Of a stretch of DNA of 64,000 nt, positions 1 through 64,000 are shown piece after piece (position 1 is the stretch's first letter; each line of letters begins with the position of its first letter). The stretch lies in contig JASXTE010000016.1 in the NCBI GenBank assembly GCA_030280995.1, positions 23,444,501 through 23,508,500 of the forward strand, given 5' to 3'. The position numbers and the translations under genes are program-made. The DNA comes from Hemileia vastatrix (taxonomy: Eukaryota; Basidiomycota; Pucciniomycetes; Pucciniales; Zaghouaniaceae). The notes below the pieces were generated by a model. It was not told the origin of the DNA, did no database searches, and saw only the letters and a list, made by a program, of their open reading frames with translations.

Positions 1-23
1 GGATGTAAATCGCTGATAAAATT

Positions 24-623
24 CTATTCACTCGTCTGGGTTTGATGGTGGTGGAACAGCACGAGTTTCAAAAAGACCCCACAAAAGTCTAATATGGAAA
101 AAAAGTGCATCCTTAAAAACAATGAAGGTAAGTTTATGAGTAAAGGATTCAAACTGATTATAATGGAAAAAATTACTTTTGTTTTTTCAAACCCATCAGG
201 TTGCTCACGCATAATCATTTGCATTGGGTTCTTTTTTGAAGACCAGGCAGGAGAGTTGGGTTTGATTGATTCATTATTGTTCCTGGGAGTCTTTGGTGAG
301 TGGGTCGGTCTTTCCAACGTTTCTGGCCTCCGTGGTATACTTGGAACTGGAGTAGAGGTAGAAGCTGCAGCTTGTTTGTTTTTACCTTTTCTACTTTCTT
401 GATTTTTAGAAGCTGATTTCGGTGTGGATGCCTTTTTCTTTCCTTTTAACTCCCCCTGTGCTGATGTAGATTGTTGAAGCTCTAAATTTTTAACCTTTTC
501 CATCAGTTGTGCGATAACTTGGTCTCGATGATTTAAACTTGCTTGGAGTGAAAAAAGTTGTGCTTGAACGTCATTAGCTGGTTGGATATTATAGGTGTCG
601 TTGTAGCCATAAGGTTCTCCCAT
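24..623 (-). CDS. Hypothetical coiled-coil protein, 5' exon (partial gene)
   Basis: The frame begins with ATG at 623 and reads about 149 codons before a likely GT donor at 176. Beyond that point the translation becomes hydrophobic and intron-like, so the exon is taken as 623-177. Residues ~20-50 form a probable coiled coil (LFSLQASLNHRDQVIAQLME). This is followed by a Lys/Ser/Pro-rich linker. Such N-termini are common on Gag-like proteins and on unannotated rust proteins, but no domain was recognised. The gene runs off the left edge of the window, so its product cannot be named. The opposite-strand frame at 94-402 is a shadow of it. Confidence 0.45.
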   Translation of the reverse strand: MGEPYGYNDTYNIQPANDVQAQLFSLQASLNHRDQVIAQLMEKVKNLELQQSTSAQGELKGKKKASTPKSASKNQESRKGKNKQAAASTSTPVPSIPRRPETLERPTHSPKTPRNNNESIKPNSPAWSSKKNPMQMIMREQPDGFEKTKVIFSIIISLNPLLINLPSLFLRMHFFSILDFCGVFLKLVLFHHHQTQTSE

Positions 624-1050
624 CTCAAGTGAAACAATTATATTAGTTTAGAGGGGATTTTTTAGTTTTTTTGTGATGAAGTATAAGAAAAATGAGGATT
701 TAAGGATAAATTTTGTTGTTTAGATCAATTTTGCACTCAGTGGATGTTAAACAAGTAGTTTAGTTTTGTCATTAGCATGATAAAGCGGTGCACTTTTTTT
801 TGATGCCATATTGTTTCTCTCAAAGACGTAATTAGTCCTATTGAAGTTTGATAACATTTTTTATTTATGCAGGCAATGAATTGAGCATAAGATGTCATCT
901 TAGTTACCATGAGATGAAGTGAGCCCGCATAGCAACATATGAGCTTGGCTTTAGCTGACGTGGCGGCCGCCCATGTTTTAGTCAACGTGGAACCCTTCCC
1001 CAACGTCTGCGCGACGTGGGGGCAGTTTCATCGGCTGTTTGCGCGTGGTG
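624..1050. other. Intergenic, no gene seen
   Basis: No convincing coding frame. Around 950-1045 there is a GC-rich patch with three GACGTGG/AACGTGG-like words, unlike the AT-rich surroundings. Confidence 0.4.
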
Positions 1051-1327
1051 TTAAAGGGACCACCTTTCTATTTTTAGAGTTCTTCCCCTATTGAGTTAGC
1101 AGTATCTCTCGCTCATAGCTTCCCTCCACCGATGACAGTGTTAGATTACCCATGCACTTTTTTGCCGTAAAGGTTAGTGTTAGATTTTGTCTTTATTTCA
1201 TTCCTCAGAGGTCAGCATTATACTAACATTATATTTCGTCATCCTTCAAGCTAGCGTTATTGTTGTGGAATCTGGTTAAGGTGAAAATGGCCTATTGAGG
1301 CTAACAATAGAAAGGTGGTCCCTTTAA
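1051..1327. mobile_element. MITE with TTAA ends, 277 bp
   Basis: The two ends are inverted repeats matching at 26 of 27 positions. The left end begins TTAAAGGGACCACC and the right end finishes GGTGGTCCCTTTAA. Each end carries TTAA, the target duplicated by piggyBac-type transposases. Since TTAA is its own complement, it may be target duplication or part of the repeat. There is no coding capacity, so it would be mobilised in trans. The family assignment is inference from the TTAA ends only. Confidence 0.7.
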
Positions 1328-1454
1328 GGCCTCCTTAAAATATTGCGGAAGACTTAAATATTATCCTCGAAACTACGTATTGAAGTAGAGAAAAGATTTA
1401 GAATGACAAGGTGTAGTGATAAGTGTGGTGGTATTCTATGAGGTGGAAATATTT

Positions 1455-1730
1455 TCTCAGTAACTACTGAGCAGTTTCGCAGAAATGACTGAGAATTTGC
1501 TCAGAAATAACTGAAAATTGTCTCAGAAATGACAGAGAATTGTCTCACCAATGACAGAGAGTTTTCTAAACAATGATTATACATTTTCTAAGCAATGACT
1601 GATAATGGTCACAAAAATGACTGAGCATTTTCTCAACAGTGACTGAGGATTGACTCAGAAACGACTGAATTTAGCTCAGATATGACTGAGCATTGGCTGA
1701 GAATTAATTGGCCATTGTCTCAGAAATGAC
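1455..1730. repeat. 22-bp minisatellite, about 12 degenerate copies
   Basis: A 22-bp unit recurs in register, for example CTCAGAAATGACAGAGAATT plus two bases. TGACTGAG and CTCAG words recur in nearly every copy. Copies are diverged by several substitutions but mostly keep the length of 22. No coding frame runs through it. Confidence 0.8.
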
Positions 1731-2773
1731 AAAGGAAAGACTTAAAATTGACACATATGTAACAATAATTGAGTTTCAATTGGTCTTCACGTCATTTTCA
1801 GTACGTTTTCCCCCTTAATATCAAGTTTTTTCTTTAATACCTCAACTAATGTTTCATTTGTGAGGTACGTTGAGTTCAAGGTTGCTTAATTTCTAGCAAG
1901 TTCACCTTCCATACTTTGTGGTGAATTCAACTTGAGTCATGATAGGGTTAATCTACAGGCTTTGGAGTCAGATTGTGAGCTAACTCTTTGTAAAAAAAAT
2001 ACTTATGTGTTTTTTAATGTTATGGTATTACCATACTATGTAATTATCTAGTCTCCCACCAGTATATAATGTAGCCTCTGAGTGCACTGGAGATCTTTTC
2101 ATGGTTTTGAAAGGCATCATTCTCTACAGATTATGGGCCTCCTGCTGGTGGAGAACTCTGTGTGGAACCATGGTTGCTCCGTCATAGCTATTTTTTTGAG
2201 TGTACCACACTCAATTTTGTTTTGGAGGAGTACACTACACTCTTTTGGTTTATCATAGGTAGTAAACCAAGCTTGTTGGATGTTTTCCCCCTGCCAATTG
2301 TTGAAATTTTTTCTCACCTTTTGTGTCAAATTTTCCTATTTCCAAGGGTCTCATTTCTCAAAACCTGAGCCCACTTCTATGGCCAAGTATGAATGTCTCT
2401 CAAAGCCATTTCTTGCATCACCACCACACTTTTCCATCTACATTCTAAAGAAACATCTCTAATTCTAAAAACTTGCCCCAAATTTTTCTACTCTCATGTT
2501 GAGACCTAAGAAGGCAGACTACTACTAGTGCTAACACTAATCTGAGACAGGAATGACTATGCTGGATACAGCAGTGAGACTAACTAAGACTGACTATGTT
2601 GTGGTTTCCAACAGTAAGGGAAGGTGGGACTGACTAAGCCATTAGCAGTGAGACTAGAGAGTAACTAGATTACTAGGTAAGTTGCCTGATGAGGAGTGTT
2701 CCACAGCACTTGAACCATATAACCCCCTTATGCAATATCCCCTCTTCTGCTTCTCACAATGCATAGCACCCGT
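1731..2773. other. Intergenic, no gene seen
   Basis: Only short overlapping open frames without domain features. Short words such as GTGAGACTAA recur at 2570-2660. I see no functional element. Confidence 0.4.
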
Positions 2774-3860
2774 TGTAGACAATCCTATAGTACTAGCTAT
2801 AGGCCTTGACCAAGGGAGTTGGAGAAAACCCAGAGAGAAAATCCCCTGTCCCTTTAGAAAAATATAAGTGAGATTTACCTGCTACTGTAAATTGGTTCCT
2901 GTTGTTTAAAGCCCCTTTTCCAATACACTTGACTGCCTGATCAGCCAAGAAAGTAGTCTCCAGACAGACTATTAAACCAAAGAACTGAAATGTAGACCAA
3001 TGTCCACACCAGAGAAAGCAATGATACTTGATGTAGGTTGCAAATCCACACCAGAGACAGCAATAATACTTGATATAGCTTGCAAGACTACACCAGAGAA
3101 AACAGTTGCCAAAGTTGAGTTAAATGAAGAACTAGCCTTGAAACAAACACAGCCAATTGTGGCCAGAAAACAGTGAAAACTGAGTGAGGAAAAAGGATAT
3201 CACCTACGGATGGTTGTATGATAATTAAGGTTGCCCCAAACTGTCTTATTCACTATGTACACACAGACCACTATCTAAGAGCCCATGCACACCAACAAAT
3301 TTGGCGTTTCTGAGCGCCAAATTGCACAAAAACCCTCTAGAAACGCTTCACAGCCTTCTAGCACTGAGTCAGGTGGTCTGCCTGCCTGAGGCCGCAGGAC
3401 CACCCTGAAGCCAGAAAACCACCAAAAACACCCAAAAACACCCAAAATACATAGAAAAATAAACTACAACCACTAAAACCTTTAAAACACATAATTAAGC
3501 TACAACAACTTTGTGACATGAAACGTAGAGAAAAATTAGCCAATTCCAATGGTACTAAGCACTTAACCCTAAGACTTAAGGTTAGCCCGTAAAACGCAAA
3601 AAACAAAATTAAACAGCTATCTTTTAAAATGAAAAATAAGAAATAATCCCTCAAATACTTAGAATATAAAAAATTTCATAAAGACATAAAATATAGAGAA
3701 AAACTGGGACTATCCAATGGTAATACCCACATCCCCACAGTCCCAATATTTGTCAAATAATTCCAGAAAAACACCCCATTATTAAACAATGCAATTTAAG
3801 ACATATCAAAACAATGCCAAACAGACCAACAAAGAGCTCCACCAATGTTGGAGGACCACA
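2774..3860 (-). repeat. 3' LTR of gypsy element B
   Basis: This is a direct repeat of 62791-63863 with many substitutions, ~1.08 kb long. On the plus strand it runs from TGTAGACAATCC to GGACCACA, so the minus-strand LTR starts TG and ends CA. The inner edge is fixed by a polypurine tract directly outside it (3861-3873). The outer flank (CCCGT) does not match the flank of the other LTR (CCATA), so no target duplication is evident. Confidence 0.85.
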
Positions 3861-3873
3861 TCCTCCCTCAAAT
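3861..3873 (-). other. Polypurine tract of element B
   Basis: On the minus strand it reads TTTGAGGGAGGA directly before the LTR start TGTGG. Element C has the nearly identical GGAGGGAGGA before its 3' LTR at 42682. It primes plus-strand DNA synthesis in LTR retrotransposons. Confidence 0.8.
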
Positions 3874-3908
3874 AGAGAATTTCCACATTCTCCTTCATCA
3901 CAGCCACC

Positions 3909-4533
3909 ATGTTCAGCTTCCTCTCTAAATCTGCTACTGACATGGGTCCTTGCCAATACTGCATTGACAACAATCTCATCTGTACCACAACACCTCCAGC
4001 TCATCCCTACAGAGCCTCCTGTGATACGTGTCACTCTAGGAGGAAGACTTGTTTCAGAACTGGTCCATTGTCCTCTTCAACATCTTCTTCTCCTCCACAA
4101 CCTGATCCGCCTTCCACCAGCACCAAAAGATCCAGACCATTCATCCTGATCCTCAGACTGGTCAACAAATTACACACTTCAAAAAAGAGTGCTGAACCCG
4201 CTACAAACACAAGCTCTTCCATCCCTGGTCCTTCTAATGGTAAGCCCAATACTTCTTCATACTGAAATTCAATCTGACCAATTTCCTGTTCATTCCAATT
4301 GAGACAGTGATGATGAAAATGTGGGAACCCTTGAAGAACCCCCACCAAATCCATTTACAACCATCAAAGACAACTTCCAACAACATTCTTCTCAACAGAA
4401 GCATCTCATCCTAGATTACTTCAAATACACTCCTTCCACAAACCCACAGGACCTTGAGAAAAGAAAAAACCTCATCCATCAGTCCAAAGCCAATGCTGAA
4501 CATTTTGTTACATCTCTTGATTCTTTTTTGTGA
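3909..4533 (+). CDS. Zn2Cys6-like cysteine-cluster protein, antisense within element B
   Basis: Two exons, 3909-4239 and 4304-4533, join through a 64-bp GT-AG intron in frame, giving ~186 residues. Residues ~15-48 hold C-x2-C-x6-C-x12-C-x2-C-x6-C (CDTCHSRRKTC in the second half). This spacing fits the fungal binuclear Zn2Cys6 cluster, although the basic residues lie in the second half rather than the first. A Ser/Pro-rich linker follows, then an acidic and helical C-terminus ending at TGA. It lies antisense to the retrotransposon, between its pol and 3' LTR, starting 49 bp inside the LTR edge. A related gene follows at 5163. DNA binding is inferred from the cysteine spacing alone; a nucleic-acid-binding accessory protein is an alternative. 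Confidence 0.55.
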
Positions 4534-4589
4534 TCACTTCTTGCCTGAAAATCTTGATTTAAAAATAAAAATAGATAAAAAACTCCTCA

Positions 4590-5010
4590 TTTTAAAGTCT
4601 CTGGGGACTAATCCTCAGTTTTAAGTCTTGGGTGACTAACAGCCCTCATTTTATAGTCTTGGGGGACTCAAAAACCCTCAGTTTATAGTCTTGGGGGACT
4701 CAAAACCTGAATCAAAAAGACAGAACCAGAGATAAAAACATTAAAGACAAAAGAAACAAACTAGCATTCTGGGGTAACTGTTCTACAGAGCAGCCAGCTC
4801 ATCAGTTACCCCCACACTTGCCTTAACAAAATTCAGAGACTCCCCCTTAGATGCCCTCTGCCAGAATCACACCAACTCCACATTATCAGTTTATAGTCCT
4901 GAAGGACTCAACCAACAACCATCCTCAGTTTATATTCTTGGTGGACTGTACCATTTCTCAGTTTAAAGTCTTGATGGACTGCCAGTTTTTAGTCTAAAGT
5001 CTTGACAGAC
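4590..5010 (-). repeat. Array of stem-loop + TAAACTG repeats in element B
   Basis: About seven copies are read on the minus strand as AGTC, a six-base loop such as CCCCAA or CACCAA, GACT, then (A/T)TAAACTGAGG. They correspond to the much longer array of element C at 40.86-42.02 kb. The stem AGTC/GACT is retained in most copies although the loops vary. One copy (~4925) has GAAT opposite AGTC. Confidence 0.8.
4764..4815 (-). other. Conserved GGGGTAAC inverted-repeat cassette (three copies in B)
   Basis: The plus strand shows GGGGTAACTG, about 25 bases including CTACAGAGCAGC, then CAGTTACCCCC. Two further copies lie at ~7617-7666 and ~7877-7922. Element C has one copy in its own sense at 39969-40013. 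The stem and the inner GCTGCTC word are kept while flanks differ, which suggests a selected RNA or DNA structure. Confidence 0.7.
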
Positions 5011-5162
5011 TACCAGTGTTTTGCATATAAGGGCGGAGCCACCTCCATGCACAGTGCTCCACAGAAAACCTTCTGAACTTCAACTCTTTCTTCATTATCT
5101 ACACATCACTGAAAAAATTTTCCTTCATATCTTTTCTCTTCATTATTTTTTCTTCAAAGATC

Positions 5163-6547
5163 ATGGCTGAATCACCAGACTTTGACGCATTGGACCTTCC
5201 CTGTTTCACTGCTCCAAAGGACTTTGCTTGTAAACAGTGCATCCACATGTTCAGACTTTGTACCTTCAATCTTCCTACTCCTCAAGCCAAATTCTATAAC
5301 AGAGCCTGTGATTCTTGCAACTCTAAAAATAAAAGATGTGACAGAGACCCCAACTATCCAATACCTCCGCCTTCACCTTCACAAAAATATACTTCCAGAT
5401 CTCCTACCAGGTCACCAGAACTTGGGCCTGCTTCTTCTTCTTTATCTTCTGATCCTTCCAGAAGATCAAACCGTTCTATTCCCAAAACACTCCCTAAAAG
5501 ACTTGCTTTATCTTCTCAAGGATCTGCCTTTATCTCAGAAAATTTGGCCAAATTAGCTTCAAAATAAGCTTCCAGGCAGCCCTCCCAAAGTTGGGAGGCC
5601 CGCCCGCCTTGCCAAAAAGCAAAAATCAGGCTCAAAACTCCCAAATCCAGCCAGATAACAGCCAAAATACACCATTAAACACCAACAACTCTACGCAACC
5701 ACCTCCTAGTGCTCCCAGAGCAATGCGTACACACCAAATTTCTTCCCCAGACAACCCCAAAAATTCCAACAACTCTAGAAAATCTGCCAGAGGACCTTCT
5801 GAAAACACCAGAGCATGAAACACTGCTTCAAAACAATAATCTCAGGTTACTTTAAGAAGAACTAACTACACCTCTCCTCTGGGTGCCAATTATTCCTCTG
5901 ATGGTTCCCTTTCTTTTAGATCTTTATCCAGCAAATCACAATCAGCTTCCAGGTCACCTTCTCCTGATCCTTCCTTTAGCAACCCTGGTTCTCCACCACC
6001 AGTGTCCAACCCAACTTGGCCAAGCAATAATAATATCCACAACAACAACAGCAGCCCTGCTTCTCCAACCAGGCCACAGGAACACCCTTCTTCTCCTTCA
6101 TCTTCTCAACACCATTTAGAGAATGATCATGAGAGTCCATACCTCTATCTGGTTGATCCTCCTTCAACATCCATTCAGCTTTTTTCAACAGCTCAAATCC
6201 CGCCCGCTTACAAATTTGATGAGCTTCCAATCTGTAAGTACCAAATTAATAAATCCAATTTCTTTAACAGAGAACAAATACTGATCTATTTACTCTGTGT
6301 AGTTGGAATCCCGCCTCCTGAAACTACAATTGGGATTGGCCAACCTCTAGAAACTACTTTAACACTGGATTACGCCTACTTGAAACAACACCTAAGCATA
6401 ATGTGTTCAAACATGCTTAAGGCCTTTGCCCTCCACGGTCCATTGAATGAGTTTGAAAAGAATCTGAGAAAACAGCTCCTTGATGACCACTGGAAGATGT
6501 CTGGAATAATCAAGCACACCTTCCAGCACTCTATCCCTGCTTCTTAG
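5163..6547 (+). CDS. Second Zn2Cys6-like accessory gene in element B, exons uncertain
   Basis: It opens with ATG at 5163 and reads 134 codons to TAA at 5567. Residues ~23-59 contain C-x2-C-x6-C-x15-C-x2-C-x6-C (CDSCNSKNKRC in the second half), like the gene at 3909. A Ser/Arg/Pro-rich tail follows. A second open stretch from ~5846 to 6547 is Ser/Pro-rich and then becomes a plausible folded domain of ~110 residues, ending TFQHSIPAS. The two may be exons of one gene, but no clean junction was found; the frame at 5591-5818 may belong in between. Upstream, ~5030-5160 is pyrimidine-rich and leader-like. It is antisense to element B. Transcription regulation is only a guess from the cysteine pattern. 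Confidence 0.45.
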
Positions 6548-6719
6548 ACTTCTTCCCAAAATTACCTTCCACTCCGGTCCATGACCATTACAATCCACAT
6601 ACTCTTTCCAGCCGCCTACACCACAAAGAACACAGTTCTTCTTCCAATCGTAAAAAAAAGCAAAAACACCACCTTAATCTGGACCAACCGCTGGAGGCTT
6701 CTTCTTCCTGACATTAAAA

Positions 6720-7420
6720 TAAACAAGAAATAAATTAATAAGTCACTAAAAAGAGAGAACAATAACAATTAACAGATATATATATAAATTTGTTTAATTT
6801 TTATTTTTATTTTATTTTATTTATTTTAATTTTAATTTTAATTATTTTAATTCTATTTTATTTATTTTATTTTTATTTTTATTTTAAACTACTAACATAC
6901 TAAAAAAAAACTTAAAAATAAACAAACAATATACCCAAAAATAAGAGAACTGAGAAATTAAAATGAAATGAAAAAAAATAATAAAATGAGATAACTGATA
7001 ATTACAAATGCTATCCTGCAGCCAAATGATGAGCTCATCCCCTGATAACTTACCCACATCCAAGTGCACCTTGATGTGGATACACTGTTCAATAATTTTT
7101 AAATGAATTAAAAAAAAAGATGAAATAAATAGAAATTGAGAGAATAATATGAATAAGAAAAAAATAGCATATCCTGGCCAATTTATGAGCCTTTCCCAAC
7201 CAATGCTTGCCCACATCCAGATGACCCTGATGTGGTAACACCATATAATATAATTTTGTGATTTTTTCCTCTTTATATCATAATAACTTGCATAAAAAAT
7301 TAAAAGAAAAAAAAGAAAAAAGAAAAAAATCTAAAACTACTATCTAACTATAGACACATAAATTAAAGAAATAAAAAAGAAAAAAAATCCAGCCCCATAG
7401 AAAGTCCAGTCCAAGGAAAT
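6720..7420 (-). other. AT-rich 3' region of B with two CCACATC hairpins
   Basis: Long T/A homopolymer-like runs occupy 6780-6900. At 7064-7090 and 7203-7226 lie inverted repeats of the form CCACATCCAAGTGCACCTTG followed by ATGTGG. Element C has the counterpart at 40371-40398. No gene seen. Confidence 0.6.
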
Positions 7421-7424
7421 GATC

Positions 7425-7490
7425 ACTGGGTGGGATCCCTCCAATAAGTAAAAATTATGGGAGACCACCAATGATCCCCCACTAAACCAA
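7425..7490 (-). other. Conserved GATCACTGG inverted-repeat cassette of B
   Basis: GATCACTGGGTGGGATCCCTCC and, ~25 bases on, GGGAGACCACCAATGATC form an imperfect inverted repeat. Element C carries the counterpart at ~40230-40290 in its own sense. Two more TAAACTG stem-loops follow at ~7528 and ~7784, and one of the CAATGAGGATAAACTATG type at ~8030. Confidence 0.6.
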
Positions 7491-8057
7491 ATAGAAGAAA
7501 TAAGCTAGTCCCAAGCCAGTAAGCCAGTTTAAAGTCATAGTGGACTTGAAACCTGAATAACAAAAACCAGAACTAGGATTCAACTAGGAAAAACAAAAAT
7601 ACTTGAAAAAGACATTATGGGTTAACTGTTCTACAGAGCAGCAAGCACATCAGTTATCCCCACACTTTCCAAAATAATATCTAGAAGCCCCCCTGGGTAC
7701 CTTTTAACAAAACACAAAATCCAACACATTAAACCAAAACCAATAAGCATGAAGAGTCTGGCACTTGAAGACCAAAAGAATTTCCAGTTTAAAGTCATAG
7801 AGGACTAAAACCTGTGAAGAAAAACCAATACTAGGGTTCAACCAAATTAAGAGAAGGGGTTGGAAACAGACAATCTGGGGTAACTTTTGATTGAGCAGCA
7901 AGCCCATCAGTCACCCCCACACTTGCCAGAATAAAATCTAAAAGCCCCACCCATGGGTACCTTCTAACAAAAACTTTCCAGCAAAACAGATGCACAGCAT
8001 CACTAAAATCCAAAATTAAAGAATGGTCCATAGTTTATCCTCATTGCAGAGTCAATC

Positions 8058-8448
8058 TTATTCACTTTTTGTGCCTCTAGGATAAAATCTCTTCACCTGA
8101 TCTGCAGATACTCTCTTCTTTAAGACTGTGCCATCTAACTCCTCCAAAACATAAGAACCTCCAGACACCTGAGATCTGACTCTGTAAGGTCCATTCCATC
8201 TTTCAGCAAAAATCTTTCCCCACTGACTCTCCAAACTTCTATTATACGCCAAAACAAAACAACCAGGTCTCAAGGGTTTCCTGAGTCTATGAGCCAACTA
8301 TTTGTACAAGTATATGACTGATTGATTTCTTATCTTCATCATTCTAGAGTATGCCTTCTCTTGACATTCCACTCTACATTTCAACTGATGCATCCTGGCA
8401 CAGAGTAAATCTTCTGTTGAGCATATATCATCTCAATCAATTACAAGA
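8058..8448 (-). pseudogene. pol: C-terminal end of gypsy pol of element B
   Basis: The translation matches the integrase C-terminus of element C (39040-39400) almost residue for residue: AHRLRKP, NRSLESQWGK, RWNGPYR, VSGGSYVLEELDG and ADQVKRFYPRGT. The 79 codons at 8297-8058 are open. Upstream to 8448 the homology continues but carries a TGG-to-TGA stop and another stop before AHRL. At 8448 it meets the terminal inverted repeat of the giant transposon, and the next codons of the same pol resume at 56496. So this is one end of a gene split by 48 kb, not an independent fragment. Confidence 0.9.
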
Positions 8449-8488
8449 CACCACAGAAAATTTGGGGGGGTATTGCTAGCAATACCCC
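8449..8488 (+). repeat. Left terminal inverted repeat of giant element
   Basis: It begins CACCACAG, has an A/T stretch and a run of seven G, and ends in a palindrome centred on ATTGCTAGCAAT. It differs from the right repeat only in the A/T stretch (AAAATTT against AAAAAAT). Confidence 0.92.
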
Positions 8489-8727
8489 TTATTTAAAAAT
8501 GTTGGGAAGTGGTTGGAAAGCTGTTGGAAGGCTGTTGGGAGTTCATTGTGAAACCAGATTTAAATTAATTGGACAAAGATTTGGTAATCAGTTAGACCTA
8601 GGTTCAACCAAAATCAATCACAGGTTTCTTGGAGCTTGGTGATTACTTTGATTTTGAGCTGAGAACAGATTGAGCAAAGCTTGAACATATCACTTAAAAT
8701 ATCATAATATTCACTTTCCCATCTTGT
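8489..8727. other. Left subterminal region of giant element
   Basis: Four GTTGG-containing words occur within 8510-8545 (GTTGGGAAG, GGTTGGAAAG, TGTTGGAAGG, TGTTGGGAG). CACTA transposases bind short subterminal repeats, so these are candidates; this is inference. No gene seen before the gypsy A insertion. Confidence 0.4.
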
Positions 8728-8732
8728 GGAAA

Positions 8733-9503
8733 TGTCACGCGCCACGTGACAATCGAGGCAAAAGCAGCTCATTAAATCAATAATATGGAGTCCTAAATCT
8801 ATATTCGAAGCACAGAAAGAAATTCTCCATAGCAACTGCTATTCCCCTTTGTGTACTTACTATTTAACTGCGCTAGCCTAAAATCTAAATCTAAATTAGT
8901 CAATCTCCCAATAGGTTGCCTTAGTCTCCTTTTCAATAAGCGAGGCACAGCGCTAGGATCAACGTAATAGTACAGTAGTAGTTTTCATTAAAGTTTTGTT
9001 AATTAATTAAAAAGGGGTAAATTGAGCATGGACGGATATTTAGCAAAGAGGGTCTAAGTGTATGTTAGTAATGGTCAATGGTATGGGAATGGTGCGATGA
9101 AAGGGAGGTCAATGCAAGGAGGAACAAAGGATATAAAAGGGTTGGTTATTTGGTTCGATATTCCTTAGAATTAAATTATAAAACGTATTTACATTAATAG
9201 TGGTAAAATCTTTAAGTTAAATCATTGTTATTGTATCTTTCTTTTATCTTCTCAATATTCATTTCTAAATCCTAAATCTTTGATTATTGAGTTTCCAACC
9301 CTTCGTGAGATCTTAAGAATTCCTATTACCTTTGAAACTATTTTATAATTCTTCTTGAACGAACCTCGAACCTGTAGCTCTTACTTTGAGTGACCTTTGA
9401 ATCACTTCCTCGAATCATTCCTCTGTGCTTTGAAGAAGTTTCTAAATCTCTCATCTCACTTCCAGGAACATCCTCAACCTTGTGCGTAGGTCGTCCGGTG
9501 ACA
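8733..9503 (+). repeat. 5' LTR of element A
   Basis: 771 bp, starting TGTCACGCGCCACGTGAC and ending GTCCGGTGACA. It matches the solo LTR at 17361-18140 over its full length and the truncated LTR at 15987-16353 over its last ~365 bp. It contains a TATAAAAGG-like word near 9132. Confidence 0.9.
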
Positions 9504-9574
9504 GTATAATTTAATTCTCCGTAGTTCTCATTCTTTGCACTACTACGTCTTTTTAGGTGCTTCTAAAATTTTAA

Positions 9575-10764
9575 ATGGCACCTGTTCAACGCACTCCTCC
9601 TACGGGCGCTACTACTAGAGCTCGCGCTAGAGGCAGGCCAACAGCCACAAGGTCTGTTTCTCGCACTCACTCTTTGGAACCACTCGACCTTAGGGAACGG
9701 CAAAATTCAGTTCAATCTGTAGAAGACATCCCACAAGATTTTGAGGATTCTAGTGATGAAGAAGAAGGAGAGGATACAATGCACGAGGCACCATCCGCCC
9801 CAGCCAATGACCCTTCTGGTCAATCCTCAGAACCTGGACCATCTAATTCTCTGGAAGATTTCATGAGACTTTTCATGAAAACCCTTTCAAATCCAACGTC
9901 TTCAGAGGGATCTAAGTTCAAAACTACTTCTATGAATTCTCCTGACAAATTCGACGGAGATCACCCCGACAGATTGCAACCCTTCTTGCAAACCTGCAAG
10001 CTACTGTTCCATAATGACCCTTGAACCTTTAACAGCGACCGATCAAAGGTTGTTTACGCTTCTTCATTCCTAGCTGGGAAAGCAGCAAGATGGTTCGAAC
10101 CTTATCTGCTCATGCTTTCTTCGACAGAAACCCACTTACTTATCAATAATTGGGAAAAGTTCAAAGACCAACTTTTTACGTTGTTTGGGGACCCTAATGA
10201 AACTGACAACGCATAAATTGAACTTGATTTTCTTCGCATGAGTGATAATGGTAAAGCTTCTGAATATATCTTGAACTTCAGAGCACTTCAAACTCAAGTA
10301 GGTTGGAATGATGCTGCCCTTAAGTATCATTTCAAGAAAGGACTTCCTTCGAGGATTCTGCATCAATTAAATCTTCATAGTCAGAAGATGACTACTTTAA
10401 CAGATTTAATGGATTGAACCCTTGAACTTGACGGCGTTTATCAAGGATGACTTCAACATTGTTGATATGCCAACAAATCTCAAGGCCTAAATTTTAAATC
10501 GGGACCTTCTTCGCACCCACGACCAAATCAATCCTCCTTGACTCAATCCAAACCCAATAAGGGAAAGGATAAACCTCGACCAAAAGGCTTGACCCCAGGC
10601 AATATCAGCAAAGTACTGGATCCTAAAGGGGAACTTAAAGAAGCTGAGAGGAAGAGAAGAGCAGATAATGGGTTATGTATGTATTGTGGGGGTAAGCACA
10701 AGTTGGAAGACTGTGTAAAATTGAAGGAAAGAGAAGGTACTAGTTCGAAGTCAAAAAACCAGTA
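9575..10764 (+). pseudogene. gag: gag of element A
   Basis: It starts with ATG at 9575 after a 71-bp leader. The N-terminus is Arg-rich, followed by an acidic stretch (SSDEEEGEDT) and a capsid-like region. Stops interrupt the frame at 10022 (TGA), ~10214 (TAA), ~10417 (TGA), ~10448 (TGA) and ~10464 (TGA), yet the same frame continues to TAG at 10764. Near the end is a CCHC-type zinc knuckle with short spacing (CMYCGGKHKLEDC), which binds the RNA genome in active relatives. Four of the five stops are explained by CGA to TGA. The product was the structural shell protein of the retrotransposon particle. Confidence 0.85.
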
Positions 10765-10776
10765 GATAGTTTACTT

Positions 10777-13700
10777 GTGTGCAAAGCAAACTATCTTATC
10801 TCTCCCAGTGCACAGAACCTCCATGTCTTAAGGACTGGAGTTGCCTTTAACCACTTGAGATTCATTCTTTTTAAGGAGGATATCCCCTTCAGTTGTCTTA
10901 TAGACTCTGGAGCTTCAATTTCTTTTGTTAGTCTATCTTTTGCCGAGAAGCTTCAACTAACATTCACAGATATTGATCGAACTCCAATCTATTTGGTCGA
11001 ATCAGAGGAACCCAAATATTGGGTAAGTAAGAGAGTTTTATGGTTTTTCAACTTTCCGAACTTTCCCCCCTTTGAGTGGGAATTATCAGTCTTGGACGCC
11101 CCAAGGATGGACAATACCATTCTTGGAAATGACTTTTTAACGCATTGGAATCCCAAAATTGATTGGACTAAGGGATTGATCACCCCACGCTCTAAGTATA
11201 TTTCTGATTCTTCAATGCAGGTCAATAGGGAGTTAAACAACCCGCCTGACAACGTCCTGCTAGAGGACAAATCTCTGCCAGATGACTTGCAAGCATCTGT
11301 ACCTTCTTTAAATGAGCAATTGGCTAACCCTTCTAGCTCAATGACTTCACTCGAAGAGGATTTAAATTGTCTTGAAGTAATCGAATTCTGCTCTCTCAAT
11401 ACAGGTATCTCCTCGACAGATTCTCTCAAAGATGAAGAGGACGACCAAATCAATGTTGAAGACATTAAATCAACTCTACCAGAAATCTATCACGATTTCC
11501 TTGATGTTTTCTCAATCCACAAGGCCGATAAGTTACCACCTCATCGACCCTACGACTATCAAATAGAGTTAATAGGCCCAGTACCTCTGGCAGGTCCCGT
11601 TTATTCTTTGTCGAAGGGCAAATCTCAAGTTCTTCGAGACTACATTGCAGAGAATGTAGCCAAAGGTTTCATCAAAGCTAGTAAATCTCCAACCGGCTCC
11701 CCTGTCCTCTTTGTAAAAAAGAAGGACGGTAGTCTTAGGTTGTGTGTTGACTATAGAAAGCTCAACACAGTCACTAAGAAGAATGCATATCCTGTTCCTC
11801 CTATGTCATTACTTCTTACTCTTTTCAATGGTGCTAAATTCTTTTCTAAAATTGATCTTAGAGGCGCTTACAATCTGATTTGCATCGCAGAAGGTCATGA
11901 ACCACTGACTGCAATGCGCACTAGATTTGGTAGTTTTGAATATTTAGTTATGCCTTTTGGATTATGTAACGCACCTTCAACTTTTCAAACTTTTGTTAAT
12001 GACATCTTCCAAGATGTTGTCAAACAATTTGTTGTCATCTATTTAGATGATATTTTAATATTCTCGAAAACATTAAATAAACATATTCATCATGTTCGAC
12101 AGGTCCCAAATCCTCTTCGAGATCATGGTCTCTACGCCAAGCATAATAAATGCGAATTCCACCTCAAATCTATTGATTTTTTGGGTTTTACGTTTTCCAC
12201 TGATGGTTTAGTCATGGACAACAAAAAGGTCCAAAAAGTCCTTGAATGGCCTGAGCCCAAAACTGTTAAATCCCTCCAGGGATTTTTGGGTTTCGCAAAT
12301 TTCTATAGAAGATTTATTAAAGATTACTCTAAAACTATTTCCAATCTTACTTCTCTTCTTAGAAAAGACATTCCTTTTGTTTTTACTTCTACAGCACGAA
12401 AGGAATTTGAAGCACTAAAAACGGCGTTCACCACAGCCCCAATTCTTCGACATTTTGATCCTTCTGCTTTGACAATAGTTGAGACAGATGCAAGCGATTA
12501 TGCTATTGCAGGGGTTATCTCCCAATTAAATCCTGAAACAAAATTGTTTCATCCTGTTGCTTTTGAGTCACGCAAACTCATTGCAGCAGAATTACATTAT
12601 GAAATTCATGACAAAGAGCTTTTAGCTATTATCCATTGTCTTAAAAAATGGCGTTCTTTTCTTCTCAGCCTAGATAGTCCTTTTCAAATTTTAACAGATC
12701 ATAATGCTTTAAAATACTTCATGTCTTCCAAAGTGTTAACCAGGCGTCAAGCCAGGTGGGCTGAATTTTTGTCGGAATTTTTCTTCTCTATTTCCTATCG
12801 CCCAGGTAAAAACTGCATTGTCCCAGATATCTTGTCACGTTGGGACGACGTTTACCCACAGCGGGGGGACACATTTTCTGACAAGAACCCAGCAAATGTG
12901 CAATCAATCTTCAATGAATCAATGTTAACGACTCATCAACTTAATTCGATGACAATTCAATCTTTTCGAAATCCACTATCCAACATCCTTGAAGCTCAGT
13001 CGAAGGACAAATATTGTTTAGGGTTAAAAGACAAAATACTCTCGAAGAATGGGGCCAAAAGATTTAGTATTGAATCAGGTCTATTAGTCTTCAAAGGTAG
13101 AGTAGTCATACCCGACAACAATGAGATAAAATTATGGATTTTCAACAGTCGACATGATTCTCCATTAGCTGGTCATTTTGGGGTTGATAAAACCTACCAG
13201 TTAATAGCAAGGGATTTCTTCTGGCCAGGTATGACCAGGGAAATCAATGCCTATATAAAAGCTTGTTACAAATGTAATAGGAATGAGGCTCCCCGTCACC
13301 GGAAGTATGGGTTGCTTCAACCACTTCCTATTCCCTCTAAACCTTTAGAATCTTTATCGATGGATTTCATTTCTCAACTTCCTTTTTCTAATGATTTTGA
13401 TGCTATATTAGTAATAGTAGATAGATTTTCAAAAATGTCTATTTTCATTAAAACCACTACTACTGCTACAGCAGAAGATTTGTCAAAATTGTTTCTAGAA
13501 TATGTATTTTCATAACACGGCTTACCAAATGATATTATTTCAGATAGAGGCTCATTGTTTGTATCCACATTCTGGACCCAACTGTGTCGACAACTCAATA
13601 TCACGAGGAACCTCTCCACGGCCTATCACCCTGAAACCGATGGTCAAACAGAAAGAGTTAACCAAATCCTCGAACAATATCTTCGAATGTATGTCAGTTA

Positions 13701-14409
13701 CCAACAAGACAATTGGACCACATGGTTACCACTGGCCAAATTTGCTTATAATAACTCGACTCATTCTTTGACACGACAATCTCCCTTCGAAACCATTTAT
13801 GGACGACATCCTCGATTCAACTCAATCCATGTAGGAACTAATCATCCTGTGGAACATTATCTTCGAACTATATCACGGCTCCAAGAAGAACTTAAAAAAA
13901 ATTTGGAATCAGCGATTTGAAGATACAAGGAACAGGCCGACAAACATCGACAATCTGCTCCTTCCTTTAAACCAGGCCACAAAGTATGGCTCGACGCACG
14001 AAACATTTGAACAACATGACCATCAAAGAAACTGGCTGAAAAGCGCTTGGGACCATTCTAAATTGACTCTGAAGTCTCTAAAACTGCATTTCAACTCAAG
14101 TTACCTCCTAAATGGCAGGCGATTCACCCTGTTTTCCATGTATCTCTCCTGGAACTGGCTCGAGAAATATACCCGGGCAAGAACCAGCCCCCTCCGGAAC
14201 CGGTCGAAGTAGAAGATCATCTAGAGTGGGAAGTAAGTCGTATCATTGATTCAAGAATGCGCAAGGGGAAAATTCAATACCTCGTGGAATGGGAAGGCTT
14301 CCTCAATGACTCAGACAAAACATCCTGGGAACCAGCCATCAATGTTTCTAACGCCCCTGAACTCCTAAAATCTTTTCATTTGAAATATCCTTTAAAACCA
14401 AAACCTTAA
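10777..14409 (+). pseudogene. pol: pol of element A with C-terminal chromodomain
   Basis: The main open part reads 912 codons to TAA at 13515. In order: retropepsin (LIDSGASISF, ~10900), reverse transcriptase (FFSKIDLRGAYN; MPFGLCNAP; YLDD at 12040-12051), RNase H (ETDASDYAIAGVI), and integrase with the HHCC zinc finger (~13160-13290), first acidic residue in SMDFI, second in SDRGS and glutamate in DGQTERVNQ. Past the stop the frame runs on, broken by stops at ~13918, ~14008, ~14017 and ~14058. It ends in a chromodomain (VSRIIDSRMRKGKIQYLVEW, ~14230-14340) that targets integration to chromatin marks in this clade (Tf1/sushi-like chromoviruses). Inactive as it stands. Confidence 0.93.
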
Positions 14410-15377
14410 AATTTCTTTTATTTAAATTTTTTTTTCTTTTTCTTTCTTTCTTTTTCTCGTAAAAATCTAAAACACCTCTTAAATTTCTTAAGCCTTGTTT
14501 TCTTTTTTTTTTCTCCTCTTCTTTTCTTTCTTCTCCTTCTATAAAATTTCCTCCAAAACCAACTAAAAATAAAATCAAAATTAAAATTAAATAAAATAAA
14601 ATAAATAGAATAAATATAAATAATAAAATAAAATAAAATAAATAGAATAAACATAAATAATAAAATAAAATAAAAAACTCTTAAATCTCTCTAAATATTT
14701 TCTTTCTTTTCTTTTTCAATTCTCTAAATACATTCTTTCATTAAATTTACAATCATCTTTAAAATTTTCTTTTCTAAAAATTTATTCTTGCTTTAAAATT
14801 TTCTTTCCTTTGAACCATCAAATCTTGTACGACACGACCATTTCCTCGAACTTAACTTCAACCTCTAAATCTCCCTATAAAAATTCTTTGAACAAATGAT
14901 TCTTCTTTTCAAATTCTCTTTAAATTCTAAATTCTGTTTTTTCTTTTTTCTTTTCTTTCTTCTTCCTCTCTTTTCAACTAAAATTTCCTAAAAAAATCAA
15001 TCAACAACTTTTCGCAAAAAAAAAAATTCTTCTTTCATTAAATTCTCAATTCAACAAACTCATCTCAATCACCAACCGTTTCTTTTTCTCTCTCTTTTCT
15101 TACATAAATTTTTTATTTTAAAACTTAAAACTTCCTTCAACTAAATAAATTTTTCTTTCTTTATTTAAATTTCTTATTTCAAATTCTAAAAGCAAAATTT
15201 TACTTAAAACTTTTTTTTTTCTTTTTCTCTCTCTCCCAAATCTTATAAAATTAATAATATTCACCTACAATAAAAAAAAAAAAAAATAAAAAAATAAAAT
15301 AAGACTAAAATACAATTCTACTTTTCTACTTCTTTACATCTCTCTTTTTTATTTCAAATTTTTTCTTTTAATTTTTC
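14410..15377. repeat. Pyrimidine-rich low-complexity tract of A
   Basis: Nearly 1 kb of C/T-rich and A/T-rich simple sequence on the plus strand (CTTTTC, AATAAAATA runs). Minus-strand frames here are composed of Lys/Glu or Phe/Ile runs and are not genes. Confidence 0.7.
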
Positions 15378-15989
15378 TCAAACCAATCTTTTCATTTTCT
15401 CCAAAACTACCCTTAACTCCTTCCTGCATTTGTCAAATACCTCCTCCTCTCCTACCGGAACCACCTCTCCAATCTCCAAGAGTTCCTCTTCCACGTCGAA
15501 GGAAGCAGAGTTGATAATTGTGTCGACCTCCCCACACAACTCTTCTGCGAACTTTACTCGTCAACCTTGACGAGGTTTCTTTGACCACACCCGGTCCAGT
15601 GTGTCTTCAGGCTCTTCAACTACACCCGTGACCGGAGGGTTTGCCTCAGTTGGTAAAAGCGGCGCAGGCTCCCCAATCGGGTCTTCAATGGTATTTGATG
15701 TCTAAACAAAACTCATCAGTAACCTCATTGTTAAAAAACTTACCTCGAAGATGGGGTCAGGTTCTAAGAATAACCTTGGCGCCACCTCTACCTCTGCTTC
15801 TCTTTCCTCCTCGTCGTCTTCAATGACCACCCGTTGTTTCTTGGGTGCCCGCCCTGGAACAGGGACTTCATCTTCATCTTCCTCCACCAATTTGTCGACC
15901 TCTTCTTCAACACCCCGCTTCAAACTCATGGCCTGGTTTACCCAGGTTGTGATCTCATTGTTGTGCTCCTTATCATTCTCCCCCACCAG
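15378..15989 (-). pseudogene. Antisense intron-containing gene fragment in the 3' region of A
   Basis: Exon 15989-15744 encodes GENDKEHNNEITTWVNQAMS, then an acidic and basic stretch (EEDEDEVPVPG, PKKQR). A 42-bp GT-AG intron (15743-15702) leads to exon 15701-15378, which ends KMKRLV and TGA. The frame is preserved across the intron. One TGA at 15561-15563 stands where CGA is expected. The frame stays open upstream until it merges with LTR sequence, so the 5' part of the gene is missing. It may be a normal antisense accessory gene of this gypsy family, as in element B, or a captured host fragment. No domain recognised; a PKKQR nuclear-localisation-like patch is visible. Confidence 0.5.
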
Positions 15990-16353
15990 GGTTGGGTATT
16001 TGGTTCGATATTCCTTAGAATTAAATTATAAAACGTATTTACATTAATAGTGGTAAAATCTTTAAGTTAAATCATTGTTATTGTATCTTTCTTTTATCTT
16101 CTCAATATTCATTTCTAAATCCTAAATCTTTGATTATTGAGTTTCCAACCCTTTGTGAGATCTTAAGAATTCCTATTACCTTTGAAACTATTTTATAATT
16201 CTTCTCGAACGAACCTCGAACCTGTAGCTCTTACTTTGAGTGACCTTTGAATCACTTCCTCGAATCATTCCTCTGTGCTTCGAAGAAGTTTCTAAATCTC
16301 TCATCTCACTTCCAGGAACATCCTCGACCTTGTGCGTAGGTTGTCCGGTGACA
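15987..16353 (+). repeat. Truncated 3' LTR of element A
   Basis: It matches 9139-9503 of the 5' LTR with few differences and lacks the first ~400 bp. The breakpoint falls at a shared GGGTTGG word. It is followed by the duplication GGAAA. Confidence 0.88.
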
Positions 16354-16358
16354 GGAAA

Positions 16359-16968
16359 GAAAAATTTGATATTAGTTCTAAGAATATCTACATATATTTT
16401 CTTGCCAAGTTGGTAACATAAGGTTAAACTGTAGTATCTCAATTATTACACTAGACTACATAGATATTTGATAAAACATACAATTCAAATCAATTTTAAT
16501 ATTATTAAGATCACCATAAGTGTCTGTCCAAAGACTTACAAAAAGTATGTTAGTATCAAGACATCCTTCTAGGTAGTAGTTTCAATTTGGATTTTGAACT
16601 GACATCTAAAGCATTTTACTTATAGACAGAAACATAAATAAGTGTAATAAGAGTGAAAATATTCTATTTTGTGATTTTAATGTAACAATAAAGCACATTT
16701 TTATTGAGAAAATTTTTCTTCCTCCACAAACCAACTTTTCTCTATAGGCTCAAGATTTATTTTTAAATCATATTATTCATTTCAGTTATCATTGATTTAC
16801 TTCCAATATTTTTTAAAAAGATAATAATAATACATGTGAAAGAATTATGAGCTTAGCATAGAATATGCTAAAAAGTTATTTTGTCGTTTTATTCAAAACT
16901 GATTATTCATTTTTTGCTTCAATTCATCTTTTAACAACCTCTATCTTCAGATACTATTCTTACATAAT
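16359..16968. other. AT-rich upstream region of the ATPase gene
   Basis: No long frame. Joining 8732 to 16359 (removing element A) gives a short open stretch (PILWKEKFDISSKNIYIYF) ending near a GT. This could be a lost upstream exon, but support is weak. Confidence 0.3.
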
Positions 16969-19900
16969 ATGTCAAGTCTCAGATGTTTTGAACAGTCCTC
17001 AATAACAATCGATCAAATTTATATGAATGTAATTTCAAGATTTCAAAACTCACCAACCCCCACAATTTTACAGCGAGGCCATTTGAATGTTCATATTTTT
17101 GGACTATTTGAGGAAAGAAAACCAGCCCTTGTTGGTAATCTTTCTCAAGTGCAGAGTAAGCACATTGGACCACTATTGGGTTACATTTGGTCTGGATCTC
17201 ATCATTTAAACCAAAGAAGTGCCTTGAATCCTATGAAGCCTTTCTATTTTCATGCTTACTTGGTTCCAGTTTTTGGTAATCAGTATCAAATTTGGGGATG
17301 CCTCTTTTCTTCAAGTACACTAATCAGTCTTGCTAAAGAAGAATTTTCTTCTGCTCAAATTGTCACCGGACAACCTACGCACAAGGTCGAGGATTTTCCT
17401 GTAAGTGAGATGAGGGATTTTAGAAACTTCTTCGAAGCACAGAGGAATGATTCGAGGAAATGATTCGAAGGTTACTCGAAGTAAAAGCTATAGGTTTGAG
17501 GTTCGATTCGAGAAGAATTATAAACTAGTTCCAAGGTAATAATAATTCTTAAAATCTCACGAAGGGTTGGAAACTCAATAATCAAAGATTTAGGATTTAG
17601 AAATGAATATTTGAGAAGGTAAAAGAAAGATACAATAACAATGATTTAACTTTTTAAGGTTTTTACCACTATTTAATGTAAATACGATATTATAATTTAA
17701 TTCTAAGGAATATCGAACCAAATACCCAACTCCTTTTATATCCTTTGTTCCTCCTCGCATTGACCTCCCTTCCATCACAGCATTCCCGTTCCATTGACGA
17801 TTACTAACATACACTTAGACCCTCTCTACTAAATATCCGTTCATGCTCATTTTGTCCCTTTTTAATTAATTAACAAAACTTTAATGAAAAAAAACTACTA
17901 CTATACTATTTCGTTGATCCTAGCGCTGTGCGTCGCTTATTGAAAAGGACTAAGGTACCCTATTGGGAGATTGACTAATTTAGATTTAGAGTTTAGGCTA
18001 GCGCAGTTAAATAGCAGTACACAAAGGAAAATCGCAGTTGCTATGGAGAATTGCTTTCTGCGCTTCGAGTATAGATTTAGGACTCGATATTATTGATTTG
18101 TTGAGTTAATTTCGCTTCGAGTGTCACGTGGCGCGTGACACAAATCAATTTATGTCTGATCCTGAACTACGACTCCACTATCTTTTTTAATATCCCGCAT
18201 GTAATTTTTGAAGGCTCTTTCCAAATATCTCAGAGTAGTCAAGATTGGAAATCTGATCAACTTATCCAAGGAATCAAAAAAGTTCTCAAAACACATCAAC
18301 TTCAAGCAATAAATTTTATGATTGACAATGAACAAATGTTAAAGGAAAAGTTGGATATCATGTGGAGGAACCAGGACAACCATTGGCTTAGAACTGGATT
18401 CAATGACTATAATGATCAGTTTCCTAACAATCAATTAACCACTGAAGGAAATGGGTCAATACTTGCTGATGATATGGGTTTGGGAAAGACGCTTTCAACT
18501 CTTTCTCTTATAAGTGCAACTCAAAGTGAAGCAAGACAATTCCAGGTATTGGAAAATCAAGAAGGTATTAATCGGAGTTCAGCCACACTGATTATATGCC
18601 CCCTGGCAACACTATCAAATTGTATCAATGAAATAAATGTGCAATTTGAAGATAATGAGCTTCCTTTCAAGGTTCTTTATGGGAAGGATTGTCAAAATAC
18701 TAATGTCAATGAGCTACAGGACACTGCTATTGTTTTAACAACCTATGAAACAGCTTGCCTAAAGATGTCAAAAAATCAAAGCCAAAAAAAGATACCGGTG
18801 ACTCAAAAGCTCTTTTGGTATAGAGTTGTTTTAGATGAAGCTCAGTTAGTGCCCATTTCTATATCTAAAACTTAAAACTTAATTTTTATAATCAATTTTT
18901 ATAAATATTCTTTTAGTTACATTAAAAATCCTTACTCGCAGAGGGATCAAACAATATTTGACTTGGAATCCCAACACCGACTATTCTTGACTGGAACTCC
19001 ACTTCAGAACAGGCCCACTGACCTTCAAAGTCTCATATTTTTTCTTAGAATCGAAAAGTGGCAAGAAGACTGGTTATGGAAGAATTTCCTTTTTCCAGGT
19101 TTGCAAAAAGGAAAGGCTAATTCTATTAAATCAATCAATCACTTAATGAAAGTCATAAGCCTACATAGAACAAAGGATGCAATTTTGTCTCTTCCAAAAA
19201 AGATTCAAAGGGGGATATCGGTTCAATTAGCAGATCCATGGAGGTCTAACCTTGATGTGCTTCAAGAAGGATTCACTGAGCGATATGGGCCCTCCAGAAG
19301 CACTGACATCCCTTGGGACTCATCTGAGTTTCTAAGAGAGCTGATGATTTTAAGAAAATTCTGCAACCATCCAATCTACAAAAATCTGGATGAAACTCCA
19401 ACTTTTAATTTCACCTGGCAGCATTCCGCAAAGATTTGTCATCTTATAGGCCACTTAAAAAACTTTTTTTCTGGTGAAAGGGGTATACATTTTCCAAAAG
19501 CTGTTATATTCTCCAACTTTGCAGACTTTTTGCAGATGTAAGTGATTCTATAATGAATTGTTTTACAAAATTGTGTTGGCTTATTAAAGACAATTTTCTA
19601 ATATTTCAAAATAGAATAAAAATGGCTTTAGATGACCACAATATAAGGTATACCCAGCTTATGGGTAAACTCAGCAGGACAAAGCGAGACAAAAATATGC
19701 ATGAATTTGATTTTAATAAAAATTGCCAAATTTTGGTTGGAACGATTCAGGCTGCAGGAGTGGGTATAGATCTCAAGTGTGCTCAAAATGTATATATAAT
19801 GGTGAGCTCAATGTCTTTTATTTCATATTAAGAAAAAAAATATTAAATTTTTTATATGTTCAATGTTGAAATAGGAGCCAAATTGGAATCCAGCAGTTGA

Positions 19901-20182
19901 GCAGCAGGCTGTTGATTGGCTGTATAGGATGGGGCAGCAAAATGAAGTAAATGTTTTGAATTATTTTGTACAAGGAAGTATAGAATTCAGCATGTATAAG
20001 ATTCAAAGGGAAAAAATGGAGCCAACAATGTAAGCCAAATTTCATTTCCATAAATTTTAATGATAATAGTAATCATTAAAATTATGTTTTTGTTTTCAAG
20101 GCTAAGTGTCCCAAACAGTGGAAATGAGGAGTATGAGTGTGCAAACATATTATTAAGGGAGTTTTTCAATCACTCACATTAG
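16969..20182 (+). pseudogene. SNF2-family (Rad5/Rad16-like) DNA-dependent ATPase, split by a solo LTR
   Basis: Exons 16969-17360 plus 18146-18844, 18917-19537, 19615-19801, 19875-20029 and 20101-20182 sum to 2,136 nt, exactly 712 codons with the stop. The only break is the solo LTR at 17361-18140 and one copy of its CAAAT duplication. Motifs in order: I (LADDMGLGKT), Ia/Ib region (LIICPLATL), II (LDEAH, the His codon split by intron 18845-18916), III (FLTGTPLQN), V (QAAGVGIDL) and VI (QQAVDWLYRMGQ). These define a SNF2 remodeller/translocase; the short protein without a RING finger fits cargo-type copies. It acts on DNA or chromatin in the nucleus. Start ATG at 16969 is chosen because no upstream frame is continuous. 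Expression as an intact protein is unlikely. Confidence 0.9.
17361..18140 (-). mobile_element. Solo LTR of the element A family inside the ATPase gene
   Basis: 780 bp, the reverse complement of the A-type LTR, bounded by TGTCACCGG and GCGCGTGACA. CAAAT is duplicated on both sides (17356-17360 and 18141-18145). Removing it with one CAAAT makes the SNF2 reading frame continuous. A solo LTR arises by recombination between the two LTRs of a full element. Confidence 0.95.
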
Positions 20183-21255
20183 AGGAAGAAAGAATTTCAA
20201 GGAGAGCAGGTAAATTTATGTGATTTTGAGGATTTAAAAGTCTGAGTAGTTGAGGATTTAGAGATGCAAGATATAAGGGAGAATAACAGTCATTCGGCAA
20301 ACCCCAGGGGACATGAGAAGGATTAAGGTTAGGGGATAATGTTGAAACCAAACTGATTATTTTGTACAAGGCCAAGTCCTTTAGCACACTTCCAGAGTAG
20401 GTTGAAGTATCTCAAATATCAAAGTGTTGTTGGTCAAGATATTTTGCAACTTTAGAAAAATCTTCAGACCTCCATTGCATTAAGATACATCTTAACAATC
20501 CATCATTATCAATTTCGGTGTCTGAACAACACTTGATGTTTGTGAAAAGGTTGTGATAAGCTTCACAATGTGGAAGTTGTTTAAGAAGTTTAGTTTGATT
20601 AACTGAATTCTAAGAATTTTTTTTATTTGAAATAAAGGTCGTAAATAAAAACGGTTGAAAAAAAGGGGATTTTCATACTTTTTTTTATTCTCTATTTATG
20701 CTTTCTCATTTTGATTATTTCTTGAGAGCTATGAGAATCTTTCCCAAGTCTTAATTTATTTGCATGACCTAAAAACCAACGGTGAGGAACTCCCATTTGA
20801 GTTGAGTGAATTGGATATACAATCAAATTATTGGTTTTTAAGGCATTGTCCCAGTGTTTAATGAGAATATTTGCCAAGACCTGGTTCCATTTGTCAAACC
20901 AATTTAGGTTACAAGCAAAAGTTGACCCTGGGAAACCGCACATGCAAAGGTGGTCAATAAAAGATTCACGGAAAATTGGTAGAAACTTTTCCGAAACCGC
21001 TGAATTTGATTCTGGATGAGGTAGTTCAAAGGCGATGTTGCATGAATTCATGTCAAGTGATGAAAATCTGTCTAATTGCTCTTCAGTAGAATTTTGTTTC
21101 CATCCATTTGATTCTGGTGACATATCCAAAAGTGAACGACAAAAATTGTGTATAGATCTACAAAAGTGAGAATTGAATGGAGGTAAAGTCTCATTAAAAA
21201 TTCTATTAAGTGTTTGTGTGTTTGTGGGCAGGTTTCCATGAAGAAAGTAAGAGCT
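20166..21255 (-). pseudogene. Unrecognised gene, minus strand, converging on the ATPase gene
   Basis: A first exon starts near 21255 after a CCCTAG-like acceptor and reads through to a stop at 20692 (~185 codons, e.g. IDHLCMCGFPGSTFACNLNW, FDKWNQVLANILIKHWDNAL). A second exon starts near 20600 after an AATTCAG acceptor and reads QTKLLKQLPHCEAYHNLF to a final TGA at 20166. It holds one internal TGA at 20412-20414, where CGA is expected. The donor of the first exon is not clear (a GTATG lies beyond the stop), and upstream exons may exist. Composition is that of a soluble globular protein; no domain was recognised. It ends 17 bp inside the 3' end of the ATPase gene on the other strand. Confidence 0.5.
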
Positions 21256-22343
21256 ACTAGGGTTTATAAAGAATTAGATTAAGAAAGTGTTCAATTAAAT
21301 TAAACAAAGAGGAAGGATAAATTGTTGAGCTCCAAAACTTTATGATCAAAGTTGATTTAAGGAGAAATATCACAAAAATTAAGAATAAGAAATATTTCAA
21401 CTTTATGGCATTATAATATGCATAAATTATATTTTTATATGCAATTTGAACTCAAAAGGAATGGTATAAAATTAAGAGAATGATTATGTGATAAAAGCAG
21501 ACTCATTTGAGAAACAGATTTTTTTTTCTTTTCAAAAAATTCTTCCACAAAAATAATTTGATAAATGTGAGGCTATTTTCATTTTTTGATTACCAAAAAT
21601 TTTTTTTTGGTCCAATATGATAGTAATACATATTCCATTGAGTAATTTTTTTTCAACATGAATAAATAGACTAGAGTGTCACTTCATCACATTAATGTAT
21701 AAAAATTTATACAAGGTTTCAGATTTTTTGTAATGCTTTAAGGTTTACACTTTTGTAGCATCTATTATTTGAGTATTTTTGATTTTTTCTTTATGGAAAA
21801 TTCTACCTAGTACAGACCAATTTTCAAAGTGAAAGAAATATTTTTGTGATTGTTTTTTACAAAATATTAACCTTATTTTTGGTTTTAACTTTGATTTTTG
21901 GGGTAATTTTTAAAATAATTATGTTAAAAATATGGATTAATTTTCTTATAGTCCATAACTAAGAATTTTTATCAAAATCAAATAATTATAGGGTAGTTAG
22001 ATATAACTCGGAAGGCAATTGATAGAAAAATAATTAAGATGCTTGTGCATACAATAGAATTTTTTCTATGATAGAAAATAATTTGATAAACATACATGCA
22101 TTGTTGTACAAATGCAGAGAGTATACAGAATACAAATAAAGTAGACTGCATAACTTTTAATAAATATATAATTTATCTGATTAAAAATGAAACATTTAAA
22201 ATTAAATAATTTCAACACATATTCCATCATATTCTTTTGATACAAAAATGTAGCTTATATTAGCTAGTGCCTTTCAAAAAAAGGAATACCTTAAATCTGT
22301 AACTTCCAATAGCTAACTTATTCCTACAATTATCACAATTACA
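21256..22343. other. AT-rich intergenic spacer
   Basis: No convincing gene or repeat; it may contain the divergent promoters of the minus-strand gene and the transposase. Confidence 0.35.
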
Positions 22344-25300
22344 ATGCCTCCATTTTTTCATGTATGTCAATGTCAAGATCTTGGATGTGTCAATAAAAAG
22401 TATCAAACTTCTTCTGGGTCCTTTGAAGTTGGTATGATTTCAAAAGCTCTAATTCTTACACAAAACATCAAGAGGAAAGAAATAGGAAGGCCCAGATGGT
22501 TATTTCATCCAGCAATCCACTTAACATTGGAAGTTCCAGCTCCACAGAAACAGTAAGCTGTATATCTATAGTTCAATGTGAGAATAAAAGTCTTTATGAT
22601 TTTTCAATGATTTATTACATAGGGGCAGTTGCTATTGGGGGCAGAAGTATCTTTAATAGTCTCTAGAAACTCAAATCTTGGGGAACGGTATAGCCAAATA
22701 ATTATGTGGCAGGCAGCAAAGCTTTCTCTGATTCATCATTTGAGCAAAGAAGGTTGTACTCAATTTTTGGATGAAGAAATTAAGAAGCTCAAACTTCTAG
22801 GTGATAGTGGAATACTGGATTCTGATAGCATTGTCCGCCTGATCCCACGCTCGATAGATACAGTTTTTAGTTGATTAAAGCTCAATCAATCATTTTTCAC
22901 TAAAACATGCTGTCCTAAATGTTTTGCTCTTTATGAGTATAACTCTGAATCTCAACCATCTATACTATGTTGCAATCAACTGTTTCTTTCATCATCAAAG
23001 CGCTATTTAAAAATGTTTGGAGCAGGACAAATTTCAGTTAAATGTGATGAAAGGCTGTATTTGATAGAGGAACATCAAGAATATGTAAAATACTTATCTC
23101 TTAAAACATTTCATCACCATTCTTTTATCGACTGGCTTAAGGAAAAGATCAAACTGTTCAAATTTGAGCTTCTGATTGAGAAGAAAACCCCTGTGAAAGA
23201 AAATGTAGAGTGTGATTTGATGAAGGATGTTTGCAATGGTTCAATTTGGAAAAACTTTCCCATTACCACTCCAGCTCTGGATAGCAATGATGATGAATAT
23301 ACGATAACTTCAGGCAACTTAATGTTCACTTTATATGTTGACTGGTTTAGGCCTGGTGGCAATAGGATTGGAGGTCATCAGAAGTCTGTAGGAAATATTA
23401 TGATGGTGTGTATGAACCTACCTCAAGAAGATAGATAAAAAATGGAAAATCTTTTTTTTATGCTATTATACCTGGACCAACAGAACCCACAAGTGAACAG
23501 CTTACTCACCTTCTAAAACCACTGGTTAATGATCTACAAACTCTATGGGAGGGTATATTGATTGAAAAGACGCATCTTTATCCACAAGGCCGGAAATTAA
23601 GAGTTGCATTGTTCTCTTTGATAGGTGACATTCCTGCAATACAAAAATTGGCTGGCTTTTTGAGTCACTCTGCAAGAATGTTCTGCTCTTTCTGTAATAT
23701 CTCTAAAAATGAAATTAGTGAAAAGAATGTGGGAAATTTTTCATTACGGAATCATGAGGATCATATGTGCTGGGCAACAAAGTGGAAAAATTCTAAGTCA
23801 CATTGGGAGCGTGTATCAATTGTTCATAATCATGGGGTACAATGGAGTGAGCTGAATAACCTTGAATATTGGCGTCCAACTGAATATTTCTCAATTGATG
23901 TTATGCATTCACATATGCTTGGCAACCTAAAAGATCACATTCTAAGCTATTTTCAAATCCAAAATGCAGCAAAAGATCTAGAAAGAAAGCTGGAAAAGGA
24001 TAAAAATTGGCATGTAAGAGAAGAAAATGACGATTTCTTTTCTGATACTTCACTGCACAAACATTCGGAAAAACGTAGAAGTAGCTTAAGCACCACAAGT
24101 AATGATGATGATGATACAGGACACACAAGACAGCACAAGCGGCAAAGACTTACGAGTTCAAGACAGTCATCAAGTCATCATGGACTAGATAATGAAGGAT
24201 TGGGAAATAATTGATCAAGAAGCCAGAGTAGGTCATCCAGCTCCAAATTTATTCCTCCATATAGCAATTTGGCCTCAATACAGTCTCACAGCAGTGACAG
24301 TAGGAATTCATTGTATAACTTAAGGCAAAGGAGCATTAGCATATCACAGAGTGAAGGATCTCACTCATTAAATGAGACATCTAGAGATGAAGAAAATAAA
24401 AGGAAAGGTAAGGAGAAAGAAAATGAAGGTAGTAGTAATCCATGAATCACGGCAGCAGAGCTACAGGTTGTATGGAAGATGATTGATCAAGTAAGAAGAC
24501 CTTCCTGGCTAACACAAGCTCCAAAATCAGTAGGATCTAAAAAGGCAGGATTCCTCAAGGCAGCAGAATGGCACATGCTGTATACTCTCTACTTCCCTTT
24601 GTCACTTATACCCCTTTGGTTTGAAAAATTTAAAGAATCTGAATCTTCAGCTTCCTCAGCTGAAAAACCAAGAGAATATTATCTTCTCAAGTCACTTGTA
24701 ACATTATGCTCAATCACCAATTTTTTGACATTAAAAAATATACAGACTAATGAGCTTAAAGATCTAGATCAATTTCTGTTAGAGTATCGTGAGTGCCTGG
24801 AAGAGGGTTGGAAGAATATTAATGCAAAGCCAAATCTGCATATCACTCAACATTATGCTGAAATGATAAAGCGTCTTGGTCTACCATCAGGTACAGCTAC
24901 TTGGTCTGGAGAACAGGTGAATTATATATTATCTGAAATTTCAAAAAATCACCATACACGTATGTAATGTTTGTAAGCAATGATTTAAAAGCTCAGCTGT
25001 GCTAATTTATTAATATTTACCACAGGAGAGATACTGCTAACAATGCTCAAACATTGGTATTGGAAGTCTAGGGTATTAGATCTTGGTGAAGCTGAAGATA
25101 ATGATCAATGTAAGACTAAAAAAATCCATATTGATCTCGATAAACAAAACAAATGGATCCATCTAAGTATGTCATTATTTACTAAATGGGTAAGGGCACA
25201 AATGGGAAAAGAAAATTCAAGACGGGCTTTGACACCATCGGAGAAAAGTGGGGACTGGGTAGTTGAAAATGTAGCAAGCATATTGATACATGGAAAGAGG

Positions 25301-25720
25301 TTTACTAGTTACCATCGACACATTACTAATTCAACAATTGAATTCTACTATGGAAAAGATAGCCAGTTTGGGCAAATTGATGATCTTTTCAGGTCAAAGG
25401 AAGAGAATGATCAAATATATTTAATAGTAAGTCCTTTCAAGGAGCTCTGTCCAGAAGAAACATCAAAGGATCCCTATGAGCTTTTCCCACAAGTGCATTG
25501 GTGGTTAGTAAGAGTAGCCAAAGCAACTCAAATTGTGATTAAGAAAGATGCAATAATTGGACATGCAGCTACTGTCAAGCACAAAAAAGGAATTTTTGGA
25601 ATCAAAGATAAGGTTGTCACTGCCATTGGACTGCAGACAGTAGTGAGTGAAAAAATTAATCAAATTTATTTTCTGTTGACTAACATCTTTGTGTTAATTT
25701 GGGATTCGGGAAATTTGTAG
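22344..25720 (+). pseudogene. Tnp2-type (CACTA/Plavaka-like) transposase of the giant element
   Basis: The gene starts with ATG at 22344; a 66-bp intron follows ~22554. Recognisable blocks: the Cys-containing N-terminus (HVCQCQDLGCVNKKY), a zinc-binding CCPKCFALY, the block LYVDWFRPGGNRIGGHQKS with the first catalytic-type Asp, IIPGPTEP, and LIGDIPAIQKLAGFLSHSAR followed by MFCSFC, the hallmark of Tnp2 transposases. An exon to ~24956 and, after an intron, 25027-25720 give the C-terminal part (NLHITQHYAEMIKRLGLPSG). Breaks: TGA at 22872, TAA at ~23437 followed by a T-run shift, TGA at ~24212 and ~24445. The protein would cut at the CACCACAG ends. As it stands it is inactive, and movement would need a copy elsewhere. 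Confidence 0.85.
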
Positions 25721-26145
25721 GATTGGTGATGTTTGTAAATGGTGAAAGAAATAATTCAATGCTCAATTAAAAAATGCAATGCATCCAACTTACATTATCA
25801 TAAATCAGTGAAAAATTACTTTGGTTGCTTTTATTGCAAGAGAGCCCATGCTTTCAATGAGTCATTTTTATCTTAAATGTAAGAATGAAAGAAAGAAAAT
25901 CATGATAATGAGAAATATGATAAAATTGTTGCTTAATGAATAATATTCTTGCTCATTTGTCTACTATAAATAGTTTGACCTTCCCACTTTAGCTGATAGC
26001 TATATATTATTCACTTTATTTTTCCCCAAGATAACATACACGTTAACAAGACTATAAACATAGTATCTTTTTTTACTTTAACTTTGATAGGTATAAATTT
26101 TAAAGACTGATTATTTTTCTTTTCTTTTCTTTTATTACAGTCATT
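25721..26145. other. Intergenic, no gene seen
   Basis: AT-rich spacer between the transposase and the next gene, probably the promoter region of the latter. Confidence 0.35.
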
Positions 26146-27806
26146 ATGGATGATAATTTTGAAGGGATGTCTGTTGACCCAACTGATTCCAATTTTGTTC
26201 CACCTCAACATACTAATACTGGAAATACTGCACCACCACCCGCTGCTGATCCACCTCCAGATGCATCTCAATCTGTACCGCCTAATCCTTACCCACCACC
26301 TAATCCCAATCCAGGCCAAGAGTCTCATTCAGAATCGAGAAATTATAATCCCAATAATCCTTCTCCTCCTGAAAGTGCTGATCAGCATGCAGATCAGCTA
26401 GGAAGAGATTGGGCTAGTGAAGTATTGAGGGAATTTTTTGGAGACCAATCATCATCTGCTCAGCCTAACCAAGGAGCAAGCACAAGTGGAGCTGGTAAGT
26501 CAAATTTGTAGTGTATTCTTTTATTGAAAAATAACAAATTTAATTAACTTATTTGAATTGTTAGTGAATCCCTCAATCATTATGGGTATCAGTGACTACC
26601 ACAGACTCAATTCAGCAGAGTCTCATGAACAAGAACAGGGGTTAAGGGCTGTAAGAGGCTTAGTTAGAAGGAATGATGTTCCCAGGAGCTCAGAAAGTCT
26701 AAATAGAAATATTTACCACTTTCTGAAGTATTGTCTTGGGGGACCAACACAAATAACAAAATATCCTGCAAGCCAAACACCTTTGGAGATTGAAAATTGG
26801 AAAGCTTGGAACCAATTCAAACTGTCCTAACCCAAGTCCAATCTTCTAACCGTGCCAATTCTGCAGCTGATTGACAATTTCTGATAACCAATTCTATAGC
26901 CTTCTTGCGATTCAAAATTCGACTACCCGAATTTTTCCAGAACCTGAGCCTTGAGGACTAAAAGGAGGAGCACCGATCCCACTTTCTGTCAAAAGAAACT
27001 TAGAGCGTGAATCGCAAGAAAAAGTTTTTCTGAAATTTGCCTTTGATTGGACTTGCCATGATTTTTCGGAATCAACTTGAAATCAAGTCATGGGAAGCAT
27101 AGTATGCGACCACTGTACCAGATGGCTCACCACCTTGAATACCATCGATCAGTCAAAGCTTCAGTTCACTCAATGTGTTATTGAGAAATGGGTATTTAAT
27201 AAGGGGAAGTAGATGATAAGGTTATTTGGGCAAGAAGAGGAAAGGGTAGCAAGAGAAAAGATTGAAAAGAGGGCAAGGGCACAAGTAAAACGTTATCGGA
27301 CCAAGGTAAGTTTTTTATTTTACTTTTCTTTTTGTTATTATGAAGCTGATTTAGTTGGAATTCAGATTGCTAGTGCACGCTACAAGTTAGCAAGAAATCT
27401 CTGCAGTGATGTGCCAGGTTTTGTTGTGCTTTTTCATGATACTAGGTGCATCTCTGATATCAAGGAAGGCCCAGCACCAGCCCCAACTGCATCTATCCGA
27501 GCTATTCCTGGATGGCGAAATCCTGAACTCAATGATTTGTTTAAAAAAATGGATAAGATGACAAAGGACTTAGCCCATACACCAGCTCAAAGAAAATCAG
27601 CATTAAAAACATATTCATGGTCATCAGAAAGGACAGTTTCACAAAATGGTGTATTCAATGTTCCCAAATACCTCCCCAAGAATTGCAATTCAGCAACATT
27701 TTTGTAAGGATTATCTGTGAATGAAAGTGAGTCACTTGGGGTTGGAGCTGATATTGATCTGGTAAAGATTCGGGAAGCAATTAATAGAGCATCAACATCA
27801 TCATAA
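26146..27806 (+). pseudogene. Unrecognised proline-rich cargo gene, interrupted
   Basis: Exon 26146-26494 encodes a start (MDDNFEGMSVDP) and a Pro/Asn-rich linker (NPYPPPNPNPG). A GT-AG intron (26495-26564) leads to exon 2 from 26565 (SIIMGISDYHRLNSAESHEQ). At ~26830 the frame fails for ~345 bp of unrelated sequence. It resumes at ~27175 with VIEKWVFNKGK, a TAG, and a strongly charged helix (REKIEKRARAQVKRYRTK). Intron 27306-27365 leads to the last exon, which reads through a TAA at 27705 and ends AINRASTSS at 27806. The charged helix could bind nucleic acid. No family recognised. It follows the transposase by ~430 bp on the same strand, so a role in transposition is possible but unproven. 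Confidence 0.5.
26830..27175. other. Foreign ~345-bp tract breaking the proline-rich gene
   Basis: It is less AT-rich than its surroundings and breaks an otherwise continuous reading frame. Neither clear inverted ends nor a target duplication was found, so its origin (small insertion or rearrangement) is open. Confidence 0.45.
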
Positions 27807-28021
27807 CTTAGGTATAACGGTGATCTTCTGTGTAATATAGCTATCTTATATTGAATTTTATGTATTCTGTTTTTTTTTCAAAGCAGCTTGGTAAATGTTA
27901 TAAGGTGATATTGAGAGAGAGTAACATTTTTTTTAAGAAAAAAAAATAATGTATGAGATATAAAAATGTATTTTCAACAAATTGATGGTCCATACCTCTT
28001 TATGTCACATTTATGTATCCA

Positions 28022-29965
28022 TATTAATTTCAATCAAATTTAATGTTGACCAATAAATAGTGAATACATGCTATGCCACTTACACTTTCCAGGCATAGCT
28101 ACCATTAAATATGCCAGTATCAAAATTATTTTTGATCAAAATCAATGAGCATGTTAATCATGAATTACAGGAGTCAACTGCATATTTTAATGCATTATGC
28201 CCTTCCAACATTAATTTCGATCGAAATTTATTTTGATATTGGCATATTGCATGGTGTCTATTCCTGGAAAGTGTAAGTGGCATAGTTTGTATTCATTATG
28301 TATTGGTCAACATTAATTTCAATTGAATTTAATATTGACATTTGCATATTGAACCCAAACCAGCAAACAACCCAAAAAATTCTTCATAAAACTGCTCATT
28401 AATTTTGATTGAAATTAGGGTTGACCATATACATATTGAATGGTTGTTATATCTGGTGTGTGTAAGTTGTAAAGCTTGTGTTCAATGTGTATTGGTCAAC
28501 ATTAATTTTGATTGAAATTAATATTAAAGTGTAAATGATATATACATGCTCAATATGCATTGTAATGTGTTTACTTAAGAATAGAGGGCCCTACTTTTTA
28601 TCTTACAGAAAAATGCTTGGTGGCATGTCAAATTCAATTTTTATTAAAATTAATGTTGACATGTTACCATTCATAACAGTAAGGAACTGACTGCATAAAT
28701 TGATGATAATCATTAACCTTAATTTTGATCCAAATTAATGTTGCCAAGTGCAGATTAAAAAAAAGCTATTCCACTTACACTAAACAGGCATATTTACTAT
28801 TTATTATGTATTGGTCAACATTAATTTTTATAGAAATTAATATGGATATGTAAATTTTATATTTACCCTCAACATGTATAGTAAATTTCAATACTTAAAA
28901 ATACTTGCTGTCCTTTACATGTAATGCAAAAAATCATTATATCATTTCAACATTAATTTTGATCAAAATTAATGTTGACATGCCATTATGAATTGAAACA
29001 ACTAACATACTAAAAAAGTTCATGATCAAAATGCTCATTAATTTTAATCAGAATTAATGTTGACCAATACATATTGAATATAAGTAATCTCTGCTTACTC
29101 AGACCAGATATAACTACCATTCAATATGTATATGGTCAGCCTTAATTTCAATTGAAATTAATGGGCAGTTTTATGAAGAATCTTTTGGGTTGTTTGCTGG
29201 CTTGGGTTCAATATGCAAATGTCAATATTAAATTCAATTGAAATTAATGTTGAGCAATACATAATGAATACACACTATGCCACTTACACTTTCCAGGCAT
29301 AGCTACATGCAATATGCCAGTATCAAAAGTAAGTTCGATCAAAATTAATGTTGGCAAGGCACCATGCATAAAAATAAGCAGTTGACTCCAGAAATTCATG
29401 ATTATCATGCTCATTAATTTCAATCGAAATTAATTTTTGATACTGGCATATTTAACGGTAGCTATGCCTGGCAAGTGTAAGTGGAATAGCATGTATTCAT
29501 TATGTATTAGTCAACATTAATTTTGATCAAAATTAATATGGACATGGACTATGCATAAAATTCCAATAAGTATAGGTAAGCTAAGCAGTTAGATTAACTG
29601 GTTTGATCAAGTACACCATATAAAAATTGATGTTTTAATGCCTTGGTTGATTTTGATCGAAATTAATTTTAAGCCATGCATGTTGAATTTTATCTACGTC
29701 TGTGTAGTCCATGTGAAATGGCTTTTATTCAATATTCAGGGGTCTACATTTCATTCAATCAAAATTATGAGGTTCATTGCCTCATAAATTTGGTGGTTTC
29801 TGTCAGGGTTTCATGCATGGTGCCATATGATACTTGTTAATTCCTATCAAAATTAATTTCAACACCAATATATTGAATACAAACCATGGCACTTACAGTA
29901 CTTGGTCATAGCTAAAATTCAATGTGCCAGTCTCAAAATTAATTTCGATGGAAATTAATCAGGAT
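28022..29965. repeat. Array of ~20 palindromic repeats spaced ~100 bp
   Basis: Each unit centres on a palindrome of the type ATTAATTTCGATCGAAATTA (variants TTGATC, TCAATTGA), often with CAAC before and GTTGAC after. Copies start near 28024, 28123, 28203, 28311, 28391, 28500, 28640, 28722, 28818, 28953, 29038, 29141, 29228, 29335, 29414, 29514, 29650, 29753, 29846 and 29940. Spacer words recur in both orientations, e.g. CCACTTACACTTTCCAGGCA at ~28078 and ~29280 and its complement at ~28262. So the array mixes inverted and direct order. It is non-coding. Confidence 0.85.
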
Positions 29966-30993
29966 CCATGAAGTTTATCAATAGTGTATGAGTTAAGTTT
30001 CAAGTCATATGTTTCATCATTTTCTTGCACCCATTTCTAGGTTATCTCAACAATTTTTTTTCAAGTTTTATTATATTAATCAAAACTGTGGTAATTTGTG
30101 AAAAATTAGCTAATCCAAATCTCAAATTGAATATTAATATTTTAATAATTTTGAATGTTGCTTAAGGTATTTCATTGGGTGATTCATAATAATATTTTAT
30201 CAACTTAGTAGTCCTATAACTTTTGAAAAGTAACAATATTGGTATAGTTAGGGACAACAATGCAATATCTTGTGCAGACTAAGATATATTGTTAAATAAA
30301 ACTATTCAATTTTTTTTCCCCTTAGTTGTATCCAAGTTTATCAATCGTTTGGTCACGGTGCCCACACCCTAGCCTGACACTCCTCCTGTCACTTAAAAAA
30401 CAAATTCTTATCTTAAATTCTAATGTTACCAATTTTATATTTATAATTCATTTCTTGTTTGATGAGGCATATCAGTATATTTGTAAATCTGGAATTGTCA
30501 TCTGAAAGTAAATTTAACAAATATTTATAAAGCATTATCCTTTTTTTTCATATAATATACTAATTAAGTGTATATCCATTGTTTAGGAGTAAATTCTAAT
30601 TTAAAAAATTTTGCATTGACCCGTGGAAATTTGCATATGGGATATACATTTGTTATTATTTGTTTTTCACACTAAAAGTACCCAAAGAATTCCTAGTATT
30701 TTCTGTTAGCTACATCAAATTTCACTTCAATATAAACAGTTTGTGATTTAGCATGTTACTCAGTTTACCCCACTATGAATAATACATGTTAAAAAAAGCT
30801 CAAATAATATAAAATCCCCCTCTTTATGTTTTCTGTTTCTTTCATCCTCACTTTAATTTTAATCTTATTCAATTTTTTATCCTATTAAATTATCAACTTC
30901 AATTTTCTAGAATAGAGTTTCTTATAATTATTCATCATATTACATCATAATTTTATGATATCAAATACTTTTTTTTAATATTCATTAATCAAT
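29966..30993. other. AT-rich spacer upstream of the five-exon gene
   Basis: No gene. A short GC-richer patch (GTGCCCACACCCTAGCCTG) stands out at ~30358 without a recognisable function. It was checked for a tRNA fold and none was convincing. Confidence 0.35.
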
Positions 30994-31239
30994 ATGTCTA
31001 GTATTCAAAATCCTACACCTCCACTTTGTATGTATATCATGTTCCTCTCTCTTAATTTATATATTTCACTTATGTTCTATATCTTTTTTTTCAAAAAATT
31101 GATTTTCCAGCGCCCGAATGTGTTTCATCCCACTCTCTGATTGATACTCGCTTTGAAGCTTTTGAGCATGCACCATGTCTGCCACATGGCATGGCACCTA
31201 ACCCTCCTGTACTTAGCAATGAGAGGCAGGAAATAACGA

Positions 31240-32390
31240 TGTGGTAGCCTAAAGTTTAGTACGGCACCTAAATAAGTAAATGGAGTTATTACGGCATGCA
31301 AGATTGGCGTTATTATTTTTATTTTTTATATATAAAAGGGTTTTATTTAATTTATTGGAGTTTTAAATATGAAGAAATTGGTCACGAGCGAATGCCTACA
31401 CGAAAACAATTTATTTTACGGAGAAAACTTATTTTTACGGTCTGAAAAATTTATAAGTATTAAGTCGAGTCACTCAAGAACCTTGGGAAATTTTCCCAGA
31501 ATTTTTACTATTTTTCTTATATTTTTAAATGAATTTTAAAGTTTTATAGAAATATTTACGTTTTCAAAAATTACTTAACTTTGATGAATTTTCACGGGGT
31601 AATTAGAGCTGCGCAGACTACGAAAATTAGTTTGGTATGTAAAGGGGAAGTAGCTCTATTATGTGTAATTTTTCTAGATTTTTTATTATAGTTTTAAGGT
31701 TCTAAATTGAGTCCGGAAGTCCGGACGGACTCCGTACGGACTCCGCTTTGACTCCGTACGGACTCCGTTCCGGCTCCGTACGGACTCCGTACGGGCTCTG
31801 GATTGACTCTGGAAGAGCTCTGGAGGGGAAAACTTAGGCACGTGACTAGGAATACTTAAGCGCTTCTCAAACTCGAAATTGAGAGGGGGGACACATCATA
31901 CAGCTTAATCATTAACCACCACAGTCTTATTTTTTATTACTCAACAAATTAAATAAATTTGTAATACCCTTATAACATTATTATTTTTTACATAACATTT
32001 CAGAAATACTATTCAACAGTTTAAATAACACTTCATACAGGGTATCTTTAGAAAGGTCTTCATCGCTGGGACTTGATTATTGCTGTCTCATAAAAATTTA
32101 AATTATTATAAAAACATAAAAGTCAATCTTTACAGATCTTTCACTGGTACACCTTAATTGTTGTTATCAGTATTTCTTTTCTCAACAGCCACTTTCTTTT
32201 AATCTCAATAAGCGTTAATTATTTTAGAGTTTCATTATTTTATCAATCGGATTCAAGTAGATTGGTTAGCTTAGTGATTTAGAATTCCCATTTTGTTATT
32301 TTTATTGGAAGGACGGGGTTTTCAGCTAAATCCACATATCTCCTCCGGATTCTGCTTACAGCAAGGCGACTGTAAGAGTTTACCTTACCA
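31240..32390 (+). repeat. 5' LTR of element C
   Basis: 1,151 bp, starting TGTGGTAGCC and ending CTTACCA. At ~31710-31800 it contains a GGACTCCGTAC minisatellite that is 44 bp longer than in the 3' LTR. A TATATAAAAGG word at ~31328 is a candidate promoter box. Confidence 0.95.
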
Positions 32391-32393
32391 TAG

Positions 32394-32412
32394 TTGGCGC
32401 CCAACATGGGGT
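32394..32412 (+). other. Primer-binding site of element C
   Basis: TTGGCGCCCAACATGGGG follows the LTR by about three bases. It starts TGG, complementary to a tRNA CCA tail, and its continuation GTTCGA would pair with a tRNA T-loop. Element B has the variant TGGTGCCCAAAGTGGGG. The tRNA species was not identified. Confidence 0.75.
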
Positions 32413-32568
32413 TCGATTTCTCTAGCTTTCTTTAAAGACTTACTTGGATCAAGAACGTTATTAGCCTGCAAGAGGCTTATTTTCTGGAACTCTAATTGGA
32501 TTTTTGTTATTGGCCTGCAAGAGGCTTGTTATTTTATCGATTGTTAACGCTTTTCATTACTTATTGGG

Positions 32569-35178
32569 ATGTCTTCTTCTGCTGTTGCTTCTGGATCTTC
32601 TAACCCTCTTACTCCCTCAGTTAGAATTGTTTCTTGGGATGGCCCAAAGTTTGATGGGGAGGAGGTTAAATGGTTCATTAGCAGGTATGAAGCTGCTGCT
32701 GCTGTTGATGGTGCTTCCCATGTGGATATGGTGAAGCAAGTTAGATTTTTTATTGCCGATAGGGAGGTAGAAAAAGAGGTTATTGCTATGCAGGCATTCA
32801 AGGACAAGGATTGGGTTAAGCTTTCTAAAGCTATGGTTGATAGATGGGGTGTTAGGTTTACTATGATGGACCTCAATAAAATTGTTGGAGACTGGCAAGC
32901 TAAAGGTGGTGTTTCTTCAATGGTGGACTTCAAAAAACTTTGTGTTCAGTTTGATGAAGTGGTAGAATATCTTATTTTGGTGGATGAATTAGTGCATGAA
33001 AATCAAGCAAAAGATTTGTTTTGGTCAGCATGCAGTAGGGATATTCGAATGGACGTCTTGAAGGATCTCTCAAGAAAGAATTTAATGAAGGAACTGCCAA
33101 ACGGTGAGCAGAAGTTACCGGCTCTGGAGGTTATTAAAGAGAACATCCAAGCCCATCTAAAGTTATTAGCGTTGGACAAGTATCAAGAGTCTTGCACTCA
33201 ATATGTCAGTAAGGTTAGCGAAGTTTTGGCCGAGAACAACGATATTATGGTCAAAGCCCAGGAGGCCAAGAAGGCACAAATGGGTGTTCCTGCTGCAAAA
33301 GTTGAGGGCAATGTAGACAACAAGATGGTCGATCGCTTGGCCGATTTAACGAAACAGCTAAAGATATTTGTCCAAGAGACTCAAAAGGCCAGTAAGGCCC
33401 CAATCGCTTCCTCGTCGACATCGACTTCTTATCAGTCTAGAGGGTATGAACGTCGAAATTATAATGGCAATAACAACGGTAACCGCTTCCCAGGCAATGG
33501 GAGAAATGGTGGGAATGGTGGTAGTAATTATAGAGGTGGCTATGATGAGCCAAAGGTGTGCTCCTATTGTAATAGGAGGGGTCATAGAGCAACAGTTTGT
33601 TTTGCTCTTGATAAGGATATGGATGCTGGGCGAGTTTTATTTGATGGTAAAGTTTATAAATTTCCTGATGGTTCGTTCATCAAGCCCAGTGATGGACAGT
33701 CTCCTTTTGATTTGGTCAGAAGAAGTTTAACGGCTGAAAGGAGAGCCAGATTTGAAGAGGTGACGGATGAAGATGTTAATGCCAAGGGTGGCAAAAATGG
33801 TAACGGTAATGGTGGAAAAGCTGACAAAGGTAAAGAGAAAGAGGTCAGTAAAGCCACATTTTCTACTTCTTTTGGTGGTTTAGAGCTGGCGACGGTTGCC
33901 CAGGTGGAGGGTAGCTGTATGGCTGGCGAATACGATGTTAATGCTGCTAGAAGAGCAGCTGCTACTAAGGCGAAAAGTAGCATTCAGAGCCAATTGAGGG
34001 CTAATCCTGGCAAGGCCAATAACAAAGTGAACCCTTACTCTAAGGACAAGATTTCTAGTGCTCAAACTGCCGCCAACAAATTGAACCCTTACTCTAAGGA
34101 CAAATTATATAAAATGCAGAAGGGGATTGCTGATATGGGGCCCCCTAGTTATGGCAAGTTTGATTTAAATGGTGAGCCTATGCCAGAGGATGATTCGGAT
34201 TCTGAGGAGGACGTACCGTTGGCGTCTCTACCCAGACCAAGTTTTAGCGGTCCCATCCCAATGGAGGGAGTAAGAAGGACTAGCGATGGATCAGGATTAG
34301 TGCAAGAAGCTGGTGACGGAGTTAGGGTTATAGAAAGTGAAGATGTTATAATGGGGGGTGAAGATGGCTCGGTTGGACCTCAAGAGGTACCCAGGGCCAA
34401 GGTTGTTAAATCAAAGGTCCAGTATGAGCGGCCAGTAGTTTCTGGTCAAGCTAATGCAATGGACGCAGTTTTGAATAGGGTGAATCAACTTCAGATTCCC
34501 TTATCTTTAGGGGAGTTATTTACGATTAGTCCGGCGCTTGCTCAAAAGCAAAAGAAGCATTTGACGAGGCGTCGGGTTTCCACTGGAGAGGTGGAATATA
34601 TTTGTGAAAATGCTGAAAAGTTTGGGGAAGATGTAGATACACATTTTTCCGCTCCCCTGGGTTACCTGGTGGTAACTCTTAATGGTAAAGAAGTAAAGGC
34701 CTTGGTCGATTCAGGGTCTCAAATTAATTTAATTTCATTGGAGCAAGCAACGAGTATAGGCTTGCCAATTAAAAGTGGAACTGGGGGAAACCTCAGAGGT
34801 ATTGGAGGGCATGCAACAGAGCTAATGGGTACTGCTGAGCATGTCAGGTTAGGCATTGGTGGATCTGTTGGTAAGGTTCACTTTTATGTGGCCAGAGGAG
34901 CAGTCAAAACTGTTCTTGGTGGTCCTTTTTTGATGGATTTTGAGGCCAGGATAGGGTATCAAGCTGGCATGGGAATTAGTTTGGAGATCACTGGTGAAGA
35001 TATGCGGAGGTTACATATGCGGTTAGCACCTCCTGGAGATGAAGGTTGGGAAACACGGCCAGGGATTACTACTCTGTGCCAGTGTTGTGTTTGCACCAAG
35101 AAGCGGCATATAAAACGGACGGCTTCTGGTGAATTATGTTTGTTGGAAAGGGATGAATGCCCTCATTTTTTGGGGTAG
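32569..35178 (+). CDS. gag: Gag-protease polyprotein of element C
   Basis: 869 codons from ATG at 32569 (177 bp after the LTR) to TAG at 35176. The N-terminal ~270 residues form the capsid-like region (KFDGEEVKWFISRYEAA). A Gly/Asn/Arg-rich tract precedes a CCHC zinc knuckle at residues 331-344 (CSYCNRRGHRATVC), which binds the genomic RNA. A Lys/Gly-rich and acidic linker follows. At residues ~705-800 lies a retropepsin with DSGS at 714-717 (ALVDSGSQINLIS; flap-like GGNLRGIGGHA). Protease within the gag frame, separate from RT, differs from element A. The last codons hold a slippery heptamer that should let some ribosomes enter pol. Confidence 0.95.
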   Translation: MSSSAVASGSSNPLTPSVRIVSWDGPKFDGEEVKWFISRYEAAAAVDGASHVDMVKQVRFFIADREVEKEVIAMQAFKDKDWVKLSKAMVDRWGVRFTMMDLNKIVGDWQAKGGVSSMVDFKKLCVQFDEVVEYLILVDELVHENQAKDLFWSACSRDIRMDVLKDLSRKNLMKELPNGEQKLPALEVIKENIQAHLKLLALDKYQESCTQYVSKVSEVLAENNDIMVKAQEAKKAQMGVPAAKVEGNVDNKMVDRLADLTKQLKIFVQETQKASKAPIASSSTSTSYQSRGYERRNYNGNNNGNRFPGNGRNGGNGGSNYRGGYDEPKVCSYCNRRGHRATVCFALDKDMDAGRVLFDGKVYKFPDGSFIKPSDGQSPFDLVRRSLTAERRARFEEVTDEDVNAKGGKNGNGNGGKADKGKEKEVSKATFSTSFGGLELATVAQVEGSCMAGEYDVNAARRAAATKAKSSIQSQLRANPGKANNKVNPYSKDKISSAQTAANKLNPYSKDKLYKMQKGIADMGPPSYGKFDLNGEPMPEDDSDSEEDVPLASLPRPSFSGPIPMEGVRRTSDGSGLVQEAGDGVRVIESEDVIMGGEDGSVGPQEVPRAKVVKSKVQYERPVVSGQANAMDAVLNRVNQLQIPLSLGELFTISPALAQKQKKHLTRRRVSTGEVEYICENAEKFGEDVDTHFSAPLGYLVVTLNGKEVKALVDSGSQINLISLEQATSIGLPIKSGTGGNLRGIGGHATELMGTAEHVRLGIGGSVGKVHFYVARGAVKTVLGGPFLMDFEARIGYQAGMGISLEITGEDMRRLHMRLAPPGDEGWETRPGITTLCQCCVCTKKRHIKRTASGELCLLERDECPHFLG

Positions 35179-35504
35179 CAAGGGCTGATCGCTCTAATGT
35201 TGTAATCTCTCCTCAGGATGAGATCCCGGATTGCAATAGGTCAGCTCACTTGGAGATAATTCAAGTGGATTCTCAATTATTTTCTGTTAATATTACTTTG
35301 GAGTGCAAATATGTTATGGACTTTTCTCTATGTTTATTGGATTTACCCTGTTTTTCTATTAAATTTAAAAACGGTGAAAAAGGCAAAATGGGCCAAATTA
35401 GGTTGGATAAAAATTTGAAGGGTATGTTTGATGACCTCCAGCAAGAGGTTAAACTGCAATTATCACCTTCTATTACGGACCTCCAGCAAGAGGGTAAACT
35501 GTAA
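35157..35504 (+). CDS. Start of the pol frame of element C, ends at a single TAA
   Basis: This is the -1 frame entered from gag. It encodes ~110 residues without a recognised domain and ends LQQEGKL and TAA at 35502-35504. The same frame then stays open into pol. A near-identical repeat unit just upstream has CAA at the equivalent codon, so the TAA looks like a CAA-to-TAA change in this copy. A programmed readthrough is less likely, as the following bases (TTATCT) are not a known readthrough context. Confidence 0.7.
   Translation: MPSFFGVARADRSNVVISPQDEIPDCNRSAHLEIIQVDSQLFSVNITLECKYVMDFSLCLLDLPCFSIKFKNGEKGKMGQIRLDKNLKGMFDDLQQEVKLQLSPSITDLQQEGKL
35166..35172 (+). promoter_or_regulatory. -1 ribosomal frameshift site between gag and pol
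   Basis: T TTT TTG in the gag frame, followed by GGG TAG, fits the canonical X XXY YYZ heptamer. A -1 slip enters the frame that continues GVARADRSN and then pol. The shifted frame is open on both sides of the overlap. Element B shows a diverged counterpart near 60320. Confidence 0.75.
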
Positions 35505-35715
35505 TTATCTCATCAAAACCCGATAAAAAATCTCGGTATAATTAAAACACAAAAAAATAATTTTTGTGAAAATACTATTACGGACCTCCAGCAAGAGGGT
35601 AAACTGCGAAAATCGTATCAAAACCCGATTAAAAATCTCAGTATAATTAAAACCCAAAAAAATAATTTTTGTGAAAATTCAATTCCGGTCCTCCAGCAAG
35701 AGGTTAAACTGCCGA
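35430..35715 (+). repeat. Four CCTC-loop-GAGG-TTAAACTG repeats at the gag-pol junction
   Basis: CCTCCAGCAAGAGG followed by (G)TTAAACTG or GGTAAACTG recurs at ~35438, 35477, 35585 and 35690. Between copies two and four a ~105-bp unit (AAAACCCGAT, AATCTC, GTATAATTAAAAC) is repeated. They are translated as LQQEVKL/LQQEGKL. Confidence 0.85.
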
Positions 35716-35738
35716 CTTTCTTTACGGGTGATTTACTG

Positions 35739-38700
35739 TTGGATAAGGGAAGCAAAGGTGTTGGAAAATCTGTTTATAAATTAGACGAGGGAAAGGAGAA
35801 AAGGGTAAAATTTAAAAATGAAATAAAATATTTTTCTAATTTTTCTTATTCCGATTCTGGCGATGAAGAAGATTCATTTGATGAAAGTTTTAATGGCGAT
35901 ACAAAAGAAAATGTTTTACCTCAAGTTAATTTAGATGTGGACGCAGCCAAATATAAGAAAGTAGCAAATAAAGTTCGACCTATTAATGAGCCGCTACCTG
36001 CTGAATTAAATCCACCTTTGAGAAGACCAAGGTTATCAAGAGATCCTTATGAAAGTCCCTTGGTAAAGAATCCGCCTGAATTTTCTGAGACGTCAAGAAT
36101 CACTTTTGAGAGACTGGGTGTTGTTAATTTTGGACCTGATGGTTGGTTGTCTGGAGAAGAGAAGAAGTTGTTGTTGGATGTGATGGTCAAGCGAGAGAAG
36201 GCCATTGCTTTTGAAGAAGAGGAGAGGGGTGTGTTGAAGCATTCCTATGGTGAGCCTTACAAGATTCCTGTGGTATGTCATGAACCGTGGCAGCAGAAAC
36301 CGATTCCTATTCCAGCTGCATTGAAAGAAGCTTATATCGAAGTTGTCAGAGAACGGATACGCACTGGACTGTATGAGCAATCAACGTCAAGTTATTCTAG
36401 TCCTGTATTTTGTATCAAGAAACCGAATGGCAAGCTTAGAGTGGTTCATGATCTTAGGGAATTAAATAGGGTTACAATAAAGGATGCTGGGATACCACCT
36501 AGTGCTGAGGAGTTTGTTGAAGCGTTTTCAGGGAGAGTGTGCTATGGTTTGGGAGATATTATGGGTGGATATGATGAGAGAGAGTTACATCCGGACTCAA
36601 GGCCTCTCACTACATTCGATACGCCACTTGGACGTTTACAGTTAACAAGATTACCTCAAGGAGCAACAAATTCGGTTGCAGTTTATCAAGCTCAGATGGC
36701 TTGGATCCTTCAAGATGAAATTCCACAATATGCTGGAATCTTTATAGATGATGGAGGAATTAAGGGACCAACAACCGACTATAATAACCAGGTGTTGGAA
36801 GAGAATCCCGGGATACGCAAATTCATTTGGGAGTTTGCAATTACTTTAGAAAGAATCTTGTTTCGAATTGAAGAGGCTGGTTTAACTATTTCAGGTTCAA
36901 AATTTTCATGTTGTGTGCCAGCCTTAGAAATATTAGGCCATGTGGTATGTAGAGAGGGTAGGATTATGTCCAAGAAGAAAGTTAAAAAAATTCAGTCCTG
37001 GCCAAGACCCAAGAATACGACCGAAGTTAGAGGGTTTTTAGGCGTTTGCGTATATGTTAGAATGTTTATCAAGGACTTTTCTTCATTGGCAGCTCCATTG
37101 AGACGGTTAACGAGAAAGGATGCAGACTGGGAGTGGGATGAAGAGTGTGAGAAGGCGTTTGTGAAGTTGAAGGAGGTTGTGGGGAAGGATTTAGTCCTGC
37201 ACAAGTTGGATTATGGAAAAGATGCTGGCAGAATTTATTTAGCAGTTGATTCAAGTCAGGTTGCAGCTGGGGCGGTTTTGTCTCAGATGGATAAAGCTGG
37301 TTACATCAGGCCAGTTAGGTATGAATCTGTAGTATTTACTGAGGTCGAATCAAGATATTCTCAACCAAAATTGGAATTATGTGGTGTGGCGAAAATACTG
37401 AAGAAACTTCAGCATATTTTGTGGGGGCAACATTTTGAGTTGCAAGTGGATGCGAAATCGTTAATCCAGATGATTAATTCCCCAAGTTTACCGAATGCAC
37501 CCATGACGAGATGGGTAGCTTTTATTCAACATTTTTCGTTTGATTTAGTTCATAAGCCTGGCAAAACTTTTACTATGCCAGATGGTTTATCAAGGAGACC
37601 ACCCACTGAAGAAGATTCAGACTCAGAAGAGTTCGATGAAGATATACCTATTATCAAAGCCAGCACTAAAGGAGCTGAAGACTTTCCATACCTCCCCCAT
37701 GAGGTTAAACTGGCAGGACTATTGTGTTTAGATTATGATGATGATGACCTCCACCAAGAGGATAAACTGGAAAATAGTTTTTATGTTAATAAAGGTGTTG
37801 GAAAAGGTGTAGATAAATTCGGCAGAGAGGAGGTAGAAGAAGATGTGGTGTATGTAGAGGAAGATGGATTTGTAGTGTGGGATAGTAGTAAATTAAGGAA
37901 TGGTGTATATGTTGGAGAATTAGAGAACTTAAATAAAAAGGTGGATAAAGAGAAAGAGGTATTTTCAAATACGGTTTTCGAAGGATCCAAAGGTTCAGAA
38001 GAAAAACGTCGACATAGCTCAATTAAAGATTTATTTAGGGGTCAACGATTATTGGCTCATTCATGTGCAGGTGATATTGGTGATAGAGAAGTCCCTATTG
38101 ATGTTATATTAATCGATTTTCAAGATGAAGTCTGGGGTCAGACTGGTTTTTATTTTTTGTTGGTCAAATATTTGTTGACTTTAGAGAGGCCAGAAGATTG
38201 TGAAGACGATGAATGGGTGGCTATCAAGAGGAAGTCATCTACGTTTTACCTATCTGGTCGACGTTTAATGAGGAGGAGGTATCCAAATCCTCAAGTAGTT
38301 ATAACTCAACAGAAGGGGCAAGAATTAGTTTTGAAATCACTGCATGAAGATCTTGGGCATAGAGGCGTTGGAGAAACGTTTAGAAGAATTTCTGATCGAT
38401 TTTGGTGGCCTGGCATGAAGATGGCTGTTAAACAGTGGGTTCAGTCATGCGAAGAATGTCAAAGACGAAGTTATTTAAGGCCAAAAGAACCTGGACACGC
38501 GACCGGTGAATATACGCTCTTTGGAAGAGTTAGTTTAGATGCCGTTCATATAAAAGAGGGATGGTATAAATATTTAATTGTGGCCAGAGATGATTTATCT
38601 GGTTGGGTAGAGGCAGCGCCTCTTATTAATTTAACTGCCAAAAATGTGGCAGAATTTTTTTTGAATAATTGGGTATATAGGTATGGGGTGATGAAGTTGG

Positions 38701-39428
38701 TGACGGTAGATGGAGGTCCTGAATTCGGGACAGAGTTTAAAGAGGCCGTATTGAAAGTTGGATCAAAGGTTAGGGTAGCAACCCCATATTATCCTGAAGC
38801 TGAAGGCATGGTGGAAAGAGGGCATCAAGTTATTAAGGATGCTTTAGTTAAAATGTGTGGGACAAGTGCCGAAAAATGGAGGCACTATTTACCTTTAGTT
38901 TTATTTGCTGATCGAATCACTGCCAAAAGGACGACCGGATTTTCACCTTATGAACTTGTTTTTGGACAGAAAGCAGTTTTACCGGTTGATTTAGAAGCTG
39001 AATCATATCTTGGAGTTGACTGGGACACGGTCGAAACTACTGAAGAATTATTGTGTGCAAGAATGATGCAGCTAGAAAAGAAAGAAGAATATTTAGAAAA
39101 GGCATATTCGCGGATGATGAAGATCCAAAATCAATCAGTTAGATATTGGGATGAGCGGTTGGCACATCGATTAAGGAAACCTTTGAACCCAGGAGATATG
39201 GTCCTGGTGTATAATAGGAGTTTGGAAAGTCAGTGGGGAAAGATGTTTGCAGATAGGTGGAATGGACCGTATAAAATCAAGGAGCAAGTTTCCGGCGGTT
39301 CATATGTGCTAGAAGAGTTGGATGGAGTTGTATTGAAGAAGAGGGTAGCTGCCGATCAAGTGAAACGGTTCTATCCTAGAGGCACCAGGAGTGCCGAAGT
39401 CTTCCTCCGCAATGAGGATAAACTATGA
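35739..39428 (+). CDS. pol: Pol polyprotein of element C: reverse transcriptase, RNase H, integrase
   Basis: The listed start is the first TTG in the final open block; the frame is open from 35505, so translation should arrive from gag by frameshift. RT blocks: PNGKLRVVHDLRELNRVT, LGDIMGGYDE, LPQGATNS and the catalytic FIDD at residues 335-338 (YIDD variant). RNase H starts at IYLAVDSSQVAAGAVLSQ. Integrase: zinc finger HEDLGHRG...CEECQ near residue 870-920, then Asp 934 (SLDAVH), Asp 991 (TVDGGPEF) and Glu 1026 (GMVERGHQ), a DD35E-type triad. The C-terminus (NRSLESQWGK, WNGPYK, VLEELDG) is the GPY/F-like module; there is no chromodomain. Two TTAAACTG stem-loops lie inside the coding sequence between RNase H and integrase. 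Confidence 0.96.
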   Translation: MDKGSKGVGKSVYKLDEGKEKRVKFKNEIKYFSNFSYSDSGDEEDSFDESFNGDTKENVLPQVNLDVDAAKYKKVANKVRPINEPLPAELNPPLRRPRLSRDPYESPLVKNPPEFSETSRITFERLGVVNFGPDGWLSGEEKKLLLDVMVKREKAIAFEEEERGVLKHSYGEPYKIPVVCHEPWQQKPIPIPAALKEAYIEVVRERIRTGLYEQSTSSYSSPVFCIKKPNGKLRVVHDLRELNRVTIKDAGIPPSAEEFVEAFSGRVCYGLGDIMGGYDERELHPDSRPLTTFDTPLGRLQLTRLPQGATNSVAVYQAQMAWILQDEIPQYAGIFIDDGGIKGPTTDYNNQVLEENPGIRKFIWEFAITLERILFRIEEAGLTISGSKFSCCVPALEILGHVVCREGRIMSKKKVKKIQSWPRPKNTTEVRGFLGVCVYVRMFIKDFSSLAAPLRRLTRKDADWEWDEECEKAFVKLKEVVGKDLVLHKLDYGKDAGRIYLAVDSSQVAAGAVLSQMDKAGYIRPVRYESVVFTEVESRYSQPKLELCGVAKILKKLQHILWGQHFELQVDAKSLIQMINSPSLPNAPMTRWVAFIQHFSFDLVHKPGKTFTMPDGLSRRPPTEEDSDSEEFDEDIPIIKASTKGAEDFPYLPHEVKLAGLLCLDYDDDDLHQEDKLENSFYVNKGVGKGVDKFGREEVEEDVVYVEEDGFVVWDSSKLRNGVYVGELENLNKKVDKEKEVFSNTVFEGSKGSEEKRRHSSIKDLFRGQRLLAHSCAGDIGDREVPIDVILIDFQDEVWGQTGFYFLLVKYLLTLERPEDCEDDEWVAIKRKSSTFYLSGRRLMRRRYPNPQVVITQQKGQELVLKSLHEDLGHRGVGETFRRISDRFWWPGMKMAVKQWVQSCEECQRRSYLRPKEPGHATGEYTLFGRVSLDAVHIKEGWYKYLIVARDDLSGWVEAAPLINLTAKNVAEFFLNNWVYRYGVMKLVTVDGGPEFGTEFKEAVLKVGSKVRVATPYYPEAEGMVERGHQVIKDALVKMCGTSAEKWRHYLPLVLFADRITAKRTTGFSPYELVFGQKAVLPVDLEAESYLGVDWDTVETTEELLCARMMQLEKKEEYLEKAYSRMMKIQNQSVRYWDERLAHRLRKPLNPGDMVLVYNRSLESQWGKMFADRWNGPYKIKEQVSGGSYVLEELDGVVLKKRVAADQVKRFYPRGTRSAEVFLRNEDKL
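37690..37772 (+). repeat. Two TTAAACTG stem-loops inside pol
   Basis: CCTCCCCCATGAGG plus TTAAACTGG (~37691) and CCTCCACCAAGAGG plus ATAAACTGG (~37749) are embedded in the coding frame (PHEVKLAG, HQEDKLE). Element B has both at ~57638-57690. Confidence 0.8.
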
Positions 39429-39760
39429 AATTTCTTAAAATTTATCAACTCCGAAATGAGGATAAACTATGACATTTATGAAATTTTATGGATTACTCCG
39501 CAATGAGGATAAACTATGATGTTTATAAAAATCTTATCATCCTCCGCAATGAGGATAAACTATGATATCAATGAAACTTTATGGATTCCTCCGCAATGAG
39601 GATAAACTATGAAATTTCTTAAATTTTATTAACTCTGAAATGAGGATAAACTACAATTTTAATGACATTTATCAAATTTTATACCTCCGCAACGAGGATA
39701 AACTATGATATCTACGAAATTTTATGGATTCCTCTGCAACGAGTATAAACTATCTTCTTA
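39405..39760 (+). repeat. Eight tandem CTCC-loop-GAGG-ATAAACTATGA repeats after pol
   Basis: The unit CTCCGCAATGAGGATAAACT, followed by ATGA, recurs every ~40-50 bp at ~39409, 39451, 39497, 39541, 39589, 39632, 39683 and 39731. The first copy overlaps the pol stop codon (RNEDKL then TGA). Loop A/G changes occur while the stem is mostly kept. Confidence 0.88.
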
Positions 39761-39954
39761 TTTTTATCAAAAAAAAATACTTTACTATCATTACACTGCA
39801 TATGGGCGACGAAACTGTGATGAAACTTAATAAAATGCAAGAAAACCTTCATTGAAAATTTTCAAAATTAAAAATTCTTAAAATATGGGTGAAGATAGTG
39901 TTGGAAAAATTTTAAAATTTATTGGAAGAAGTGTTCACAGGGGAACCTTCTTAA

Positions 39955-40440
39955 TTTAATATTGGCAAGTGTGGGGGTAATTGATGGGCTGGCTGCTCTA
40001 TACACAATTACCCCATAATGTTCGTTTCCAAAATTTTCCCTGTTTCTAGTTGAATCCTGGCTTTGTCTTTTAATTTTAGGAAGTCCACTAAGACTATAAA
40101 CTGGAACGAATCAAGAGACACCGTTCTCAACGCCGGATTCAAGATTTTTTTTATTTTATTTTGTTTTTGATTTTTTATGTTAGATTGTGATTTCTTTTCT
40201 TTAATATATATTATGAATTATTGTAAAGGTGATGCTCACTGGTGGTCTCTAATCATTTTTATAAATTGGAGGGAGCCCACCCAGTGATCATCATTATAAA
40301 AATTATCTTTTAAAAACTTTCATTTATTTTATTTTCTTTTCAATTTCTTAAAATTGTGTAACCACATCAAGTTGCACTTGGATGTGGGTATGATGTCAAG
40401 GGTACGGCTCATCAAATGGCCGGGGGGCATCTTTTAAAAT
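39955..40440 (+). other. Three conserved inverted-repeat cassettes in the 3' region of C
   Basis: In order: GGGGGTAATTG...CAATTACCCC (39972-40013), GATGCTCACTGGTGGTCTC...CCCACCCAGTGATCATC (40228-40292), and CCACATCAAG-TTGCA-CTTGGATGTGG (40371-40396). All three also occur in element B in the corresponding strand, with changed intervening sequence. Confidence 0.72.
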
Positions 40441-40554
40441 TTTTTTTTTAGTACTTTTTTTATCTTTCTTTTCACATTCATTTATCTTTCTTTAAAATTA
40501 AATTTTAACTTTTATTTCAAAACTATCTTTTCTAAAATCTTTTATTTTACCCTT

Positions 40555-40575
40555 AAAAAAATAAAATAAAAAAAA

Positions 40576-40607
<32 letters not shown>

Positions 40608-40740
40608 ATAAAAAATAAAAAATAAAAAATAAAAAAAAAATAATAAAAATAAAATAAAATAAAATAAATAAATAAAAATAAAATAATAAAATAAATAAAA
40701 AAAAATAATAAAATAAAATAAATTAATTAATTAAATCAAA
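40555..40740. repeat. A-rich simple-sequence tract
   Basis: Runs of AAATAAAA and AAAATAAA for ~185 bp; length is likely unstable between copies. Confidence 0.9.
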
Positions 40741-40854
40741 ATTATTATATTTCTCAGTTTTATTTTTTAGTTTTCATTCTTTTTAGTTTTATTGATTTAG
40801 TTTAGACAGGAAACAGGGTCTAGGGAAACTCAATACCTATGGGATTTTACTTCA

Positions 40855-42022
40855 AGACAGCTGTTAGTCCTCTAAGACTTTAAACTGGCTACTGTTCAAG
40901 ACGTTCTTTAAGGTTTATTTTATACGTATTTTGGATCTTTTAGTCCTCCAAGACTTTAAACTGGCTATTTTCAAGACTTTCATTAAGGATAATTTTCTTT
41001 ATCTTGACATCTGTTAGTCCTCCAAGACTTTAAACTGGCTACTGTTCAAGACTTTCTTTAAGGTTTTATACGAATTTTGGAGCTGTTAGTCCTCCAAGAC
41101 TTTAAACTGGCTACTGTTCAAAACTTTCCTTAAGGTTTTATACAAATTTTGGAGCTGTTAGTCCTCCAAGACTTTAAACTGGCTTCTGTTCAAGACGTTC
41201 TTTAAGGTTTTTATACATATTTTGGATCTTTTAGTCCTCCAAGACTTTAAACTGGCTACTTTTCAAGACGTTCTTTAAGGTTTTTTTTTATACGTATTTT
41301 GGATCTGTTAGTCCTCCAAGACTTTAAACTGGCTACTGTTCAAGACGTTCTTTAAGGTTTTTTTTATAAGTATTTTGGATCTGTTAGTCCTCCAAGACTT
41401 TAAACTGGCTAATTTTCAAGACTGTCATTAAAGATTTTATATTGGAGCTGTTAGTCCTTCAAGACTTTAAACTGAATTTCAAGGATAATCAAGATTTTAT
41501 GGATATTTTCGGAGACGTATTTCTTTTATATAAATCAAATGTTAGGTCCACCAAGACCTTAAACTGGACTATTATCAAGTGTTGGGTCCACCATGACCTT
41601 AAACTGGATTTCTTATTGATTAAATGTTTGGTCCACCATGACTTTAAACTGGTAGTTCATTCATTGTTTAGTCCACTATGACTTTAAACTGGAAAATTAA
41701 TATCTGCAGGATAATTCAACATTCATTGGACCACTATGGCCTTATACTGGATTACTTGTCGATCAAATGTTTGGTCCACTATGACATTAAACTGGATTAT
41801 CAAATTTATTCAATCTTTGGTCAAGCCTAGGCCTTACTTAGGAATATATCAAGATATTTATGCACTTAAACGATCTTTGGTCCACCAAGACCATAAACTG
41901 GCAATCGATTATATGTTTGGTCCACCAAGACTTTAAACTGGAATGTCAATCTTGTTTGGATAACTCAATTCAATCTTTTAATTTATCACTGTCCACTATG
42001 ACTCTAAACTGGTTATTCAATT
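40855..42022 (+). repeat. Array of ~18 covarying stem-loop + TTAAACTGG repeats in C
   Basis: Units are AGTC-CTCCAA-GACT-TTAAACTGG in the first half, then GGTC-CACCAA-GACC-TTAAACTGG and mixed forms. Copies sit near 40866, 40940, 41012, 41088, 41160, 41236, 41310, 41382, 41451, 41545, 41586, 41630, 41670, 41728, 41775, 41878, 41918 and 41990. Changes of AGTC to GGTC are matched by GACT to GACC in several copies, so pairing is kept. Loops keep the form CNCCAA/T. Open frames through this array are by-products. Confidence 0.9.
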
Positions 42023-42668
42023 ATTTCTGGAATTGGGTGCTGATAGCTTTAGGAGGCTAAAATTTTAGGTGGTAATGATGCTAAAGAAAGCATAATGGTT
42101 AATTAGGTGAAATTTGTGGCGCTTTAACATGGTCTAAAGTTAATATTATTATTGGAAGCCTGGCAAAAGTATTTTATGGGTTTGCTGTAAAGCAAAGTTT
42201 GAAAATTGTGATGAAGGAATCAGAAGTCAGGATGGTAGTTGGATTTTAGGGAATGATTTTTTTTAGTGCCTCATAGTTAGGCCATTTTTTTTGGTGTGAA
42301 GCTTGGAGGACCTTATGGCGAGATTGGAATCATAGAATTCGGCTCAGTGGGGGGCCCTATGAGGTTGGAATCAGGAGTATTCGGCTCATAGGAAGATCCA
42401 CTCTCTCAATGCTGTGACAAGAAGGAAGACTGGTATATGGGAGTCTGAAGGGATTCAAACCTTGCTCTCAGTAGTGGAATCATCACAAGATTTATATTAT
42501 TTTATTTTATGTTATATCAAGCCAGAGAAGAAGAAAGAACGTTTTTATTATAAAGATTTATAAGAAGACCAGCTAAAACAAATTTATCAAATTATTTTAT
42601 TAGAAAAGATAATTCTTTTGGAATTGCTCAACCACTTATGCAAAGTTATAAGAATGGGGACATTCTCG

Positions 42669-42681
42669 ATTGGAGGGAGGA
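42669..42681 (+). other. Polypurine tract of element C
   Basis: TTGGAGGGAGGA directly precedes the 3' LTR; the same GGGAGGA stands before the 3' LTR of element B. Confidence 0.85.
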
Positions 42682-43788
42682 TGTGGTAGCCTAAAGTTTA
42701 GTACGGCACCTAAATAAGTAAATGGAGTTATTACGGCATGCAAGATTGGCGTTATTATTTTTATTTTTTATATATAAAAGGGTTTTATTTAATTTATTGG
42801 AGTTTTAAATATGAAGAAATTGGTCACGAGCGAATGCCTATACGAAAACAATTTATTTTACGGAGAAAACTTATTTTTACGGTCTGAAAAATTTATAAGT
42901 ATTAAGTCGAGTCACTCAAGAACCTTGAGAAATTTTCCCAGAATTTTTACTATTTTTCTTATATTTTTAAATGAATTTTAAAGTTTTATAGAAATATTTA
43001 CGTTTTCAAAAATTACTTAACTTTGATGAATTTTCACAGGGTAATTAGAGCTGCGCAGACTACGAAAATTAGTTTGGTATGTAAAGGGGAAGTAGCTCTA
43101 TTATGTGTAATTTTTCTAGATTTTTTATTATAGTTTTAAGGTTCTAAATTGAGTCCGGAAGTCCGGACGGACTCCGTACGGACTCCGTACGGGCTCTGGA
43201 TTGACTCTGGAAGAGCTCTGGAGGGGAAAACTTAGGCACGTGACTAGGAATACTTAAGCGCTTCTCAAACTCGAAATTGAGAGGGGGGACACATCATACA
43301 GCTTAATCATTAACCACCACAGTCTTATTTTTTATTACTCAACAAATTAAATAAATTTGTAATACCCTTATAACATTATTATTTTTTACATAACATTTCA
43401 GAAATACTATTCAACAGTTTAAATAACACTTCATACAGGGTATCTTTAGAAAGGTCTTCATCGCTGGGACTTGATTATTGCTGTCTCATAAAAATTTAAA
43501 TTATTATAAAAACATAAAAGTCAATCTTTACAGATCTTTCACTGGTACACCTTAATTGTTGTTATCAGTATTTCTTTTCTCAACAGCCACTTTCTTTTAA
43601 TCTCAATAAGCGTTAATTATTTTAGAGTTTCATTATTTTATCAATCGGATTCAAGTAGATTGGTTAGCTTAGTGATTTAGAATTCCCATTTTGTTATTTT
43701 TATTGGAAGGACGGGGTTTTCAGCTAAATCCACATATCTCCTCCGGATTCTGCTTACAGCAAGGCGACTGTAAGAGTTTACCTTACCA
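42682..43788 (+). repeat. 3' LTR of element C
   Basis: 1,107 bp, almost identical to the 5' LTR apart from the 44-bp tandem-repeat difference at ~43163 and a few substitutions. TAACGA follows. Confidence 0.95.
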
Positions 43789-45946
43789 TAACGAGAGTTC
43801 AGTATCACAATTTACTTGAATTGGCTAGAGATAAAACAGAAGAACTTGTCAAGATCCTTAACAATAATCCTTCTCCTTCATATTTATCTAACCCTTGTAA
43901 TGACTTACTCCAATATGTGAAAAGCCTTGAAAAATGTATGTTTTCACTTTTTTTGTCTCCTTTTAAATTAGTAGATAAGATTATTAATATTTTTTTTCTT
44001 CATATATATTTGTAGCTTATGAGGAGGGTATGATTCCTCATGATGAAATCATTGTAATTAGGGATGATGATGAGACAGATGAACCATCAGCTTCAACTTC
44101 TAAGGAAAATCTTGAAACACCTGTTATCTGCTCCAAGAAAAAGAAATTATCCCAAGGCTCCTCTTTTGTTTGACATATTAAACCGGCTTCTGCTAATGAA
44201 TTTTCTGATGTATCAAATAATAAATCTCAAAAAAAAGCAAAGGCTTTGATAATGAGTATATTCTTGTTTCTTTTTTTTATTGTTATTCTTTTATCTTTAA
44301 AATTCTATCATATAACTCTTTTATTGATTACATATTGTACTTTTTATCTTTCTTTTGATATTTTGTACCAGAAACTCACCTACTGTAGATTTTCCCATCC
44401 ATAAACGCCCTCTCCCTGATGAAGATGATGAAAATAGCGATGATGAACTGCCAGAATATGAAGCTATGCTTGCTCATCAAAACAAGAAAACTTTAAAATC
44501 TTCCTCAAGACATGACGATATGTTTGATAAAGATGATGATTCAAACCACTCATCACCAAATTCCTTCATTTCTAAGAAGCAATACCCATCACCTCCTAAA
44601 TTACCTACTTTTTCCACTTTGAAAGCTTCTCTACCAATGAAATCAACTCCAATCAAGATATCAAAAAAACCTCTAACTTATTCACCCTCAGTTCTAAAAG
44701 ACTCTGATTTGCAGGAGGAATTCTGTAAAATTCATAATTTTTATAAAGGTAGAATCAGCACGGCAAAGGTCCTCAGGTCGTGGTTGGAAATTGTTACTCT
44801 ACTTGAATTATGCTCTTCTACTTCTTCCCAAGAACCCATGTTAAATATTCCAATGTTTACTTTTCATTGGGAAAAATCTTGTGGAGAAGATTGGCTTTCA
44901 AAACTTACTGAATTATGTAAGTTACATTAATTTTTAGTCTTGACTTTGTTCTTTTACTTATTTTTTTTCCTTTTGTAGCAAATATTTTTTTAGAGATTGA
45001 TAGCTCACAGCTATGGGTACTCAATAATATTGATTTCAAAAAAATGGAAGATTTATGTGATCCTGATGGTTTAAATACTGAAATTCTTTCCTCAACAAAG
45101 AAAACAGATCACCCTGAATCCAATCTTATCCAAATGCTCATGAGATTAATGATCCCAAGTGACCACTGCCATTCTTCATGGGTATCTCTTATATCATCTT
45201 CACTTAATCTGACCGCACATGAATTCAGCCAGCTTCCATCACATCAAAATATTAACTCAGATTGTCCAATTGAACGTGGTCTTCAGCTTCTAGCTCACCT
45301 TTCAAATCTGAAGAGTCCGATTCCTGATGGCTTAGAAGTTGGTCCCACTGCACTTCAAACCCGTGATATATCAATGTCAACTCTTCTTCAAATCAGAAAT
45401 ATTATCATTGATATAATTATTTCAATTATAATTCTTAAATCAAAATATTGTGCTTCAACAATATCAAGTGGCAAGACTAGCAAAGCTCAAAAATCAAGTC
45501 AGAAAAACGAAAATACTGATCTGACTATAATGAGACAGAAACAAAAGGCTGCACTAAACAAGATAAATTCTGAATACTCCCACCACCGATATCAATCTTT
45601 CACATTCTATATAATTGATGGTGTCTGTGGCTTATTTCTGAGCTCTCAAGATCATAGATTAGCTTTAGCAGCTGATTGCTTGGAGGTAATATCAGAAATT
45701 AAGTTTCTTAATTTACATGAAAAAAAAAATCATTTTATGGAAGAATTAATTTGGAAAAATTTAAATAACTATATTTTAACATTAATAAAACCTTTTTTAG
45801 GAAAGTGTGATCCATTTCCTTTAAAATTTGATACCCCAAGTCCTCCAGGAAATGCTAGGGATATTTTTGCAGATTTTCTTAATCACTGGAGCTCCATTCA
45901 GCCAGTATCACCTTTTTTTGCTAAACATAGCCTTTCAATAAATTAA

Positions 45947-46744
45947 TATTCAAACATGTAAATAGATAAAGTTCTGTGTATATGATTTATCTTGTATAAT
46001 TCAAGTTATTTTCCTTCAAATACGCCAAACATGTGACCATATTTGAAATTTATTAAGAAACCTTTGACATGATTTTCTAAATTAATTATTAAAAAAAATT
46101 ATTGTAAGTCCAGAAACAACAAAGATTTTAAAATCTACTTATATGATTTCAAATACTTGTATTAAATTCTTAAATATTTTATTGTTTATATAAAAATATA
46201 ATAACTGCTCTAGTTTTGTTACTTTACCTTTAATATTAAATAATCTATTAATTATTACAAATTTTTTTATTGATTGTAACATTTTTAATCAGAAGTAGAA
46301 AAACTTAAATAATTAAATGTGTGTATTCTTAAAAAAATACAATTTAATCTATTTTTGATCCAAAATTCTTTCATCAACTCTTTATTATTAACTTTTTTAT
46401 TAATAAGCTTGTTTGACCTAAAATACTATACAGTTAATTTGGTAGAATTAAAAGCACATTTTTATGGCTAATATATTTCAAATTCTTAATTATAGTTTTT
46501 GTATTTTAGAACCTTTGCTACCAATTTAATAAAAATGACATTTAAAGATTTCACAACTTATATATTTCCTCAAGAGTAAATCAAATTTTCTTATAATATT
46601 ATGAAAAAAAAATTATTCTATTTCACAAATAAAAAAATAGATAATACTTTAATCATCACAACTGAAAATGTTACAGCTACTCCCAGTATTTATCATGTTT
46701 AATTTCACATTAAGTTGTATAAATATGATATCAATTTTTAATAT
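45947..46744. other. AT-rich spacer between convergent genes
   Basis: Only very AT-rich non-coding sequence between the 3' ends of two convergent genes. Confidence 0.4.
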
Positions 46745-47951
46745 TTAATTATCAAAATTTTTTAGATTTGTCTTAACATTAGATAAACAATACTTTTCTG
46801 AATTTATTTCTTCCTCTATTAAGTCATCTCTTTTCAAAAAAAATCTCAAAGCACTAATCAAAGATTTATACCTATCTTTTTCTTCTTTAATTTCCAAGTA
46901 CTCTGAAAGTTCAAAATCAAAAACATTAAGCTTTTCTATAGCATGAAAAATTCTAGTGCTGATTTGAATAGAAGAACCTATCCTTGTGAAGCCATGAATT
47001 TCGTGACATCTTGAGGTAAAATGCCTCAGTTGATTGGCAGTCCATAACGTCACTGTTATTCCATTAGTTGCTTCAAAGTTAATTTTACTTCGAATTTCGG
47101 GAAACATAAGTTCTCCACCTGTTTGTCATGGTTGGGTTTTATTGTACTTCATATGAATGGTATTGTTTTCTGTATCTTTAGGAAAAAATATTCCTAAAGT
47201 ATACTCACTTGCATCCTTATCACGATGAACCTCATTGGAGAACCCATTACCATTTGCTCCAGATGTCCAAGTTAAATTACTAGCAAACGGTACACCCTCT
47301 TCTTCACTATAAACTTTTGAAAATCCAGGAATACCAAGTTTTTCACAAAGATTAGTTGCCTTGTTGTACTTTACATATGATATTTTTTTAAAAAAATATT
47401 CAAAGTACATTGCAATCCTCTTCATTCTTTTTTATATTCATCTGTGCATACAATCTTATCAGTGTATTCATCTGCAAGTAAAAGCATTCAAAAATTCAGT
47501 ATTTCAATTAAAAAAGTGATACTTACGAATATATAAAGATTTCTTCCTATCTAAAATAAAGCCACCACCAAACATTTTTCCAAAAACACCATCTCTTTGA
47601 TGATAAACATTATTTGTAATTTCATGTTCACAGTAAGAAAGATCCTTAATGCATTGCACCGTAGCTTCTAACATATCTAGTTCTTTGAGCTCATGAATTT
47701 CAAAAGTCTGCACAAGAACATTAGGTATTAAGACACCTTTTGGTTTATAAATACTACAACCAGGAAAAAAATTGTAATAATTATTGCAATCTGTCATATT
47801 ATTTACATAAGATTGTGCGTAGAAATGTGGCTTCTTCCCATTTGTATCCATTCCAAGAGCATTTACAAGTTTCATTCCAGCAGCAATGTCTTTCGCCAAC
47901 CTATTGTTAAAGTTCTTCCCTGGACGTTTTTTTTTTCAAATTGTTACTCAT
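46745..47951 (-). pseudogene. TET/JBP-like 2-oxoglutarate Fe(II) dioxygenase
   Basis: Exon 1 runs from ATG at 47951 (MSNNLKKK) to a GT donor at 47526, exon 2 from 47471 to the stop at 46745, ~380 residues. The second half has the oxygenase core: the metal-binding HxD (EVHRDKDASEYTLGIFF), a GGELMFPE strand and the distal His with following Thr and Arg (LRHFTSR...FTRIGS). This pattern is that of Tet-like fungal dioxygenases, which oxidise 5-methylcytosine in DNA. Breaks: TGA at 47126-47128 (CGA expected), and shifts in a T10 run at ~47926-47935 and a T6 run at 47428-47433. Expanded TET/JBP genes in basidiomycetes are known to travel with KDZ transposons; here the partner is a CACTA-like element. 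Catalytic residues are present, so a corrected copy elsewhere could be active. Confidence 0.75.
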
Positions 47952-48200
47952 TGATGGTTCAATCCTAAGAGAATTCAATTTTGATTTAAAATAGAAAAAA
48001 ATCAAAAATTAGAAAATAGTAACAGAATTTCAATTATCAGTCAATGATACCTTTAACTTTATCATATCTTAAATATTAGAAATACAAAAGTAAGCATATC
48101 TACATATTAGTAAATTTATATACTTTCTCTTTATTTCAAATATTAAGAAAGTGTTTCAAAGGTATACTTTATTAAATCATACATATAGAGAGTATAGCTT

Positions 48201-48543
48201 TATCCTGTATGCATTCAGCAAGTACGAGATTTGGCTCTACACTTAATATTAATAATATAATGAAAGTATAACTCCAATACACTAGTAATATTAAAAAATT
48301 TACAGAATTATCATATCCACACATATAAAATGAAAAATCTTTCGCTGACCAATATATTGACTTAGAAAGTTATACTTCAATAAATTATTAATTTTTAAAT
48401 TGTAGCATTGTCCTGTATGCTTTCAGAAAGTACGAGACTTTGAATCAACTTAAAAATCAATAAATTAAAGTTAAAGTACAAACAATCTAATTATTATTAT
48501 GAAAAGCAAAACATTATCCTGTATGCTTTCAGCAAGTACGAAA
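48201..48543. repeat. Three copies of a 28-bp dispersed motif
   Basis: TCCTGTATGCTTTCAGCAAG followed by TACGA occurs at 48203, 48411 and 48518 with one or two changes each, in direct order, spaced ~208 and ~107 bp. It lies upstream of the dioxygenase start and may be regulatory; not coding. Confidence 0.8.
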
Positions 48544-49690
48544 TGATGTTTTACTTTTCATATTAATAATATAATGGTTGAGAAAGTATTAAAGAAATAT
48601 AGAAAAATGATAAGCAAAACATGAACTTACATGTCTATAAAATCTTCTTCCATTTGTAGCTGATTGATCAAAATTAATTATAAAGTTTATTTTATAATTA
48701 CTGTTTTAAAAAATAAATGGTTAGATAAATAAATTGAACATTTTTGATAAGGAATAAAGAAAAGTAAATTGAAAAACAAATAAAAAAACTTTAAGTTAAC
48801 TGAAAAAGAATTTTTTTATAATGAATCAAAAGGGTACAGTAAAAGATACCATAAAAATAAATTCAGAATTAGAATCTTTAGATTAACTTGTAAAAAGTGT
48901 AAAAAAGAGTAACAAACTAAAATGATATGAAATGAAATAGTAAGAAAAATTTGCTTACCGGTAATCAGATAAGGTCAAGAAAATAGTACCAATAATTCAA
49001 AATGATAAAGCAAAAATATGATTGATAATTTTTGAAAAAGGTAAGTGAGAAAGAGAAAGGAAAAATAAATTGGGTGGCAAACAGATGTAGATATCATGAA
49101 TTTTCACTGATCTCATTTTCAAAAAAATGCAGCTCTCCAAGTCATATAATAAACTTCATCTAAATTCCAAGAATAATGTTGCCAAGGCACTGTACACAGC
49201 ATGATCATTTTTTCCTATGAATATACTAATTCCAGCTAGAATTTACTTGGCTGCATGTTGTACAGATGAAAGTTTGTGGAACAATGAATTTCACATCTAA
49301 AAAACATTGACGCCACATAATTCTAGCTACCATGTTTCACGTAGCTAAAAAACATACACTCATCACATTTAAATTTACATTGCGTCAAAATTAATTCATT
49401 TTCAATTTTTTTTAAAGGGAACTATAATGTGCACCACCTATTTCTAAAATATGAATTTCCCCACCATATTAAATTGGTATATTTTTAATTGTGCAATTTT
49501 TATGCCTTGGCCTTTTTCCTGATCTAACTTGGCTCAAAATATCAAAACATGGCCAATTTTGCTGAAAGAAAAATTTGATTTTGTTTCTATGTGTATCAAT
49601 GGAAGGCCATTTATAACTGGCTGCAGAGAGTTCTATATCTTTTTGAAGAAATTTTTATTTATTTACGTTATTTAATAAGATAATTTACTT
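48544..49690. other. AT-rich, no gene seen
   Basis: No frame or repeat I can support. Confidence 0.35.
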
Positions 49691-49696
49691 TTTAAT

Positions 49697-50373
49697 GCAG
49701 CCAGATTTATACTGGCTGCTTTTTGGAAAGCTTAATTTATGACCCAAGCCTTTGAAATTGGCTTGGGTCCCTTACATTGCAATTTAGTACTTCCAGCCAG
49801 GCTTCCCTTGGCTGGAAGCCTCTCTTTCAGGCAATCAAAGTCGCTAAAAGCAACTTTGATTGCTTGCTGTAACATTTGCCACCCTCCCAGCCAATTTACT
49901 AGGCTGGGAGGTGGCCAAAGCTGTGTGCAACGCGCGTTGCACAATTGCTTCCATATCTCATGCAGCTGATATCAAGTCAGCTGCATGAGATATGGGCAGC
50001 ACATGCAATGCGCGCTGCATGCAACGCGCATTACTTGCAGCAGCGATGCGCGTTGCATGTGCTGCATGCAGTGCATTGCACAGCCAGTTTTTTTCTGGCT
50101 GTGCAATGCACACAGAGAAACCAAAGTCCCTTGCAGGGACTTTGGTCTCTAAAATGGAAGCGACTTTCCCTACCAGGTCCAAACTGGTGGGAAAGTGAGA
50201 GACAAGTTAGACTGAAGTTGTTTGAAAGCAACTTCAGTCTTAAAAACATTAAAAATCATAAAAAAAAATGAGAAAGCTAGAAAAAAAAATTAAAAAAAAA
50301 TTAAAATGTGAGTATAAGAGAAAAAATAAATGCTAGTGATACCAAAAACCCAAGCCGATTTCATTTGGCTTGG
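49697..50373. repeat. String of 13 unrelated hairpins
   Basis: Consecutive inverted repeats with short loops: 49697-49719 (8-bp stem), 49741-49769 (10), 49791-49817 (9), 49831-49863 (11), 49876-49918 (~16), 49925-49942 (perfect 18-bp palindrome), 49951-49995 (19-bp perfect stem, 7-base loop), 49996-50064 (~17), 50071-50111 (17-bp perfect), 50120-50146 (11), ~50164-50195 (imperfect), 50209-50240 (12) and 50347-50373. Stem sequences are mostly different; the centre is GC-rich with GCGC/TGCA words, in sharp contrast to the AT-rich surroundings. The overlapping open frames here are by-products of palindromic sequence. Confidence 0.92.
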
Positions 50374-51682
50374 TTATTTAATAATTATTTTTTAATACAT
50401 TAAATTTAAAATTCAAACAACATGAAATATATGAAATTCTTTTATATGAATATTATAAATTTAATTTACCTCTTTCTTATAATTATATTTATAATTTTGT
50501 TTTTTTAATTTTTGACTTTTAAGTTGATTTTTTGGAAATACAAAATTAAATTTTCAACTAAATTTTTTAGTAAGGTAAAAATAATTATAAATTTGACATT
50601 TTATAATTGAATAATGAAAAAAATTTTAAATTTATTTAAAAAATATTTTTGTTAGAAGAATACCAATATTTTAAGGGTAGAAATATGGTGCAAATTGTAA
50701 GTAAAAAAAATTATATTTTTTTTGTGAGGGGTTATTTCTATTTTTGTAAATATTTTTCAAAAACATTCATTAAATACTGAATTTAATTACTTTCTAACTC
50801 AAATTTTTTGTAAAATAATTAAAATTGAAATAATAATATTGATATATTTGTTATAAAATTTGAATTGGTAATATTAATGTCTCTTTAAGTAAATTTGAAA
50901 ATCATTAAAAAAGACCATGTTGATAAGTACTTCATTTTTGATATACAATGGTTATATGTATATCTTATATATATTTCTTGAGTGTTATTTTTATATACAT
51001 TCAATAAAATTTGTAATATATAATGCCATTTAATCATTAATTATTGTTCAACTTAGTTATAACAAATTCATATTTAATACCAGCCACTAGTATTTACTTT
51101 TTAATTTAAAACTCCAATATAATATGAGAGTATCCTTATTTTGTCTGTATGTAATTAACAACAATAACAGACCATAAATGAGTGGGTAATTAATTACAAT
51201 AAAAAGTTGAAGAACAACCTATAAGAAACAATAAGTTTATCAAAAAGAGTACATTAAAAAAATATACTTTTGAATTTTTTTGATATAATTTGGGTAGTTA
51301 AATGGAAATTTAAATTATCAGACTTCAAAATGGAAAAAATCTAAAAGTGGTGTTTATATAACAAGCCTCATATAAAAAAAAGGATAAAAAATCTACTATG
51401 TAACTAAATTATTAAATATTAAGGTATTATTAAAATTATTGAAAAACTTATTTTACAGTTATAATGAAATCTAAATGTGAAAATTATGGTGGGATAATGG
51501 TAAGACTATGTGGAAACACTTTAATTTATACATACTTTCAACTATGTTCAGATAAAAAAATTGGTAAAATTGTATAATAACATCTAGTTAATAGTGATGC
51601 AATCTTATTTAGATCAAGAATAAATTTTTCTGTGGAAAAACTAATTAAATTGAGATATGGCCATCTCCTTTCAAGAGATAGA
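50374..51682. other. AT-rich, no gene seen
   Basis: More than 75% A+T by eye; no frame of note. Confidence 0.35.
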
Positions 51683-51943
51683 CACCACACAATATGGGGG
51701 GCGGACTTGCTAGTGAGTCCGCAACCTTGGACCCAAACTCACAACAGGTTGAACACACATTGAGCTATTGATAAAGGAACCATACAATCAGGAATGAACA
51801 CCACTCAGCAGAACAGTTTTAGGTGGGTGTTCAAGTAGAGTTCAGTTTGGGTTCAGTATGAGTTCAGTCTGAGTTCCATCTGAGTTCCATCTCAGTTCAG
51901 GTTGAGGACTTGCTAGCAAGTCCACCCCCTATATTGCGTAGTG
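51683..51943. mobile_element. Non-autonomous CACTA-like element, 261 bp
   Basis: Ends are ~38-bp imperfect inverted repeats starting CACCACACAATATGGGGGGC on the left and, read inward from the right, CACTACGCAATATAGGGGGT. Both carry a GGACTTGCTAG palindrome. AGA is duplicated (51680-51682, 51944-51946). The plan (CACNAC start, G-run, TTGCTAG palindrome, AGA duplication) is that of the giant element. The interior is a GAGTTCAGTCT-like direct repeat (51838-51905), as in subterminal transposase-binding arrays. No coding capacity. Confidence 0.85.
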
Positions 51944-54900
51944 AGAATAATAATAAAAATTTAAAAAAATTATAATAAGTATTCTTAATCACAATTTTTG
52001 AAAATTCTCTAGTAAAATTCATTATAATATATCAATCATTTATTACATTATATGTAGTTTCATCTTGAAGTAGTGATGGGCAGCCTTGAATTTATGTTAT
52101 GAAAAACAAAAAAGTTAAGAAATATATAGTTATACTAATGATAAAGCCAAAAATAAAAATACTATTATAAATTAATAAAATAAAACTACATAAATTTTAT
52201 TCTGCTCTAATGATGGAAGGGTACTATGTATGAATTTCCACATGTTAAATCTAAACCCGCTTTAAGGCTAGTTTACAGGTAGAGCTATTAAGTTTTCTTA
52301 AATTCTAAAAATAAATTATGCATTTTACTAAATATTTTTTTCTTGTTTTCTTTCCAAAGTTGCTAGAGTTGCTTAATTAATACTGTTATCTTGATTGTAA
52401 GATATATAATTTTTTTTGAATACATGATTTATTGTTTCAAAAATTATATTATAAAGTTAAATCATTTATTTCATTTTCTAAAGCTTCATTGTCAAAGACA
52501 CCACTCCATTTTCAATTACTTAACAAATATATAAAATTTGATAGTAAAATTTTTAGAATTTTCTTTTTGAGAGGGTCAAACTATATTGTGAAGATTTTTA
52601 TCTAGAAATTCTTGTACTCTAAAACCAAATAATTTTCTCCCTTAAGTAAGCCATTTCAAAACTATGAAAATATAAACAAGAATATTAACTTATCTTATTT
52701 TTATTTTCTTTACTGAAATTTTTAGTTCAATCCCTTTTTTTATATGACATTAGTATAAAACCATGGTTAAATGCTACTATATAATTAATTTTTATTATAT
52801 ATATATATATATATATATATGAAGAATTTAGAAGGTCATCCTTTTTTATTTACTTGAATAAATGGCTCAATTATAATTCCCAACACTTATTAATCTTTCC
52901 CAAACTCAATAACAAATTTCTCATATGAAATATTAGCTTCTAATATAAGAAGTTTATCTATAGATGATATTCAAAATGTGATTTTCCTTTTTAGATTCAT
53001 CTAAAATTAAACAAAAGGAGAAATCATGCATATGTGTATAAATGGTAACCATATGTTACTTTGAGGATTGTGAAATTCACTCATCAGAATGGTTTAAGTA
53101 TTAAAATAAATTGAGGTCATTATTTTCTAGTATTTGAATCTAATTAGGAAATTATTCTAAAAATATATTTTAATGTGTATCATGTTTAAAAAGTTGGAAA
53201 TATGATTTTTGAAAATTGTGAGTTTCTTATGAGATACCAAGCTTTAGTTTACATTGTTTCAAGTAGAGTAGAATTTTAGTATAAGAAATTGAAAGCAAAG
53301 TACCATTATCAGATTTTAACCGTGTTCTATTTATAGAATGATTACATAACATTAAACATTATTTAAATCAAAAAGGTTTAAAAGATATTTAGAATTTTAC
53401 AAAATTTCACCATTTATTAATCTTTGATTTGAAAACCAACTATGATATACACTCACTAGAAATAAGCAATCCCAATTTTAACATAATTTATCAATCCAAA
53501 AATAATGAGTCAATTAACATGAAAATATATATTATTTGAAAACTAAATCTCTAGATTTAAAATATGATGCTTTAATGAAAAATTTATACAAAACTTTAAT
53601 GCAATGAACTCTCTTAAAAAATTCAAAAATAGAATATCAAAACAAGTAATTTCTGCAAAAAAAACTACTAACTATTGTAGATAAAGCATAAAAATAAGTC
53701 ATATTTTTTAAAAAAATGATCTAACAATATTTATTTTTGTTAAAAAAATCAAAAACATTGTTAAGTTTGCTTGTTATAATAATGTTAAAATCCACTAAAC
53801 ATTATCTAAAGGTGGCAAAATATGTCAAAAATATGTTGAATTTTGTGAGCCAAAAATCAACAATTTTGTATCATTTCCTGTTGTGCTATGACATAAATTC
53901 CACCCTTTTTATCTGATTCTTCCAGTATTACTTTGCTATAATCACTAGTTTTCAAGTTAAAATTTACAAATGTTCATTATACTTGATAATATGAAAATCA
54001 ACTCAAAATTTTATAACTACAAAATAAGATTTTGAAACTCCTTCTTTCAATCAATATTTGAAGAAATTTTTAGTTTATTTGAGTAATGATTTTGAGAATA
54101 ACAAAAAATTTGAAATTCACAAGGACTTATTTCCAGAGACTATAATTATTTACTTGTGTAATGCATGAGCTACTTATCAATGATGTAAAACATCAGAAAA
54201 GTAAGTTATAGTTATAAATCTACAGATTATACTGTGTCTGGTATATATATCTTCAATAAATCTTTTAAACTTATCTTAACCTACATACCACACAATAGAA
54301 AATCATTATATTAAAAAATGAAAAAATTCTATGATAATATCATAAAGAATGATAACCATGGATTGATATTCCATAAAATTGGTTAATAAAATTTTAAGAG
54401 AACCTAAATCAGTTTTCTTTCATCAAAATATATCCTTTTTGTCCTTGTAATTTCTTCCAAACAAATTTTTTGAAACTTGAATCTATATATCTAATACCAA
54501 AACCACTATTAAGTTCCCTCTTAGACTTTTTAAGCAACTATATATATATAGATATATTAATTATTTATCAAAAATTGAAATAAAGAATAAAAACATAATT
54601 TTATTTACCTTTAATTATTTAAATATAGAGTATTTTCAGAATGCATTGTGGTTACTTGTAAAGGTTAGAAGATTTGAAGTTGGATTTATGAGTTTTTAGA
54701 AGGGAAAATATTGTAAAATTCTTTTATAAATATTTATTTCATAGTTTCAAATGTTGAAATCTACAAACTAATGGGATTTAAAATTATATTGAGATTTAAA
54801 ATCTGTTTTCTACTCAAGTAAAATAAAATAAAATGATGATATCAAAATTGAAATTAAGTTTAAACCTTTGATATGCTCTATCTTCAATTTTATTGATAGT

Positions 54901-56455
54901 GCATCAAAAATTTAATAATATTTTTTTCCTTCATCACTTTTTACATAAAAGATAGTTCTATCATTTTATGCATTAAAGATTGCTTATATAAAGTTAACAT
55001 CTATGTCAACTGTTTATGACTATTAATCTATATAATAAATTTTTTAGAAGAAAAAATAAAATCAGTATATACTGACTTTGAAATTATTTAATTTAAAATA
55101 GTTTACAGGTAGATAATGAAGGGTGATTTCATTTTTGAATATGAATTATAGAAGTCTTATTTTGTCAATTTTAATTCTTTTTGAGCTCAAATGTATCCAC
55201 TTCAACTTATGTAAGAATAAAAATTATTTTTATTGAAATTTACATGAGAAAGTACGCCTATTATTCAAAATCAAACTTGCTCTAATGGTGTTTTTCAATC
55301 ATTATTTCCATTCATAAAAATAAAAAACATTTCAATTTGCTGATGTTTTAGTTTTTGATATCCCCAAGTTTATATCTAAGGTTTACTATTCACAAAATTA
55401 TTAAAAATATAATTTTTGAAATACATGATAAACTTGAAAGAGAGGGGGCATTAAATTTTTAAAAAATGAGTTCTGAATTCAGGATGGATAGTATTTTTTC
55501 TATTTTCACAAATGAACAATTTTTTGTTTCAATTAATCCAGAAAAAAATTTTGTTGTAAGCATATTATATTATATTTATTTTGATTTTAAATACTATATT
55601 CTCAAGATTTGTGTTTAATATTTCCTGTGAAAGTTAATGTTAATGTGAATTTTAAGTAAGCTTGAAGAAATTTAATCAATAGGCATATTGGATATGTAAA
55701 AAAATATTTTGCTCCAATCTTGAATCATCCTGGGCTAAAAAATATGCCGAATAAGGTTTTTGTGGGTCAATTTGGATTTAAGTAGGATTAAGTGAGGTTT
55801 AATAAAGGACAGATAAAAGGCTAAATTCATTACTAGTGACTTTTTTCTCAAAATAGTTATAAAATATGTATCATTCTGGAATCAAGCTTCAATAAAGTTG
55901 AATTGAAACAGAGATAATTTCTAGCAGCACAACACCATATTTACAAAGGTGTACAATACCTCAAATATTACTCATAGTATATGAAGGAAAGGAATCTACA
56001 AAATTCACATTTGAAATGAGGATTTATATTTTGAATTTTAAATTGATAAATGGAATATTATTTTCCAATTTAAATATCTATTAGTAATTTTACCAAAAGT
56101 TTTCAGTAATCAGATTGAATTTTAATGGTATTTTATTGTAGATTAATCATTTTGATGAGCCATTTACTCAAAATTACTGGTTTTGGTTCTAATATTCCAT
56201 GTGAAATTCATTACGAATCTTTTTGAAAGTGAATAGTTGACATATTGGATATTCAAAAGCTTATGTTAGATCGAAGGGAGCTCAACTCATGATCAAATTA
56301 GGATTTTGCAAGATCAAACTGTGATCAATGTAGGTTCATCTTGAGCTCAATTTGTGACAAATCTTTGACTAAATGTTAGGCCAAAAAATTTCCTACATGG
56401 TGATGATGTGTGCATAATTCAGGCATAGATTTGTGGCTCAACAGAGTTCAAGAAA
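51944..56455. other. AT-rich right arm of giant element, no gene seen
   Basis: About 4.5 kb with no frame above ~60 codons. A (TA)n microsatellite lies at ~52796-52820. Near the end, 56285-56345 has several GATCAA words that may be subterminal repeats. Confidence 0.4.
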
Positions 56456-56495
56456 GGGGTATTGCTAGCAATACCCCCCCATTTTTTCTGTGGTG
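56456..56495 (-). repeat. Right terminal inverted repeat of giant element
   Basis: Reverse complement of the left end at 38/40 positions; starts (read inward) CACCACAGAAAAAATGGGGG and contains the same ATTGCTAGCAAT palindrome. AGA follows at 56496-56498. Confidence 0.92.
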
Positions 56496-59400
56496 AGATA
56501 AGAGACAGCTTCCAAATCCACCAGTAGAACAGATTTCTGCCCAAAAATTAATTCATAAGGGGAATAGCCAGTTGTCCTTTTTACAGTAACCCTATCAGCA
56601 AATAACACCAAGGGTAAATAATGCCTCAATTTTTCAGCACTATCTGTACACATTTTCACAAAAGCATTTTTGATAACTTGATGGCCTTTATCAAACATGC
56701 CTTCAGCTTCAGGATAATAAGCTGTAGCTACTCTGACTTTAGAACCAATACTTGCCACAGCTTTTTTATATTCAGCTTCAAACTCTGGCCCACAATCAAC
56801 AGTCATCAACTTTGTCAACCCATACCTAAATACACATTCCTTCTTCAAAAACTCTGCCACATTTTTGAAAGTCAAATTAACCAGAGGCACTGCCTCAACC
56901 CAACCAGACAAATCATCCCTGGCAACCATCAAGTATTTATACCTGCCCTCTTTGATATGGACAGCATCCAAACTGACTCTTCCAAACACAGTTGTTTCAC
57001 CAGTAGCACAGCCAACCTCTTTAGGTTTCAAGTGACTTCTTCTTTGAAATTCTTCACACAATTGAACCCAACCCTGCACAGCTAACTTCATACCTGGCCA
57101 CCAAAATCTATCTGCTACTCTTCTATAAGTCTCCCCAAAGCCTCTATGACCAAGGTCTTCATGAAAAGACTTCAAAACCAATTCTTAGCCTTCTTCTGAG
57201 TCACCACCACTTGAGGATTTGGATTTCTCCTCCTAATCAACCTCCTTCCTGACACATAAAAGCCAGTAATCTTCTTCTTGATTGCCACCCAAGTATCATC
57301 ATCAAAAGTATATGGCCTTTCTAAGGTTAACAGATATTCAACCATAATAAAATAAAACCCAATATGACCCCAGGTCTCATCTTCAAAATCCAACAAAATA
57401 ATATCCAAGGGTACAACCCTGTCATCAAATTCTCCAGTGTACACATGAGCAACACAACCAGCCCATCCAGAACACCAATCCCTAAACTTTGGCATCTCCT
57501 TTTTCTTCCACTGAATCTTAAGAGAATCCAGTTCAAAAACAAAAACACCATTCTCCAATTTTGAGCCATCCCAAACAACAGCCCCATATTCATCAACAAA
57601 AACATCCTGATCACCAGAATCAAGATCAGAACCATCCAGTTTAACCTCTTTGTGGAGGCAAGAACAATCATCCAGTTTAGCCTCTTGGGGGAGGAGAGAA
57701 AAATCTTCAGCACCCTTTGAGCTGGCCCTAACCACTGGAACATCTTCATCAAATTCTTCAGAATCAGAATCATCATCTGTGGGTGGTCTTCTTGATAATC
57801 TATCTGGAATCTTAAAAGTCTTACATGGCTTGTGCACCAGGTCAAAAGAAAAATGTTGAATAAATGCCACCCACCTAGTCATTGGAGCATTTGGAAGACT
57901 AGGTGTGTTGATCATTTGAACCAGAGATTTAGCATCGACCTGCAGCTCAAAATGCTGCCCCCACAAAACGTTTTGTAGCTTCTTCAAAATTTTGCTACAC
58001 CACACAACTCCAAATTTGGCTGAGAATACCTAGATTCCACCTCATTAAAAACTACAGACTCAAACCTTACTGGCCTGACCTTTCCAGATTTATCTTCTTG
58101 AGACAAAAAAGCACCAGCAGCAATATAACTTGAGTCCACCTCCATGTAAATTTTTTCAGCTTCCCTTCCATAATACAACTTGTGAAGAATAATATCTTCA
58201 CCTGCCACCTTCTTCAATTTCTGAAAAGCCTCTTCACACTCTTCAGTCCATTTCCACTCAGCATCTTTCCTGGTCAACCTTCTCAAGGGTGAAGCCAACA
58301 AAGAAAAATCTTTAATAAAAATACTGATGTACAAACAAACTCCCAAAACTCCACTAACTTCAGTAGTATTTTTGGGCCTTGGCCATTACTGAATTTTATA
58401 AACTTTCTTCTTTGCCATAATCCTTCCCCCCTTACATACAACATGAACCAGGATTTCCAGAGCAGGAACACAACAACAAAACTTTGACCCAGAAATGGTC
58501 AAACAAGCCTCTTCAATTCTAAAAAATACTCTCTCTAGAGTAATTGCATATTCCCAAACAAATCTCCTTATTCCTGGATTCTCCTTCAGCACCTCATTTC
58601 CATAATCAGTAGAGGGTCTTTTAATTCCACCGTCATCAATAAAAATACTAGCATGAGTCAGAACCTCATCCTGTAAAATCTAAGCCACTTGAGCTTGATA
58701 TACTGCTACTGAATTAGTTGCTCCTTGAGGCAACCTAGTGAGCTGAAATCTTCCCAGAGGAGTCTCAAACGTTGTTAGTGGCCGTGAATCAGTGTGAAGT
58801 TCCCTTTCATCATAACCACCCATAATATCTCACAAACCATAACATACCCTTCCAGAAAAAGCTTCCACAAAATCCTCTGCACTTGGTGGCATCCCCGCAT
58901 CCTTGATAGTGACTCTATTCAAGGCCATAAGATCATGCACCACCCTCAACTTTCCATTCTGTTTCTTAACACAGAAAACCGGACTTGAGTAACTAGATGT
59001 TGATTGTTCATACCATCCTGTCCTGACTCTTTCCCTAAAAATCTCCACAAAATCATCCCTAATAGCAGCTGGGATTGGAATAGGTTTGAATTGTCAAGGC
59101 TCATGACAAACACAGGAATCAAGTAAGGTTCCCCATTAGAGTGTTTTAACTCACCCCTTTCCTCTTCAACAAACGCCACCGCTTTCTCCCTGAGCACAAT
59201 AAAATGCAACAGCAACTTGTTTTCCTCATCAGACAACCACCCATCAGGAGCAAAATTACAACTTTCAACCTTTCCACATTCACCCAAGCGGTTTCCACAA
59301 AATCAGGAGGATTCTTCAACAGAGGAGTACAGTAAAGATCTATTGTTAATGGAGGTCCCTTCAAAGGAGGATTCAAACCCACAAGCATAGGCTCATTGAC

Positions 59401-59700
59401 AGGCCTAATCTTCTGCGCTACCTTCTTGTACTTTGAGGCTCCACCGTCAACTTGAGGGATCTTCAGGACGTCTTCACCACCAGACCTGGAAAAAAAACCA
59501 AGGGTTTCCCCATTGCTCACATGTGTGGCCCAGGTAAAGTTTTTGAAAGGTGTAGAAGAAACACTAGCGGTGCACAATTGGGAGGACTTACATTTAGACC
59601 CCAATCTCACCACTCCACAACTTTTTTGCGATTCCACATCTTTGTCCTCACTTCCATCTTCAAATCTTCAAATCTTGATTCATCTTCTGAATCCCATCTT
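56496..59700 (-). pseudogene. pol: pol of gypsy element B (all but the C-terminal end)
   Basis: Read on the minus strand it aligns block by block with pol of element C: KPDG-type RT entry (VKKQNGKLRVVHDLMALNRV), FIDDGGIK near 58630, RNase H (IYMEVDSSYIAAGAFLSQ), integrase zinc finger (HEDLGHRG...CEEFQ, last Cys changed to Phe), Asp blocks SLDAVH and TVDCGPEF. The position of the catalytic Glu reads GMFDKGHQ, i.e. Glu to Asp. Frameshifts and stops divide it at ~59150, ~59040, ~58590, ~58380, ~58000 and ~57180. It stops at 56496 where the giant transposon begins and resumes at 8448. Two TTAAACTG stem-loops lie at 57638-57690. Non-functional. Confidence 0.92.
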
Positions 59701-60316
59701 CTAAAATTATGCAATTTATCCTCATGCCAGAGGCCCAAAAATTGATCTTAACAATTTTATTTCTTCAAAAATTTGTGCAGTTTAACCTCATGCTGGAGGC
59801 CCAAAAATTGATCTTGATGATGTTTACAAAAAAAATTCTTTTCTTCTTTTTTAATTATCTTCAGATTTTTCTCTTTCTTTTCCTCAGTTATCTTGAAATT
59901 TTTATCTTCTTTTCTTGAGTTTTCTTCCATCCTACAAAAATAACCTGTGTTTTCTTCAATGCTCACAGACATGGACAAGGTAATGTTTATGAAAGGCATA
60001 GAAGAAACCCTAGCAGTGTAAAATTGGGAGGACTTACTTTTAGACCCCAATCTCACCACTCCAAAACTTTTCCCCATATCTTTCAATAAATATATATAAC
60101 CAATCTTCATTTTTGAACTTGAATTAAAAATAATTGAAAATCTTGAGAAAGAACAGATGCTTGATAAAAGACATAAAGAATACTTTCAGAGAAGAGAAAC
60201 ATTAAAAAAAGAAAGCTGGAAATCCACTTGGTATATCTTCAAGGGAGCTGACCTACTACAACCTGAGATTTTCTCATCTTGGCGAGAGGTTGTAGCACTA
60301 GGGGGATCAGCCCTTA
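59700..60316 (-). other. gag-pol spacer of element B
   Basis: It corresponds to 35179-35738 of C. Two stem-loops (CCTCCAGCATGAGG plus TTAAACTG at ~59778-59800; CCTCTGGCATGAGG plus ATAAATTG at ~59712-59736) are kept. Part of it (~59540-59650 and ~59980-60090) is a direct duplication containing AGAAACNCTAGC and CCCCAATCTCACCACTCC. Confidence 0.65.
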
Positions 60317-62698
60317 TTACTCTAAGAAAGATAGACTCTCACTAGAGCCTGAGCCGCACTCCAAAAAACCAGAGGCGGCACCCACTTCATTTCCTCTCCT
60401 ACAACAATCCATGCACTGGCACATTGAAGACGAGCCAGGCCTGGTATCCCAACCATCATCTCCAGGAGATGACAACCTCATGTGAAGCCTCCTCTCATCT
60501 TCACCGGTCAACTCCAAACTGATTCCCATGTCAAACTGATAACCAATTCTTGTCTGAAAATCCATCAAGAATGGTCCACCCAAAACAGCTTTCACATTAC
60601 CTTTGGAAAGGTAAAAATGAACCTTTTTGGAGGCTCCACCGACATCCAGATTTACAAATTTGGCTGTCCCAATAAACTCAGTGACATGGCCACCAATCCC
60701 TCTTAAATTCCCACCAATTCCTGTGTTGATTGGGAGGCCCAGATGAGTAGCCTCAAACAAAGAAATCAGGTTAATCTGAGAACCTGAATCAACCAATGCC
60801 CTTGCCTCCCTGCCATTCAGAGTGACATTGACATAACCCAGATGAGCATAAAAATGAGTTTCCAACCCCTCAAAAAACTTCTCAGCAGAATCACAAATGT
60901 ATTCTACCTCCCCAGAAGAAACCCTTCTCCTGGTCAACAATTTTTTTTGTCTATCAGCCAACCCAGGACTGATAGAATATAACTCCCCATAAGAAAGGTA
61001 AAAATGACCCTTATTCATCATTTCTGGAACAGAGTCCATAACATTAGATTGGCCAGAAACTACTGGCCTCTAAAAGTGAGCCCTTGGCTTCACTACCTTT
61101 GTCCTAGAAATCTCCTGAGGACCAGAACCACCAACAGATTTTTCATCAACAGGAATCAAACCAGATCCCTCACCAACACCTCTAACTCCAAAAGGCTTTG
61201 GCAATGAATCCAAAGGGAAATCCTCTTCTGAGTCAGAATCAACATCCATTCGCTTTGGCTCACCATTCATGTCCAATGCACCAAAACTGGGGGGGGGCAT
61301 ATCAGCAATCCCCTTCTGCATCTTGTACAGCTCCTCTTTGCTGTACTTTCACCTGGCTGCACTCAGCTTAGGATCCACCTTTGAAGCCTTAGGCTTTAGT
61401 TGGGCCTGAGAATTACTCTTAGGCCTTCCCACCTTTCCAGATTCAACATCATAGACACCAGCCAAGCATTTGCCACTTGACTGTCCTCCACAAGAATACA
61501 ACTCCAACCCACCAAAGGAAGTAGAAAAAGAGACTTTCTTAAACTCCTTATCTTTTTTCTTGACATCTTCATATGCCTTAGCAGAAGACTTCCCCTGATC
61601 AGGGATCTCCTCAAACCTTGGCCTCCTATGATTGAGACCATTTCTTCTCTTGACCAAATCAACAGGAGCCTGCCCTTCAATGGGCTTCACAAATGAACCA
61701 TCAGGGAATTTGAACACCCTGCTCTCAAAATCCACCTTTCCTTCTGACAAATCTCTGTTCAGAGCCCAATAATCATTGGACTTGTTCCCCCTCCTGCTGC
61801 AATAAGAGCAGACCCAAGTATCACTCCTACCAGCCCTCCTGTCAAAATCTCTAGGCTGAGAAGGAGCCCTATTGACCTTCTTAGCCTCCTGAACAAAAAT
61901 ATGTAGCTGTTTTGACAGATTAACCAGCTTCTCCACCACTGGGTCCCTCTCCTGCTTGGGAACCGCCACCATATTCTTCTCTTACTTCTTCACCCTACTC
62001 TCCTCTTCAGCCAAAGCCTCACTGACTTTGCTGACATACTTGGCACACCCCTCTTGATAGGTGTCCACAGCCAACAACTTCAAATGAGCCTCCACAGCCT
62101 CCATCACCTTTCCCAAGGCAGGCAACTTCTGGTCCCTAATAGAAAGAGTCTTCATCAAGTCATTCCTTGACAGCTCCTTCAACACATCCATCCTGACATC
62201 TCTATCCAGGGCAGACCAAAAAACATCTTTGGCAGCATTTTCATGTGCCAGCTCCTCTACTTCCACAAAATATTCTACCACAGGATCAAATTGCAGCAGA
62301 AACTTCCTGTAACTGAGTAAGTTACCAACACCACCATAAGACTTTCATTCACTGACCACCTTGTTCAGATCCACCATAGTGAACCTGACACCCCATCTAT
62401 CCACCATCTCCCTTCACAGAAACTTCCAATTCCTCTTCTTGTATCCAGACATGGCTAGCACCTCCTTCTCCACTGCCCTATCATAAATGAAGAAAATGAT
62501 CTGCTACACCATGTCCAGGTAAGAAGCACCATCCACACCAAAAGCAGTTTCATATTTCTCCAGAAACCACTTCACATCTTCCCCATTAAACTTGGTAACA
62601 TCCCAAGTTTTAATCCTAACACACTTCTTAACCATCACAGCAGGAGGACCTTCCCCCCCACTGACAGTCACCACAGAAATAAATGAGCCAGAAGCCAT
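60317..62698 (-). pseudogene. gag: gag-protease of gypsy element B
   Basis: It starts with ATG at 62698 (MASGSFISVVTVSGG) and reads to TAA at 60317 with several breaks (~62500, ~62282, ~61975, ~61345, ~61070). Order as in element C: capsid-like region (FNGEDVKWFLEKYETA), nucleocapsid, acidic linker, retropepsin (ARALVDSGSQINLIS, near 60790). The zinc knuckle is damaged: CSYCSRRGNKSNDYW has Asn for His and Tyr for the last Cys, so RNA binding should be lost. The end (SESLSFLE) corresponds to the frameshift region of C, but the heptamer is not preserved. Confidence 0.9.
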
Positions 62699-62769
62699 TC
62701 TTCCAGACCAAAATCACCAAAAAAGACCAACCAAAGACAACAGAGATTCCAAATAACTAGCAGATCCTA

Positions 62770-62786
62770 CCCCACTTTGGGCACCA
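62770..62786 (-). other. Primer-binding site of element B
   Basis: Minus strand TGGTGCCCAAAGTGGGG, four bases downstream of the 5' LTR. Two bases in the first ten differ from the site of element C. Confidence 0.7.
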
Positions 62787-62790
62787 GAAA

Positions 62791-63863
62791 TGTAGACAAT
62801 CCTATAGTACTAGCTTTAGGCCTTGACCAAGGGAGTTGGAGAGAAACCAGAGAGAAAATCCCCTGTCCCTTTAGAAAAATATAAGTGAGATTTACCTGCT
62901 ACTTTAAATTGGTTCCTGTTGTTTAAAGCCTCTATTCAAATACACTTGACTGCCTGATCATCCAAGAAAGTAGTCTCCAGACAGACTACCAAACCAAAGA
63001 ACTGAAATTTAGACCAATGTCCACACCAGAGAAAGAAATGATACTTGATGTAGGTTTCAAATCCACACCAGAGACAGCAATAATACTTGATATAGCTTGA
63101 AAGACTACACCAGAGAAAACAGTTGCCAAAGTTGAGTTAAATGAAGAACTAACCTTGCAACAAACACAGCCAATCGTGGCAAGAAAACAGTGAAAACTGA
63201 GTGAGGAACAAGGATATCACCTCCAGATGGTTGCATGATAATTAAGGTTTCCCCTAACTGTCTTATTCACTATATACACACAGACCACTATCTAAGAGCC
63301 CATGCACACCAACAAATTTGGCGTTTCTGAGCGCCAAATTGCGTAAAATCCCTCTAGAAACACTTCCCAGCCTTCTAGAACCAAGGCGGGCGGTCTGCCT
63401 GAGGCGGCAGGACCTCCCTGAAGCCAGAAAACCACCAAAAACACCCAAAATACTTAGAAAAATAAACTACAACTACTAAAACCTTTAAAACACATAATTA
63501 AGCTACAACAACATTGAGACATGAAACATAGAGAAAAATTAGCCCATTCCAATGGTACTAAGTACTTAACCCTAAGACTAAAGTTTATCCCGTAAAACAC
63601 AAATAACCAAATAAAATAGCTATCTTTTAAAATGAAAAATGAGAAATAATCCCTCAAATACTTAGAATAGAAAAAATTTCATCAAAACATAAAATATAGA
63701 GAAAAGCTGGTGCTATCCAATGGTAAAACCGACATCCCTGAAGTCCCAATATTTGTTGAATAATTCCAGAAAACCACCCCATTATTAAACAATGCCATTT
63801 GAGACATATCAAAACAATGCCAAACAGACCAACAAAGGGCTCCGCTAATGTTGGAAGACCACA
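62791..63863 (-). repeat. 5' LTR of gypsy element B
   Basis: 1,073 bp, matching 2774-3860 with scattered substitutions and small indels. Similarity stops at GACCACA on both copies, which places the LTR edge. Confidence 0.88.
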
Positions 63864-64000
63864 CCATAGTGCTCCTCCTCCTCACCTCTTACTCAAATCC
63901 TAACATTACCCCCTCTTTTACCCATCTTTCCCCCTGCTCTCCTTCTCAAACTTCTTCAACTTTTCTTTAGAAATTCGCCAAATTTTCCATCAGTTCTTAA
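63864..64000. other. Flank of element B
   Basis: Pyrimidine-rich sequence outside the LTR; no gene visible before the window ends. Confidence 0.4.

Follow-up and report, generated by a model that had tools for sequence, protein, structure and literature searches.

The 64,000-nt window of the Hemileia vastatrix genome analyzed here contains what we read, with a probability of roughly 70%, as a decayed copy of a giant (~27 kb) EnSpm/CACTA transposon that carries its own TET/JBP-like dioxygenase and SNF2-family ATPase genes, most likely for counter-silencing. The broader picture of a self-protecting giant CACTA of 27 kb, with a putative chromatin-opening and DNA-demethylating module and phased palindromes, whose gene-bearing copies, rather than short, defective ones, make up at most ~5% of the genome, is more tentative and stands at somewhat under even odds.

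Boundaries of the element

The element is bounded by two 40-bp inverted repeats that match at 38/40 positions, each abutted on its outer edge by AGA (Table 1), and the second-best inverse match to the left end in the whole window reaches 28/40. An empty site rebuilt from the left flank minus one AGA and the right flank aligned to gypsy2 (element C, 38900-39160) gap-free at the junction. The original prediction had reported exactly these repeats, 48 kb apart at 38/40, together with an AGA duplication and an outside gypsy pol gene restored gap-free against element C, and both borders were reproduced to the base. With up to two mismatches allowed, 1,942 occurrences of the 40-mer end were counted across the 747.6-Mb assembly and 0 of a reversed-pattern control, which, along with the 28/40 next best match, rules out chance as the origin of the ends. 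CAC..GTG ends (CACCACAG) were found in the window copy, in all five further genome copies and at 20/20 right-end loci, and 3-bp target duplications flank all six copies for which both sides were seen (the window copy and the five). With a Transposase_21 match above cut-off (see below), these features place the element in the CACTA/EnSpm class, as proposed earlier. Subterminal GTTGG/TTGGAA repeats were spotted by eye at the left end; in plant CACTA elements, subterminal repeats are bound by a second element protein.

Table 1 Features of the element and of the sequences inserted into it (window coordinates).
Feature	Position	Strand	Remarks
Left target-site duplication AGA	8446..8448	.	Read directly; empty site
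Left terminal inverted repeat	8449..8488	+	Inner end carries 22-bp palindrome GGGGTATTGCTAGCAATACCCC
gypsy1, chromodomain gypsy, later insertion	8733..16353	+	Duplication GGAAA; in 0/5 other copies
SNF2-family ATPase gene, approximate limits	16969..20181	+	Pfam SNF2-rel_dom and Helicase_C; split by solo LTR
Solo LTR, gypsy1 family, later insertion	17361..18140	-	Duplication CAAAT; in 0/5 other copies
SNF2 motifs	LADDMGLGKT 18462-18491; VVLDEAQL 18825-18848	+	
Frame without Pfam family at cut-off	20692..21273	-	Some other copies have a longer frame
Tnp2-type transposase gene, putative start	22344..25720	+	Window copy: 4 in-frame stops, one frame change
Transposase motifs	VDWF 23331-23360; GDIPA 23615-23638; CSFC 23678-23695; MH..LG 23897-23923; GEQVN 24899-24922	+	
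Gene E, approximate limits	26146..27806	+	5 stops in window copy
19-palindrome array, units like ATTAATTTYGATYRAAATTAAT	28023..29959	.	Spacing mostly ~102 / ~85 bp alternating
Gene D	30994..45946	+	Split by gypsy2 in window copy
gypsy2 (element C), later insertion	31240..43789	+	Duplication AACGA; LTRs 99.4-99.8% identical; there in 0/5 other copies
TET/JBP-like 2OG-Fe(II) dioxygenase gene, known frames	46748..47935	-	PF20515; 5' end not fixed
TET motifs	HxD 47213-47236; distal H 47009-47035	-	
261-bp CACTA-type MITE, later insertion	51683..51943	.	Duplication AGA; at that place in 0/5 other copies
Right terminal inverted repeat	56456..56495	-	Inverse match to left end
Right target-site duplication AGA	56496..56498	.	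Read directly; empty site

Copies in the genome and native size

The element has spread as a whole unit. The window copy was compared with five fetched copies, which are not an unbiased sample; all five are complete from one terminus to the other, keep the gene order and are flanked by AAT, ATA, TTA, AAA and AAT, respectively. Marker counts across the genome were 1,395 for the transposase, 1,398 for TET and 1,325 for SNF2 (controls, 0), and their near equality indicates that these genes travel with the transposase. On contig C2, an exact SNF2 marker upstream and an exact TET marker downstream were present for 36 of 51 exact transposase markers, compared to a mean of 0.33 and a maximum of 2 for shifted positions, and TET accompanied 45 of the 51. 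For the element's own genes, the suggestion that all genes arrived together is borne out by the shared order and, for the transposase, TET and SNF2, by the near-equal counts, and the genome search proposed alongside it returned copies that were whole and kept the gene order (5/5). Two copies on different contigs have the same two 831-bp insertions at identical element positions, and some family copies are nested in others. The family numbers over a thousand copies and may represent about 5% of the assembly.

The outer ends span 48,047 bp, of which ~21 kb are later insertions (gypsy1, gypsy2, the solo LTR and the MITE), leaving a native element of ~27.0 kb. A genuine 48-kb element that moves whole, gypsy genes included, would account for the distance between the ends; every gypsy part, however, comes with LTRs and a target duplication of its own, and 0/5 copies have it at that place, which refutes this reading for the copies seen and leaves it practically no probability. 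Since each insertion has its own duplication and is absent at its place from the five copies, 48 kb is the span and ~27 kb the element, and the inner gypsy genes fall outside its gene set. The original prediction of a 48-kb element is corrected accordingly; element C is itself a later insertion with its own AACGA duplication. Equally negligible is the prospect that a host locus was multiplied by segmental duplication and shows inverted repeats by chance, for which we found no support: 3-bp duplications are present in 6/6 copies, 20/20 right-end loci (the window's included) stop at the repeat with just one pair of alike flanks, both in related gypsy DNA, and copies lie nested in other copies. 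For the copies seen, this reading is refuted as well.

Gene content and palindrome array

The native gene content comprises a Tnp2 transposase, an SNF2 ATPase, a TET/JBP-like dioxygenase and about three genes without a Pfam family at cut-off. That genes other than the transposase belong to the element had been predicted and holds, but the TET-like dioxygenase and SNF2 ATPase had gone unnamed and the broken frames had been overlooked. Transposase_21 (Pfam) scored 37.7 bits for the window piece and 52.2 bits for copy cA (cut-off 28.6), and the D, D, CxxC and H..H motifs, the latter two lying between the second D and the last E, are conserved with P0002, which confirms the predicted Tnp2-type transposase; the last E (GEQVN/GERVN) was placed by eye only, with P0002 stopping short of it. 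Transposase_21 outscored the Plavaka profile PF18759, and a Plavaka assignment was rejected (23.2 bits in the window piece, cut-off 26.3; cA unlisted at E up to 0.05). One relative of the transposase piece (40%) was present in the protein database and none was found by a scan of viral contigs. Judged by its motifs, the enzyme would act by DDE cut-and-paste catalysis.

The SNF2 frame is unsplit elsewhere (L029:1130-2314). PF20515 matched two window pieces of the TET gene (4.4e-12 and 5.2e-6) and copy cA (2.6e-21), and the motif is HxD (HLD in cA, HRD in the window copy) rather than HxE, as in the PU-type. The window gene carries one stop (47126-47128) and one extra base. Sequence searches with the TET pieces gave nothing credible in the PDB and no relatives in the protein database, and a single-sequence AlphaFold model of one piece had a mean pLDDT of 36.5. 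The minus-strand frame, gene E and gene D matched no Pfam family at cut-off; gene D is unsplit at L030:5291-5722, with more frames up to L030:7732, and has one database relative (93%). A 122-aa frame (49903-50271) is not put forward as a gene, its one Pfam match being below cut-off. The palindrome array yielded 19 matches compared to 0.06 expected, with 19 also in copy cD, and the palindromes are slightly more variable among copies than their spacers. The array may provide binding sites for a dimeric protein, perhaps the product of one of the element genes without a Pfam family.

Decay and the putative counter-silencing role

The window copy is dead. Stops interrupt this copy and four of the five further copies, with the fifth stop-free in all 14 segments compared. 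Private C-to-T changes in the five copies fell at TCG in 80 of 213 cases compared to 5 expected, a focus consistent with cytosine-methylation silencing, and CpG observed/expected was 0.34 in the cleanest copy. As the element is CpG-poor and its copies are still mutating at TCG, any protection by TET would be incomplete. Constraint on the element genes among copies is weak: pN/pS was 0.72 when the copies were compared with one another and 0.66 when the window copy was set against them. Two segments, each with few changes, lay far above 1, and dN/dS was too noisy per gene (SNF2b, 17 and 5; gene E3, 8 and 0.7, on few changes).

In the proposed mechanism, the Tnp2-type DDE transposase would move the whole element as a unit by acting on its 40-bp CAC..GTG ends, leaving 3-bp duplications, while SNF2 would open or remodel nucleosomal element DNA and TET would oxidize methylcytosine on it; expression and mobility of the element could thereby persist in the face of CpG methylation and the C-to-T mutation tied to it. 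TET and SNF2 might instead aid transposition or its timing (e.g., through chromatin access for the transposase, or excision tied to replication), which would suit a gene order conserved with the transposase and the general action of SNF2 proteins on chromatin. We consider this improbable, as a TET domain has no evident role in DDE transposition and the TCG decay marks element cytosines as targets. Slightly less probable still is that both genes are passive cargo decaying without benefit to the element, to which the stops and a pN/pS not much below 1 would correspond. Against this, TET frames in rust transposons are mostly undisrupted according to Kojima 2025 (PMC12730594). Moreover, decay after insertion is expected whatever the use of the genes, the TET, SNF2 and transposase markers are near equal in number, and one of five copies is stop-free across the 14 segments.

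Comparison with known elements

If both ends are counted, the 1,942 TIR ends correspond to ~970 pairs, compared to ~1,400/1,400/1,300 transposase/TET/SNF2 markers, so the counts give no sign that short derivatives bearing these ends abound. Most DNA transposons hold little beyond a transposase and are usually represented by more short, defective copies than full-length ones. Starships, the large many-gene elements of Ascomycota with a tyrosine recombinase, are also large, fungal and rich in genes, whereas the present element has a DDE-type transposase, inverted repeats and a very high copy number. A Starship was rejected, with no tyrosine-recombinase captain family among 29 window and 16 copy frames (Pfam; short and unspliced frames set aside), and so was a Maverick/Polinton, with no polymerase B in the same frames and integrase matches confined to the two nested gypsies.

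The nearest known elements are the TET-carrying EnSpm transposons of Puccinia striiformis and other rusts (Kojima 2025, PMC12730594), which, according to the portions available to us, also have CAC..GTG ends, 3-bp duplications, an EnSpm/Plavaka-like transposase, an internal TET/JBP gene with HxD and the same rust-type TCG decay. The SNF2 gene and the palindrome array of the present element find no mention in the main text and in the available parts of that paper, respectively (PMC12730594). As far as searched, the SNF2 gene and the palindrome array are new, and the size and the dominance of gene-bearing copies appear to be new as well. KDZ transposons (Dileera, Kyakuja and Zisupton) are likewise described as fungal DNA transposons with TET/JBP genes, but Zisupton-1_PGr has 8-bp duplications and another transposase group (PMC12730594), compared to 3 bp and Transposase_21 here; a KDZ assignment was rejected, as 3 bp instead of the expected 8 bp were found in 6/6 copies. 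Enlarged EnSpm/CACTA elements of Chondrus crispus (16-20 kb, 4-5 ORFs; cited in PMC6431247) share the superfamily, extra genes and large size, but are below 27 kb, come from a red alga and have no TET or SNF2 named in the text available.

DNMT5, by its description an SNF2-methyltransferase fusion of basidiomycetes, similarly couples SNF2 remodeling to cytosine methylation (PMC13297926); it is, however, encoded by the host and deposits methyl marks, whereas here SNF2 adjoins a putative eraser within a transposon. Transposon-borne TET enzymes await functional characterization according to the same review, as far as available (PMC13297926). Because many copies with open or broken TET frames and visible TCG decay occur together, this one genome could serve to test whether transposon-borne TET enzymes fend off methylation. 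The TCG decay and the large genome fit a rust host.

Borders and size of the giant element

The original prediction placed a 48-kb CACTA transposon between two 40-bp terminal inverted repeats (TIRs) flanked by AGA, and the positions of both ends and of the duplication were confirmed; across the whole window, the next-best inverse match to the left end reached 28/40. As also claimed, the flank junction minus one AGA aligned gap-free with the pol gene of a second gypsy element (gypsy2, the predicted "element C"), and window self-comparison identified the recipient of the giant element as an outer gypsy with an LTR identity of 91.9%. The right flank of another copy of the giant element (locus L011) matched the right gypsy flank of the window over 208 bp (86.5%, inverted), showing that a second copy landed in the same gypsy family.

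Although the 48-kb span stands, it does not represent the size of the element itself. Four later insertions inside the window copy were recognized by window self-comparison, LTR edges and comparison with other genome copies, and subtracting them leaves ~27 kb.

Coordinates of features in the window
Feature	Position	Target duplication	Remarks
22-bp tandem array	1436-1753		near window start
Left TIR	8449-8488	AGA	inner 22 bp a perfect palindrome
gypsy1	8733-16353	GGAAA	LTRs 98.4% identical, 3' LTR about half length (5', 772 bp, 8733-9504; 3', only ~366 bp, 15988-16353); outer edges and target duplication intact
Solo LTR	17361-18140	CAAAT
Palindrome array	28023-29959		19 AT-rich 22-bp palindromes separating genes E and D of the giant element
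gypsy2 ("element C")	31240-43789	AACGA	LTR pieces 99.4 and 99.8% identical
Tandem arrays in gypsy2	39402-39766, 40835-41490, 41539-41968		units roughly 47-96 and 72-77 bp
MITE, 261 bp	51683-51943	AGA	non-autonomous, CACTA-type
Right TIR	56456-56495	AGA	inner 22 bp a perfect palindrome

Predicted genes

The predicted transposase matched Transposase_21 (Pfam), with positions D, GD, CSFC and MH..LG conserved in one database relative. Both lobes of the SNF2 ATPase were detected by Pfam, its best solved relatives being a Sulfolobus Snf2/Rad54 helicase and Rad5. The TET/JBP-like dioxygenase matched PF20515 and contained HxD and a distal H. Genes D and E and the minus-strand frame matched no Pfam family at cut-off. 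Across 14 compared coding segments, five copies fetched from the genome contained 0, 4, 2, 8 and 3 stops and the window copy 12. As SNF2 and gene D of the window copy are additionally interrupted by LTR elements, all six of its predicted genes carry a stop or are split; open versions are present in copies elsewhere.

The element is abundant and spreads as a whole unit

The assembly holding the window comprises 747.6 Mb in 791 contigs. When queried with the 252 bases at the left end of the element, it returned 1,241 candidates, and all 40 scored were 98-100% identical across the full 252 bases; the last 252 bases returned 1,580 candidates, 40 of which were scored at 92-100% identity. The five fetched copies (40 kb each) were drawn from eight loci of the left-end search, a sample biased to well-kept left ends, and all five extended from TIR to TIR with the same gene regions in the same order. 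Each had a 3-bp target duplication (AAT, ATA, TTA, AAA and AAT), and their lengths (37.7, 35.7, 27.7, 27.0 and 28.7 kb; cleanest copy, 26,975 bp) differed mainly through nested insertions. Identity was ~98-99% among these copies and ~95% between them and the window copy.

Across the whole assembly, 40-base patterns allowing up to 2 (TIR) or 3 (genes) mismatches gave 1,942 matches for the TIR (with only 2 bases separating the right TIR from the left, this figure may include both ends of a copy), 1,395 for the transposase, 1,398 for TET and 1,325 for SNF2 (whose pattern includes a mutable CpG), with reversed controls giving 0 each. As an upper-side estimate, if every copy were full length, the family would make up 5.0% of the assembly (1,395 x 26,975 bp = 37.6 Mb).

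The original prediction would have failed if such ends enclosed only the transposase; they are not limited to it, as SNF2 and TET markers were linked on one contig (C2), where exact matches were counted and partners taken irrespective of orientation. Downstream of 38 left TIRs, SNF2 was found for 29, TET for 33 and both for 27 (shifted markers: mean 0.32, maximum 4). Around 51 transposase markers, SNF2 lay upstream in 38 and TET downstream in 45, with both in 36 and a left TIR in addition in 25 (shifted: mean 0.33, maximum 2).

In two fetched copies on different contigs (cA and cE), 831-bp MITEs occupy two identical sites within the element (duplications TGT and TTA), and transposase-to-TET distances on C2 cluster at 12,330-12,406 (29/45) and, ~830 bp longer, at 13,209-13,229 (6/45). 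Copies at different sites thus inherited the insertion, and the element therefore moved whole after gaining it. Copies of the giant element were also nested in other family copies (L002 and L003), with flanks matching element positions 21211-22689 and 27068-28527. The 831-bp inserts (cA, L029-L032; cE, L045-L048) are a second kind of non-autonomous CACTA-type MITE beside the 261-bp one; the ends of both share with the giant element a layout of CACCAC.., a G run and a palindrome centered on GCTAGC, and BLAST detected no similarity of either to the giant element.

TCG decay and possible roles of TET and SNF2

Private changes of each copy were classified by comparison with the remaining five. The fetched copies held 213 private C-to-T (or G-to-A) changes, 123 at CpG and 80 at TCG, where base content predicts 12 and 5, respectively; the window copy held 260, with 112 at CpG and 70 at TCG. 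Enrichment of C-to-T changes at TCG in this family is about 11- to 16-fold, and the giant element is plainly not immune to this decay. The cleanest copy has a CpG observed/expected ratio of 0.34, compared with 0.10-0.14 for the outer gypsy and 0.56 and 0.67 for the nested gypsies. In the cited passages, Kojima describes Pucciniomycotina repeats with TCG hypermutation and proposes that transposon TET genes act against it (PMC12730594), a proposal with which the decay pattern seen here agrees at the sequence level.

The ends, duplications, whole-unit spread, gene content and TCG decay of the family are observed directly; knowledge of the protein families suggests that the element would move by DDE cut-and-paste, that TET would oxidize 5mC and that SNF2 would remodel nucleosomes. 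Our best guess is that TET and SNF2 serve counter-silencing. Alternatively, though less probably, both may assist transposition itself, or they may be passive cargo.

TET-carrying EnSpm elements known from P. striiformis share CAC..GTG ends, 3-bp duplications and TET with the giant element, and related EnSpm occur in other rusts, according to the same passages (PMC12730594). In the portions cited, a giant-transposon review lists red algal EnSpm of 16-20 kb with 4-5 ORFs (PMC6431247), and rust surveys catalog CACTA among their elements (PMC12210899, PMC10067951). A 27-kb CACTA with SNF2 was absent from titles and abstract openings in the open-access literature searched, although one may be in print elsewhere. 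As far as seen, the giant element is therefore of a known kind (TET-carrying EnSpm/CACTA) but new in being unusually large and abundant.

A putative protein-binding array

The palindromes between genes E and D gave 37 two-strand matches (0.06 expected), at spacings alternating near 102 and 85 bp, apart from three intervals of 130-132 bp and a single 190-bp interval. Information was at least 1.4 bits in 17 of the 22 box columns and below 1.1 in 75 of 80 flanking columns, a contrast partly built in because boxes were chosen by pattern. From its sequence, the array looks like a protein-binding array. Boxes varied slightly more among copies than spacers (47/418 vs 103/1520, P 0.004), and thus give no sign of recent constraint; the cleanest copy likewise contains 19 palindromes.
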